The translations under genes were made by a program, and so were the position numbers. The notes under the pieces are model-generated. The model was not told the origin of the DNA and did not search any database. It saw only the letters and a program-made list of their open reading frames with translations. From a virus: a stretch of DNA of 36,601 nucleotides. Shown here piece after piece: positions 1 through 36,601 of the stretch. The stretch lies in IMG/VR virus record IMGVR_UViG_3300021961_000275, positions 1 through 36,601 of that record; one strand, 5' to 3'. Within the stretch, counting starts at the first letter, position 1. The number at the start of each line of letters is the position of its first letter.

Positions 1-912
1 GCCGTTGGCATATGAACTGGCCGAATCAGCTGAACTTGTAATTCCGTTTGCTTTAACAAAAGCACTATTTGCATATGAACTAGCTGCTGCAGCATCAACA
101 AAAGCCGTATTTGATTTACTAAAAGCACCATTAGCATAATCACCACCAGATACTGCCTTTTGGTCAGCCGTATTTGCGGCTAAGTAAGCAGAATTAGCAT
201 AAAGACCTACTGTATTTGAACTAACAAATGCACTATTGGCATAATCTCCAGCACTTACTCCTTTTTGGTCAGCAATACCAGCATTAGTCGTAGCCGTATT
301 TGCTTTACTATAAGCTCCATTAGCATAGGCTTCAGCGGCGGCAGATGCTATGACAGAATAAGCGCTTCCATCATTTGTAAAAATCCATTTATCATTTGTT
401 TCATCCCAAAGTATTGAAACATCAGTTGACAGACCTCTTTCGACTTTAAGTCCAGCATTATCAGTTGGGTTTGAAAATTGTCCTAAATCAGAATTTAAAT
501 TTAGTATCGGTGTTTCTAACTTCAGTTCACCTTGTACTGTCAAAGCACCTGTAACTGTTCCACCAGATTTTGGTAAAGCAGCATTTGCCGTAGCAAAAGC
601 CCCATTGGCATAACTGCTTGCAGCCGTAACCGCTAAAGTAATTACGTTGGCTGCAATAAAAGCACCATTAGCATAATCACCACCAGATACTGCCTTTTGG
701 TCAGCCGTATTTGCGGCCGCAAAAGCTGAATTGGCATAACCACCAGAAATTGTGCTGCCGGCTAATAAAGCGGCATTTGCGGCATCAAAAGATGAATTGG
801 CGTGTAGGTATGCTGAATTGGAATAACTACTTGCTGCATTGGCGGTAAGGTGCGCTGTATTGGCGTCAGCTTGAACTTTATTAGCCTGATTACCGATATA
901 AGAATATGACAT
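1..912 (-). CDS. Tail-fibre-like repeat protein (fibre 3), 3' end cut by window
   Basis: An open frame of 304 codons runs from an ATG at 912-910 off the left edge, so only the N-terminal part is seen. It starts MSYSYIGNQANKVQADANTA and is almost wholly Ala/Asn/Tyr-rich units (YANSAF, ANTAD, YANGAF), a pattern typical of marine T4-like phage fibres and likely to form a long coiled or fibrous trimer. Around 350-560 it carries one globular module of the kind repeated in fibre 2 (GGTVTGALTVQG, then NAGLKVERG, then WDETNDKWIFTNDG). The ATG lies one base past the TAA of the preceding small gene, so the two are translationally coupled. It shares a 75-bp exact repeat with fibre 2. Role as an extended virion fibre is inferred from repeats and context; the receptor-binding end is not in the window. 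Confidence 0.8.
   Translation of the reverse strand, partial: MSYSYIGNQANKVQADANTAHLTANAASSYSNSAYLHANSSFDAANAALLAGSTISGGYANSAFAAANTADQKAVSGGDYANGAFIAANVITLAVTAASSYANGAFATANAALPKSGGTVTGALTVQGELKLETPILNLNSDLGQFSNPTDNAGLKVERGLSTDVSILWDETNDKWIFTNDGSAYSVIASAAAEAYANGAYSKANTATTNAGIADQKGVSAGDYANSAFVSSNTVGLYANSAYLAANTADQKAVSGGDYANGAFSKSNTAFVDAAAASSYANSAFVKANGITSSADSASSYANG
121..180. repeat. 60-bp direct repeat, copy 1 (within fibre 3)
   Basis: Positions 121-180 are identical to 658-717. The unit encodes the AANTADQKAVSGGDYANGAF segment. Perfect identity at silent sites points to recent duplication rather than selection on protein alone. Confidence 0.85.
230..304. repeat. 75-bp exact repeat shared by fibre 3 and fibre 2, copy 1
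   Basis: Positions 230-304 match 2677-2751 base for base. It encodes a stretch containing ANTATTNAGIADQKGVSAGD. The copies sit in two different genes in the same orientation, suggesting gene conversion or recombination between fibre genes. Confidence 0.85.
658..717. repeat. 60-bp direct repeat, copy 2 (within fibre 3)
   Basis: Exact copy of 121-180, lying 537 bases away in the same gene and reading frame. Confidence 0.85.
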
Positions 913-913
913 G

Positions 914-1240
914 TTATGATATTTCCAGTACGCTGACGATTACATCTATTGCACCTGATGTGTCTGATACGACCCTTAGAAAATCACTAGCTTCTAATAC
1001 CAACTTTTGGTCTCCACCAACAGGAACTAAAGCACTACCTGGTTCAATTGTAGCATTTTTAACCAAGTAATAATCCGTACCGGAAGAATTTACAAAAACA
1101 CTAGCTTTAATTGTTACTGCTGATGTATTAGAAACAGTCATTCCAATAACAGTTGCTTGAATTCCTGTACCAGCAGTATAAACCGTCGTTGGTGTTGTGC
1201 CTATATTTTGTTGAAAATTATTTTTAAATGTATTTGCCAT
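914..1240 (-). CDS. Small phage structural protein (108 aa) between fibre genes
   Basis: The product starts MANTFKNNFQQNIGTTPTTV and is rich in Val, Thr and Ser with alternating hydrophobic residues, so it is probably an all-beta domain. It has no membrane segment and no cysteine. Small proteins of this style are found beside fibre genes in marine T4-like phages, where they are thought to be minor virion components or fibre connectors; that is recollection plus context. The ATG at 1240-1238 follows a GAGG Shine-Dalgarno (about 1247-1250), and a GATAAATA late motif lies just upstream at 1267-1260. Its TAA is one base from the ATG of fibre 3. A Bacteroides-type or host gene is not indicated. 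The exact position in the virion cannot be told. Confidence 0.75.
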   Translation of the reverse strand: MANTFKNNFQQNIGTTPTTVYTAGTGIQATVIGMTVSNTSAVTIKASVFVNSSGTDYYLVKNATIEPGSALVPVGGDQKLVLEASDFLRVVSDTSGAIDVIVSVLEIS

Positions 1241-1259
1241 TTATTACCTCAATAAATGA

Positions 1260-1267
1260 TATTTATC
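1260..1267 (-). promoter_or_regulatory. T4-type late promoter motif GATAAATA
   Basis: On the minus strand 1267-1260 reads GATAAATA, fitting the NATAAATA late -10 element of T4-like marine phages. It overlaps the last codons of fibre 2 and lies 19 bases before the ATG at 1240. It would give a very short leader carrying the GAGG ribosome site, so it suits the small structural gene and fibre 3. Confidence 0.6.
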
Positions 1268-4200
1268 CTAATGCAATGGCGAATGCCAGAGCATCCGCTA
1301 AAGCCGTATTTGCTGCCGCATATGCATTATTAGCATGACTATAAACACTATTTGCATGATTGATTGGGTCATACCCTCTGATTTGTGCAACGTTGGTTAT
1401 CAAATTCGCTGTCAAATTTGCAATTCTGAATGATGAATGAGAAACATCTATGTAAGGAGATGCATCTGGTTCCGGTTCATAATTGTAATAAAATTTCCAT
1501 GTTCCATAATCTGAAGCATCCCTAAACAAACCAGCATGAGCATATGTGCCGTCATTGTAATTACCAGCAAATCCTAAATCTGGGTTTGCAATAGTATTGT
1601 TAGCATTGAGATAAATCATACTATCTTCAATTGCTAAGTTCTCAACATCATATGTAGTTGTATTACCGGTGACGGTTAAGTTGCCTGTAATTATCAAATC
1701 ACCTTCAACAGTACCACCACTAGCTGTCAGTTTTGTATTTGCCGCATCAAAAGCCGCATTAGCATAATCACCAGTAGTGTTTTGACTTATGTAAGCTGCA
1801 TTAGCGTGAATATAAGCTGAGTTTGCATGTAAGAAAGCGCTATTTGAATATGAATCGGCCGATGTAGCAGTTTGTAAAGCAGAATTAGCTCTATCAAAAG
1901 CTGCATTGGCATAAACTTCAGATGCAGCAGAACCAATGTTACTGTAGATTGAACCATCGTTTGAGAAAGACCACTTGTCATCACCTTCATTCCACAGTAT
2001 GCTTACGTTTGGTGAGATGCCCCTATCAACTCTTAGTCCAGCATTTTCGGTTGGAGATGCATCTTGGTCAATATCGGAATTTAATTGAATAATTGGTGTG
2101 TGTGAATTCAATTGACCATTAATTGTCAACCTACCTTGAATATACGTATCGCCAGAAATTGTGCCGCCAGCCGAGGCAAACCTAGTATTGGCAAATGTGA
2201 AAGCGCCATTCGCATAATTGCTTGCCGAATTTGCAGTTTCAAAAGCGGCGTTTGCATACCCACCAGTAATTACACCACCAGTAGTTAAAGCAATATTTGC
2301 CTGTTCAAAGGCTGAGTTGGCATAAATGCCTGTTGTGTTTTGAGACTCAAACGCTCCATTCGCATAGGATTCACTTGCAGCAGAACCAATGTTACTATAG
2401 TTTAGACCGTCATTTGAGAACGTCCACTTGTCTGTGGATTCGTTCCAGAGTAATGATACTGGGTTTAAGTCTCCACGCATTGCTCTCAGACCAGCATTTT
2501 CTACTGGAGAACTGCCGATTTGTTCATAATTAACTTCAAGTATACCGTCTTGAACCACAAAGTGTGGCACACTAAACCATGCTGTATTTCCATCTACAGT
2601 AACATTACCTGAAATCGTAATATCACCATTAATTGTTCCACCAGACGATGAGACCTTCGTATTTGCCAATGTATAAGCACTATTGGCATAATCTCCAGCA
2701 CTTACTCCTTTTTGGTCAGCAATACCAGCATTAGTCGTAGCCGTATTTGCTTGTACGTAAGCGGAGTTACCAAATGAACCAGCTGCTTGTGCGTATTGTG
2801 TTGCGGTGTTTGAACTGACAAATGCACCATTAGCATATGAACCAGCACTTACTGCTCTATCAGCGGCATCAGTTGCACTTGAAGTTGCAGTATTAGCTTG
2901 ACTGTAAGCTGCGTTTGCAAATGTTCCAGCAGACAACGCTTTTTGGTCTGCTGTGTTTGCCGAAATGAAAGCACCATTGGCATAAGAAGAAGCAGCACTT
3001 GCAATTTCATATGCAGTATTTGTTTTTTCATACCCAGCATTAGCATATGCACCAGTAGTGTTTTGACTTATGTAAGCTGAGTTTGCATGTAAGTAGGCTG
3101 AATTAGCATAGTTGCCAGTTAAATTCTGACTCTGATATGCGGAATTGGCATGTAAGTAGGCTACATTAACATGAGGCCTTGCATATAAATCTTCAGCGGA
3201 CAATACAAGGGTATTAGCTAATGCATAAGCTGCATTGGCGTATGCACCAGACGTAACGCCAACAACATATGCAGTATTTGCATGACCATAAGCACTATTG
3301 GCATATGAACCTGTTGTATTTTGTGCTAAGAAGGCACCATTCGCATACGATTCTGCCGCAGCTGAGGAAACGTTAACAAAATTTGTACCGTCTACAGTAT
3401 ACTGCCAATTATCAACTTCTTCGTTCCATATCAAACTGACATTTGCAGAAGAACCTCTATCGATTTCAAAACCAGCATTGAATGTTGGAGTTGCAAATTG
3501 ATTAATTGATGCATTTAATGTGATAATATTATCATCAATTAAGACAGTTTCTGTTGCCGCATAAATTGTGTTACCAGCAATAGTCAAATTACCACTAATC
3601 TGAACATCACCATCAATGGTGCCACCAGCAGAAGCAAACTTTGTATTGGCATGTGCATAAGCACTATTAGCATAATCTCCAGTGGTATTTTGACTTACAT
3701 AAGCAGCATTAGCATGTAAGTATGCAGAATTGGCATATGCACCAGTAGTGTTCTGACTGGTGTAAGCCGCATTGGCTTTTGTATATGCTGAATTGGCATA
3801 AACTTCTGCTGCAGCTGAACCAACTGTGCTGTAATTTGTGCCGTCATTGGTGAATGTCCATTTGTCTATTAATTCATTCCAACGGAATTGAACGGCATTT
3901 TCATCACCACGAACAACTCTAATACCAGCTGGGTTTACTGGTGTTCCTACCGTTTCAGATGCCAAATCAATAATATTATCTTGAACACTCAAAGTTGGAA
4001 CTTGAACTCTTACAGAACCACTCGCACTCGAAACGGTCAAACTACCAGAAATTGTAACATCACCTGAAATAGTGCCGCCAGCAGAAGCAAATTTAGTATT
4101 CGCTAAATCATATGAACTGTTGGCGTGATGATAAGCAGCGTTGGCTTGAGGTCTGGCGAAAAAGTCTATTGATGCTGATGATAACGTGTTTGCAAAAGTA

Positions 4201-6191
4201 TATGCAGCATTAACATGTTCATATGAAGAATTGGCATGATTCCAAGCAGATTCACCAGTTGCCAAATCGATAATAGTATTTGCTTTTGCAAAAGCAGCTA
4301 AAGCAATTATGGTTGCAGTATTTGCTTTAATATAGGAAGAGTTTGTATAACCTGAGGAAATGTTAACAGACAAGTAGGCCGAATTTGCATATAATGATGC
4401 AGAATTTGTCCAATTTCTTCCAACTGTATCTACAACACTCGTTAAAGCAGAATTTGCTTTAGTAAAGGCGCTATTAGCATAATCAGCAGTTGTGTTTTGT
4501 GCGTCAAAGGCCGCATTGGCTTGAATAAATGCAGCCTGGTTAAATTCTGGTGAAACACTATTTGCAGCTTCATAAGCTGCATTGGCATGTAAGTATGCAG
4601 CATTTGCTTCAACTGAAGGTGTATTTGCTTTTGTGTATGCAGAAGTTAAATGTGCATTTAAGTAAGCAAACCCTTGATCCACAACTTGAATTGTGGTATT
4701 AACACTTACTGATGCTCCGTTTGCATGATTATAAGCGTTCTGTATATCTCTACCAAAATTTTCAACCGTGTTATAAGCGCTGTTTGCAATAATAAAAGCC
4801 GCATTAGAATAACTTTCGGCAGCTGCTGACCCAATAGAACTGTAAGTTGCTCCATCATTAGTAAATGTCCATTTGTCCGTCGTTTCATTCCAAATGATTC
4901 CAACATTTGCGGAAGAACCCCTTTCAATTTCAATTCCAGCATTTTCACTTGGAGACTCAGATTGTAATAAATCAGAATTCAATGTGATAATATTATCACC
5001 AATATTTACCTGAGTTGTATTTACATAAGTTGTAATACCTGCAACAGAAAGATTACCGGAAATTGTTAAGTTTTTCTGAACATTTACATTTCCAGTAACA
5101 TTAATATCACCTTCTATAAGACCACCAGTCGAATCAACTTTTGAATTGGCAGCTTCAAATGCAGAATCTATTCTTGTTTCAAATGTATTTGCGCTATTAA
5201 AAGCTGCTTGAGAAATTGATTCGACACGATTTTGTTCGGCCCTAATATCTACTTGACCGTTTGCAGTTGCTATAATTAAATCTGTTAAAGAAGATGCTAA
5301 CCCATATGCATTATTTGCTATTGTAAATCCAGAATTAGCATATGAACTGGCGGCATTGACTGCATCAAAAGCTACGTTTAATGTGTCGCTGGTTGAATTA
5401 TCAGTATTTGCTACATTAAAAGAAGCATTTGCGTGAGCATATGCACTCAATGCTATTGCTAGGGCATTATTTGTCCTTGCATCTGGAGTTGTTGCAACAG
5501 TATAAACAGAATTAGCATAATCAAATGCTGCATTGGCGTGAGAATAAGCTGTTTGATTGAATTCGGGAGTGCTACTATTTGCAGCATCAAATGCAGCATT
5601 AGCGTGATCCCAAGCCGCATTGGCACTCTCATATGCAGAATCTGTTTGTTCCTGAGACGCTATTGATATTGTAGAATTGGTAACATCCGTAATTCTACCT
5701 TTATCATCGACCGTAATTACTGGAATTACGGTTGAACCACCATAAGTTCCTGATATAACACCTGTAGTGTTTAGTGTTAGTGTACTTGTTACACCATTAG
5801 CAAAATCAGTTGTTACTTGGCCAGAAACATCTCCATCAAAAATTAAATCAATCGTCTGAGAAAGAGAATTTGCTGAGTTTGCAATACCATGCAAATTACC
5901 TAAAAAACCAGGTTTTTCTACACCACCAACTTCCCGTGTCGAAACAAATAATGTTGCTTCGAGAATACCTAACGAGCTTCTTTTAGCTAGAGTGTCCGGT
6001 GAAGAATCTGGAGTTGCATTATCAATTATGTCGGTATAATAACTACCACCTATAATTTCATAAGAACCATCTTCTGTTCCTATGAATAAATTTCCAGAAG
6101 GAAAAGCATAAGCTAATTCACCACCTAAAAGTTGACCTGATTCTGGAGTAGTATTCGCTGTGGAATACTTTGTTACAATTGCTGTTCCCAC
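1263..6191 (-). CDS. Giant modular tail-fibre-like protein (fibre 2, 1642 aa)
   Basis: The N-terminus (MGTAIVTKYSTANTTPESGQ) is a globular segment of about 170 residues with GELAYAFPSGNLFIG and VDDKGRITDV motifs, common at the virion-proximal end of phage fibres. The rest alternates ANSAY/ANAAY repeat rods with about 100-residue globular modules (GGTI-GDV-ISG-LTV, then NAG-RG, then WNE-DKWTF-NDG-YS). Five such modules have their WNE/DKW sites near 1972, 2428, 3410, 3860 and 4870, and a sixth degenerate one forms the C-terminus. The start is a GTG at 6191-6189 directly after the TAA of the 67-aa gene, with GGAAG upstream. A long flexible fibre or whisker is inferred. Exact repeats are shared with fibres 1 and 3. 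A post-translational substrate role for the neighbouring enzymes is possible but not shown. Confidence 0.85.
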   Translation of the reverse strand: MGTAIVTKYSTANTTPESGQLLGGELAYAFPSGNLFIGTEDGSYEIIGGSYYTDIIDNATPDSSPDTLAKRSSLGILEATLFVSTREVGGVEKPGFLGNLHGIANSANSLSQTIDLIFDGDVSGQVTTDFANGVTSTLTLNTTGVISGTYGGSTVIPVITVDDKGRITDVTNSTISIASQEQTDSAYESANAAWDHANAAFDAANSSTPEFNQTAYSHANAAFDYANSVYTVATTPDARTNNALAIALSAYAHANASFNVANTDNSTSDTLNVAFDAVNAASSYANSGFTIANNAYGLASSLTDLIIATANGQVDIRAEQNRVESISQAAFNSANTFETRIDSAFEAANSKVDSTGGLIEGDINVTGNVNVQKNLTISGNLSVAGITTYVNTTQVNIGDNIITLNSDLLQSESPSENAGIEIERGSSANVGIIWNETTDKWTFTNDGATYSSIGSAAAESYSNAAFIIANSAYNTVENFGRDIQNAYNHANGASVSVNTTIQVVDQGFAYLNAHLTSAYTKANTPSVEANAAYLHANAAYEAANSVSPEFNQAAFIQANAAFDAQNTTADYANSAFTKANSALTSVVDTVGRNWTNSASLYANSAYLSVNISSGYTNSSYIKANTATIIALAAFAKANTIIDLATGESAWNHANSSYEHVNAAYTFANTLSSASIDFFARPQANAAYHHANSSYDLANTKFASAGGTISGDVTISGSLTVSSASGSVRVQVPTLSVQDNIIDLASETVGTPVNPAGIRVVRGDENAVQFRWNELIDKWTFTNDGTNYSTVGSAAAEVYANSAYTKANAAYTSQNTTGAYANSAYLHANAAYVSQNTTGDYANSAYAHANTKFASAGGTIDGDVQISGNLTIAGNTIYAATETVLIDDNIITLNASINQFATPTFNAGFEIDRGSSANVSLIWNEEVDNWQYTVDGTNFVNVSSAAAESYANGAFLAQNTTGSYANSAYGHANTAYVVGVTSGAYANAAYALANTLVLSAEDLYARPHVNVAYLHANSAYQSQNLTGNYANSAYLHANSAYISQNTTGAYANAGYEKTNTAYEIASAASSYANGAFISANTADQKALSAGTFANAAYSQANTATSSATDAADRAVSAGSYANGAFVSSNTATQYAQAAGSFGNSAYVQANTATTNAGIADQKGVSAGDYANSAYTLANTKVSSSGGTINGDITISGNVTVDGNTAWFSVPHFVVQDGILEVNYEQIGSSPVENAGLRAMRGDLNPVSLLWNESTDKWTFSNDGLNYSNIGSAASESYANGAFESQNTTGIYANSAFEQANIALTTGGVITGGYANAAFETANSASNYANGAFTFANTRFASAGGTISGDTYIQGRLTINGQLNSHTPIIQLNSDIDQDASPTENAGLRVDRGISPNVSILWNEGDDKWSFSNDGSIYSNIGSAASEVYANAAFDRANSALQTATSADSYSNSAFLHANSAYIHANAAYISQNTTGDYANAAFDAANTKLTASGGTVEGDLIITGNLTVTGNTTTYDVENLAIEDSMIYLNANNTIANPDLGFAGNYNDGTYAHAGLFRDASDYGTWKFYYNYEPEPDASPYIDVSHSSFRIANLTANLITNVAQIRGYDPINHANSVYSHANNAYAAANTALADALAFAIALG
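2677..2751. repeat. 75-bp exact repeat shared by fibre 3 and fibre 2, copy 2
   Basis: Second copy of the 230-304 sequence, inside fibre 2, in the same orientation. Confidence 0.85.
3050..3110. repeat. 61-bp exact repeat shared by fibre 2 and fibre 1, copy in fibre 2
   Basis: Positions 3050-3110 are identical to 21943-22003, 18.9 kb away and in the same orientation. It encodes the YANSAYLHANSAYISQNTTG unit. The two copies flank the enzyme island as direct repeats. Confidence 0.85.
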
Positions 6192-6395
6192 TTAGAAACT
6201 TCCACCGTCTATTCTTGGTATTTCTTTCATGACATATTTACCAGAACCTTCTTCATAGGTCAAAACATAACCATCTAATGCACCTTGCGTTTCAACATTA
6301 TTTAATTGTTGCAAAGCTAAATTAGCTGTTCTGGCAACCGTAACTGACGATATGGTTGTTTTTTGTGGTTTTACGTTTACTTTTATTGATGACAT
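6192..6395 (-). CDS. Small structural/fibre-associated protein (67 aa)
   Basis: A short protein starting MSSIKVNVKPQKTTISSVTV and ending in RIDGGSF. The mid-part (ARTANLALQQLNNVETQGAL) looks helical, and LDGYVLTYEEGSGKYVMKE resembles the short beta motif in which phage fibre genes describe attachment or linker segments. It is sandwiched between the 110-aa structural gene (3-base gap upstream) and fibre 2 (start codon directly after its TAA), so it belongs to the same late transcription unit. The ATG at 6395-6393 has GAGAT about 8 bases upstream. Function is unknown; a fibre attachment or trimer-nucleating subunit is a guess from position only. Confidence 0.7.
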   Translation of the reverse strand: MSSIKVNVKPQKTTISSVTVARTANLALQQLNNVETQGALDGYVLTYEEGSGKYVMKEIPRIDGGSF

Positions 6396-6398
6396 TTT

Positions 6399-6731
6399 TT
6401 ATCTCGTAACATTTGGAAGGACAGTTATTACTCCCTCAAAAATTCTAGTAATTTCACCTCCACCATCATCTATTTCCACATCATAAACATAACGACCGGG
6501 AGTTAGGTTTGTTGTGTTTGCAGCTGACATAATCATGGTGATTTCACCAGTATTTGCGTCAGTAACTGAAACATCGAAATCGTGTTTGGTTGAGGAATAG
6601 TATGATTTTCTCATTTGGGACCTAGCGACATAACCATAAAGATTTTGAGCTGCGCCGGTACCATCATTTACTGTAATTACTGTATTGAAAGATGCACCTT
6701 GGTCTATGGTCAATTCAACAAATTCGGCCAC
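6399..6731 (-). CDS. Small Ig-like/BppU-type phage structural protein (110 aa)
   Basis: The sequence begins MAEFVELTIDQGASFNTVIT and contains ARSQMRKSYYSS, TGEITMIMSAANT and GRYVYDVEIDDGGG-TRIFEG. This order is a known marine T4-like phage virion protein pattern, with an all-beta domain akin to the N-terminal fold of BppU-type baseplate proteins (from memory of the family). The start is GTG at 6731-6729, chosen because a strong AAGGAG (6743-6738) sits six bases upstream. A CTAAATA late motif lies further upstream. It is the first gene after the enzyme island and opens the fibre 2 unit. It probably sits in the baseplate or fibre-attachment zone. No cysteine or catalytic motif is seen. Confidence 0.8.
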   Translation of the reverse strand: MAEFVELTIDQGASFNTVITVNDGTGAAQNLYGYVARSQMRKSYYSSTKHDFDVSVTDANTGEITMIMSAANTTNLTPGRYVYDVEIDDGGGEITRIFEGVITVLPNVTR

Positions 6732-6754
6732 ACTATTCTCCTTAATTGATATGG

Positions 6755-6761
6755 TATTTAG
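6755..6761 (-). promoter_or_regulatory. Late promoter motif CTAAATA for the fibre 2 unit
   Basis: The minus strand at 6761-6755 reads CTAAATA, a variant of the T4-like late -10 element recalled from cyanophages. It lies in the 42-base gap between the enzyme island and the structural genes, 23 bases before the GTG start with a strong AAGGAG between them. It would restart late transcription of the fibre genes independently of the island. Confidence 0.5.
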
Positions 6762-6773
6762 TCAAATTATTAT

Positions 6774-7178
6774 CTAGTTTACCAAGAAAAATTCCCGTTC
6801 ATAGTAATTTCTAACATCCGGAACCATACCTTCCATTGATATGGGCCAGTCTATATTGTCGAAAAGAAAATCATAGACCTCTGGATTTTCATCATATGTT
6901 TTAAAATAAGGATCATTTTGATGTAATAATTGTGGGTCTTTTAGAAGTTCCCAAAAATCTTCACCAAAATCTTTGCTAATCCAATAAGCATAACAGAAAG
7001 CAACAAAGTAACTTTTTGCTGGGTAAATCCACTCATCAATTCGTTCAAAAAAATGACGAAGAGCTTCTTCTTTAACATTATCCGTAATAACAATATCAAC
7101 TTGGTTCAAATCGTCAGAGTGTTCTGTATTTAAACGATGATATATTTCTTGTTTAATTTTCCATTCTCTAGTTTCCAT
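6774..7178 (-). CDS. Unknown acidic/aromatic protein (134 aa), last gene of the enzyme island
   Basis: I do not recognise this family. The chosen start is the ATG at 7178-7176 (METREWKIKQEIYHRLNTEH) because GGAG at 7188-7185 is six bases upstream; a longer reading from 7205 is open but lacks support. The protein is rich in Trp, Tyr, Phe, Asp and Glu (WIYPAKSYFVAFCYAYWISK, FGEDFWELLKD, DNIDWPISMEG) and appears mainly helical, soluble and without metal-site motifs. It overlaps the end of the upstream oxygenase gene by 11 bases, so the two are translationally coupled. It could be an accessory or substrate-recognition partner of that oxygenase. That is inference from coupling only. Confidence 0.65.
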   Translation of the reverse strand: METREWKIKQEIYHRLNTEHSDDLNQVDIVITDNVKEEALRHFFERIDEWIYPAKSYFVAFCYAYWISKDFGEDFWELLKDPQLLHQNDPYFKTYDENPEVYDFLFDNIDWPISMEGMVPDVRNYYEREFFLVN

Positions 7179-7632
7179 TATCATCTCCACAGAACATTGT
7201 AACATTTATACTAGTCCTAGGACTTGTTCCAGTATAGTGTAGAACCCTATGCATTGTATCAGATTCAAATACAATTAATTTCCCTGGTTCAAAATCAACT
7301 GTCTTAACACCATCTTCGACAAGTATCTGTAGTTCACCACCTTGGTTAACACTTCCGTCAATCCATAATATTCCAGCATGAGTGCCTGGCATTACATTAT
7401 GGTTGCCGCCTATACCTTTTTCATTGTGCCAATCAAATCCATTACCAACTCCTGTAAAAGTGGTTCTATTAAACCAGTTATTAGTTATGTTTACTTTGTG
7501 TCCTACAGTTTCCTCTATTAGTTGTGTAAAAGTATCCATATCATTTTCTAATGGGTTGTGAACATTATTACCATCAATAGTTTTTAATTTTTCTATTAAA
7601 GGATTGTTAATATCTACATTATAAACTTGCAT
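7168..7632 (-). CDS. Fe(II)/2-oxoglutarate-dependent oxygenase, HxE type (154 aa)
   Basis: The double-stranded beta-helix signature is clear: FDWHNEKG supplies His69 and Glu71 (HxE in place of the usual HxD), GGELQILVEDG follows, then MHRVLHYTG supplies distal His128, and SPRTSINVTMF gives Arg139, the likely 2-oxoglutarate carboxylate ligand. PGKLIVFES before the distal His is the usual turn. At 154 residues it is a minimal prolyl-4-hydroxylase-like fold. Such enzymes hydroxylate peptides, nucleobases or small molecules; the substrate here is unknown. The ATG at 7632 lies inside the end of the radical SAM gene ending at 7619, and its own 3' end overlaps the next small gene. Tight coupling to a radical SAM protein suggests both act on the same target. 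Confidence 0.82.
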   Translation of the reverse strand: MQVYNVDINNPLIEKLKTIDGNNVHNPLENDMDTFTQLIEETVGHKVNITNNWFNRTTFTGVGNGFDWHNEKGIGGNHNVMPGTHAGILWIDGSVNQGGELQILVEDGVKTVDFEPGKLIVFESDTMHRVLHYTGTSPRTSINVTMFCGDDNGN

Positions 7633-8515
7633 AATAATCTAATAATCCTTTATATCCGTTACAACTATTGTCTAAATCTTTAACGTATCTATAATGTTCT
7701 GTCAAACAATGTCCAAAGTGTCTACAGCTTCTACAAATTTGACTAATACTCGTTTTTTCTTTATTTGTCCAATCTATATATTCTTGCCAATTTTCGAGTT
7801 CCAGGAAGTATTCTCGGTCATTCAAATCAAACTCTAAAACACCATACTTACCATTAGGTGTTATGTAAATATGATCATCCGAGAAAGCATTATATTCACC
7901 ATTCAAACTTTCTATAATTTTTTGTTCATTTATAAAATCAAATTTTTTCTCAACATCACATTCCAACCATTTAATAACGAATTCTTCAAAGTCTTTGTGT
8001 GTCGTTTTGAAGTTATTGGCTTGATTTATAGAATAAGGTTTTATTTCAACAGACTCTATGGATCTACAAGAATTCAACATATTTACCATATAACTGACAG
8101 ACATATTCATAACCTCCGGTGAAGCTAAAATTAATACAGCTATAGGCACAGGAGACTGCATCATATTCATAAAAACTTTTTCATGTTTTTCTCTAGCTGC
8201 AAAGTCATAACTTACCGAAAGATAGAAATCATCTTCAAAAAATCCATCATGTAACATACTAAAATTTGTTATAATGTTTATCTTTTGTTTATAGTGTTTC
8301 CTAATAGTATCTCTTAAACCATAGAAATAATCTTTTTTTAAAGCACCAATTTCACCACCATATAAGTCGATGTGTTCAATGTTTGGTATATTTGATAAAA
8401 GTTTGTCTAATTTTTCGAAAGATATTTTTTTCTGGTCAGATAATTGTTGTTCGGTTAGATAACAAAAATCACATCTAAAATTACAATAGTACCAAGGATT
8501 TAAAGAAACGAACAT
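7619..8515 (-). CDS. Radical SAM protein with partial SPASM/twitch C-terminus (298 aa)
   Basis: The N-terminal CNFRCDFC gives the CX3CX2C cluster (Cys11, Cys15, Cys18) that binds the SAM-cleaving [4Fe-4S], and LYGGEIG (Gly53-Gly54-Glu55) is the SAM-binding GGE motif. Near the C-terminus Cys261, Cys264, Cys270 and Cys285 form a CX2CX5C...C set, shorter than a full SPASM set, so one auxiliary cluster is likely. The family generates a 5'-deoxyadenosyl radical to modify peptides or proteins in many RiPP pathways. The ATG is fused to the TAA of the upstream unknown-family gene (TAATG at 8515), and the downstream oxygenase overlaps its end. It is one of five radical SAM genes in the island. Substrate is inferred to be a protein or peptide, not proven. 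Confidence 0.88.
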   Translation of the reverse strand: MFVSLNPWYYCNFRCDFCYLTEQQLSDQKKISFEKLDKLLSNIPNIEHIDLYGGEIGALKKDYFYGLRDTIRKHYKQKINIITNFSMLHDGFFEDDFYLSVSYDFAAREKHEKVFMNMMQSPVPIAVLILASPEVMNMSVSYMVNMLNSCRSIESVEIKPYSINQANNFKTTHKDFEEFVIKWLECDVEKKFDFINEQKIIESLNGEYNAFSDDHIYITPNGKYGVLEFDLNDREYFLELENWQEYIDWTNKEKTSISQICRSCRHFGHCLTEHYRYVKDLDNSCNGYKGLLDYYASL

Positions 8516-9603
8516 TAAATGATATAACTTTCTAAAAATTTTTTATTTTTTTGATTTTCTAAAGTTGTTTGTATGAAATAATGATTTACGGTTGATAGGT
8601 CTATCGAGAAGAAAGATCCAGATGAGTGATCAAAAGTTGATTCGGCTTCAATTATTTTATAGAGCAAATCATCTGTGAAATCAAAAAAACAAGGTAAAAA
8701 ATCAAGTTTATTTGTATCAGACTTCATAAAAATATAATTGGCTTCTTCAACCCAAGAACTACCAGATATGACAGTAAATTCTTTAAAGGCTTGAATATCT
8801 TTTTCTGTAATATTTTCCAGTTGAATACTATCAACACCATTACCTATAGTTCTAAAAGGTTTTTTCCATATTTCTGATGTTGTAAACAGTTTAGTAAATT
8901 TCGATTCATCGTTTAATATTTCATAAAAATTTGAAAAATCATATTCTCTCGTCAAGTTTAATTTTTTTGTAAAGCCTTTTGTCAATAAATGAACTAGAAA
9001 AATTTCTTTTAATTCGAATAGATATTTAATCAAATCTCTCCTAATTAAATTTTTCATAGATTGTTTTAACTCTTCTTTAAAAGATCCATCATATAAAAAG
9101 GTGGTCATCAAATATTCTATACTAACACAAGATTTCAAATTGTTAAGATTTTCTTTGTAAGAATTTTTATAAATTGTTTTAAATATTTTTTCGTCTAGTG
9201 TATAATAATTCTTATTATCTTTTTTTTCTCCATAATTAAATCTTGAATTATTAAAAATAGTATCTCTAAACAAAAGAGATTTCATTAAAAGAAATATATT
9301 TTCTTCTTTAGGATTTTTAAATATCGATTTTAACCAACATGTCAACAGGAATAGATAATTTGTTTCATCAGCATAAATTATAATTTTTTCATTATAATTT
9401 TTTAAATGATTGAAAAAACCACTTAATGATTTATATTTTTCAAGTAATTCTTCTATACTTAAAAAACAATCTATAGTAGTATTTTTATTTTCTAATTCTT
9501 TGAATATGTACTTAACACCAACTGGAGAAATAAAAATTTTTTTTTGTTGCTCATCTATCAATTCATCCGTGTCTAGATATATTTTGTCAAATAAGTGAAT
9601 CAT
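8515..9603 (-). CDS. Unknown-family protein, copy A (362 aa), paralogue of the 16669-17901 gene
   Basis: I do not recognise the family. The protein starts MIHLFDKIYLDTDELID and is Lys/Phe/Ile/Leu-rich and mostly helical. Several blocks match the protein at 16669-17901 in order: MIHLF-K-YL at the start, IYADETNYLFLLTCW versus IHADLDSYMSLIMNY, SIEYLMTTFLYDGSFKEELK versus SIEYYISSYIYDGSKKEQLK, LTREYDFSNFYEIL versus LKEYNLDNAEEIF, and VNHYFIQ versus INVYLIQ near the end. It sits between two radical SAM genes, ten bases after one and sharing TAATG with the next. No cysteine clusters or oxygenase motifs are seen. A scaffold or leader-binding partner for the radical SAM enzymes is plausible but unproven. 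Confidence 0.75.
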   Translation of the reverse strand: MIHLFDKIYLDTDELIDEQQKKIFISPVGVKYIFKELENKNTTIDCFLSIEELLEKYKSLSGFFNHLKNYNEKIIIYADETNYLFLLTCWLKSIFKNPKEENIFLLMKSLLFRDTIFNNSRFNYGEKKDNKNYYTLDEKIFKTIYKNSYKENLNNLKSCVSIEYLMTTFLYDGSFKEELKQSMKNLIRRDLIKYLFELKEIFLVHLLTKGFTKKLNLTREYDFSNFYEILNDESKFTKLFTTSEIWKKPFRTIGNGVDSIQLENITEKDIQAFKEFTVISGSSWVEEANYIFMKSDTNKLDFLPCFFDFTDDLLYKIIEAESTFDHSSGSFFSIDLSTVNHYFIQTTLENQKNKKFLESYII

Positions 9604-9613
9604 ACTTTATGCC

Positions 9614-10687
9614 CTAATAATTATACTCTTTTATATATTCTGTTGGTTCTAAAATACCGGTCAAGCCATTGGCTTCGATGATTTTTGGTGCCAAATTTTT
9701 CATCATGTTACAATGTTGTTCAACTAGATTATAATCTTTCATATCTTTTATTGTTTTTCTACAACCATTACAAATCTCAAACATAGGACAAGAATAACAA
9801 GACATTTTTAATGATTGTAATTCTTCAACATTTCTAAGAGGAAATATTTTTTTACCAGACATCTCTTGTTTGAAATCTATATTAAAAATTTTATCATCAC
9901 CAAAAGAACCACAACTATAATAGTCACCATCAGGTTGCAAAGTTCTTATACCACCATCACAATTCCTAAACTGTGGGCAAGTAGTTTCCAAATTTTTCAA
10001 TCTTTTGGACATTTGTTTCGTGTTGAATTCCCATTCAGTGAGTCCTCTTTCCCATATATCAACATATGTTTTATAAATTTTAGCTAAAAGATAAGGTCTG
10101 CCCTCTTGACCCATAATAATATTTTTAAATTTTTTAGGAGGTCCGCTACTTACCGCATAATTCAATTTACACTCTACGTTCATTTTTTTAGCTAATTCAA
10201 CATTCTTTATAGCTAAATGTTCATTCTCATCAGTGATAACTGAAATAAAATCTGGTCTATATCCACAATGTTCAAGCATCGCATCAGACACTTTCCAAAA
10301 ATCTTCTTCAGTAAATTCAGATAAATCACCTTTTAATCTTCCTCCACCATATTGAAATGATGTACAAATACCCATTCGTGGATGATTGAATAAATCTTTC
10401 CATTTTTCTGGATTTTTATAGAATGGCCAAAGGTTTGAAGTAAATGATATTGATGCTGATGATTCAATGTCATCTAAATGTTTAATTATTTTCCAATAAT
10501 AGTCTGGATTAACCATTAATGGGTCACCACCATTTACAATTATTGTTCTTGTTTCGGGAAATCTTTCCAAAAATTCAAATATGAACCTTAGAGGTAACAA
10601 AGTGTTTTCTTTTTCAGATATTTTGGTGCTTGAACAAAATGTGCATTTAAAATTACAAAGTTCGGTGGGTTTGATGATTAAGTCCAT
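9614..10687 (-). CDS. Radical SAM/SPASM protein (357 aa)
   Basis: The start chosen is ATG at 10687-10685 (MDLIIKPTELCNFKCTFCSS), because the cluster motif then begins at residue 11 as usual and the ATG overlaps the TAA of the upstream oxygenase gene (TAATG). An upstream extension is open but runs through that gene. CNFKCTFC gives Cys11, Cys15 and Cys18; VNGGDP (about 52-56) is the SAM-binding GGD/E motif. The C-terminus is a full SPASM set: Cys237, Cys243, Cys259, then Cys297, Cys300, Cys306, Cys309 and Cys326, predicting two auxiliary Fe-S clusters. SPASM radical SAM enzymes are mainly peptide- and protein-modifying (anSME, sactisynthases, PqqE). Here an oxygenase precedes it and the unknown-family copy A follows ten bases later. 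The substrate is not known. Confidence 0.9.
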   Translation of the reverse strand: MDLIIKPTELCNFKCTFCSSTKISEKENTLLPLRFIFEFLERFPETRTIIVNGGDPLMVNPDYYWKIIKHLDDIESSASISFTSNLWPFYKNPEKWKDLFNHPRMGICTSFQYGGGRLKGDLSEFTEEDFWKVSDAMLEHCGYRPDFISVITDENEHLAIKNVELAKKMNVECKLNYAVSSGPPKKFKNIIMGQEGRPYLLAKIYKTYVDIWERGLTEWEFNTKQMSKRLKNLETTCPQFRNCDGGIRTLQPDGDYYSCGSFGDDKIFNIDFKQEMSGKKIFPLRNVEELQSLKMSCYSCPMFEICNGCRKTIKDMKDYNLVEQHCNMMKNLAPKIIEANGLTGILEPTEYIKEYNY

Positions 10688-11217
10688 TATAATCTTTCGC
10701 AATAAAATCCAAAATTGGCCACAATTCTGGTAAAGTCTTTTTTCATAGATTCTGCTGAATGTTCCCATTGTTTTTGTTGACTCACCATTACTATATCATA
10801 TTTTTTTGGATGAATAAATCCAGTAATTTCTTTAGAAAAAGAATCTCTAAAACTTATACCTCCACCAATATCTTTATTCGTATCATTAAAATATAAAAGA
10901 AAAAGTAAGTTACAACCTTGATCCAAATCATTATGGAAGTTATCAGCACCAATATCTATACCATTCCAAATAGCATTATAACCTATTTTATATTTTGGCC
11001 AAAACTGACTAACATATTTTTCAGATAAAAATATGTGCGTTTTCGACAACTGTTCTGTTATATCACTATTATTATTGCAACTTCTATAATATTTAGCGCC
11101 ATTATTTTGTTTTTCCCATTGCAATTTTGGTAATAAAGGTTCTAAAAATTGAAAACAGGTCTGATCATTAAAATGTGCAAAACCTTTGGTGAAAAAATCA
11201 ACCGTTTGGACTGACAT
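10687..11217 (-). CDS. Fe(II)/2-oxoglutarate-dependent oxygenase, HxD type (176 aa)
   Basis: NFHNDLDQG supplies the metal pair His95 and Asp97 (numbering from the chosen ATG), WEHSAES gives distal His153, and FTRIVANFGFY gives Arg164, the expected 2-oxoglutarate ligand. NAIWNGIDIGADN before the HxD parallels WDGVD in the two oxygenases at 13184-14183, so the three are related. The ATG at 11217 (MSVQTVDFF) is used; an in-frame ATG at 11223 and GTG at 11235 are alternatives and none has an obvious Shine-Dalgarno. The start overlaps the end of the 99-aa gene and the stop forms TAATG with the radical SAM gene. It probably hydroxylates a protein or peptide; the substrate is unknown. Confidence 0.82.
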   Translation of the reverse strand: MSVQTVDFFTKGFAHFNDQTCFQFLEPLLPKLQWEKQNNGAKYYRSCNNNSDITEQLSKTHIFLSEKYVSQFWPKYKIGYNAIWNGIDIGADNFHNDLDQGCNLLFLLYFNDTNKDIGGGISFRDSFSKEITGFIHPKKYDIVMVSQQKQWEHSAESMKKDFTRIVANFGFYCERL

Positions 11218-11497
11218 AACCATATTTGTATTCACAGTCTAAACTATATTCAGTTTCTTCAATATTATCGACACCTAATAACCCACACAATTGACGATTA
11301 CATTCTCTTATCTGAGCTTTAATGGTATTGGTATAAGGTTCCAAGTTTTCTATTTGTTTCATATAAATTTCATATTTTTCTGGTTCATCTTGGTAATCGT
11401 GTAGTTTTGTAATCCACAAATTGTATATTTCCGCACACAAATCACGTTCTCTGTGGAGTTGTTTTTTTTTCTCAAAAATTTCTTCAACCGTATTCAT
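11198..11497 (-). CDS. Unknown small coiled-coil protein (99 aa)
   Basis: Unrecognised. The sequence starts MNTVEEIFEKKKQLHRERDL and is helical and highly charged for about 75 residues, likely an antiparallel helical hairpin, with a C-terminal tail CGLLGVDNIEETEYSLDCEYKYGY. Four cysteines (two within CNRQLCG) are present but no metal motif is convincing. Its ATG lies 14 bases inside the end of the B12-type radical SAM gene and its end overlaps the next oxygenase, so translation is coupled on both sides. Small helical proteins coupled to radical SAM genes are sometimes recognition partners or additional substrates; which applies here cannot be told. Confidence 0.65.
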   Translation of the reverse strand: MNTVEEIFEKKKQLHRERDLCAEIYNLWITKLHDYQDEPEKYEIYMKQIENLEPYTNTIKAQIRECNRQLCGLLGVDNIEETEYSLDCEYKYGYVSPNG

Positions 11498-13187
11498 ACA
11501 TTGGTTCCTTCAACTCGGAAAATAATTCGTTTAAAATTATTTTTTTGTTTCTTTGTAAAAATTCCTCCACAGCATCATTTCTGAGTTTACCTTTTAATAT
11601 CTTTAAATTTTTTGGCTCGGTCTCAGGATTCAAAATATCTGCAGCTTCTTCACATAACTCTCTAAACTCAGGAAATTCACTCATCACATTAAAACAAGTT
11701 TTGCCGAAATAAGGTACCGAATGCTTATCTATAAACATCGGATAAAGATTTTGCAGTAGCCAGTTTCCACAAAGATTCATCATCCACATTTCAACAACAT
11801 CTTCTCTACTAAATGAATAACAACTTGCAATCGTTTTAAAATAATGTCTTTTCTTAACATAAAGACTTTGTAAGTTATCCACACCATCTTCATCGATAAT
11901 ATCCGTATAGACATCAACAAGTTCTATATTATATTTTTTTAAATATTCTGTTTTTGATAATTCTGAATCAGGTAAAAACATATAGTCGTGTCTAAAACTT
12001 GTCCATGCTTTAAAATTCCAAAGTATAGTCATTTCATCATAAAAGTCTTGTAAAGTAGAACCAGGCATAGCCATTATAAGTTCGATAGCTGGTACGGGAA
12101 AGCCTTGTTTGTGACATTTTTTATAAATGTGTTCACTCAATTTTATCTTATCTTCAAAACTCAAATCGATTCTATTGGCAACTTTCATAGCTTCATTACT
12201 GATGCTCTGTATACTAACAGTAGGTACCACACTAATATAAGAAGGTCCTTCATCAGCCTTTGCAACCTCTCTTTTGGTATTAACTGGACTATGCGTTTCC
12301 GGGCCAGAACCAACAACGTCAAACCACGCATCAATTAACTTAATTCTCCTATTCAAGTCTTTACTTTTCATTGTACTGATGTCGGTTAAATTAACTCTGT
12401 TATCCCACCCAAATTTAAATATCTCAACATCTCTATCGAAGAAAACACCGAAGTTTGCGTCAGTTAAATAGACATCCCTAAAACCAGCTTTCTTTAGAGC
12501 AAGAATATCTCTCTTAACAATATCTAAAGGTTTTTTATAAATTTTTGATTCTATACCTCCACCCCATTCACAGTAAACACATCCATACGGGCATCCTCTT
12601 GTGGTTTCAATTATGCAAAAAGGTTCAAGACTATTTTCTCTTGCGTATTCTCTAGTTTCTTTTAGAAAATCATAATGTTCTTCATAAACACTATAATCGG
12701 GCATAAATTGTGAACAAGTTTTACTACTTCTTAATTCCCAAGATATATCTGAGAAATTTGGTTTTCCTCCAGTTTCAATATAAGAATCAATCAATTCTTG
12801 TAAAAAAACTTCTCCAGGTTTTGTTGCTTGAGAAATAAAATCATAATACCATCTTTTTAATAAAAACGTTTGGTCGTTAGTTCCTATGTGTGGTCCACCC
12901 AAAACACATAAACATTCTTTATCTTTAGATTTTATTAATTTTGCTAGGTCATCACATATGTCGTAATTCCAAATGTAACTTGAAAATAAGTATATGTCTG
13001 CTCGACCCACTTCATCATATATTTCTTGAACAGAAGTATATTTGTCGTATTTGTAGGGTGCTGGTATCCACTCTACCTTATCGTTGTTTTTTCCAAATCT
13101 CTTATAATGAGATTGAAACATCAAATATGCGGCATTATTAGCTAAACACCAGTCGGCATGAGGAGGATTTATAAAAGCAACTTTCAT
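11484..13187 (-). CDS. B12-binding-domain-type radical SAM protein (567 aa)
   Basis: The N-terminal 140 residues start MKVAFINPPH and include IYLFSSYIWN, VLGGPHIG and PGEVFLQEL, the Rossmann-like pattern of B12-binding domains ahead of class-B radical SAM cores; the DxHxxG cobalt-ligating motif is absent, as in many members. The core has ETTRGCPYGCVYCEWGG with Cys199, Cys203 and Cys206, followed by DVYLTDANFG. A roughly 170-residue C-terminal region (FRHDYMFLPDSEL onward) is typical of long members. These enzymes perform methylations or other radical chemistry at unactivated carbons, often in natural-product pathways. ATGA overlaps the upstream oxygenase stop, and the 99-aa gene starts inside its end. 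It is the largest enzyme of the island. Substrate is unknown. Confidence 0.88.
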   Translation of the reverse strand: MKVAFINPPHADWCLANNAAYLMFQSHYKRFGKNNDKVEWIPAPYKYDKYTSVQEIYDEVGRADIYLFSSYIWNYDICDDLAKLIKSKDKECLCVLGGPHIGTNDQTFLLKRWYYDFISQATKPGEVFLQELIDSYIETGGKPNFSDISWELRSSKTCSQFMPDYSVYEEHYDFLKETREYARENSLEPFCIIETTRGCPYGCVYCEWGGGIESKIYKKPLDIVKRDILALKKAGFRDVYLTDANFGVFFDRDVEIFKFGWDNRVNLTDISTMKSKDLNRRIKLIDAWFDVVGSGPETHSPVNTKREVAKADEGPSYISVVPTVSIQSISNEAMKVANRIDLSFEDKIKLSEHIYKKCHKQGFPVPAIELIMAMPGSTLQDFYDEMTILWNFKAWTSFRHDYMFLPDSELSKTEYLKKYNIELVDVYTDIIDEDGVDNLQSLYVKKRHYFKTIASCYSFSREDVVEMWMMNLCGNWLLQNLYPMFIDKHSVPYFGKTCFNVMSEFPEFRELCEEAADILNPETEPKNLKILKGKLRNDAVEEFLQRNKKIILNELFSELKEPMYEYG

Positions 13188-13705
13188 ATGGTATAATCAA
13201 AACTTACAACTCGCCTTTGAATTTTTGTGCTTTCAGCTCGGTGCCAAAATCCTCTAGCATTAGATACACAGAATAAAGAACCAGAGAGTGGTTGAAAGGA
13301 TTTTTCTTCAAAAATACCGTTTTCTTTCCATTTGAATTGGATGGCACCTCCAGTTTCCTTGGCCGTATTGTCATAATAAAATAAAAAGAATATGTCATAT
13401 TGCTCAAACATATCCGTATGCCATCCTTGATTGTCCCTATCAACTCCATCCCATACAGTATATTTCACAAATTTGGAATCATCACCCCAATGTGGGTCAA
13501 CATATTTCGTTTTTATATATTGAGAAGCCACCTTTAAACTATAATTTAACTTTTCTGGTAAATCAATTTCATCGTTATCCCTACTTCTTTCTTCGGTATT
13601 CAGAAGTTTATAATTGTCTAGTGATAAAATGTCCAATAAATCTGGTTCCGACAATTCATAAAAACCATATTGTTCAATTTGTTGTTTGATATTTAAATTC
13701 GACAT
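13184..13705 (-). CDS. Fe(II)/2-oxoglutarate-dependent oxygenase, HxD type (173 aa)
   Basis: VWDGVDRDNQGWHTDMF supplies His96 and Asp98, GGAIQFKWKENG is the central strand pair, FWHRAEST gives distal His155, and QRRVVSFDY provides Arg164 or Arg165 for 2-oxoglutarate. The fold is complete. It is closely similar in layout to the immediately upstream oxygenase (13674-14183), with the same WDGVD, W-H-x-D, H-R-A-S/E-S and R-R pattern at the same residue numbers, so the two are probably a tandem duplication followed by divergence. The ATG at 13705 overlaps the upstream gene by 32 bases; the TGA overlaps the ATG of the B12-type radical SAM gene. Peptide or protein hydroxylation is the likely chemistry; the target is inferred. 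Confidence 0.85.
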   Translation of the reverse strand: MSNLNIKQQIEQYGFYELSEPDLLDILSLDNYKLLNTEERSRDNDEIDLPEKLNYSLKVASQYIKTKYVDPHWGDDSKFVKYTVWDGVDRDNQGWHTDMFEQYDIFFLFYYDNTAKETGGAIQFKWKENGIFEEKSFQPLSGSLFCVSNARGFWHRAESTKIQRRVVSFDYTI

Positions 13706-14183
13706 TTATAATCCTACGTCTTGTTCTACTTCTAGATGCTCTATGTTTATATTTGTCCGATTGGTTTAACCAAACCAATGTTCCGGATGTAGGATGAATA
13801 GTGAATTCTTCTTTTTCATTTTTAAATTCAAGATATCCATCATGCAGACAATCATCCAAATAATATAAAAATGAACAATCTTGTCCGTATCCATTATCAA
13901 CGTGCCATTCTAATGATTTTTTGTCAACACCATCCCATAAATTGGCAGAGACAATGTTTGCTGGCCTGAATGGAGACACATATTCAGTATAAACATAATT
14001 GGCAAAAAAGTTTAAAAAATCTTTTTGGGAGTTTGTATAAGTAATCTTAAAAGGTGAATCACTTACATTAATAATCGGTTCATATTGAATTTCATCAAAT
14101 TTTTTTAAAATCAATTCATCTTTCATTACAGAAACACCATTAATAATATAATTTGTTAAAAACTCATTCTTTTGTTGTATCAT
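13674..14183 (-). CDS. Fe(II)/2-oxoglutarate-dependent oxygenase, HxD type (169 aa)
   Basis: LWDGVDKKSLEWHVDNGYG gives His94 and Asp96 counted from the ATG at 14183, YKHRASRS gives distal His147, and TRRRIINVEF supplies the Arg ligand. The neighbouring 13184-13705 protein has the same motif spacing, so they are paralogues. Start choice is uncertain: ATG at 14183 (MIQQKNEF) keeps an N-terminal segment that aligns with the paralogue, a TTG at 14189 is two codons earlier, and an ATG at 14126 would trim 19 residues. It overlaps the end of the 247-aa unknown gene, placing it third in the unit that begins with the CHxS protein. The nearest plausible substrate is that CHxS protein; this is inference. 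Confidence 0.83.
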   Translation of the reverse strand: MIQQKNEFLTNYIINGVSVMKDELILKKFDEIQYEPIINVSDSPFKITYTNSQKDFLNFFANYVYTEYVSPFRPANIVSANLWDGVDKKSLEWHVDNGYGQDCSFLYYLDDCLHDGYLEFKNEKEEFTIHPTSGTLVWLNQSDKYKHRASRSRTRRRIINVEFKYQTTN

Positions 14184-14907
14184 AACCAAAATATTCTTCT
14201 ATTTGTTGTTTAGACAAAAGGTTTTCAGCCAAATTGAAAGTTATAACGAACAACATATTCTTTTCATTAGCCCAAAAGTCAAATAAATTTTTACCTTTAT
14301 AAATGTTTTTCTTGTAAAAATTTTCGTAAAATTTAAAATTTTCTTGATTTGAATTCAACAATAGAGAGATGAATTGTCCATCTTTTAAGATCGATATGAA
14401 ATTTATTCCAGAATAATCTTCATCGTCCACTACAGGAAATTTTTCAATATAATCTTTAAAAACTTTCCCATTTTTAACTGTATAGACGTTATACAAACTC
14501 AAACTTTGAATTAATGAAACCCATTTTTCTAAAATTTGTTTATTACTTTCTATAAATTTATCAATATTTTTATTTCTATCGAAATAATAATTTGGTTGGT
14601 CAACTTTAGTTTTTTTAGTTTTTGTATTATTGATGAAATATGATAAAATTCCAAACACATCATTTTCAATTGAAGGTAAACTAACTAAAAGTGTTGAATT
14701 CAAATACTCTTTTAAAAATTCTTCATACTCTTTTTGATCGGTGAAAAATACATCACTAGGTATTTCCAAATTACTTAAATATGTTAAAAGTTTTTTTCCT
14801 TTGAGCTCACTTTTATCATAGTTAATATTAAAAAAAACGTCTTTATCTGTAAAATGTTTTTTTAAATCATCCATCGACAAAGGAGCAGTTACTTCAATAA
14901 CATTCAT
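14164..14907 (-). CDS. Unknown protein directly downstream of the CHxS protein (247 aa)
   Basis: Not recognised with confidence. It begins MNVIEVTAPLSMDDLKKHFT and is Lys/Phe/Tyr/Asn-rich, mainly soluble, with short predicted helices and no Cys cluster or HxD site. The N-terminal segment (DVFFNINYDKSELKGKKLLT) and its position beside a CHxS/His-Xaa-Ser-like protein invite comparison with HxsD, the small accessory protein of the HXS system, but it is much longer and I cannot confirm homology by eye. A strong AGGAG (14921-14917), placed in the last codons of the CHxS gene nine bases ahead of the ATG, couples the two. The best guess is a dedicated partner, for example a chaperone or leader-recognition protein, for the CHxS product. 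Confidence 0.7.
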   Translation of the reverse strand: MNVIEVTAPLSMDDLKKHFTDKDVFFNINYDKSELKGKKLLTYLSNLEIPSDVFFTDQKEYEEFLKEYLNSTLLVSLPSIENDVFGILSYFINNTKTKKTKVDQPNYYFDRNKNIDKFIESNKQILEKWVSLIQSLSLYNVYTVKNGKVFKDYIEKFPVVDDEDYSGINFISILKDGQFISLLLNSNQENFKFYENFYKKNIYKGKNLFDFWANEKNMLFVITFNLAENLLSKQQIEEYFGYDTTKE

Positions 14908-14912
14908 AAAAT

Positions 14913-15542
14913 TTATCTCCTACCTCTACTTTTATGACAACTCTGATGACAAGAACTGTGACAAACACTATAACCAGTAATTTGTAATGTGTTGATAGAA
15001 GTGTTCAAAACGGCTACTAGTTGTTCTTTATACTTATTTAATTTTGATGCTGAAATTGTTGCACCTTTAACTGGTTTATCTGGCACAAGAGTAGCTGGTA
15101 AACCAGTTGCTGCTGGAGTGAGTCTAGAAGTAGTATTTAGATGTGTAACCCCAGATTTGGTTTCTGATGATTCCTTTGCGGTAAACCTAGGGACACCGGT
15201 GTGGTAATAAGGGGGATAATTATCACCCGAATAATTATTTGTTGCTGTTATAGTTCTTTTAACACTTACTGTTTGTATATTTGTATAATAATAAGCCTGT
15301 TCCGTCAAAGCATCTACGATAGTGGAAGCTTTGATCTGTTCAGTGGCAAGACCATCTAAATCTGTATTTAATTGTCCCACTGAAGCTGTTCCTTCAGTAT
15401 AAAGGGCGTTGTCAATTTCCGGAAAATGTTTATTAGATTGATGGTATATAATTGTTGGTATAGTAGCTCGAAGATATGCTACAAAAATATCCATAATGTC
15501 GTCACTCTCAATTTCATCATCTTGCGTAAAATTAGTTGCCAT
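14913..15542 (-). CDS. Candidate modified substrate: protein with C-terminal CHxS repeats (209 aa)
   Basis: The C-terminus reads CHSSCHQSCHKSRGRR: three consecutive Cys-His-x-Ser tetrads followed by a basic tail. These are the protein's only cysteines, all within the last 16 residues. The first 190 residues look like a conventional structural protein: an acidic start (DDEIESDDIMD), a helical stretch (IFVAYLRATIPTIIYHQSNK), then Thr/Ser/Tyr-rich beta-type sequence (TITATNNYSGDNYPPYYHTG) and a final helix (ASKLNKYKEQLVAVLNTSIN). The tetrads resemble the His-Xaa-Ser repeats of HxsA, known to co-occur with radical SAM maturases HxsB/HxsC. The gene sits mid-island, after a SPASM radical SAM gene and before an unknown gene and two oxygenases. 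It has its own TATAAATA late motif and an AAGGGAG site (15559-15553). A modified minor virion protein, or alternatively an unmodified metal-binding tail tip, is inferred. Confidence 0.8.
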   Translation of the reverse strand: MATNFTQDDEIESDDIMDIFVAYLRATIPTIIYHQSNKHFPEIDNALYTEGTASVGQLNTDLDGLATEQIKASTIVDALTEQAYYYTNIQTVSVKRTITATNNYSGDNYPPYYHTGVPRFTAKESSETKSGVTHLNTTSRLTPAATGLPATLVPDKPVKGATISASKLNKYKEQLVAVLNTSINTLQITGYSVCHSSCHQSCHKSRGRR

Positions 15543-15546
15543 TTTT

Positions 15547-16599
15547 CTAAGACTCCCTTATAATTATAATCTTTCTTTTACTATTTATACCACTCAAATG
15601 AGACATTAAACTCTTAGGTGCAGCACAAACATCATTTTGCCACTCCAACTGATGGCAATCACCACCACAATAAGAGAATACCTCACAATTATAACATCTA
15701 CTGTCTCCCATTTTTTCACAAGTAATATTATTTATTCTTGTGGGATTATTAATTAATGCTTTCACATCATCATCAATATTACCAAAATATTCTTCTGGAG
15801 CAGAATTTGGACAACCAGAAATTGTTCCGTCAGCATTTATCGTAAAAAGTTTTTCTTCACAGTCCCTACAAAAAGTTCCAGCTTTTGTAAATCCAGATTC
15901 AAACTTCATATAAACATTTTCTAAAAACTCATTTTTAAACCAAGTTCTCGCATTATATTTTTCACTCTGTTTGTGCATTTCCAAAAACCATTTATCCTGT
16001 TCTTCATTGGTAGGAAAAATTTCTGGAAACAGATTTGCATTACCATTTTTAGTTAATCTTTCTAAACTAATTTCATCAAAACCCATTTCTTTTACAAACA
16101 ATAATAATTTTATGGGTTCAATTTCCAACGTATCTTTTGTAACACTCACAAAAAGTTTTAATTTGATACCCTCAGATATCAATCTTCTTACATTATTTTC
16201 CCAAAGACTAATTTGTTTCTGATTCTCAAATCTTATTTTGGGATCCCAGCTTGTTGCTATTGAACCAGAAAGTGGCCCTTTCATAAAATCTATTATCTCA
16301 TCGGTAAGTTTAAAAACTAAATTTGTTGTTACGCCCCATGAAACACTATTCCACAAACTATTACAGGAGTCATAAATTTTTTGCATCTCCTCAACAGGTG
16401 CTAAAAAAGGTTCTCCTCCATGAAACTCAAAATGTATATGATTCAAATCTGGTTTAACATCTCGGAATCTATGAATCCAATCAATTATTTTATCAGTATT
16501 CCAAAATATTTTTTTACCATTTTTTCCGTTGGTAAAACAATGCTTACAATTCAAATTGCAAGTCTCAGTGGTTTTCAAGTAAATATTAACATCTTGCAT
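15547..16599 (-). CDS. Radical SAM/SPASM protein, anSME-like layout (350 aa)
   Basis: The start is taken at ATG 16599-16597, placing CNLNCKHC at Cys14, Cys18 and Cys21; the open extension to 16680 is a hydrophobic artefact reading through the divergent promoter region. FHGGEPFLAP (Gly61-Gly62-Glu63-Pro64) is the SAM site. The C-terminus has a textbook SPASM: Cys244, Cys247, Cys263, Cys294, then Cys302, Cys305, Cys311, Cys315 and Cys325 (CX2CX5CX3CX9C), so two auxiliary clusters are expected. This is the layout of sulfatase-maturase-like and RiPP peptide-modifying enzymes. Its stop is four bases before the ATG of the CHxS protein, making it the prime candidate for that protein's maturase. The end of the gene also contains the CHxS promoter. 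The exact reaction cannot be predicted. Confidence 0.9.
   Translation of the reverse strand: MQDVNIYLKTTETCNLNCKHCFTNGKNGKKIFWNTDKIIDWIHRFRDVKPDLNHIHFEFHGGEPFLAPVEEMQKIYDSCNSLWNSVSWGVTTNLVFKLTDEIIDFMKGPLSGSIATSWDPKIRFENQKQISLWENNVRRLISEGIKLKLFVSVTKDTLEIEPIKLLLFVKEMGFDEISLERLTKNGNANLFPEIFPTNEEQDKWFLEMHKQSEKYNARTWFKNEFLENVYMKFESGFTKAGTFCRDCEEKLFTINADGTISGCPNSAPEEYFGNIDDDVKALINNPTRINNITCEKMGDSRCYNCEVFSYCGGDCHQLEWQNDVCAAPKSLMSHLSGINSKRKIIIIRES
15582..15589 (-). promoter_or_regulatory. Perfect T4 late promoter motif TATAAATA for the CHxS gene
   Basis: The minus strand at 15589-15582 reads TATAAATA, the full T4 late -10 consensus, inside the last codons of the SPASM radical SAM gene. The CHxS start codon is 39 bases downstream and an AAGGGAG ribosome site lies between. 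It would give a separate, probably stronger, late transcript for the candidate substrate. Confidence 0.7.
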
Positions 16600-16628
16600 G
16601 ATTTGTATGATTTGTATGAACGACAACG

Positions 16629-16636
16629 TATAAATA
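16629..16636 (+). promoter_or_regulatory. Perfect T4 late promoter motif TATAAATA for the plus-strand pair
   Basis: The plus strand at 16629-16636 reads TATAAATA followed by G, in the 69-base gap between the divergent genes at 16599 and 16669. The ATG at 16669 is 32 bases downstream with AGGAG at about 16656-16660. It is well placed to drive the only two plus-strand genes of the window. Confidence 0.75.
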
Positions 16637-16668
16637 GACAATAACAATATTATATAGGAGATTACAAG

Positions 16669-17901
16669 ATGATTATTCATCTGTTTAAAAAAGTATACCT
16701 AAATTTGGACTGGGATATTAGTTTGGAAGAAGACAGAATTGTCGTTTCAACAAATCAAGGTTATGGATTAAGTAACGCATTGCTTGATTATGATTATTCT
16801 TATCCAAAAAAACTTGTTGCTTATGGACCAAGTATTGAATATCTTATCGGTGAAAATACTGAAAAAACTGAAGATGAGAGTGTTTACTTTGAAGAAAAGA
16901 TAACACAAATAGGTTTACCAAAGGAAAAATTTGCTTCGGATTATATCGATTTTTTTACAAAAGTATATGAACATTCCGAACAGACGGGAAAACCATTAAC
17001 AATTCATGCTGACTTAGATTCCTATATGTCGTTGATCATGAATTACTACAAAATAATTTTTCCAAATTTAGATTTCAAGTCCTTATCAAGAATATTGAAA
17101 AGTTGTTATTATAGAACAACTTTCATAAAACAATTAAACACTTATACCAAGAAAAGCACCTTTACAGAACAAAAATATTTGGGATATTTTTACGCAAATA
17201 TGTTGGAAAGAATGTCGGAGTTTGAAAAAGAATACGACTTAATTTCCTTCGATTCAAAACAGAAAGAATTAGAAGAATTTTACGATAAAATAAAAGAAAA
17301 TTTGAGTATAGAATACTATATTTCTTCTTACATCTATGATGGTTCAAAAAAAGAACAATTGAAAAAAATTGTGATGTTGATGATTTATAGGCATAGTGAA
17401 GAGATATTAGAAGAACATGTCATGCACTTTCTTACCGCATTTTTGAGAAAACCATTCCAAAGAAAAATGGGATTGAAAGAATATAATTTAGATAACGCCG
17501 AAGAAATTTTTACCGACCCATTAGTTGAAAAATTCTTAAAGACGAGTGTTTGGAGATTTAGTGAAGAATTTGAAAGAATAAATTTTTCCAATTACACAAA
17601 AGAAGATTTGGACGAAATTAAAGCCACTTTAGAAAAAATTAATGACTGTTTTTATGGTCTAACCGAAGAATCTGACCTTGTTGATTTACTGAGATTTAAT
17701 TACTCATATTACCTATTGGACAATAAAATTTCTGATGATGAACTTCAGTCTATTATTAATAAAGAATCTGAAACGGATAACGAAATGTCTATGTGGACCG
17801 CAGAAGATCAAAATACCATTAATGTATATTTGATACAAGAATTTTTTGACATCAAAAATCAAAGTAAAGTGGATTCGTTAAAGCCTTTCCGTTTAAGGTA
17901 A
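16669..17901 (+). CDS. Unknown-family protein, copy B (410 aa), paralogue of the 8515-9603 gene
   Basis: Unrecognised family. It starts MIIHLFKKVYLNLDWDISLE after a good AGGAG site. Blocks aligning with copy A include the MIIHLFKKVYL start, LTIHADLDSYMSLIMNYYK, SIEYYISSYIYDGSKKEQLK, FLRKPFQRKMGLKEYNL, NYTKEDLDEIKA and NTINVYLIQEFF. It is longer by a roughly 48-residue excess, mostly in the first third. It is Glu/Lys/Tyr-rich, probably helical and soluble, with a single cysteine near residue 145 and another in DCFYG, so no Fe-S cluster is likely. It is the first gene of a two-gene plus-strand unit with an HxH oxygenase 13 bases downstream. Two paralogues beside different enzymes suggest a dedicated partner role, one per enzyme set; this is inference. 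Confidence 0.75.
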   Translation: MIIHLFKKVYLNLDWDISLEEDRIVVSTNQGYGLSNALLDYDYSYPKKLVAYGPSIEYLIGENTEKTEDESVYFEEKITQIGLPKEKFASDYIDFFTKVYEHSEQTGKPLTIHADLDSYMSLIMNYYKIIFPNLDFKSLSRILKSCYYRTTFIKQLNTYTKKSTFTEQKYLGYFYANMLERMSEFEKEYDLISFDSKQKELEEFYDKIKENLSIEYYISSYIYDGSKKEQLKKIVMLMIYRHSEEILEEHVMHFLTAFLRKPFQRKMGLKEYNLDNAEEIFTDPLVEKFLKTSVWRFSEEFERINFSNYTKEDLDEIKATLEKINDCFYGLTEESDLVDLLRFNYSYYLLDNKISDDELQSIINKESETDNEMSMWTAEDQNTINVYLIQEFFDIKNQSKVDSLKPFRLR

Positions 17902-17914
17902 TAAAGGAATAAAA

Positions 17915-18529
17915 ATGATTAAAAATATTTTTCCAGTTAATATTGTCGTTAAAGATTACGATTTGTCCGAAGAATTTAATATAGAATTAAAAAAAAGTGT
18001 TGAAACAATTTTTCAAAAACGCTTATTGGATTCTGGACTAACTAGAGATGAATTAGGTGATACTGAATTTCCTCTTTTTACGGAAGAAAACAAAAAAGAA
18101 TTTCCTGTTTTGAACAAAATGTTGGAAATTATGACTGAAGGATTCGTAGAATTGGCAGAATCTTATAATAATAATGAATTAGATAAAAATGATATTCTTT
18201 CATCTGTGCAGAGCAATATTGGCAAACTTCCTTTTATGCAAAAAGGTACTTACAAAAAAACTCATAACCATACAGGCGCTTCAGCTTTTGCCATTTTTTA
18301 TTTAAATGATATTGATAATGATAAACACGGCGGCGAGCTGATTTTAAAAGACCCAGCATTTCATTCGAATCTGGGATTTCACCCTCCAGAAGAACACGGC
18401 ATAGAAACTAAAAAGAATAGGTTGATTGTTGCACCAGGTTACATCTGGCATGAAGTGTCACCTTATTTGGGTGATGAAGAGAGATTGTCCATTGTTATGA
18501 ACTTAGATTTAAAAGTCAACTTACAGTAG
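17915..18529 (+). CDS. Fe(II)/2-oxoglutarate-dependent oxygenase-like protein, HxH type (204 aa)
   Basis: KKTHNHTGASAFAIFYLND supplies His117 and His119 in an HxH arrangement with the YL-D strand of the 2OG-FeII_Oxy_5 type (PF13759-like); GGELILKDP follows, then APGYIWHEVSPYLG gives distal His179 and EERLSIVMNLDLK gives Arg190 for 2-oxoglutarate. This subgroup is common in marine T4-like phages but its substrates are largely unknown. The ATG has AAAGGA seven bases upstream and follows copy B by 13 bases, so the two form one plus-strand unit under the TATAAATA at 16629. Its 3' end overlaps the tail of the minus-strand cupin gene by 14 bases. An HxH metal site may use a different third ligand; activity is inferred. 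Confidence 0.78.
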   Translation: MIKNIFPVNIVVKDYDLSEEFNIELKKSVETIFQKRLLDSGLTRDELGDTEFPLFTEENKKEFPVLNKMLEIMTEGFVELAESYNNNELDKNDILSSVQSNIGKLPFMQKGTYKKTHNHTGASAFAIFYLNDIDNDKHGGELILKDPAFHSNLGFHPPEEHGIETKKNRLIVAPGYIWHEVSPYLGDEERLSIVMNLDLKVNLQ

Positions 18530-18986
18530 AGTAAAATTTTTCCAAACCAAAACTAAACATTAACGATTCAGTATTATTGATGGCTCTGTGCGCCTGTCCT
18601 TTTGGTATGAAAAATTCTTGGTTTTGTTCTATGGTATAAATTTTTCCAAGTGTTTCTATTTGTTTTTGGCCTTCTATGACATATAGTAAAACATCTTCAT
18701 TATCTACATGTTCGGGAAAACTATGTGAATTTTCATATGAACGGAAAACGTGGCAAGTCACAAAACCTTTATGTTTAAATCTTTTCTTTATGTCCAAACA
18801 TATCGAATTTATTTCTTCACCATAATATTCCATATGTTCCAACTTTATAGTTTTTCCATAATAGGAATGTAACTGACCAACGTTAGACAAGTAAATTTGC
18901 CTACCTTGGTTATCTATGATACTAATTAACTGTTTATCATAAACCAAATCCGTATTAACGAATGTGTCAAACTCATCATAATTCAT
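18516..18986 (-). CDS. JmjC-like cupin (156 aa)
   Basis: The C-terminal half is a cupin: SFPEHVDNEDVLLYVIEGQK gives His93 and Asp95 with the H-x-D-x-x-D-V-x-L-x-x-x-x-G spacing of JmjC/Cupin_4 ribosomal-oxygenase-type hydroxylases, and IPKGQAHRAINNTE gives the distal His133. The first 80 residues (MNYDEFDTFVNTDLVYDKQL onward) are not recognisable and are short compared with full JmjC hydroxylases. It may be a minimal protein hydroxylase or a non-enzymatic metal-binding cupin. It follows an HxH oxygenase by eight bases on the same strand and meets the plus-strand oxygenase gene tail to tail with a 14-base overlap. No Shine-Dalgarno is evident before the ATG. Confidence 0.7.
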   Translation of the reverse strand: MNYDEFDTFVNTDLVYDKQLISIIDNQGRQIYLSNVGQLHSYYGKTIKLEHMEYYGEEINSICLDIKKRFKHKGFVTCHVFRSYENSHSFPEHVDNEDVLLYVIEGQKQIETLGKIYTIEQNQEFFIPKGQAHRAINNTESLMFSFGLEKFYSTVS

Positions 18987-18994
18987 ATTTAATA

Positions 18995-19540
18995 TTATTT
19001 TTCTACAATGAAAACATCAAATGGCATTATTATCCTAGGAAAATCAGAATATGATTGCATGGTTTCATGCCACAAATAACTAGGAAATATAACTATATCA
19101 CCCACTTTAACCTCCAATACTTCGACAGAGAATTCTTTTTGAGATATTACATCACTATTATAACCTCTGTTTGCATTGTTTCGTGGGTCATACATGAGTA
19201 AATCACCATCAGTGGCTGAAACATAAAATACACCACTCAAAATACTACAAGCGTGATTATGGTATATGATATTTTTATGATCACTAGCATGAATTTTTAT
19301 ACTGAATTCATCTTTATATTCCCAAACCTCACTTAAATATTCTTTAACCTTTTCGTTGATATAGTCTACAACTTCTTCAAGTTCCTTTTCGTTACTCAAA
19401 TTTATGTTGGTGTAATTTGTTGGGAAATTATGCTCTTTGAATGAAGACACCAAAAAATTAAAACAATTTTGAATCGTATTTGTATTAGAAATATTATCTA
19501 TCAGTATCCTAGTTGGCCAAAGACTTTTTATCATCGACAT
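18995..19540 (-). CDS. 2OG-Fe(II) oxygenase of the PF13759 (2OG-FeII_Oxy_5) type (181 aa)
   Basis: The protein begins MSMIKSLWPTRILIDNISN, the short N-terminal pattern (S-L-W-P-T) usual in this family. IIYHNHACSILSGVFYV supplies His94 and His96 and the family's SGVFYV strand; LLMYDPRNNANRG follows; VKVGDIVIFPSYLWHETMQSY gives distal His158, and FPRIIMPFDVF gives Arg169. The family is frequent in T4-like cyanophages and pelagiphages; its biological substrate is not established. The ATG at 19540 has AGGAAG about ten bases upstream and lies inside the end of the radical SAM gene ending at 19509, so the two are co-translated. A peptide or protein target shared with that enzyme is inferred. Confidence 0.88.
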   Translation of the reverse strand: MSMIKSLWPTRILIDNISNTNTIQNCFNFLVSSFKEHNFPTNYTNINLSNEKELEEVVDYINEKVKEYLSEVWEYKDEFSIKIHASDHKNIIYHNHACSILSGVFYVSATDGDLLMYDPRNNANRGYNSDVISQKEFSVEVLEVKVGDIVIFPSYLWHETMQSYSDFPRIIMPFDVFIVEK

Positions 19541-20552
19541 ATTTAAAAACTTCCTTATATAAACAAGTGTTCATATCCTCTTCTATAAATTTAAAATCAT
19601 GTTTTATGAAGCAAGTAAAAGAACACTTTTGATAATATTCACAAGAAAAACAATTGTATTTTTCGATAAAATTCTGGATAATTTTTGGTGAACCCACTTC
19701 GTCAGATTTTCTATCAGCCAAAAATACAGAACCAGAACACCCTTCCGGTATAAAATTATTTTTCAATACAGTAAAATTGTTGCCTCTTGTGCAAGTCATT
19801 TTGTTTTGTTTCTCTTTACCAACAAAAGATGCAACATTCAAAACGTTAGGATACTTGTCAACTAACAATTTATAAAACTCAAAGGTGTTTTTTTCAGATG
19901 GCATCTGAAACTTATTAGTTTCAGTTTTTCCAGCAGGCAAAAAAGAATCAAAATCAATAACACAATTTTGATAGATATGATCAAAAAAATCATCACCTCT
20001 CATCAACGATTGTATATTTTGTTTAGTCAAAACAACATTGACTGTTTTAATTTTATCTTTAAATATTTGAAAGTTGTTTTTAAATACGTTCAGAGTTTCG
20101 CTGTTAAACCTACCAGCCATGTCATAAGAACTGGAAATATTTAAATTGTTTTTCTCCAAAAAGTTAAATATTTTTTCCGTCTGTGTGAAAATCAAATTAG
20201 TAACAAAATTAAAAATTACTTTCTTATCCTTATCGACCTTTTCTATAACTTCATCAATAAATTTTTGATAAATGTCTAGATAACCCTTTTCTATCCAATA
20301 ATCTTGAAATAATTCTCCACCCATGGTATGAATGTAAAACTCTTTAGACCTTCGATTATTATTAATAAAGTCAACAACAAGAGGAACCTTTTTCATTATT
20401 TCTTCTTCAGTTGATCCGGTCATGTCATCGTGTTCTTGTGGGCAAAAAGCACAAGACAAATTACAATGGTCAAATAAAATCAAAACAATTTCACTGTGGT
20501 CTACAACCTTAGAATTAATTATATTATAAAAAGAAATTGGTTGTTCAATCAT
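19509..20552 (-). CDS. Radical SAM/SPASM protein (347 aa), first gene of the enzyme island
   Basis: FDHCNLSCAFCPQE gives Cys30, Cys34 and Cys37; HTMGGELFQDYW (Gly78-Gly79-Glu80) is the SAM-binding motif. The SPASM set is Cys254, Cys272, then Cys301, Cys304, Cys310, Cys314 and Cys330 (CX2CX5CX3C...C), consistent with auxiliary Fe-S clusters. The N-terminal 28 residues ahead of the cluster motif (MIEQPISFYNIINSKVVDHS) are longer than in the other radical SAM genes here and fold into the core. No clear Shine-Dalgarno or late motif lies in the 29-base gap after fibre 1, so read-through from fibre 1 is likely. An HxH oxygenase overlaps its 3' end. The target is probably a protein or peptide; reaction type is unknown. 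Confidence 0.9.
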   Translation of the reverse strand: MIEQPISFYNIINSKVVDHSEIVLILFDHCNLSCAFCPQEHDDMTGSTEEEIMKKVPLVVDFINNNRRSKEFYIHTMGGELFQDYWIEKGYLDIYQKFIDEVIEKVDKDKKVIFNFVTNLIFTQTEKIFNFLEKNNLNISSSYDMAGRFNSETLNVFKNNFQIFKDKIKTVNVVLTKQNIQSLMRGDDFFDHIYQNCVIDFDSFLPAGKTETNKFQMPSEKNTFEFYKLLVDKYPNVLNVASFVGKEKQNKMTCTRGNNFTVLKNNFIPEGCSGSVFLADRKSDEVGSPKIIQNFIEKYNCFSCEYYQKCSFTCFIKHDFKFIEEDMNTCLYKEVFKYVDDKKSLAN

Positions 20553-20581
20553 ATCATAATCTATAATATCATCTATAAAAA

Positions 20582-23500
20582 TTAAAGTATAACAACTTCT
20601 ACTAATCCCTCTTCTTCAGTTTTCTTTGACTTCAATGCAATCATTCTAAGTGGTGTTATTATTTTTATATCACTAACAATACCAACTCCTGGAGTTTCAG
20701 AGACAATAATCATATCACCTTTTTTAACTTTTCCTATAACTCTGACAGGAACTCGTCCTTTAAGTCCAACCATCGTTCCATTTTTCAACTCACTATTCAT
20801 TATATATGCGGGTTTTGTTGACACAATACCAACAACTGACATTATTTTGTCTTTTGTTGCCGCAGTAATTTCTTTTTTACCACCAATCATCATAATTGTT
20901 CCCTCGACATATTTTGCATCAGCTAGATAATTTTCCGCCAAGTCAGCATATTTTGCTGATGAAGCAACACCATTGAAATTCGTTGCCCAAACATCTCTCG
21001 ACGTTGCTATATCACCAGAACATTTTATTGCTGCGTTATCATCATCATCATATTTACTAGATGTAGCTTTGCTCCATCCAATAACAAGTCGGCCGCTAAG
21101 GCTGGTATGACCATTGTTTTTTATTCCAAATACGGTCTTGGCGGCGCCGGAGTCGCCAGTAACTACTGTTCCACCACTAACAACATTAGTAGCATTAGTG
21201 GCAGTAGTGGCACTACCAGCACTACCGGCAGTAGTAGCACTAGTAGCAATAGCAGCAGTACCTGTGATGTTTATGTCATATGTTCCAGGTGCAGCTGATG
21301 TTCCAAGCCTAGCTCGTGGTAATAAACCAGATGTTATTCTACTAGCGTCAACATTTAATGTACTGGTAGAAGACAGGTCAACTCCCTGCGGGTCACCCCA
21401 CTCATACCCCTTATTACCATTCCAATATAATATTTTACCTGATGTGGTCGATTCTGGCGCAGCAAAGAAAGCCGTTGTGTTTGCATTAGACTGTATCACC
21501 AAATTATTTGCAGAACCGTGTAAAATATTTTTCGTATGGTGTGAAAATTCAAAAGCGTTTGTGATTGTTAAGTAATTATTTCCGGAGAAAGTTTTATCGT
21601 TTGTAAAAATTCTCCAAAGTGGAACATCAGCATTCCTACCTGTTTGCGTTTCGAGCCATGAGAAGTAAGTATTTGATTTATTTCCTCTATCAAAATTAAT
21701 CGTAATGTCGTCAGTGCTACCTTGATTTTGGTTTTGATTTGTGTTGAAGTTTATTTGTTTTCCTGTAAAGAAAACAGTTCCTGTATTATCAAATGAAACA
21801 TTAGGAGTAGAAAGTTTTGCACCGTCGCCAGCGAGTGTAAGTGAACCATAGAGAGTTTGTGTACTTGTACCAACCAATGGTGAACCAGTTGTTCCTTTTA
21901 CTATAGCGGTGTTTGATAACGTATATGCTGCATTAGCATAAACACCAGTAGTGTTTTGACTTATGTAAGCTGAGTTTGCATGTAAGTAGGCTGAATTAGC
22001 ATAAACACCAGCAGAGAGTGCATCCACTTGTGCTTTATCTGCGGCACCCTGAGCAGTAGCGGCATCAGCAACCGCAACGTTAGCCATAAAATATGCTGAA
22101 TTAGCATAAAGACTTGCTCCAGTATTCACGTTTAGTAATGCAGTATTGGCGGTAACATATGCAGCATTGGCATAACCCCCAGCTATTTGTCCACCAGCAA
22201 CTAAAGCAGTATTGGCGGTAGCATATGCAGCATTGGCATAACCACCAGCTATTTGTCCACCAGCAACTAAAGCAGTATTGGCGGTAGCATATGCAGCATT
22301 GGCATAAACTTGAGCTGAATTCGCAGTCATATAAGCCGTATTGGCATAAACACCAGAAGTGTTTTGTGTCCTAAATGCTGAATTGGCATAAGATATAACA
22401 CTCGTTATATTTGTATTTTGTATGGCACTAACTCCATTAGAATAAACACCTTCTCCAACAGCTCTATCAAATGCAACCTTCAAAACTCTTGCAGAAGCAA
22501 CTTCTGTTGTACTTGTTCCGGTTGTTGTGTCATTAATGTCTGCTCGGTCCAAAATCTTATACATGGAATTCCAAGTATCACCTGTAGAAACCTCCCACCA
22601 ATCATCAACTTCATTCCAAGATATTTTTGCGTCAGTGCCATCAGGTCTTTCATTTACAATATTGGCATTTTTGTTTAATGTTGCACCATCATTTAGTGTT
22701 AATGTATCTACTTGTAAAGCAACTTCACCAGTTTGTGTAAATTTACCTGTGACGGTTAAAGGAGCTTCGATAACTGTGGTCAATAATCTAGTTGTGCCTT
22801 GCGTCACAACTAGTGCATCTGATGATGATGTGTAACCTTCAATTCTAACGTTTCCTGTTTGAACTGTTAGATTATTTGTTACATTCATTTGTTCAACATC
22901 CAACCTTGTTATGCTGACATTTGAAATATTGGCGGTGTTCGCATTAATTAAATTAACATTTGAAGTTCTAATCAAAGCTAATGTAGCGTTAGCTGTATTT
23001 GCGTTAACCGTGCTAATATTTGCGGTTGTTGAAAGAACTAAAGTGACATTTCCTGTATTTGCATTAATTGTAGAAATATTTGAAGTTCTAATCAAAGCTA
23101 ATGTAGCGTTAGCTGTATTTGCATTAATCTCGTCAGCTTGTAATAATTCGTTGTAAATAGTACCAATTGTTGAGTTGGTTATATTTGATGTGTCCGAATC
23201 AAATGCTGTTATTGTTCCAGTATTGATAGTCGCATCATTTGATATTAACGTGACGATATTACCAGTTTGATTTGCTGTCAGGTTTCTTATGATGGAAGTG
23301 TTTGCAAATGTTGTATTTGACCTCAAGTAATACACATTAGCCTGTGTATTTTGTAATGTGATAATTTCAGCATAAGGCAGCGTATCTAAAACCTCAATTT
23401 TAGCATAAGTTGCATAGAAAGCATCTACGTTAGCACCTTGAGTGTCAACTTCGGACGATATAACGGTATCTATTCTTGCATTACCAGTCGGTATAATTAA

Positions 23501-23965
23501 AGCGTCATCAACGTTACTTAAATATAACAAACCATCAATAACAGAACTACCTGTAATATTAACATTTGTGTTTGCGTAAACATTTTCCACATAAATGTCT
23601 CCTGCAACTTCCAAGTCATTTGAAACGAGAGCATTATTTGCAACAGTAAATGATCTTCCTGGACCATTAACTTCAACAGTACCACCAGCAATAATATTAC
23701 CTGTGGCTGAAGATTCAACACCTAATAATAAGTTTTGTGATAGAGTTAAGTCTTTCTGGAAAAGAACATTATTCGCAACTTGAAGTGGAGTTCCCTCAGC
23801 GGTGATTGTTAAAGATGCTGTTTCAGAAACTATTAGTGTTCCCTCATCTTTCTCATATGTACCAAAACCCAGATCGTTTAAATCTGAAGCAGATCGATTT
23901 GTTTGTATTCTCCACTCATCGATTGTATTAGTTCTAGCAATTGTTGGTATTGTAGTCGTAGGCAT
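20582..23965 (-). CDS. Tail-fibre-like protein (fibre 1, 1127 aa) with C-terminal processing-type domain
   Basis: The N-terminus (MPTTTIPTIARTNTIDEWRI) is of the type seen in virion-anchored fibres. Residues about 180-390 are short Asn/Thr/Ile repeats (INANTANATLALIRTSN), likely a beta-solenoid or beta-prism rod. A WNE-DDWWEV module near 22600 is followed by ANAAY/ANTAL rods including a 66-bp tandem repeat. The last 170 residues (ASSAKYADLAENYLADAKYV, VVGIVSTKPAYIMNSE, VGLKGRVPVRVIGKVKKGD) match the C-terminal domain recalled from marine T4-like fibres and resembling the Peptidase_G2/chaperone group. The ATG has AAGGA upstream. It abuts the enzyme island and shares 61 bp with fibre 2 across it. 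Role in host contact is inferred. Confidence 0.85.
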   Translation of the reverse strand: MPTTTIPTIARTNTIDEWRIQTNRSASDLNDLGFGTYEKDEGTLIVSETASLTITAEGTPLQVANNVLFQKDLTLSQNLLLGVESSATGNIIAGGTVEVNGPGRSFTVANNALVSNDLEVAGDIYVENVYANTNVNITGSSVIDGLLYLSNVDDALIIPTGNARIDTVISSEVDTQGANVDAFYATYAKIEVLDTLPYAEIITLQNTQANVYYLRSNTTFANTSIIRNLTANQTGNIVTLISNDATINTGTITAFDSDTSNITNSTIGTIYNELLQADEINANTANATLALIRTSNISTINANTGNVTLVLSTTANISTVNANTANATLALIRTSNVNLINANTANISNVSITRLDVEQMNVTNNLTVQTGNVRIEGYTSSSDALVVTQGTTRLLTTVIEAPLTVTGKFTQTGEVALQVDTLTLNDGATLNKNANIVNERPDGTDAKISWNEVDDWWEVSTGDTWNSMYKILDRADINDTTTGTSTTEVASARVLKVAFDRAVGEGVYSNGVSAIQNTNITSVISYANSAFRTQNTSGVYANTAYMTANSAQVYANAAYATANTALVAGGQIAGGYANAAYATANTALVAGGQIAGGYANAAYVTANTALLNVNTGASLYANSAYFMANVAVADAATAQGAADKAQVDALSAGVYANSAYLHANSAYISQNTTGVYANAAYTLSNTAIVKGTTGSPLVGTSTQTLYGSLTLAGDGAKLSTPNVSFDNTGTVFFTGKQINFNTNQNQNQGSTDDITINFDRGNKSNTYFSWLETQTGRNADVPLWRIFTNDKTFSGNNYLTITNAFEFSHHTKNILHGSANNLVIQSNANTTAFFAAPESTTSGKILYWNGNKGYEWGDPQGVDLSSTSTLNVDASRITSGLLPRARLGTSAAPGTYDINITGTAAIATSATTAGSAGSATTATNATNVVSGGTVVTGDSGAAKTVFGIKNNGHTSLSGRLVIGWSKATSSKYDDDDNAAIKCSGDIATSRDVWATNFNGVASSAKYADLAENYLADAKYVEGTIMMIGGKKEITAATKDKIMSVVGIVSTKPAYIMNSELKNGTMVGLKGRVPVRVIGKVKKGDMIIVSETPGVGIVSDIKIITPLRMIALKSKKTEEEGLVEVVIL
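21943..22003. repeat. 61-bp exact repeat shared by fibre 1 and fibre 2, copy in fibre 1
   Basis: Exact copy of 3050-3110, same orientation, on the other side of the enzyme island. Confidence 0.85.
22140..22312. repeat. 66-bp tandem repeat in fibre 1 (about 2.6 copies)
   Basis: Units begin at 22140, 22206 and 22272 and differ only at a couple of positions. Each encodes 22 residues (AYATANTALVAGGQIAGGYAN plus A). It is a likely site of slipped-strand or recombination length change in the fibre rod. Confidence 0.85.
22959..23127. repeat. Imperfect 120-bp-period repeat in fibre 1
   Basis: A stretch of about 44 bases from TTTGAAGTTCTAATCAAAGC onward occurs near 22960-23003 and again 120 bases later near 23080-23123. 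Each encodes the NATLALIRTSN unit of the Asn/Thr repeat rod. Confidence 0.75.
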
Positions 23966-23974
23966 TTCTAAACT

Positions 23975-24223
23975 TTAATCCTTTTTATTTAACAATTTTT
24001 TCAACATATCTTTAATTTCAGACAATTCACCACTCATCTCTTCAACTTGGTCTTTGAGTATATTTATGTCGTTATTTTTTGATGAGATTTTTTCACTCAT
24101 ACGTTTTCTATTTTCGTTTTGTAATAAGATGGATTCATTGATGGCCAATAAAGCCTTATTATTTGTGTTTTTGACAAATTGGCCACCTTCCACATTTACT
24201 AATTTTTTTGTTACACTATCCAT
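23975..24223 (-). CDS. Small coiled-coil protein (82 aa) before fibre 1
   Basis: The protein starts MDSVTKKLVNVEGGQFVKNT and its C-terminal half (NDINILKDQVEEMSGELSEI) has a heptad pattern of hydrophobics, so it is probably a coiled coil that trimerises. It follows the giant structural gene by two bases, with GGATT ahead of the ATG formed from that gene's last codons, and precedes fibre 1 by nine bases. A small linker or fibre-assembly subunit is plausible from position, but the family is not recognised. A CATAAATA late-type motif lies inside it. Confidence 0.7.
   Translation of the reverse strand: MDSVTKKLVNVEGGQFVKNTNNKALLAINESILLQNENRKRMSEKISSKNNDINILKDQVEEMSGELSEIKDMLKKLLNKKD
24061..24068 (-). 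promoter_or_regulatory. Candidate late promoter motif CATAAATA for fibre 1
   Basis: The minus strand at 24068-24061 reads CATAAATA, fitting NATAAATA, inside the 82-aa gene and 95 bases before the fibre 1 ATG. The distance is long, so this is only a candidate. Confidence 0.35.
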
Positions 24224-24225
24224 TT

Positions 24226-27200
24226 TTAATCCGCAGGTAAAGCAATAATTCTCAAATCTTTAACTGAAGGAACAACAGCCGGGTCTGAAGAAGTCATAAC
24301 AATTTTTACAGAGAAAGTTTTGAAAGAATCAAATGTTACTCCAGTATCAGAAACATATTTTGCACTATTTTCCGTTAAGGATGGTCTGTATTCATATTCA
24401 ACATATTCATCTGGGTCAATGTTTGGTTTGGTTGATGGGTTAAAACAAACAAACTTTTGATAATTTCTATCTTTAAAATCTGTTGAATCAGAACCAGACA
24501 GTAATTTATAGAATACATGTAATTCTGTTCCTGGTGGTTTGTTAGCTCTAAAGAAAACTCTCAAATCACCAGCATCAAACCCATCGGCCAATTGAACAGG
24601 TTTTGTTATATATCTGGCTTCACAAGGTCCACCGCTGGGGTCAAATTCACTATTCAAAACAATATTAGCATTAACTGGTTCTGTAGCACCATCTGAATTT
24701 GGATATGATATTGTGAAGTCATCCAAATAATTAGCACCGGTTGAATTTACTACAATTGCAGTCACCTTACCATCAACATCAACTGTAGTTTCAACATCCG
24801 CTCCAGTGCCAGAACTTGAAGTAACTGTGATAGCAAAACCATCACTATACTCTGCGCCAGGATTAATTATATTAAAGTCATCTTCATTTATTTCACCATT
24901 ATCAATAAAGTTTTCCCAAGTATTCAGTTGCATACCCTCTAAAGATATTAAAGGTGAAACTGAATCATCATTTGATGTGATAGTGACTGCAACAGTAAAA
25001 TCACCAGCGTTGGTCATTTCTTTTCTTCTAGAACCTACCGTATAATTTGTGTCAAAACTCATATCATAAATTATGTCGGGACTTATAACTCTATATGAAG
25101 TCTCTTTTGTTCCTGCATAAGGCTTGGAGATGAAAGAGTAACTAATTGATGTTGGACTTTCAGAAAGTCCCTCTAAAGAATTAGATAACACTCTAAATTT
25201 ATCAATATATTTCACAGAACTGTGTCTTGGAGATTGCATTGAAAGTGTAACTGTGCCTGTGTTGAACTTACATCTATTAATCTCAAACATCATATCTTCA
25301 TTTAAATATGGCACATATTCCATTGCGTTCTGAGATTTATATAAAGTTCCAACATATGGATTCACAGAGACATATTCATTGTTTAGAGTTGATGCACCTT
25401 TTTCTGCCGACCATATTTGATAATCTGGGCTTTCAGTGGCGACAACTAAAGCATAAAGTCCTGGTTTTAAGAAAATAGGATAATCAAAGGTGAACGTTGT
25501 TTTCGTGTTGTCATTATTCACACTAGGTGAATTGGTTACAACAACATCATCTGGCATCATTTCAACATAAGAATTTGGAATAACATAATCCATTGATGGA
25601 GCACCATTGACTGTAGGTCTTATCTCCACTCTAACCGGCAATGCATCATCTTTTGCTGAGAAAAATATGCTCACACTATCTAAAGAAATTCCATTTGGAT
25701 ACTTCGATTCATCAACAAAGAATGTTTGTGCTGTTGGATCGCACATCCAAGTATTTGTAATTTGTGATGAAACCGTAGTTGACTGTAGAAGCGGAGTTGT
25801 TGCATTTCCAACAAGTTTTACAGCTTGGTCGACATTAAAAGATGTATCAATCAAAGAAGTTTTACTTACAGTAACACCAGAAGAAACAAATGTTTTTTCC
25901 GAGAAAGAAATAGCATCTGCATCATATGTGTTATTGAATGATTCAGTGATTCTAAATTTTCTCTCACCACTTCTGAAAGTTGCATTTGGTGGGTAGAAAA
26001 CACCACCAATTGCACCAAATACATTTGTACTGTTATAACCAATACTATAAACAAATTCCTGGCTTCTTTCAGCAACTTGTGTATTTGATGATAACGTTGC
26101 AACTTTAGTTGAAGTATTATAGGAACTAATAGTATAAGTTGAACCATAACCACCAAAATCTGAAGTTGTTCTAACTAATGTTATTGTATTTCCACTAATG
26201 TCAACTGAAGGAGCATCAGCAGCTAATGTAATAGTTGTTGTAGTTATTGCTTGAGTGACACCACATCTATGATCGGCAACTGAAGATATTATAGCTGTGT
26301 AATTTGAGTCAAGACCGTAAATGTACTTACCAGATAAAGATGTGTCATTTTCATTTACAATCCAAACTTTATTTGTGCCCTTTTCTATTGATGCAACATA
26401 TCCTAAATTATAGGCATTTCCATTATCACTCATATAATTAGATTTTTGTGTCTCAACATCACTATTGTTTGATCCAATTATACAGAATTCTCCGGGTTTT
26501 AATTGATGTGAAGATGTTGTTACTGTAACTCTAGTTGGCGTTACGGTAAATCTATCAACGGAAGTATCATCAAAGAAAGAATAAAATCTTTTATTTGGCC
26601 TCAAACCAGTGCTCTTGAAGTATATCGATCTAGGTTTGAGATAGGGATTTATAGAGAAATCTGTGATAAAACTACCAACATCATATTCAGATGATGAAGT
26701 TCCTATCTGATTCATATTCAGTTCAGCACCTTGGTTTATATAAACACGGTCTGTTGTTGTTTGTTTATTACCATAAGTCATTTTACCGAGATATACAGTA
26801 GAATTTTGAACCTCGGATTTTGTTTCAAACCACTTTTGGTCTACCATTTTAGCAAATGGGTTATCAGCATCATTGTTCCATGTTGGGTTGTTATCACTAA
26901 TCCATTTGAAACCAGAATTGACCCAATTGAAAGCTTCTTGTAATCCTTGGTTTTCCTTCAACACCACTTTAGCTGAAAAACCTGTATCTTTATCACTAGT
27001 GAATTCAGGATACAAATTCATCACACCTTTAAAATTACCAAACAGAGCACCAGCAACGGTTGTGGCTTTTGTTGCATACGGTTGTTGAGCAAACATCTCG
27101 GAAGTATGAGTCAGTGAAAATAGTTTTTTAGTGCCTGTACCATGCACAGCATAATTACCAGTCGAATCACTTTCTCTCCAATTTAATGACCAGGTTTTCA

Positions 27201-30200
27201 TCAAAGATGCTGGTTTTAAAGTTCCATTTTCAATTTTATTTCTGTTATCAAAACCAACATCATAATAAGATGCCTGAGCTGTCGTGTCAACAAAACTATC
27301 AACTAAAATACCATATTTCGACTTTTCGAAACCATTAGCATCAAAAATCTTAGAATCATTGGCATTTTTTTCTAGAGCATTTAAAGCAACATAATATTCC
27401 AATCCTTTGATTCTATTTTCAAAGGCACCAATATCTTTCATCGTAAATCTTCTATTATTATGGAATTCAGCTTTGATATCTTTGACATTTTCGGTGTAAG
27501 GTGGTATGTGTAAAGTATAGATTAACATATCACCATCTTTGACTGGAGGAGCTAAAGGCTCAACTCCAGCATTACCTTCAATAACAACAATTTCTCTGGA
27601 TGGTTTTACAACCAATCTGTCTATTCTACTCAAATAATATTCGAAAGAAACTTCAGATGGAGTGTCTGGGTCAGGACAAACAGCATTTACTAAATTGTCA
27701 GAATTTATAGCTCTAGTTGGTCTGAAATCAAAAGAAGACCTACCACTCAACAATTTACTGTTTGTCTTATCCAAAAATTTAGTGATTTCTCCATATGTTA
27801 AATTTGATGTTGGGTCAATATACGAATCAACGGTAAATAAACCTAAATTTTGTGGAGAAGGTGCTGCGGTATGTCTCAAATATTTAAACTGAACATATAT
27901 TGAACCACCTATAGGAGAACTATAACCACGTTTCAATCTAATTGATGCGTGGTCATAGTGTGTATTTCTTTGTCCCGTGTCAAGTTCATATCTATCAGTA
28001 ACGTCATACAATGGATCCGTTAACATTGATGTTGTAACGTTTGCACTACCAGTTCTTGAATCAATAATTTTTACAATTTCATAAACGTCAGGAACTTTTA
28101 AACTGACCGGAACACCAGGCGTTTTTAATTTTCTAACTGTTCCCTCATCACCTTCATTTTCATTGTCGAAAACGACACATCCAATATCCGGAAACACCCA
28201 ACCTCCAGTTATAGCTGTTCTTGTTCCCTCATCACCATTTTCCAAATCTGAACCTTGAGACAAACCTGTTGAGCTATCAACAGTACGAGCAACAAGTTCG
28301 TGACTTATATCATATTTCGGATAAAGAGTTTTTCTTCTAACAGCTCCTGTAGAACCATCTTCTGCGTTATTAATTTTTGTTAGAATGATTAAATCGGCTT
28401 GAACGCCAGCAACATCAGCAAAATTGATATTGATGGAACCACTACCACTATCAGAAACTGTAATTGCACTGTTGGCTAAACTACAAATTTGGCCTGGAAA
28501 AATATCATCATCGGAGGATGATGCTGACCCACTCTTAATAAAACAAATCATATTGTTTAGTATTGTTAAATCACTTAAAGTGCCTGGAGTTCCAGTTAAA
28601 AATGGAAAAGTATCTCCAGTTGTAGGGGAAATTGTAGCATCACCATCACCATTTGAAACAATACCACTGTAAACTTTTCTAACATATAAATCCATATTAG
28701 ATATTGTTCCATCTTTTATGGAATCATAAGGAACATCGAATATTAACCCCTGTCTATTTGGTTCTTTAATGAAAGAATCGTATGTTGATAGTCCCTGTAT
28801 TGTTGTTGCAGTTCTAGTTGCGGGGTCAATAATTGCACTAAAAGATACGTCACTGTTTGTGATAGATTTGGCTCTCTTAAAATCCGATTGAATTGTAAAA
28901 GTCATACCTGATGTTGGCGTGAAAGGTAATGCCTCAGACAATTCTAAAGTTTTTGCAGAACCGGAAGAATCTGATATTTGTATTGGTGAAACAGTTAAGC
29001 CCGCACCTACAGTTATTGAGAAGTATAATCCAACATATGAATCTACTGGTAACTGTGCGAATGATGCTGGCAAAACGATGTGTGTTGTTGAACATCCTGA
29101 TCCAACAGCGCCACTAATGGTTGTTGAAGTTACATCAAAAACATTAATTGTAAATTTATGGTCACTACCAACGTCCAAAGCATCAGCAGTACTATAATAC
29201 TTCATCATATTGGCTCTTAATGTTCCTATTTTTGATGAACTATAAGCGGCTGGTGTACTGGAATCAATATCAGCTGGTTCGACACAATGCACATCCAGTA
29301 AAGGAAATTCGGATATTGCTAATGTTCCACCAACTGTATTTGCAACAAGATAACTTGAATAGTTTGTGGGTAAGTCATAGTCCGAAACACTGGAAGTTAC
29401 TCTTGCACGATTTAATTCCAACCTAGTTGGTGCGATAGTTTTAACCTCATAACCACCAACGTAAGCTTTACCAGGATCTAAAACAGCAGAGAACGTGTTT
29501 GGATCAACATAATCATTGTTTGCAGTTTGCACATATCCTTCTTCTAATGAAAGTACAAATGGATCTACAGTATAGTTTCCAGACTCTTCATATGTTCTTC
29601 TTGCTAAAGTTTTTTCTATTTCACTATAAATGGGGTAATCAATTTCTTTAGTTTTAACACCATCAACCAATCGAATGACTTCAATAAAAGAAGATTCGTC
29701 CGCAGAATCTAAAGTTCTTTTGCTTAATGTGGTGTTAATTTTAAATCTTGTTGCGCCTGGTGCTTGATAGTTAAAAGAACCTTGAGCTGGGTCTAGTAAA
29801 GAAACGTCATCAATTTCATCAATAACAATCTCTTCAAATTCAATACCAACTCTATAAGAAGGTTGTACATTTACAGTTGTAGTATTTAAACCAATTCTGT
29901 AAAATTGTTCTAACACCAAATACTGTGGGTTTACTTTAACGAATTGACCTTTAAAATAATAAACACCGTCTTGAATACTTGCAACATAAGAACGACCAAC
30001 AGAATTTGTTGGTTTTACTTGGGCATAAAGTTCTTGGCCATATACTTTTAATTCATCAGACTCTTCAAAAAAATCACCACTTAAATATTTTACAGTTAAT
30101 ATTAAATTAACGCCAGAATTATCAACAGCGATAACTTTTGCTCTAACAAGTTTTGATGTATTATAGCCAACAATAATTTTATCTAAGAAATTTTCGACAA

Positions 30201-30459
30201 TGACATCAACAGAACTATATTGTGGTTCCAAAATCAAATAGTAAGCTCTATCATCTAAAGAAATTTTGCCTCCCGTGATGGGGCTACCACTTTTAAAAAT
30301 GTGATTACCAAATTTTTCTATTTGATTCGATAGAATTGTCTGTAATTGTGTTAGTTCTCTGGCCTGAACTCCATATCCAGGTCTAAACAAGACTCGCATA
30401 AAATTCTTGTCTTCATCAAAATCATCAAAATATGGGTCGTAATTAAATAGTTTAGTCAT
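24226..30459 (-). CDS. Giant virion structural protein, DUF4815-type N-terminus (2077 aa)
   Basis: The N-terminus (MTKLFNYDPYFDDFDEDKNF, then FRPGYGVQARELTQLQTILS) is the DUF4815-type sequence recalled from large structural proteins of T4-like cyanophages, directly after the baseplate wedge genes. The middle is long, beta-rich and Ser/Thr-rich (NNRRFTMKDIGAFENRIKGL marks a conserved stretch around residue 1000). Near the C-terminus, at about 24658-24880, is the same GxxY-type beta module seen in the wedge proteins. The last segment (CFNPSTKPNIDPDEYVEYEY) ends in a VPSVKDLRIIALPAD motif. The ATG follows gp8 by 18 bases with an AGGA site. It is probably a peripheral baseplate or tail-fibre-network component. 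No enzymatic motif was noted. Confidence 0.85.
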   Translation of the reverse strand: MTKLFNYDPYFDDFDEDKNFMRVLFRPGYGVQARELTQLQTILSNQIEKFGNHIFKSGSPITGGKISLDDRAYYLILEPQYSSVDVIVENFLDKIIVGYNTSKLVRAKVIAVDNSGVNLILTVKYLSGDFFEESDELKVYGQELYAQVKPTNSVGRSYVASIQDGVYYFKGQFVKVNPQYLVLEQFYRIGLNTTTVNVQPSYRVGIEFEEIVIDEIDDVSLLDPAQGSFNYQAPGATRFKINTTLSKRTLDSADESSFIEVIRLVDGVKTKEIDYPIYSEIEKTLARRTYEESGNYTVDPFVLSLEEGYVQTANNDYVDPNTFSAVLDPGKAYVGGYEVKTIAPTRLELNRARVTSSVSDYDLPTNYSSYLVANTVGGTLAISEFPLLDVHCVEPADIDSSTPAAYSSSKIGTLRANMMKYYSTADALDVGSDHKFTINVFDVTSTTISGAVGSGCSTTHIVLPASFAQLPVDSYVGLYFSITVGAGLTVSPIQISDSSGSAKTLELSEALPFTPTSGMTFTIQSDFKRAKSITNSDVSFSAIIDPATRTATTIQGLSTYDSFIKEPNRQGLIFDVPYDSIKDGTISNMDLYVRKVYSGIVSNGDGDATISPTTGDTFPFLTGTPGTLSDLTILNNMICFIKSGSASSSDDDIFPGQICSLANSAITVSDSGSGSININFADVAGVQADLIILTKINNAEDGSTGAVRRKTLYPKYDISHELVARTVDSSTGLSQGSDLENGDEGTRTAITGGWVFPDIGCVVFDNENEGDEGTVRKLKTPGVPVSLKVPDVYEIVKIIDSRTGSANVTTSMLTDPLYDVTDRYELDTGQRNTHYDHASIRLKRGYSSPIGGSIYVQFKYLRHTAAPSPQNLGLFTVDSYIDPTSNLTYGEITKFLDKTNSKLLSGRSSFDFRPTRAINSDNLVNAVCPDPDTPSEVSFEYYLSRIDRLVVKPSREIVVIEGNAGVEPLAPPVKDGDMLIYTLHIPPYTENVKDIKAEFHNNRRFTMKDIGAFENRIKGLEYYVALNALEKNANDSKIFDANGFEKSKYGILVDSFVDTTAQASYYDVGFDNRNKIENGTLKPASLMKTWSLNWRESDSTGNYAVHGTGTKKLFSLTHTSEMFAQQPYATKATTVAGALFGNFKGVMNLYPEFTSDKDTGFSAKVVLKENQGLQEAFNWVNSGFKWISDNNPTWNNDADNPFAKMVDQKWFETKSEVQNSTVYLGKMTYGNKQTTTDRVYINQGAELNMNQIGTSSSEYDVGSFITDFSINPYLKPRSIYFKSTGLRPNKRFYSFFDDTSVDRFTVTPTRVTVTTSSHQLKPGEFCIIGSNNSDVETQKSNYMSDNGNAYNLGYVASIEKGTNKVWIVNENDTSLSGKYIYGLDSNYTAIISSVADHRCGVTQAITTTTITLAADAPSVDISGNTITLVRTTSDFGGYGSTYTISSYNTSTKVATLSSNTQVAERSQEFVYSIGYNSTNVFGAIGGVFYPPNATFRSGERKFRITESFNNTYDADAISFSEKTFVSSGVTVSKTSLIDTSFNVDQAVKLVGNATTPLLQSTTVSSQITNTWMCDPTAQTFFVDESKYPNGISLDSVSIFFSAKDDALPVRVEIRPTVNGAPSMDYVIPNSYVEMMPDDVVVTNSPSVNNDNTKTTFTFDYPIFLKPGLYALVVATESPDYQIWSAEKGASTLNNEYVSVNPYVGTLYKSQNAMEYVPYLNEDMMFEINRCKFNTGTVTLSMQSPRHSSVKYIDKFRVLSNSLEGLSESPTSISYSFISKPYAGTKETSYRVISPDIIYDMSFDTNYTVGSRRKEMTNAGDFTVAVTITSNDDSVSPLISLEGMQLNTWENFIDNGEINEDDFNIINPGAEYSDGFAITVTSSSGTGADVETTVDVDGKVTAIVVNSTGANYLDDFTISYPNSDGATEPVNANIVLNSEFDPSGGPCEARYITKPVQLADGFDAGDLRVFFRANKPPGTELHVFYKLLSGSDSTDFKDRNYQKFVCFNPSTKPNIDPDEYVEYEYRPSLTENSAKYVSDTGVTFDSFKTFSVKIVMTSSDPAVVPSVKDLRIIALPAD

Positions 30460-30477
30460 TTACTCTTTTTTCCTAAG

Positions 30478-31797
30478 TCAGAAGCTTAATATGAATCGTA
30501 CTCTTTCGGTTTGATCTGGATCTCTTACAACAGCAGCTTTGTTCGTGACATACAAAACTTTACCGCTATAAGGTTCTAAAGTTGGTGGAATTAGATTTAA
30601 TCCAACTCGTATTGCACCACTCGTTAAACCTTTTATTGGTTGATTTGATGTAAAAGTTCCTATCAAATTGTTTAAAAATAGTGTGTTTGTTGTTTCATCA
30701 AAAGATATTACATCAGCAGAAAAATTGTCTTGAACAACTCTCTCGTCGTTGTTAAAATCACCAACACCAGGAGAAACTCTTATTTGTGTATACAGTTTAT
30801 ATATGTCGCCGCTGGCTAATGTTGTAGTTCCATACACATATGGGTTGTGAAGGAGGTGAACTTGTCTAAATTCATTTTCAGCTGGAAAAACACCCTCTTC
30901 GGATTCCGTAAAATCCACATTAAACATTACTGTGTTTGCATACAACTCTTCAACTGGGTCATAACCATGTCCATTTTGTGGACCTAAAACAATTGTAGCT
31001 GATGCTTGAGTGCCAATTCCTCCAGTCACATCAGTAAAAATCAAATTGGCTCTAGTGTAATTTTCACCACGATTCTGTATAATAATATCAGTAACATGAC
31101 CATCTATCACGTTAGCCTTTAATACTGCATTTTGTCCATCACCTTCTACAGTAATTATGCCTTGAACAGAACCATCGACATAATTATTACCACCATTTTC
31201 TATTTTAACAATATCGATACTTCTATTCACAGCTGTTGCACGTACAAATCTATTATAATCGACGGGCATCCAATCCCGATTCAAGAATTTTTGTTTTTGG
31301 TTTGAAGAAAGTGTATAAAGGTATTTCCATTTATACCCATCGGAGGTAAGAAAATAAGGCTCTTCTAGTGACGTTGCAGACAAAACTAACTGTGGTTCGT
31401 CCGTAGATCCTACTGCACCATTATTATCTAAACATTTGAAAACTTGGTCGACAGAATTTAAAATATAAAATGGTGTTCCAGCAGGACATGTCATGCAGCC
31501 AAATTCCGCATATACAGTACCAGATTCCCAATTAACTCTAGGAACAACAAAGGAAACACTATCCAACGAAAGTCTTCTTGCCACAATACCAGAATCATGA
31601 TAAGAAACTAAGTCCATGACAGATTGTTCCGGTGTTGGAGGTGATTGTTCATTGTCCCAAGGTAATTGTCTACCCAAAACAACATACATGAAAGACCTTT
31701 TATTCAAAGGTAAATACGTATTGGCGGCCAAATTCATCAATTCAATGAACTGCCGGCCAACTAAAGTTGAAAAACTGTGAGTTATTAATTGTTCCAT
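30478..31797 (-). CDS. 8: Baseplate wedge protein gp8 (439 aa)
   Basis: In T4-like phages gp8 binds gp7/gp10 and gp6 in the baseplate wedge. Here RSFMYVVLGRQLPWDNEQSP-P near residues 34-55 and SDGYKWKYLYTLSSNQKQKF near 152-171 are the conserved landmarks of marine phage gp8 proteins. T4 gp8 is 334 residues; this version is longer, partly because of an inserted beta module at about residues 195-272 (ENGGNNYVDG, then GENYTRANLIF). The ATG at 31797 is eight bases after the stop of the 948-aa gene with no strong Shine-Dalgarno. The location between the gp7-position gene and the DUF4815 gene matches the usual order. Confidence 0.82.
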   Translation of the reverse strand: MEQLITHSFSTLVGRQFIELMNLAANTYLPLNKRSFMYVVLGRQLPWDNEQSPPTPEQSVMDLVSYHDSGIVARRLSLDSVSFVVPRVNWESGTVYAEFGCMTCPAGTPFYILNSVDQVFKCLDNNGAVGSTDEPQLVLSATSLEEPYFLTSDGYKWKYLYTLSSNQKQKFLNRDWMPVDYNRFVRATAVNRSIDIVKIENGGNNYVDGSVQGIITVEGDGQNAVLKANVIDGHVTDIIIQNRGENYTRANLIFTDVTGGIGTQASATIVLGPQNGHGYDPVEELYANTVMFNVDFTESEEGVFPAENEFRQVHLLHNPYVYGTTTLASGDIYKLYTQIRVSPGVGDFNNDERVVQDNFSADVISFDETTNTLFLNNLIGTFTSNQPIKGLTSGAIRVGLNLIPPTLEPYSGKVLYVTNKAAVVRDPDQTERVRFILSF

Positions 31798-31805
31798 TTT
31801 ATTAT

Positions 31806-34652
31806 TTATCTATCTTTTTGAACGGTTATTTCAATTTGACTATTTGTTGTGGTGAATGTGGAATCAACCAATATCATATCTGTATTGGAAAAATTGACAT
31901 TTGCAGTTTGTTGATAATATTTTGATAACGTCAGACCAGAAGATGAACTAGTAAAATCATTATCAGTATAAGCAGAAGTTTCATCAATAACGTAAACGAT
32001 GTTTGCACTGTCACCACTGGACAAATAGATTTTTTGACCGTCATACAAATCATTAATGAAATTTGTACTAGTGCCCGTTATCACATTTGAGGATGCAGAA
32101 ACCTCTATTGTTCCATCTATTTCCTCAAAAACTTCACTTAATATAACATAATCACCCGGAGAAACATAATCCGATAACGTTATGGATCCTGTTCCTATCA
32201 AATTATTTGAAGATTCGTTAATTTCAAAAGTGTCGGAAACAATCATTTTGGAGTATATGTTTGATGTCATCGATAAATCAACAACGTCAGCCTGTTGTTG
32301 ATCGAGTTTCACAACAAAAGCTTTTGTTCCTATTGGATGCACCATTTCCTGCAAACTCTTTTTAAACTTATAATAATCATTTTCAGTATTAATTACATAA
32401 GAATAGTTATGATATTTTTTATCATCTTGCAATTTTTGGTCTGAACTTAATTGTCCGTCGGTGCCAAGATAAATTCCAGGATAACGAATTAATCCATTTT
32501 CAAATTTTGCAGTTGCTTTTGCTTTACCATCACCATAAACATCGTGACTAGTTGGTGTTCCTTCAACTAAACCATCATCCGATTTTATTGTTCCGGTTAA
32601 ATCAAATTCACCAGTGTAATCAAATACCCTTAAAAACTTTGATGATGGTCTATACACATCAACGTAAGCTCCCCATGTAAAAGAAGTATTTGAAGTTCCT
32701 TGATAAACAAATGTGTTTGAACTGAAAACTTGACCTTCTGTAACATTGGTTAATATTATATCTGCATTTCTTAATGAAATTCTTGGTGCTTCAACATAAT
32801 CATAACCATAACTAGTGACACGTATTGTTGAAATTGCACCAATCCTACTCGTAACTAAATCTAAATTAGTTCCTTCTCCTAAGATTTCAGTAACTTCTAT
32901 TTCAGCTCCTGTTCCACCTACAGAGTTAACAGTAACTGTCGGTAAATCATATCTGGAGTAACCTTCACCACCAACAACATAAGAATCATCAGCAGGCGCA
33001 ATAAATTCAACTGTTTTTATTCCAGTATTTCCAGAATGTATTTCAGTTACTTCAGCTTCTGCGCCATATCCTCTACCTGATGAGGTAAAAGTTAATGTAT
33101 CACCAACTTGATAACCAGAACCGCCGTAGTTTACTCTCATTCTACCTAATGCACCAACATCATTCAACTTCCTTCTATCAAATCTATAAACTGATACATT
33201 ATCAACATTATTTGTAAAAACTTCATCGAATTCCAAATAATTTTCATATACAGCTTTGATTACTCGTATTTCTTCCATTTTATTTTTTACAAATAATCTA
33301 ACTGATTGGCCAGCTTCAAATGAATTCCTCAAATCTTGTGTATAATCCGTAACAACACTTGTGTCTGCAATAATAACTGTTGTTGGTATTATTAACGAAT
33401 CACCCAAATCTTCCAAATATAAACTGTATAAATCTAAATCGGGTTTTCTTCTGTATCCTCCACCAGACGCATCAACATTAATATACGCTATTGAAGCGAC
33501 ACTCAATTCTTGTTTTGTTGTTAGATCATTTATTTCTTTTGAAGTCGTTTCTGGATTTGGGTCCGAAGGATCATAAGTTCCTCCATTCGAAATGTCTGGA
33601 TCTACATCTTCAATAGTTTGTGTGGTTGGTGAATAAAAATCAATAGCAATATCACTAACACGCACAGTTCTAGAATAGTTATCATCCAAAAGTAAAATAG
33701 AGGCTTTTGCTTCTTGACCAAAAATTCCTCCTTCAAAACCACCCCTGAAGTCTAATAGTGAAGAATTTGGATTTTCCGAAGGAGACCTAAAACCAAAACC
33801 ACCATCGAATAAAAATATATTATCAACACTACCTGATAAAACATTACCCACATGAGCAACAGCACCTACTGGATTTCCTGACGTTGGGTTCAAACCACCA
33901 ACGATAGTTAATGGGTCTCCGGAATAATTAGTTTCTGTATTAAAACCATTATAAAATAAACCTCTATTTTTCGGGTCTATTTTTATTTCTGAGAGTGAAC
34001 CAATTAACTTGGCCGTAACAAAATTCTCAGTTCCATTTGTTCTAACAATGGTTGATGAAACATTTTCACCCGTTGTAAATAGTTTATTTACATTTGAAAT
34101 ATACAATTCAACATATTCAATACCCAATTGCCTATCTATTGATTTTATAACTTTTTCGACAATTGCTGTTGCTTTTGATTCTTCTCCGGTTATTTTTGTA
34201 TTTTCAATATCAAAAATATTTAAATCTGGAGTTTCAACACGTAAAGCCAATGGTAAAACCCACTTACCATCTGAAGATTTTAAAATTTGTTCTTTGGGAT
34301 AATATATTTCTATATTTTCATTATATAATATCTTAAATAAAAACTTTACAGAATCTGGTGTGCCTTTTGATTTATAAAATTCCGAAGATAATTTTAAAAA
34401 TTTCCTTTTGTCGAGTAAAGCTTCTTGTGGAAAAAATGGTAATATTTCTTTTACAATTTCTTCCAAATAAAAATCATTAACTAAATCCAAATCTTTGGAC
34501 TTTGATAATTCCAAAGAACCTTCTATAGCATTACCTTCTTGTTCCAGCCACTCATAGTATTTTTGAAGGAATAAAACAAATTTAGGATTTTCATCCCTAA
34601 TAAATTCAGGTAATTGCCTTTTTATTGCTGAATAAAAATTAAGGTGTGACAT
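31806..34652 (-). CDS. Large baseplate wedge protein in the gp7 position (948 aa)
   Basis: The start MSHLNFYSAIKRQLPEFIRD followed by NPKFVLFLQKYYEWLEQEG and KRKFLKLSSEFYKSKGTPDS-KFLFKILY is a conserved N-terminus of large baseplate-region proteins in marine T4-like phages. The remainder is beta-rich with several GGxGY modules (GGSGYQVGDTLTF and GGEGYSRYDLPTV at about 32880-33140; ASGGGYRRKPDL further upstream). The C-terminus alternates short strands rich in Ser, Asn and Asp. T4 gp7 is about 1030 residues and lies between gp6 and gp8, so position and length fit a gp7 equivalent; sequence homology to T4 gp7 is not visible by eye. It starts three bases after the gp6 stop. Confidence 0.75.
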   Translation of the reverse strand: MSHLNFYSAIKRQLPEFIRDENPKFVLFLQKYYEWLEQEGNAIEGSLELSKSKDLDLVNDFYLEEIVKEILPFFPQEALLDKRKFLKLSSEFYKSKGTPDSVKFLFKILYNENIEIYYPKEQILKSSDGKWVLPLALRVETPDLNIFDIENTKITGEESKATAIVEKVIKSIDRQLGIEYVELYISNVNKLFTTGENVSSTIVRTNGTENFVTAKLIGSLSEIKIDPKNRGLFYNGFNTETNYSGDPLTIVGGLNPTSGNPVGAVAHVGNVLSGSVDNIFLFDGGFGFRSPSENPNSSLLDFRGGFEGGIFGQEAKASILLLDDNYSRTVRVSDIAIDFYSPTTQTIEDVDPDISNGGTYDPSDPNPETTSKEINDLTTKQELSVASIAYINVDASGGGYRRKPDLDLYSLYLEDLGDSLIIPTTVIIADTSVVTDYTQDLRNSFEAGQSVRLFVKNKMEEIRVIKAVYENYLEFDEVFTNNVDNVSVYRFDRRKLNDVGALGRMRVNYGGSGYQVGDTLTFTSSGRGYGAEAEVTEIHSGNTGIKTVEFIAPADDSYVVGGEGYSRYDLPTVTVNSVGGTGAEIEVTEILGEGTNLDLVTSRIGAISTIRVTSYGYDYVEAPRISLRNADIILTNVTEGQVFSSNTFVYQGTSNTSFTWGAYVDVYRPSSKFLRVFDYTGEFDLTGTIKSDDGLVEGTPTSHDVYGDGKAKATAKFENGLIRYPGIYLGTDGQLSSDQKLQDDKKYHNYSYVINTENDYYKFKKSLQEMVHPIGTKAFVVKLDQQQADVVDLSMTSNIYSKMIVSDTFEINESSNNLIGTGSITLSDYVSPGDYVILSEVFEEIDGTIEVSASSNVITGTSTNFINDLYDGQKIYLSSGDSANIVYVIDETSAYTDNDFTSSSSGLTLSKYYQQTANVNFSNTDMILVDSTFTTTNSQIEITVQKDR

Positions 34653-34655
34653 TTA

Positions 34656-36601
34656 TTAAACTACTGCTTTCAAATTTATAACAACACTAGTTGGATCTTG
34701 TTCATCAAAAGCAAGCATTTTATTTTTAATTGAATTTATAACAGTGCTTTTTGGTCTAACGTTTATTGACAACTCTTTGAAATCGTTGTTAACATCAATA
34801 GGATTAAAATTATCTATCGTTACTATACCTAAAACATAATCAATTGTTCCTGTTATTCCAGAATTGACACCAGAATTTAAAATAACTTTTGTGCTCCTAT
34901 TCGTGACTTCATCTGGTTTAAAATAAACAATTCGAATTTTACCGTACCTATTTTCTAAAACTGCATCAGCTGTGGCGCCGGTACCACCACCACCAATAAT
35001 TCTAATTGTGGCTGTTGTATAACCTATTCCTGGATTTGTGATCTTTATAGAATTTAATTTTCCATTAACTATAAGTGCTGTTGCTTTAGCTCCATCTCCA
35101 TCACCAACAATTTCGATTGTTGGTGTTGATATGTATCCGGAACCTGGAGTTAATACTTGCACACTTTCAACACCAGTAAATGAAGAAGGAATCTCCTCAA
35201 TAAAACAATCCCTCAATATGGAGTTCTCATCGTAAGTTTTAAAAGACGGTGAGGAATAAAAATTATCAACAATTGTTCCACGTTGAAGTTCTATTCCAAA
35301 ATTCAATGTGTATGTATTTGTAGTTTCAAGTTCAGGTCTAAATCTTTTTGATAAGAAAATTTCCAACTCATTGGATAATATTGAGTTGTCTGAGTTGTCT
35401 ACTTGTGTTTTTAATTTTGATGACCTAAAAACAGAATTAAATTTATTTAGAGTCAAATTTGAAAAGTTGTTTATAACACCAATCAAATTGTTTTCCAAAT
35501 TTGTAGTATTTAAAGTTGTTTTCGTTGGGTCATAGTAAACTGTAGAAATTATTTTGATGAAGTTATAATCAACATCAACGAATTCAGGCGTCACAGTTAA
35601 AACACTTATTGGTTTTACAACATTTTCAATAAAATTTATTTTTTCCGTTTCACTCACCTCAAAACCATATGATGGTTTAGCTGAAACGAAAACTTTGCCA
35701 TAAACTGGAGGAATGTTTTCTTCTCCACCCCATACATTAACAGCTTGGAATTGTGGATATTTTTGTTGTATCAATTTAACATAGTCATTTTTTGTGACTG
35801 CTCTATTTTGTGAAATATATTGTAATGGAGCACTAAATTTTATCTGGTCTACTGTTTCTCTACCTGAACCACCTGAAGCTGCCGAGTTTGTTGTAACTGA
35901 AAATGTTGAGTAACCAGAAAGAGAAGAAGAACCTATAAATCCCGTAGCTCTATTTGATACATCGCCGTTTGTAACTAAAAAACTGAGACTGATAATGCCG
36001 CCATTTGGAATTTTTTTACCGATGACACCATCACCAAAATATATTTCATATTGTCCATTTATTCCTTCTTGCACGAAAAATACTTCTGACGTTGATATTG
36101 GAGTTATAAAATCACTTACTCTATTATAAGTTGTTGACAATGTTGATGAAGAAGATTCTTTAACTGATACTTTTAGAGTTGATAAATCTATATTTGATTC
36201 AGGTATTGTAAATATTTGTCTTGGGTTTGTCGAGTCGTTTTGTGTAAATGAATAACTCAATAACCTACCTTCATATATTTTTAAGTTACTGAATACAAAG
36301 TTTGTACCTGTTTTAGCAACTGTGTTATCCGATAAGGTAACATATTGATATATTTTATTATCCAACAAACTGGACCTAAAAATATAACCAGCTGGAATCG
36401 TTAATGACCCAGCGTCTGTGGTACCACTATTTACAGAAAAAGTTATGTTGGCCACTGGTGCAGTATATGATCTAGGAACATAACCATATCTCTTGGCGTG
36501 TGATACAACCGAATTTCTCAACAGAGCTGAATCCATGAAAGATTCATTTGCAATCATATTCAAATAGTATGCGTTATAATGTGTATTATATGCCAAAATG
36601 T
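34656..36601 (-). CDS. 6: Baseplate wedge protein gp6, 5' end cut by window
   Basis: AYNTHYNAYYLNMIANESFMDSALLRNSVVSHAKRYGY, split here as AYNTHYNAYYLNMIANE and LLRNSVVSHAKRYGY, is the hallmark N-terminal region of marine T4-like gp6. In relatives about 50 residues precede it, and the frame stays open to the window edge, so the TTG at 36596 is internal and the true start lies outside. FGDGVIGKKIPNGG (about 187-200) and ENVVKPISVLTVTPEF (about 324-339) are baseplate_J-like wedge motifs. Residues about 476-548 hold a GSGYISTP...GIGYTTATI beta module. gp6 dimers form the inner ring of the baseplate wedges. Seen length is 648 codons against about 660 in T4. Confidence 0.87.
   Translation of the reverse strand, partial: ILAYNTHYNAYYLNMIANESFMDSALLRNSVVSHAKRYGYVPRSYTAPVANITFSVNSGTTDAGSLTIPAGYIFRSSLLDNKIYQYVTLSDNTVAKTGTNFVFSNLKIYEGRLLSYSFTQNDSTNPRQIFTIPESNIDLSTLKVSVKESSSSTLSTTYNRVSDFITPISTSEVFFVQEGINGQYEIYFGDGVIGKKIPNGGIISLSFLVTNGDVSNRATGFIGSSSLSGYSTFSVTTNSAASGGSGRETVDQIKFSAPLQYISQNRAVTKNDYVKLIQQKYPQFQAVNVWGGEENIPPVYGKVFVSAKPSYGFEVSETEKINFIENVVKPISVLTVTPEFVDVDYNFIKIISTVYYDPTKTTLNTTNLENNLIGVINNFSNLTLNKFNSVFRSSKLKTQVDNSDNSILSNELEIFLSKRFRPELETTNTYTLNFGIELQRGTIVDNFYSSPSFKTYDENSILRDCFIEEIPSSFTGVESVQVLTPGSGYISTPTIEIVGDGDGAKATALIVNGKLNSIKITNPGIGYTTATIRIIGGGGTGATADAVLENRYGKIRIVYFKPDEVTNRSTKVILNSGVNSGITGTIDYVLGIVTIDNFNPIDVNNDFKELSINVRPKSTVINSIKNKMLAFDEQDPTSVVINLKAVV

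Follow-up and report, generated by a model that had tools for sequence, protein, structure and literature searches.

Why should an island in a T4-like phage bring together five radical-SAM proteins, six 2OG-Fe(II) oxygenases and one cupin, and why should it lie between tail-fibre/baseplate genes? The question is raised by a 36,601-nucleotide stretch of viral DNA (IMG/VR record IMGVR_UViG_3300021961_000275; hereafter the window), in which this set was recognized from sequence and profile searches. An earlier note, made from the letters alone, had taken it for a RiPP-like system that modifies a virion protein, in a combination not known to it as a described system. That reading is supported, with no modification shown chemically, and no description of the set was found in the papers searched; a specific candidate substrate gene at 14913-15542, with its invariant motif, had been missed and is added here. 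What appears likely, in the absence of chemical proof, is that the phage encodes a dedicated RiPP-like pathway for modifying a tail/baseplate-associated virion protein on its C-terminal (CHxS)n tail.

Enzymes and layout of the island

The radical-SAM domain PF04055 is found at exactly five places in the record, which are the five genes that the earlier note had named, and CX3CX2C is present in all five; one is B12-type, and in four (C, E, M and R) the C-terminal cysteines resemble those of SPASM domains. M (15547-16599, minus strand; open reading frame to 16680), the most conserved maturase and the radical-SAM/SPASM enzyme adjoining the putative substrate, and E (9614-10687, minus; open reading frame to 10768), another such protein, have start codons assigned by homology to an internal Met28 (for M, about 16599). 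Both exceed the cut-offs of PF04055 and of the TIGR04085 SPASM model (34.1 bits for M and 28.5 for E, cut-off 27). M also matches phrog_1802 at 1.6e-67 and its cysteines are invariant in the homologue alignment; a cassette homologue of E is 59-62% identical to counterparts in isolated jumbo phages. For C (7619-8515, minus; 298 aa) and R (19509-20552, minus), SPASM support consists of the cysteines only, and these two alone fall under the PF04055 cut-off, yet they match phrog_1802 at 3e-32 and 4e-33 (unrounded, 4.4e-33 for R). Assignment of C as a viperin-like antiviral was dropped (NF038283, 32.3 bits against a cut-off of 180). H (11484-13187, minus) is over the PF04055 cut-off and appears to be a B12-binding-type radical-SAM protein, kin to KedN5-like C-methyltransferases; its PF02310 B12-binding match is weak (22.9 bits, cut-off 32.1), and the KedN5-type methylcobalamin radical-SAM model NF033712 matches at 3.4e-21 and 75.1 bits, under its cut-off of 700.

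All six oxygenases have an HxD, HxE or HxH motif with a distal His. Four reach or exceed a family cut-off: B (7168-7632, minus; HNE...H; PF13640, 27.1 bits, cut-off 27), J (13674-14189, minus; HVD...H...R; PF13640, 29.7 bits), O (17915-18529, plus; HNH...H...R; PF13759, 35.6 bits) and Q (18995-19540, minus; HNH...H...R; PF13759, 58 bits). F (10687-11235, minus; HND...H...R; PF13640, 1.9e-4) and I (13184-13705, minus; HTD...H...R; PF13640, 9.8e-5) are below the cut-off and are assigned by motif. The JmjC_2-like cupin P (18516-18986, minus) matches PF08007 JmjC_2, AraC_binding and Cupin_2 profiles, with PF08007 and PF02311 over cut-off.

Other members of the cassette are of unknown function. K (14164-14907, minus; phrog_20767, 3.3e-54) is a conserved companion directly downstream of the putative substrate gene; its AF2 model has a pLDDT of 89.6, and a PDB fold search gave no Foldseek match at E 0.001, the best Z being 3.9 over residues 1-57. 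D (8515-9603, minus) is a companion of the MxHLFxKVYL family, of which N (16669-17901, plus) is a second copy, 26% identical to D in alignment. The small proteins are G (11198-11497, minus), with homologues beside H in a few loci (L059, L116, L130 and L231), and A (6774-7205, minus; phrog_20737, 6.4e-44), at the cassette end, with 17 direct phmmer matches among the loci, window copies counted in. Pfam scans of the cassette genes gave no RRE/PqqD, leader-processing protease or exporter, and profile searches of the 18 genes gave no peptidase and no transporter. A virion protein might require neither a leader protease nor export.

On either side lie a tail-fibre gene (1263-6191, minus; phrog_13173 tail fiber protein, 3.7e-5) and a tail-fibre-like gene with AN-AY repeat sequence (20582-23965, minus; phrog_22593, function unknown), and profile searches identify T4-type baseplate wedge genes (phrog_219, phrog_438) as well as tail-fibre genes in the flanks. 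N and O (16669-18529) are on the strand opposite to the remaining genes, and the island is therefore not one transcription unit. The earlier note's claim that the genes form a single unit fails in this sense. Its open reading frames were all present where it had placed them, and its claims of five radical-SAM genes with CX3CX2C, four with SPASM-like cysteines, six oxygenases, one JmjC-like cupin and a position between tail-fibre genes held; the enzymes were confirmed by the profile searches it had proposed as a check.

The putative substrate and its C-terminal tail

PRE (14913-15542, minus), the putative substrate, is a protein of 209 aa with the C-terminal tail CHSSCHQSCHKSRGRR and with motif-bearing homologues in more than 100 loci. 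The conserved tail of CHxS repeats and RxRR, together with the stop codon, occupies 14913-14963 (minus). Column counts from 129 unique open reading frames show hardly any variation among homologues in the final 16 residues (CHxSCHxSCHxSRGRR), and reading frames with the motif always terminate exactly after RxRR. Identity is 81% in the tail as against about 29% in the body. The 48-nucleotide tails are nearly all different (123 distinct among 127) and their Ser codons are of both TCN and AGY types; selection therefore acts on the protein. Cysteine is absent outside the tail in 90 of 127 PREs. Length varies from 125 to 364 aa across loci, and one PRE (locus L043) has four repeats. The model of the body has a mean pLDDT of 76.5, with 65 and 55 for the last two blocks.

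No PDB entry matches the PRE fold. Matches in BFVD include a 296-aa protein of phage Atu_ph07, which is the PRE of that phage, and three proteins of Myoviridae sp. ctijX18. A close-relative scan of IMG/VR with PRE gave no matches, and tblastn in isolated phages returned only weak T4-type tail-fibre matches, at E of 2 or worse, because the bodies diverge. The NCBIfam HxsA and CXXX-repeat peptide models do not match PRE. Heme c (CX2CH) at the tail is excluded by spacing, the repeats being CX3CH.

Virion proteins of Atu_ph07 detected by ESI-MS/MS cluster in CDS 170-215 (PMC6102473). The PRE of this phage is gp170, at the edge of that cluster, in a numbering consistent with gp181 as baseplate, gp198 as portal and gp204 as prohead core, and PRE loci have baseplate/fibre genes as neighbours. 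That PRE is probably in the virion is an inference from indirect published mass spectrometry, and it rests on a cluster boundary given in text.

Recurrence of the cassette

A C-terminal motif scan of IMG/VR returned at least 120 stretches, more than 100 of which have open reading frames with the terminus exactly at the motif. With over 100 viral loci sharing the cassette, its recurrence is more than chance would give, and large phages with the gene set number in the hundreds. M is immediately upstream of PRE in 62 of 71 testable loci, and 23 of the 29 contigs without an adjacent M have M elsewhere. K is present in 80 of 87 testable loci, the cupin in 50 of 57 (outside the window usually upstream of M) and D homologues in 50 of 59. 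All four are absent from 18 of 19 control loci; the remaining control, L114, is a genuine cut-off PRE. The IMG/VR loci are partly related and their counts are not independent events. Radical-SAM subclass letters in the locus survey are indicative only, and an HMM seeded with gene A drifted to radical SAM (CX3CX2C in 30 of 46 best-hit reading frames), so that the 'A' labels of the survey are unreliable and were unused.

In a reverse test, 80 loci were fetched from IMG/VR by the M alignment alone, a single-sequence scan with M having given no matches there. The motif is in the next reading frame in 66 and elsewhere on the contig in 9; in each of the 5 that lack it, the contig ends inside the next reading frame, and all 75 loci with a PRE uncut by a contig end have the motif. 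The association is therefore not an artefact of motif selection. Among 50,697 phage records, full-length M, R and C/E-type radical-SAM proteins are found in the same seven, all with a motif-bearing PRE, although MF403008 and NC_042013 are one phage. A match of M in Phass-1 was rejected as a weak partial relative, the motif being absent.

The order cupin-M-PRE-K-D-radical SAM is repeated in T4-like, phiKZ-like and Rak2-like phages, and hosts of cassette phages range from Agrobacterium to Burkholderia; co-occurrence, the earlier note's other check, is thus conserved in related and unrelated phages. Proteins of phrog_1802, phrog_35144 and phrog_20767 mark the same cassette in the jumbo phages checked (Atu_ph07, FLC6, S13 and DT01). 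Radical-SAM, cupin and 2OG genes of jumbo phages have been annotated individually, and radical-SAM clusters were noted in 332-Vera (PMC8066314, PMC11898562, PMC12390700); no link was found in these papers from the enzymes to the protein with the CHxS tail, whose annotation is 'hypothetical protein'. Related cassettes, in which no cupin was seen, occur on the chromosomes of a few predatory bacteria, and S74 fibre-like genes adjoin two bacterial copies. The enzyme families, the motif, its protein-level conservation, the strict co-occurrence and the synteny across unrelated phages are shown by computation.

A proposed virion modification and its alternatives

M has its best relatives among SPASM enzymes that modify peptides or proteins (anaerobic sulfatase maturase, DynA, PapB). 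As with PapB ranthipeptides (CX3D repeats), DynA and DarE, a radical-SAM/SPASM enzyme adjoins a protein whose C-terminal segment is repetitive and contains Cys, and the RiPP/SPASM criterion that a conserved-core precursor adjoin a maturase across genomes is satisfied. M matches those profiles, but with scores far under the curated cut-offs (58.1 bits against 450 for DynA, 53.9 against 340 for PapB and 42.4 against 650 for DarE); the substrate is a folded protein of 125-364 aa, not a short peptide, and neither exporter nor leader protease is seen in the cassette. The spacing expected by the CXXX-repeat maturase model TIGR04115 fits (CHxS)n, but the match is weak and under cut-off. HxS triplets like those of the Hxs system (TIGR03977/TIGR03978) are found in the PRE tail, but are Cys-spaced, and membership fails on weak matches (HxsB 33.3 bits against 370 for M, HxsC 28.3 against 267.9 for E, no HxsA among PRE matches). 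Anaerobic sulfatase maturases (TIGR03942; PDB 4k36-4k39), the commonest profile match of M, share with it the SPASM two-cluster architecture and a protein substrate; PRE, however, is not a sulfatase and lacks CxPxR, and the M of the window fails membership at 43.3 bits against 349. M lies far under every curated equivalog cut-off, and therefore the chemistry of these enzymes is not transferable to it.

In the mechanism proposed, the island would be the phage's own cassette for post-translational modification, chiefly of PRE, a small tail/baseplate-associated protein built into the virion. M would recognise PRE and alter its flexible C-terminal tail, (CHx[S/N])3-x-R-x-R-R, with the Cys-His repeats as the likeliest site and the cupin, K and D as dedicated helpers. 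The 2OG oxygenases and the other radical-SAM enzymes (R, C and E, sometimes a B12 enzyme) may provide extra, lineage-variable tailoring, either of the same tail or of neighbouring fibre proteins. The finished Arg-rich tip, whether rigid, metal-binding or reactive, is predicted to act at the Gram-negative surface in attachment or entry. Both the enzyme-substrate relation of M and PRE and the surface role of the tip are inferred, without mass data or proof of M-PRE contact, and with no chemistry data a crosslink, Cys oxidation and a metal site all remain possible as the tail product.

One alternative is that the CHxSCHxSCH tail is an unmodified tip binding Fe, Zn or Cu, and that the radical-SAM enzymes act on a fibre protein, a glycan or a small molecule. 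Cys/His repeats are natural metal ligands, the cupin and the 2OG oxygenases are metalloproteins too, and T4 gp37 tips use HxH iron sites. This is nonetheless unlikely: M and the tail are found essentially one to one, a plain metal site needs no dedicated maturase, and the adjacent fibres have 0 (1263-6191) and 1 (20582-23965) Cys, which makes PRE the obvious Cys substrate. A doubtful variant within the preferred explanation is that M oxidises the tail Cys to formylglycine or thioaldehyde. Of 26 M proteins, 25 match TIGR03942, the best at 4.6e-18, and in the last repeat, CHxSR, Cys and Arg are spaced C-x-x-x-R as in the CxPxR motif of sulfatases; but DynA, PapB and DarE scores are comparable, all are far under cut-off, and the third position has no conserved Pro/Ala.

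Two further proposals are less likely still. PRE could be a carrier precursor, PqqA- or mycofactocin-like, whose tail is modified and cut off to yield a cofactor or natural product for infection. SPASM enzymes do make cofactors of these types, and the B12 radical-SAM protein and oxygenases look like natural-product tailoring, but PREs of 125-364 aa have folded bodies and adjoin structural genes, no protease gene is seen in the cassette, and the Atu_ph07 PRE borders the cluster of virion proteins. The enzymes could also be auxiliary metabolic genes through which the phage enhances the metabolism of its host, the earlier reading of many radical-SAM genes in one phage: Campylobacter phages CP220/CPt10 encode 11-12 radical-SAM proteins with such a proposed role, and these T4-like phages likewise have five of the genes in a swappable block (PMC2853527). 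Against this stand the constant gene order around a small protein of the structural block with its near-invariant tail, in phages of Agrobacterium to Burkholderia, and the enzyme relatives, which are mostly peptide or protein modifiers. Campylobacter phages are absent among tblastn matches of M, R, PRE and the C/E-type radical-SAM protein.

We know of no phage structural protein that a dedicated radical-SAM pathway builds, and no published description of such virus-particle decoration was found in the papers searched. The preferred explanation, tail modification of a virion protein, can be extended to a bolder reading that could as readily prove wrong as right: a new virion maturation, in which non-natural, radical-SAM-made chemistry on the CHxS tail of a fibre/baseplate-associated protein gives a chemically built tip acting on Gram-negative envelopes, shared with a few predatory Bdellovibrionota. 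On this reading T4-like, phiKZ-like and Rak2-like phages and the chromosomes of predators have exchanged the cassette as a module. If this is so, virions would have a chemistry reaching well past the 20 amino acids, and hundreds of unannotated phage genes would gain a function. Research and biotechnology would gain new enzymes whose substrate, 16 residues long, is simple and defined genetically; a shared surface tool would link phage tails to predatory bacteria, and the puzzling abundance of radical-SAM genes in some jumbo phages would have a concrete, testable reason.

The PRE gene and its C-terminal tail

Between the radical SAM/SPASM gene M (15547-16599, minus strand) and K, a gene of unknown function (14164-14907, minus strand), lies a 209-residue ORF that the earlier note overlooked. 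This ORF, PRE (14913-15542, minus strand), is the probable substrate of the cassette and carries a conserved 16-residue (CHxS)n tail. Its C-terminus in the window is ITGYSVCHSSCHQSCHKSRGRR, it is the sole place in the six frames of the window where CH..CH occurs, and it matched no Pfam or NCBIfam family. IMG/VR was scanned with CHxxCHxxCHxxRxR written as a degenerate DNA pattern, which gave at least 120 stretches; more than 100 of these contain ORFs terminating exactly one residue past the pattern, and most of the others are matches in mid-ORF or in low-complexity sequence rich in Cys and His. Among 129 unique ORFs, tail positions left free by the pattern are also conserved, with Ser at -13 and Gly at -3 each found in 118, and the final Arg is present in all 129, having been fixed beforehand by the search only in the few ORFs taken from the genome scan. 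The bodies fall into two main families (n = 75 and n = 38) and several small ones, and within the family of the window's PRE the mean pairwise identity is 81% for the tail versus 29% for the body. The 48-nt tails are distinct in 123 of 127 cases and encode Ser by both codon families, which argues that selection acts on the protein.

The structure model of PRE places a mixed helix/strand body before two final blocks of 65 and 55 pLDDT; these values would suit a flexible tail offered to an enzyme. Three phage proteins of 500-660 residues from Myoviridae sp. ctijX18 (BFVD A0A8S5USJ7, A0A8S5USJ8 and A0A8S5USV2) contain a weakly PRE-like fold, though whether they have CHxS tails is unknown. A variant with four CHxN repeats rather than three (CHSNCHSNCHSNCHTNRSRR) is encoded at 8105-8878 of L043, a 231-kb phage contig that also has four M-like matches. 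In 20 loci (L010, L035, L058, L087 and about 16 more) PREs of about 125-140 residues are in tandem, as two consecutive genes that belong to a different body family; in L135 and L138 the pair comes after an ORF of ~2000 residues.

Linkage of M to PRE

With PRE as the reference for orientation, loci usually read cupin - M - PRE - K - D - (2OG) - R - (B12 radical SAM) - C/E - (2OG), where D is a companion gene (8515-9603, minus strand, in the window) and R, C and E are radical SAM genes. M is immediately upstream of PRE in 62 of 71 testable loci, and K (80/87), the cupin (50/57) and D (50/59) also occur at testable PRE loci. Where no adjacent M was found, 23 of 29 contigs have M elsewhere. No PRE was called at 19 loci; 18 of them lack any of M, K, cupin and D, and in the nineteenth (L114) PRE is truncated by the contig end.

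Because selection by motif could itself produce an M-PRE link, a search was made by M alone (alignment A1), which found 369 relatives in viral contigs; the best 80 were retrieved. The strict motif is present in the ORF after M in 66 of these and elsewhere on the contig in 9 more, and the remaining 5 contigs stop within the PRE ORF, so that all 75 uncut cases agree. This agreement covers the 80 closest relatives of M, and more distant ones are outside its scope.

M has the cluster motif and, in alignment, invariant C-terminal cysteines. Its best curated profile matches are sulfatase maturase (25/26 members), DynA (23) and PapB (23), all enzymes that modify peptides or proteins, and the PDB structures related to it are those of sulfatase maturases and further radical SAM proteins. 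Every match falls far under equivalog cut-offs, and the product of M therefore cannot be named. The structure of K is confidently predicted, with no clear PDB match; as a guess, K might be a recognition partner.

The island and its carriers

The window, a 36.6-kb IMG/VR record, comes from a T4-like phage; the genes around its island (6774-20552) encode a gp6-type baseplate wedge protein (phrog_219, 5.9e-133), other components of the baseplate wedge, and tail fibres. The earlier note's count of five radical SAM genes (M; R, 19509-20552; C, 7619-8515; E, 9614-10687; and the B12-type H, 11484-13187; all minus strand), six 2OG-Fe(II) oxygenases and one cupin (P, 18516-18986, minus strand) held on Pfam, PHROGs and NCBIfam profiles and catalytic motifs. 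Its claim that the genes overlap or abut as a unit held only in part: this is true of most, but the island is not a single operon, since N (16669-17901) and O (17915-18529) sit on the plus strand. The inverted stretch 16669-18529 comprises a second D-family gene (N) and one 2OG oxygenase (O). Several of the oxygenases match phrog_274, annotated "DNA endonuclease V", a label that may be wrong. The island (7001-20000) is markedly AT-rich (GC 0.26-0.33) and strand-skewed relative to its flanks, which is compatible with a possible module transfer; the GC skew there is mostly strongly negative, and the fibre gene below the island has a GC of 0.36-0.41.

T4-type phrog_219 is found on 21 of 36 larger contigs, and others match phiKZ-like and Rak2-like phages in size and kin; the cassette thus crosses unrelated lineages. 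Homologues of M with 42-49% identity occur in the isolated jumbo phages SURPRISE13, Atu_ph07, FLC6, FLC8, Phosso and DT01, in each of which the gene after M is a "hypothetical protein" with the same tail (variously CHSSCHTSCHGSRGRR, CHSSCHASCHNSRSRR, CHTSCHASCHSSRSRR and CHTSCHTSCHSARGRR). A cupin is upstream of M in four of the six; in the other two, FLC6 and FLC8, that position is taken by a gene that is either annotated as a cupin or left without annotation. Full-length M, R-type and C/E-type proteins are found in the same seven of 50,697 phage records; one further record, Phass-1, has a weak partial M match and lacks the motif. Identity is 59-62% between the C/E-type enzymes of the isolated jumbo phages and one encoded on L062, a viral contig from a metagenome.

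Inferred virion association and bacterial copies

The published ESI-MS/MS analysis of Atu_ph07 identified 131 virion-associated proteins, most of which map to three clusters, CDS 170-215 among them (PMC6102473). PRE is gp170, and the gene numbers of the baseplate (gp181), portal (gp198) and prohead core (gp204) proteins are consistent with this numbering. At its opposite end that cluster closes with gp215, the major capsid protein, and another cluster opens with gp31, a tail fibre; both were detected, so that cluster boundaries were seemingly set by detected proteins. It is inferred from these published boundaries that PRE, at a cluster edge, is likely virion-associated; K (gp169) and additional radical SAM genes fall outside CDS 170-215.

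Phage radical SAM genes have been noted before: 11-12 in CP220/CPt10, attributed to host metabolism (PMC2853527), eight in 332-Vera, called "highly unusual", and others that accompany cupin and 2OG genes in the phages FLC6 and S13. No link of such clusters to a tailed substrate was found in the literature searched, which excluded preprints and most subscription papers, and this absence is not proof. A radical SAM maturase with a genetically linked substrate is known in kind; what is likely new is the type of substrate, its motif, the set of genes and where they occur, with the enzyme-substrate relation itself inferred.

The genome scan matched 14 contigs. In three Bdellovibrionota MAG contigs (L230, L231 and L232) the cassette is embedded among housekeeping genes (acyl-CoA and 3-hydroxyacyl-CoA dehydrogenases; cbb3 oxidase genes; an AMP-binding ligase), with M, PRE, K and R present, C/E, H and 2OG genes present in part, and no cupin detected within the three stretches. 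Such cassettes are rare: in one order, the pattern was matched by 3 genomes out of 129. Two of the three copies have an upstream fibre-like gene with a Peptidase_S74 chaperone domain, and the "mosaic adhesive trimeric" proteins, which Bdellovibrio deploys against its prey, include S74 fibres (PMC10769870). That phages and predators of Gram-negative cells have the module in common would be in line with a function at the target cell's outer surface, a possibility that is inferred.

Follow-up and report, generated by a model that had tools for sequence, protein, structure and literature searches.

Introduction

Radical SAM and 2OG genes of large phages are usually filed under auxiliary metabolism or left unexplained. 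Several described maturation systems bear a likeness to the phage locus analysed here. The triceptide (3-CyFE) enzymes MscB, HaaB, YhhB, OscB and XncB are SPASM proteins that join an aromatic residue to the β-carbon of residue i+2 in short repeats; the aromatic residue can be His, the partners are Ser, Asn, Asp, Ala or Arg, and known bonds include those from His C2 to the β-carbon of Ala or Arg and from Phe to the β-carbon of Ser (PMC11002830). The dynobactin/darobactin maturases DynA and DarE form another group, and dynobactin contains a His-Tyr crosslink across two positions (PMC11002830). In the HXS family (HxsA-D), which was defined by bioinformatics and whose chemistry is only putative (PMC9062424), His-x-Ser repeats adjoin radical SAM genes. 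The ranthipeptide/sactipeptide maturases, such as PapB, combine a SPASM enzyme with Cys-containing repeats. QhpD and the anaerobic sulfatase maturases (anSME) are radical SAM/SPASM enzymes that act on a functional protein and not on a peptide product.

The locus that we compare with these systems is located in the window, by which we mean the whole stretch of 36,601 nucleotides of IMG/VR virus record IMGVR_UViG_3300021961_000275. It encodes, amid an island of radical SAM and oxygenase genes, a protein with a C-terminal repeat of Cys-His-x-Ser (CHxS) tetrads. A search of the openly accessible literature (without bioRxiv) for the motif and for radical SAM maturation in phages returned no prior description.

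Results

The CHxS Protein and the Surrounding Island

The features of the island are collected in Table 1. According to the ORF translation, the 209-aa CHxS protein ends in ...SVCHSSCHQSCHKSRGRR directly before the stop codon (C-terminal string VCHSSCHQSCHKSRGRR). Its only Cys residues, 194, 198 and 202, are all located within the tail; the sequence-only reading, which had described a protein that ends in three CHxS tetrads and has no other cysteine, was exact in this respect. The CHxS ORF begins 5 nt past the stop codon of the ORF of the radical SAM/SPASM protein rSAM-A, for which alignment suggests ATG 16599 as the true start, and the conserved phrog_20767 ORF begins 6 nt after the CHxS ORF.

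Table 1. Features of the CHxS island, with positions in the window.
Feature	Position	Strand	Remarks
T4-type late promoter box TATAAATA	15589-15582	-	ca. 40 nt before the CHxS ATG, within the 3′ end of rSAM-A
CHxS-tail protein, candidate substrate and virion protein	14913..15542	-	ATG start, 209 aa
16-residue tail CHSSCHQSCHKSRGRR of the CHxS protein	14916..14963	-	residues 194-209
rSAM-A, radical SAM/SPASM	15547..16680	-	phrog_1802, 1.6e-67
phrog_20767 protein, obligate partner	14164..14907	-	37/37 loci, same 7 phage records
Cupin/JmjC_2-like, candidate Fe(II)/2OG hydroxylase	18516..18986	-	PF08007, 6.8e-7, above cut-off
rSAM-E, second of the obligate radical SAMs	19509..20552	-	36/37 loci, same 7 records
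rSAM-C, third radical SAM, SPASM domain	9614..10768	-	same 7 records, 59-65% identity
rSAM-D, fourth of the obligate radical SAMs	7619..8515	-	same 7 records
B12-binding radical SAM, accessory	11484..13187	-	PF04055; KedN5-like, 3.4e-21; 22/37 loci
2OG-Fe(II) oxygenase-like, accessory	13184..13705	-	
2OG-Fe(II) oxygenase, accessory	13674..14189	-	PF13640, above cut-off
2OG-Fe(II) oxygenase-like, accessory	10687..11235	-	
2OG-Fe(II) oxygenase, accessory	17915..18529	+	phrog_81
2OG-Fe(II) oxygenase, accessory	18995..19540	-	phrog_81
fam6	8515..9603	-	conserved in the island: 35/37 loci; 4/7 phage records (tblastn)
Second fam6 member, diverged	16669..17901	+	

The CX3CX2C motif and the full SPASM cysteine set are invariant in 13 diverse rSAM-A proteins, and rSAM-A scores 34.1 bits against the TIGR04085 SPASM domain model (cut-off 27). 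The HxD...H triad of the cupin (H93, D95, H133), which corresponds to a JmjC-type metal triad, is present in 84/84 sequences. The fam6 proteins had no Pfam and no informative PHROG match. Genes for the B12-binding radical SAM and the 2OG oxygenases are frequent, not universal, among 37 related loci. The set comprises four radical SAM enzymes and several oxygenases, some of which may act on other proteins.

Altogether, the window contains six 2OG-Fe(II) oxygenase-like genes, including one at 7168-7632; several of them match phrog_274 (“DNA endonuclease V”), a PHROG label that looks wrong. A 110-aa protein encoded at 6399-6731 (-) has up to 81% identity in related loci, an unusually high conservation here. 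In the island of phage SURPRISE13 (L002:18394-19571), two neighbouring genes annotated as dihydrofolate reductase are located between radical SAM genes.

Searches of the PDB with AF2 models of the CHxS protein of the window (pLDDT 77.5, pTM 0.72) and of the phrog_20767 protein (pLDDT 83.4) returned no match, and the fold therefore gives no clue to role. The BFVD hits of the CHxS model were phage proteins that either had no name or were CHxS proteins from another phage. Since the predicted structures matched by the model include gp170 of phage Atu_ph07 and a 178-aa protein of the length found in phage DT01, at least some CHxS bodies have a common fold. Partial matches to the CHxS fold, with declining confidence, were also recorded in BFVD for three proteins of 504-660 aa from Myoviridae sp. 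ctijX18 (A0A8S5USJ7, A0A8S5USJ8 and A0A8S5USV2).

Comparison with Described Maturation Systems

The NCBIfam models nearest to rSAM-A are those of DynA, PapB, sulfatase maturase and YhhB, and all of them score far below cut-off. The best match, DynA (7.1e-16), reaches 58 bits against a cut-off of 450, and its substrate and ring pattern are unrelated. QhpD gives 37.2 against 453 bits and the sulfatase maturase 43.3 against 349, and the targets of these two are enzymes without a tandem tail. Unlike PapB, rSAM-A has no N-terminal recognition domain, its CX3CX2C motif starting ca. 14 residues from the probable start of the protein.

The likeness to triceptide systems lies in the substrate: the H-x-[S/N/A] spacing is i to i+2, and the aromatic-x-(N/D/S/R/A) motif of triceptide substrates has its counterpart in the H-x-[S/N/A/Q/D] of every standard tetrad. 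However, rSAM-A falls below the family models (YhhB, 36.7 vs 445 bits; FxsB and AmcB, far under cut-off), the substrate is a phage protein of 130-310 aa with an unprocessed C-terminal repeat and an invariant Cys before each His, and the phage set adds the cupin, the phrog_20767 protein and further radical SAMs.

HXS had been invoked in the sequence-only reading as an established precedent. This part of the reading has to be given up, since HXS chemistry is only putative and our tests do not place the CHxS system in that family. No NCBIfam model, that of HxsA included, matched the CHxS protein; rSAM-A scored 33.3 bits with the HxsB model (cut-off 370), rSAM-C matched HxsC weakly (28.3 vs 267.9 bits), and there was no match to HxsD among the 10 proteins scanned against NCBIfam. 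A classical RiPP cluster was also considered and rejected: the substrate is a 130-310-aa protein, and neither protease nor transporter is found among the conserved families. By the tests run, the system would appear to work in the manner of SPASM-based RiPP or protein maturation, without being a member of the HXS, named triceptide or sulfatase maturase families.

Conserved Tail and Divergent Body

Neither a tblastn search of phages with the CHxS protein nor a related-locus search with this protein alone retrieved a relative, the tail being short and the body evolving too rapidly for such searches. Relatives were reached instead through rSAM-A and through a DNA pattern for CHxSCHxSCHxxRxRR. The rSAM-A search retrieved seven phage records: SURPRISE13, FLC6 and FLC8, which infect Burkholderia, Atu_ph07 of Agrobacterium (two records), Phosso of Sinorhizobium and DT01 of Pseudomonas. 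In each of them, the product of the ORF after rSAM-A has the C-terminus CHxSCHxSCHx[S/A]R[G/S]RR.

The DNA pattern retrieved at least 120 stretches from IMG/VR; among the matches listed, the motif is exactly 16 aa from the ORF end in 118 of 119 in-frame loci. In 257 Gb of cellular genomes, 19 stretches matched, 12 of them C-terminal and all of these on MAG contigs; none of the remaining seven is C-terminal. A chance origin of the tail is ruled out by this C-terminal placement in the listed IMG/VR matches and in the cellular genomes.

The three C-H pairs and R-x-R-R are invariant in 176 distinct relatives, with residue 4 of the tetrad mostly Ser; these relatives were found partly by the tail pattern, so the invariance of C, H and R is in part selected. 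The same positions are likewise invariant among 103 distinct relatives that were anchored on rSAM and have standard ends. A check proposed earlier, that the tail should be conserved while the body diverges, gave a clear result: in the 176 relatives, partly pattern-selected as they are, median identity is 81% for tails and 26% for bodies (22% for shuffled bodies). Bodies are sorted by BLAST into nine groups, tail codons vary freely with both Ser codon families in use, and 129 of the 176 proteins have no Cys beyond the tail. As to the tetrad itself, its Cys/His part stood as first read; a strict Ser at residue 4 did not, since in the unbiased relatives Ser is followed by Asn, Ala, Gln and Asp.

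The Tail Co-Occurs with the Island Enzymes

A search anchored on rSAM-A, in which the tail is not selected for, provides an unbiased converse test. A CHxS protein was found downstream of rSAM-A, normally as the next ORF, in 75 of 80 loci; in the other five, at most 294 nt of contig are left, and the count for spanning loci is therefore 75/75. A second scan with diverged rSAM-A seeds found a CHxS protein in 77/77 spanning loci, including two that were negative at first scoring and have Gln at residue 4. The two sets overlap and represent ca. 25 rSAM-A lineages below 70% identity. A third scan yielded one pair of contigs with CHYSCFTSSCHFSRGRR.

In a marine group, twin CHxS genes for proteins of ca. 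130 aa are found, with rSAM-A elsewhere on the contig, mostly at a distance of ca. 11-12 kb and in the opposite orientation. Since rSAM-A is present there in spite of the distance, the linkage is more than neighbourhood. Thirty-three records initially had no flanking rSAM-A; in 24 of them, the gene was found elsewhere on the contig, and the rest comprise a single false match of the pattern and contigs that stop short of the expected rSAM-A place.

Loci with ca. 10 kb on both sides contain the cupin, CHxS and phrog_20767 genes in 37 of 37 cases, rSAM-E in 36 and fam6 in 35. Seven families (CHxS, rSAM-A, cupin, phrog_20767, rSAM-C, rSAM-D and rSAM-E) occur in the identical 7 of 50,697 phage records, which come from three or more unrelated backgrounds: Chiangmaivirus, Polybotosvirus together with Phosso, and Pseudomonas phage DT01. 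Thus, CHxS tails co-occur with the island enzymes in every set in which the earlier question of co-occurrence could be put, with no clear exception. CHxS-tail homologues were also searched for in phages without the enzymes and none was found; contigs without rSAM-A end before its expected place. Conserved T4-like synteny as the sole cause was ruled out, as the cassette lies amid unrelated structural genes and the twin-type genes are unlinked.

Variant Tails Remain beside rSAM-A

A scan with a four-tetrad pattern returned 74 stretches, mostly low-complexity noise, of which seven were informative. Tails with at least five tetrads were found in L123, L275 and L295, and tails lacking RxRR in L234 and L245. 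In the expanded arrays of L275:7959-8660 (-) and L123:7832-8512 (+), NVPV/NVV spacers are seen. Three proteins continue past the repeat: that of L238 with a Peptidase_S74 chaperone (PF13884, 1.5e-11), that of L285:1-1239 (-) with a Hint domain (PF05203, 2e-15) and that of L241:1645-2865 (-) with a Hint-like sequence, the latter judged by eye only. Every variant adjoins rSAM-A, and therefore the repeat unit, not RxRR, tracks the enzyme.

S74 is a self-cleaving chaperone of trimeric tail fibres, and its position in L238 suggests that the CHxS tail becomes the C-terminal tip once S74 is processed. It is possible that autocleavage at the Hint/intein-like domains of L285 and L241 likewise exposes the tail. 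The likeness to S74-chaperone tail fibres is confined to L238; in contrast, most CHxS proteins have no chaperone, and the PDB fold search with the CHxS model was negative.

These data bear on the possibility that the tail is an unmodified Cys/His metal-binding tip and that the enzymes target another virion protein, the island moving as a block. Cys-His repeats are natural metal ligands, and the island has several enzymes for which another target is conceivable, both in favour of this explanation. However, CHxS adjoins rSAM-A in all spanning non-twin loci, the pair is kept where the genes are far apart, and variants with extra tetrads or altered ends stay beside the enzyme; moreover, no conserved repeat was noticed in the other island proteins. 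We consider an unmodified tip improbable.

Proposed Chemistry of the Tail

Tail conservation and strict co-occurrence both support the central proposal of the sequence-only reading, that the CHxS tail is the substrate of the island; judging from sequence comparison, the tail is very probably acted on by the island enzymes. A crosslink seems somewhat more probable than another modification. In the mechanism that we propose, rSAM-A, encoded just upstream, would act on every tetrad and produce a small ring in each, in which the β-carbon of residue 4 is bonded to the imidazole of His (or to the sulfur of Cys). A hydroxyl or further groups would come from the JmjC-like cupin together with the remaining radical SAMs, and the terminal R-x-R-R is probably a recognition element or a cap.

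In standard tails, C and H are invariant and residue 4 varies (S, N, A, Q or D). The Ser hydroxyl is therefore dispensable, the feature common to these residues being a β-carbon; Ser chemistry such as lanthionine formation or phosphorylation is ruled out by the same substitutions. The i to i+2 spacing from His, together with the tolerance for S/N/A/Q/D, matches the known three-residue cyclophane enzymes. Conservation does not tell whether His or Cys is the crosslink donor, because the two are equally invariant, and a bond specifically from His to residue 4 is put forward tentatively, with rather less than even confidence.

Alternatively, rSAM-A could modify the tail through Cys, forming a thioether to the α- or β-carbon of residue 4 or a neighbour, as in sactipeptides and ranthipeptides, and leaving His free. 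Such a bond would account for three invariant Cys residues in proteins where Cys is otherwise rare, and the ranthipeptide maturase PapB is the second-best NCBIfam model of rSAM-A (1.6e-14). PapB is nevertheless far under cut-off (53.9 vs 340 bits), and His, equally invariant, would have no part in the bond; we hold the thioether to be unlikely, if less so than the unmodified tip.

The tail could also be oxidised without being crosslinked, for example by conversion of Cys to formylglycine as carried out by anaerobic sulfatase maturases. The last tetrad with the following Arg (C-x-x-S-R) does resemble the sulfatase C-x-P-S-R site, anSME 4k37 aligns with rSAM-A over the full length, and rSAM-A has a TIGR03942 match of 2.4e-11, which for the rSAM-A of DT01 is the best model. 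Yet the TIGR03942 scores are 43-51 bits against a cut-off of 349, the tail contains no Pro, and Arg does not follow each tetrad. In addition, D277 of anSME, which follows C276, is presumably the catalytic Asp used as base, and the residue after the aligned SPASM Cys of rSAM-A is mostly Pro (Ala or Cys in some), not Asp. Formylglycine formation is, in our judgement, very improbable.

Late Promoter and Virion Role

The sequence-only reading assigned the CHxS gene a late promoter of its own, and this is borne out by the exact box upstream of the gene and by enrichment of such boxes before CHxS genes of relatives. The window contains two exact late boxes, against 5.8 expected by chance, each just upstream of an ORF; the second, at 16629-16636 (+), precedes the diverged fam6 ORF by ca. 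35 nt. Among relatives, a late box is found at most 90 nt upstream of 15/78 CHxS genes and 0/61 rSAM-A genes, with a background of 0.7%. Its presence before CHxS but not rSAM-A genes fits a substrate needed in larger amount than the enzyme.

The island sits behind genes of baseplate and tail-fibre type. In Atu_ph07, virion proteins detected by ESI-MS/MS cluster in CDS 31-76, 170-215 and 284-329 (PMC6102473). In the same numbering, gp215 is the major capsid protein and gp170 is the CHxS protein, which makes gp170 the edge gene of a virion cluster defined by mass spectrometry; from this boundary we infer that gp170 is in the Atu_ph07 virion. The late box, the structural genes upstream and the Atu_ph07 cluster make it likely that the CHxS protein is a virion protein. 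It would be a particle protein that a tailed phage expresses late, with a modified tail forming a hardened or metal-binding tip; this tip would probably be displayed in the baseplate/tail-fibre region of the virion.

The same evidence weighs against the view that the protein is not a virion part but a precursor, whose C-terminal peptide would be modified, released and secreted to act in a RiPP-like way in superinfection exclusion or killing. While a repeat core C-terminal to a longer, leader-like body would suit such a precursor, and cleavage is implied for the members with an S74 or Hint domain, cleavage at these domains frees what follows the tail and leaves the tail on the body. No protease or exporter is found among the conserved neighbours, and the late promoter, the structural genes nearby and the virion cluster of Atu_ph07 all indicate a particle protein. 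We regard a secreted peptide as the most improbable of the explanations considered.

With reasonable confidence, we read the CHxS protein as a late virion protein of a tailed phage whose C-H-x-[S/N/A] repeat tail is the dedicated substrate of the neighbouring enzymes and becomes a ringed tip. The broader view appears evenly balanced to us: seven or more genes, for four radical SAM enzymes, the JmjC-like oxygenase, a helper and the substrate, would make up a mobile pathway that several unrelated phage lineages share and that is present either whole or not at all, and it would serve solely to build a multiply crosslinked, hydroxylated Cys-His tip on a virion protein. We know of no description of a modified tip on a phage particle protein. 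If our reading is correct, a ribosomally made tip that is post-translationally hardened or metal-loaded would be a class of viral structure new to knowledge, RiPP-like chemistry would be part of phage particles, with a new enzyme family and a substrate code (CHxS), and peptide crosslinking would gain CHxS as a short tag that can be genetically encoded. The radical SAM and 2OG genes of the island gain a concrete, dedicated candidate target: the C-terminal repeat of what is probably a virion protein.

Two observations on the distribution of the cassette may be added. The 151-kb contig IMGVR_UViG_3300025138_000014 (L062, L076 and L445) combines a single-copy cassette with twin CHxS genes and has two copies of rSAM-A. 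The cassettes of L133, L139, L141 and L144 are on contigs of up to 382 kb binned with Bdellovibrio-like and Bacteriovorax-like MAGs; these may represent jumbo phages infecting predatory bacteria, or the binning may be wrong.

Follow-up and report, generated by a model that had tools for sequence, protein, structure and literature searches.

The window analysed here, an IMG/VR virus contig of 36.6 kb, contains fibre-like genes and T4-like baseplate genes (gp6-like, phrog_219 E 6e-133, with baseplate wedge matches at 30478-34652), and between the fibre genes lies an island coding for five radical SAM enzymes, several 2OG-Fe(II) oxygenases, a JmjC-like cupin and proteins with no known domain (Table 1). 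An earlier note on this DNA had given the same number of radical SAM genes and had named one of them, at 15547-16599 (rSAM1), as the likely dedicated maturase of the CHxS protein encoded next to it. The reading frame of rSAM1 runs on the minus strand, and the plus strand of the same interval is rich in stop codons. The longest mechanical open reading frame reaches an ATG at 16680; because orthologues begin near MQDVNIYLKTTETC, a start at 16599 is the better choice.

The rSAM1 protein scored 34.1 bits with the SPASM model TIGR04085 (cut-off 27) and matched phrog_1802 with an E value of 1.6e-67. It contains the radical SAM motif CNLNCKHC (CX3CX2C), an HGGEP motif and the SPASM segment CYNCEVFSYCGGDCHQLEWQNDVC, which reads C-x2-C-x5-C-x3-C-x9-C, as the earlier note had claimed for the cysteines and for GGEP. 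The three cysteines of the AdoMet-cluster motif (C14, C18 and C21) and seven of the SPASM region (C247, C263, C302, C305, C311, C315 and C325) are invariant in 23 divergent orthologues, and C244 is nearly so. rSAM1 is a full SPASM radical SAM enzyme with its catalytic and auxiliary cluster cysteines intact. Its SPASM pattern is indeed the fullest of the island, but it is not the sole one, as rSAM2 also exceeds the TIGR04085 cut-off with 28.5 bits. The claimed spacing of four bases was correct as well: bases 15543-15546 separate the stop codon of rSAM1 from the start of the CHxS gene at 15542. On its other side, rSAM1 is separated by 16600-16668 from a divergent plus-strand gene, and this short stretch is a possible site for the promoter that drives the CHxS operon.

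Table 1. Features of the radical SAM island with their evidence; fractions refer to rSAM1 loci longer than 20 kb.
Feature	Position	Strand	Description	Evidence
DUF_6774 (phrog_20737)	6774..7205	(-)	core partner	phrog_20737 E 6e-44; 33/45 loci
rSAM3	7619..8515	(-)	radical SAM of core set	phrog_1802 E 3e-32; 41/45 loci
IHLF-family protein	8515..9603	(-)		phrog_36207 E 6e-8; 28/45 loci; relatives near CHxS genes
rSAM2	9614..10768	(-)	second SPASM radical SAM of core set	TIGR04085 28.5 bits > 27; 41/45 loci
B12-binding radical SAM	11484..13187	(-)	KedN5-like, accessory	NF033712 75 bits < cut-off 700; 22/45 loci
2OG-Fe(II) oxygenase	13184..13705	(-)	accessory	PF13640 E 1e-4, below curated cut-off
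2OG-Fe(II) oxygenase	13674..14189	(-)	accessory	PF13640 29.7 bits > 27
DUF_14164 (phrog_20767)	14164..14907	(-)	247 aa, constant downstream partner of CHxS	45/45 loci
CHxS protein	14913..15542	(-)	209 aa, body and 16-residue C-terminal tail; proposed substrate	family and fold searches
CHxS tail	14916..14963	(-)	CHSSCHQSCHKSRGRR, three His-x-Ser triads; proposed modified region	invariant columns, tail composition, codons
rSAM1	15547..16599	(-)	SPASM radical SAM enzyme, 350 aa	TIGR04085, phrog_1802, orthologue cysteines, CHxS adjacency
second IHLF-family protein	16669..17901	(+)	upstream of and divergent from rSAM1	homologous to some IHLF genes of related loci
2OG-Fe(II) oxygenase	17915..18529	(+)	accessory	PF13759 35.6 bits > 27
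cupin	18516..18986	(-)	JmjC-like (PF08007), possible hydroxylase	JmjC_2 29.3 bits > 22; weak similarity in 43/45 loci
2OG-Fe(II) oxygenase	18995..19540	(-)	accessory	PF13759 58 bits > 27
rSAM4	19509..20552	(-)	divergent radical SAM of core set	phrog_1802 E 4e-33; 44/45 loci
fibre-like gene	20582..23965	(-)		relatives immediately before the CHxS pair or rSAM1-CHxS in other phages

The CHxS gene product ends in SVCHSSCHQSCHKSRGRR. Profile searches assigned its body to no Pfam or NCBIfam family, tblastn of the whole protein against the phage collection returned no relative, and the predicted structure (AlphaFold pLDDT 75.6) found no fold match in the PDB. Among the BFVD matches of the model is a 296-aa protein of Atu_ph07, which is that phage's own CHxS protein. 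Two further BFVD entries from Myoviridae sp. ctijX18, A0A8S5USJ7 and A0A8S5USJ8 (504 and 660 aa), partly share the fold of the CHxS body (Foldseek E 9e-4 and 3e-3) and could reveal how it is incorporated in larger tail proteins. Among its neighbours, the DUF_14164 model (pLDDT 83) has no relative in the PDB (best VIA Z 3.9 over a 57-residue alpha/beta piece), the protein from 16669..17901 belongs to no Pfam, PHROG or NCBIfam family, and the fibre-like product of 20582..23965 gave no Pfam match. rSAM3 was present in all six contigs re-searched whole, and DUF_6774 stands beside rSAM2 or rSAM3 in other lineages.

Linkage of the CHxS tail with rSAM1

The tail pattern matched once in the window and in none of 100 dinucleotide-preserving shuffles, which argues that it did not arise by chance. 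A search with the back-translated pattern (CH..CH..CH..R.RR), with no enzyme in the query, retrieved at least 120 IMG/VR stretches and at least 30 GTDB genome stretches; 172 of the 187 motif occurrences among the matches listed terminate exactly at the stop codon after R-x-R-R. Matches in Frankia, Streptomyces, Synechococcus and similar contigs were rejected as chance low-complexity frames. The bodies that bear the tail, from at least 172 proteins, are unrelated and vary in length and sequence, and most complete CHxS proteins have 120-320 aa, unlike the short peptide with a cleaved leader expected of a RiPP precursor. After alignment of 48 relatives with 21-33% identity to the CHxS protein of the window, all invariant columns fell within the last 16 residues. 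The 64 distinct tails of an rSAM1-based search share invariant Cys and His residues, R13, R15, R16 and the first Ser, while the other Ser positions hold Ser or Asn and in one case Ala. Because the serines are encoded by both TCN and AGY codons, selection acts on the tail as protein. It is the sole conserved Cys/His-rich C-terminus among the 1403 proteins of these loci, so that no second tail of this kind was found there as a possible substrate of the other radical SAM enzymes. Phage-type CHxS genes also occur on five GTDB MAG contigs assigned to Rickettsiales, Bacteroidetes and Rhodobacteraceae (L133, L136, L137, L143 and L154), some of whose copies match IMG/VR copies identically in tail and start; these are probably phage contigs binned with bacteria.

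Among the matches listed in the tail-only search, rSAM1 was the immediate same-strand upstream neighbour of 72 CHxS genes, with gaps of -29 to +38 bp, and a fibre-like gene lay immediately upstream of 30, nearly all of them the first of a tandem pair; none of the other radical SAM genes of the window's set was scored in this position, and DUF_14164 was the downstream neighbour of 70. Searching with rSAM1 only, we found a CHxS gene directly after it in 69 of 74 cases and 1.0-2.2 kb downstream in the other five, and CHxS was present in all 45 rSAM1 loci longer than 20 kb. Searched from either side, rSAM1 and the tail are linked far more often than chance would allow. The gene order is kept in jumbo phages of Burkholderia, Agrobacterium, Sinorhizobium and Pseudomonas, at rSAM1 identities of 42-49%, and the isolates SURPRISE13, Atu_ph07, Phosso and SNUABM_DT01 have the order small gene, rSAM1, CHxS, the small gene being annotated as a cupin in two of them.

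A different arrangement occurs on many contigs of a lineage with two CHxS genes of 124-140 aa in tandem after a fibre-like gene. Here, the gene directly after the pair encodes another radical SAM enzyme; rSAM1 itself is found 8-12 kb off, in a block ordered cupin-rSAM1-rSAM2, usually with rSAM3 and DUF_6774 close by. The rSAM1 sequences of this lineage are nested among those of the other phages in a tree whose bootstrap is not fully settled, and the assumption of a separate paralogue was rejected on this placement. Both arrangements stand side by side on the 151-kb contig IMGVR_UViG_3300025138_000014, which contains two rSAM1 and two rSAM4 genes and a single copy each of rSAM2 and rSAM3. Since rSAM1 is duplicated while rSAM2 and rSAM3 are not, rSAM1 seems to go with the substrate, and the other two may be shared; although they come from one contig, these copy numbers are the best evidence that rSAM1 tracks the substrate. 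The two different CHxS cassettes of this phage lie beside two fibre-like genes (L327/L328, 26-66 kb), and cassette B contains five further radical SAM genes of the type seen after tandem pairs.

The rSAM1-CHxS pair also recurs in Bdellovibrionota chromosomes, including cassettes on long contigs where no phage structural gene is visible; near one of these (L284), a gene resembling that of ribosomal protein bS20 was recognized by eye. Both rSAM1 and rSAM2 were found in nine of ten re-searched CHxS-bearing non-phage genomes from Bdellovibrionota and related bacteria, the tenth being the 1.0-Mb genome G025. Within a sample of 191 Bdellovibrionota genomes, the exact tail occurred in five, all belonging to the nine with rSAM1 (Fisher p 6e-8), and three of the other four rSAM1 genomes bear variant tails in the position before DUF_14164. 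In G173, rSAM1 is present and no HxS tail was found on its contig, and two Bdellovibrionota genomes carry two rSAM1 copies with one HxS gene detected.

Taken from the two-way linkage, the Bdellovibrionota genomes and the copy numbers of the two-system phage, the part of the earlier proposal that makes rSAM1 the putative maturase of the tail is well supported by genomics, whereas "dedicated" holds only partly. The tail is accompanied almost as faithfully by rSAM2, rSAM3, rSAM4, the cupin and DUF_14164; in the tandem-pair lineage it is another radical SAM gene that adjoins CHxS, and two Bdellovibrionota genomes have a second rSAM1 copy. Because rSAM2, rSAM3 and rSAM4 nearly always accompany the tail, the phylogenetic profiles are compatible with a multi-enzyme path. 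The tail might even be modified mainly by rSAM2, by rSAM3 or by the radical SAM enzyme of the tandem pairs, or by several in sequence, the adjacency of rSAM1 and CHxS then being an inherited operon order. rSAM2 is about equally universal and more conserved than rSAM1 (58-78% versus mostly 57-67% identity to the window), a piece of it adjoins CHxS in L142, and in the tandem-pair loci another radical SAM gene comes directly after CHxS. We still regard this explanation as unlikely, given that rSAM2 and rSAM3 were never scored upstream of CHxS among the matches listed and remain single-copy in the phage that duplicates rSAM1. That rSAM1 acts on the C-terminal tail of CHxS is, judged from these gene patterns, likely. 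The complete explanation, in which rSAM1 is a peptide-modifying SPASM enzyme and the protein encoded four bases further on offers its C-terminal tail as the substrate, we consider probable on slightly less firm ground.

Variant tails and the proposed chemistry

The variant tails of Bdellovibrionota were read as YYWCHSSHSSHSSHSSRGRR in G170, NYCHSNHCSHSNHGSRGRR in G106, where the last unit has Asn instead of its Cys, and FICHSNCYTPPPKSRSRR in G086, which keeps a single H-x-N unit. They include C(HSS)4RGRR and C(HSN)(HCS)(HSN)(HGS)RGRR: cysteines 2 and 3 can be lost, while the H-x-[S/N] units are kept or raised to four and R-x-R-R is retained. The unit that these two variants leave constant is therefore His-x-Ser/Asn, and a chemistry confined to the cysteines has lost weight.

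His-x-Ser/Asn corresponds to the i,i+2 unit of three-residue cyclophanes, and for this reason we favour, still tentatively and by analogy, a cross-link from His to the C-beta of Ser or Asn. Known i,i+2 links made by SPASM enzymes join His C2 to Ala C-beta (HaaB, ScaB) or Phe to Ser C-beta (MscB) (PMC11002830), and the exchange of Ser and Asn in the tails fits a reaction at C-beta. rSAM1 would abstract the C-beta hydrogen of the Ser or Asn in each unit, and this carbon would then be bonded to the imidazole of the His in that unit, so that a tail could acquire as many as three three-residue cyclophanes, each with a loss of 2 Da. The substrate would be a fibre- or tail-associated protein of 120-320 aa whose tail stays attached, rather than a short cleaved peptide. 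Further changes, to the Cys and His residues or to the protein body, might come from the remaining radical SAM enzymes, the cupin and the 2OG oxygenases; the cupin and the oxygenases suggest additional hydroxylation. The outcome would be a rigid, chemically unusual tip that contacts or passes through the Gram-negative envelope. Against this explanation stand the three cysteines, which are invariant in phages and which cyclophane formation by itself leaves unaccounted for, the single H-x-N unit of the G086 tail, and the co-occurrence of rSAM2, rSAM3 and rSAM4, almost as strict as that of rSAM1. Thioether, formylglycine or hydroxylation on the tail are possible.

The C-x3 repeats and the presence of the ranthipeptide maturase PapB among the best NCBIfam matches of rSAM1 would suit thioether links of the sacti- or ranthipeptide type, running from the three cysteines to residues near them. 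Yet one variant tail keeps only the first Cys of the repeat register together with four His-x-Ser units, a second shifts its other Cys inside a unit, and the tails offer no Asp or Glu acceptor, which makes such links improbable. An equally slight chance is given to the view that the tail serves, without modification, as a metal-binding or disulfide tip, the radical SAM and 2OG enzymes acting on other structural proteins or the tail fibre. The regular Cys/His spacing and the frequent vicinity of fibre-like genes agree with it, but not the gene pairing, presence and copy number that the tail has in common with rSAM1, nor the variants that have lost cysteines 2 and 3 and still keep both H-x-[SN] and the enzymes.

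The target motif of anaerobic sulfatase-maturating enzymes (anSME) is C/S-x-A/P-x-R. It resembles the C-H-G-S-R of the tail with its invariant Arg, and anSME is among the closest solved structures to rSAM1 (4k36-4k39, with a SPASM fold), so that rSAM1 might convert the Cys (or Ser) of the last C-H-x-S-R to formylglycine and leave an aldehyde tip. This conversion is highly improbable, since the anSME model TIGR03942 scores only 43.3 bits against a cut-off of 349, the third position of the tail motif does not require Pro or Ala, G106 has Asn in place of the Cys of the last unit, and no sulfatase is involved here. anSME itself acts on Cys or Ser within a short motif ending in Arg, as rSAM1 would in this reading. 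The chemistry of rSAM1 is not readable from its family, because rSAM1 lies far below every curated peptide-maturase equivalog cut-off, including those of the cyclophane-forming maturase models (YhhB 36.7/445, AmcB 26.3/425 and FxsB 28.5/370 bits).

Known systems and probable placement in the virion

The closest parallels are the triceptide systems (XncB, OscB, MscB, HaaB, YhhB and ScaB), in which a SPASM radical SAM gene likewise stands beside a substrate with repeated aromatic-x-residue units, and in which His and Ser are both known as partners at i and i+2 (PMC11002830). The protein adjacent to rSAM1 has conserved i,i+2 His-x-residue units, namely three H-x-[S/N] and four in variants, but it is a probable virion protein of 120-320 aa instead of a short precursor, and it is accompanied by several radical SAM enzymes and oxygenases. 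The His-Xaa-Ser (HXS) system HxsA/HxsB/HxsC described by Haft and Basu also combines a His-x-Ser repeat protein with paired radical SAM enzymes, and one of the tails reported here is literally (HSS)4; in CHxS, however, the His-x-Ser units form a short C-terminal tail that is interspersed with Cys and closed by RxRR. The HxsA model TIGR03979 found nothing above its cut-off in eight CHxS genomes or records, one of them with the (HSS)4 tail, and rSAM1 and rSAM2 remained below the equivalog cut-offs of HxsB (33.3/370 bits) and HxsC (28.3/267.9 bits), respectively. Membership in the HXS system was therefore dropped, and a weak TIGR03979 match in SNUABM_DT01 was discounted, lying in a transglycosylase-like reading frame. 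We rate the CHxS/rSAM1 system as belonging to radical SAM-SPASM peptide modification, in a new form.

The enzymes of the window match the phage radical SAM family phrog_1802, whose cassettes are known from pelagimyophages and jumbo phages. Radical SAM cassettes have been reported in phage host recognition clusters (PMC7029224), for FLC6 (PMC8066314) and S13 (PMC11898562), and in 332-Vera with eight such genes amid structural genes (PMC12390700); the available portions of these papers name neither a substrate nor a function and make no mention of an adjacent CHxS gene. A T4-like marine phage with 12 radical SAM genes and an Fe-S carrier gene is likewise reported, in the part of the article available, without a substrate (PMC5332604). 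Our literature search, which covered sources outside subscription papers, found no description of a CHxS precursor or of a phage RiPP-like tail. The radical SAM genes repeatedly reported without substrate in phage structural regions thus gain a candidate, a short near-invariant tail on otherwise unrelated proteins that occurs in considerably more than 100 phage contigs from sea and soil as well as in predatory bacteria.

The CHxS gene of Atu_ph07 is gp170, the record numbering agreeing with the baseplate gene gp181 and the portal gp198 of the virion study. In the available text of that study, most virion proteins fall into three clusters, one of which, "CDS 170-215", begins with gp170 (PMC6102473); this boundary would place gp170 in the virion. 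Fibre-like genes adjoin CHxS or rSAM1 in several lineages, and the CHxS protein is probably, with a fair measure of doubt, a virion component located at the tip of the fibre or tail. The conserved set of radical enzymes that numerous tailed phages, and a handful of predatory bacteria, carry beside a probable fibre or tail protein with the near-invariant tail suggests that these viruses remodel the end of a virion component chemically, in much the way that bacteria make cross-linked peptide natural products. If the tail is cross-linked, virions would carry a kind of chemistry familiar until now from peptide natural products, probably where the host is contacted, and if the links are cyclophanes, RiPP-like covalent chemistry would be incorporated in a virus particle. 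The most far-reaching version credits tailed phages and predatory Bdellovibrionota with a common pathway of several radical SAM enzymes, by which a fibre protein that contacts the envelope receives His-to-Ser/Asn cyclophanes at its C-terminal tip; this version is speculative and rather doubtful.

In Bdellovibrionota, five cassettes (L283, L284, L285, L268 and L281) are accompanied by genes whose products start like pilins (GFSLAEV, MSLLEV), by a conserved protein with the C-terminus GRHWVKVK and by a small one that terminates in a GW motif, and L268 also contains a fibre-like fragment, GNVGIGTTSPT; these cassettes possibly belong to a predator appendage with the same tip. The B12-binding radical SAM enzyme of the window is about 54-56% identical to those in L284 and L285, which points to an exchange between phages and Bdellovibrionota.
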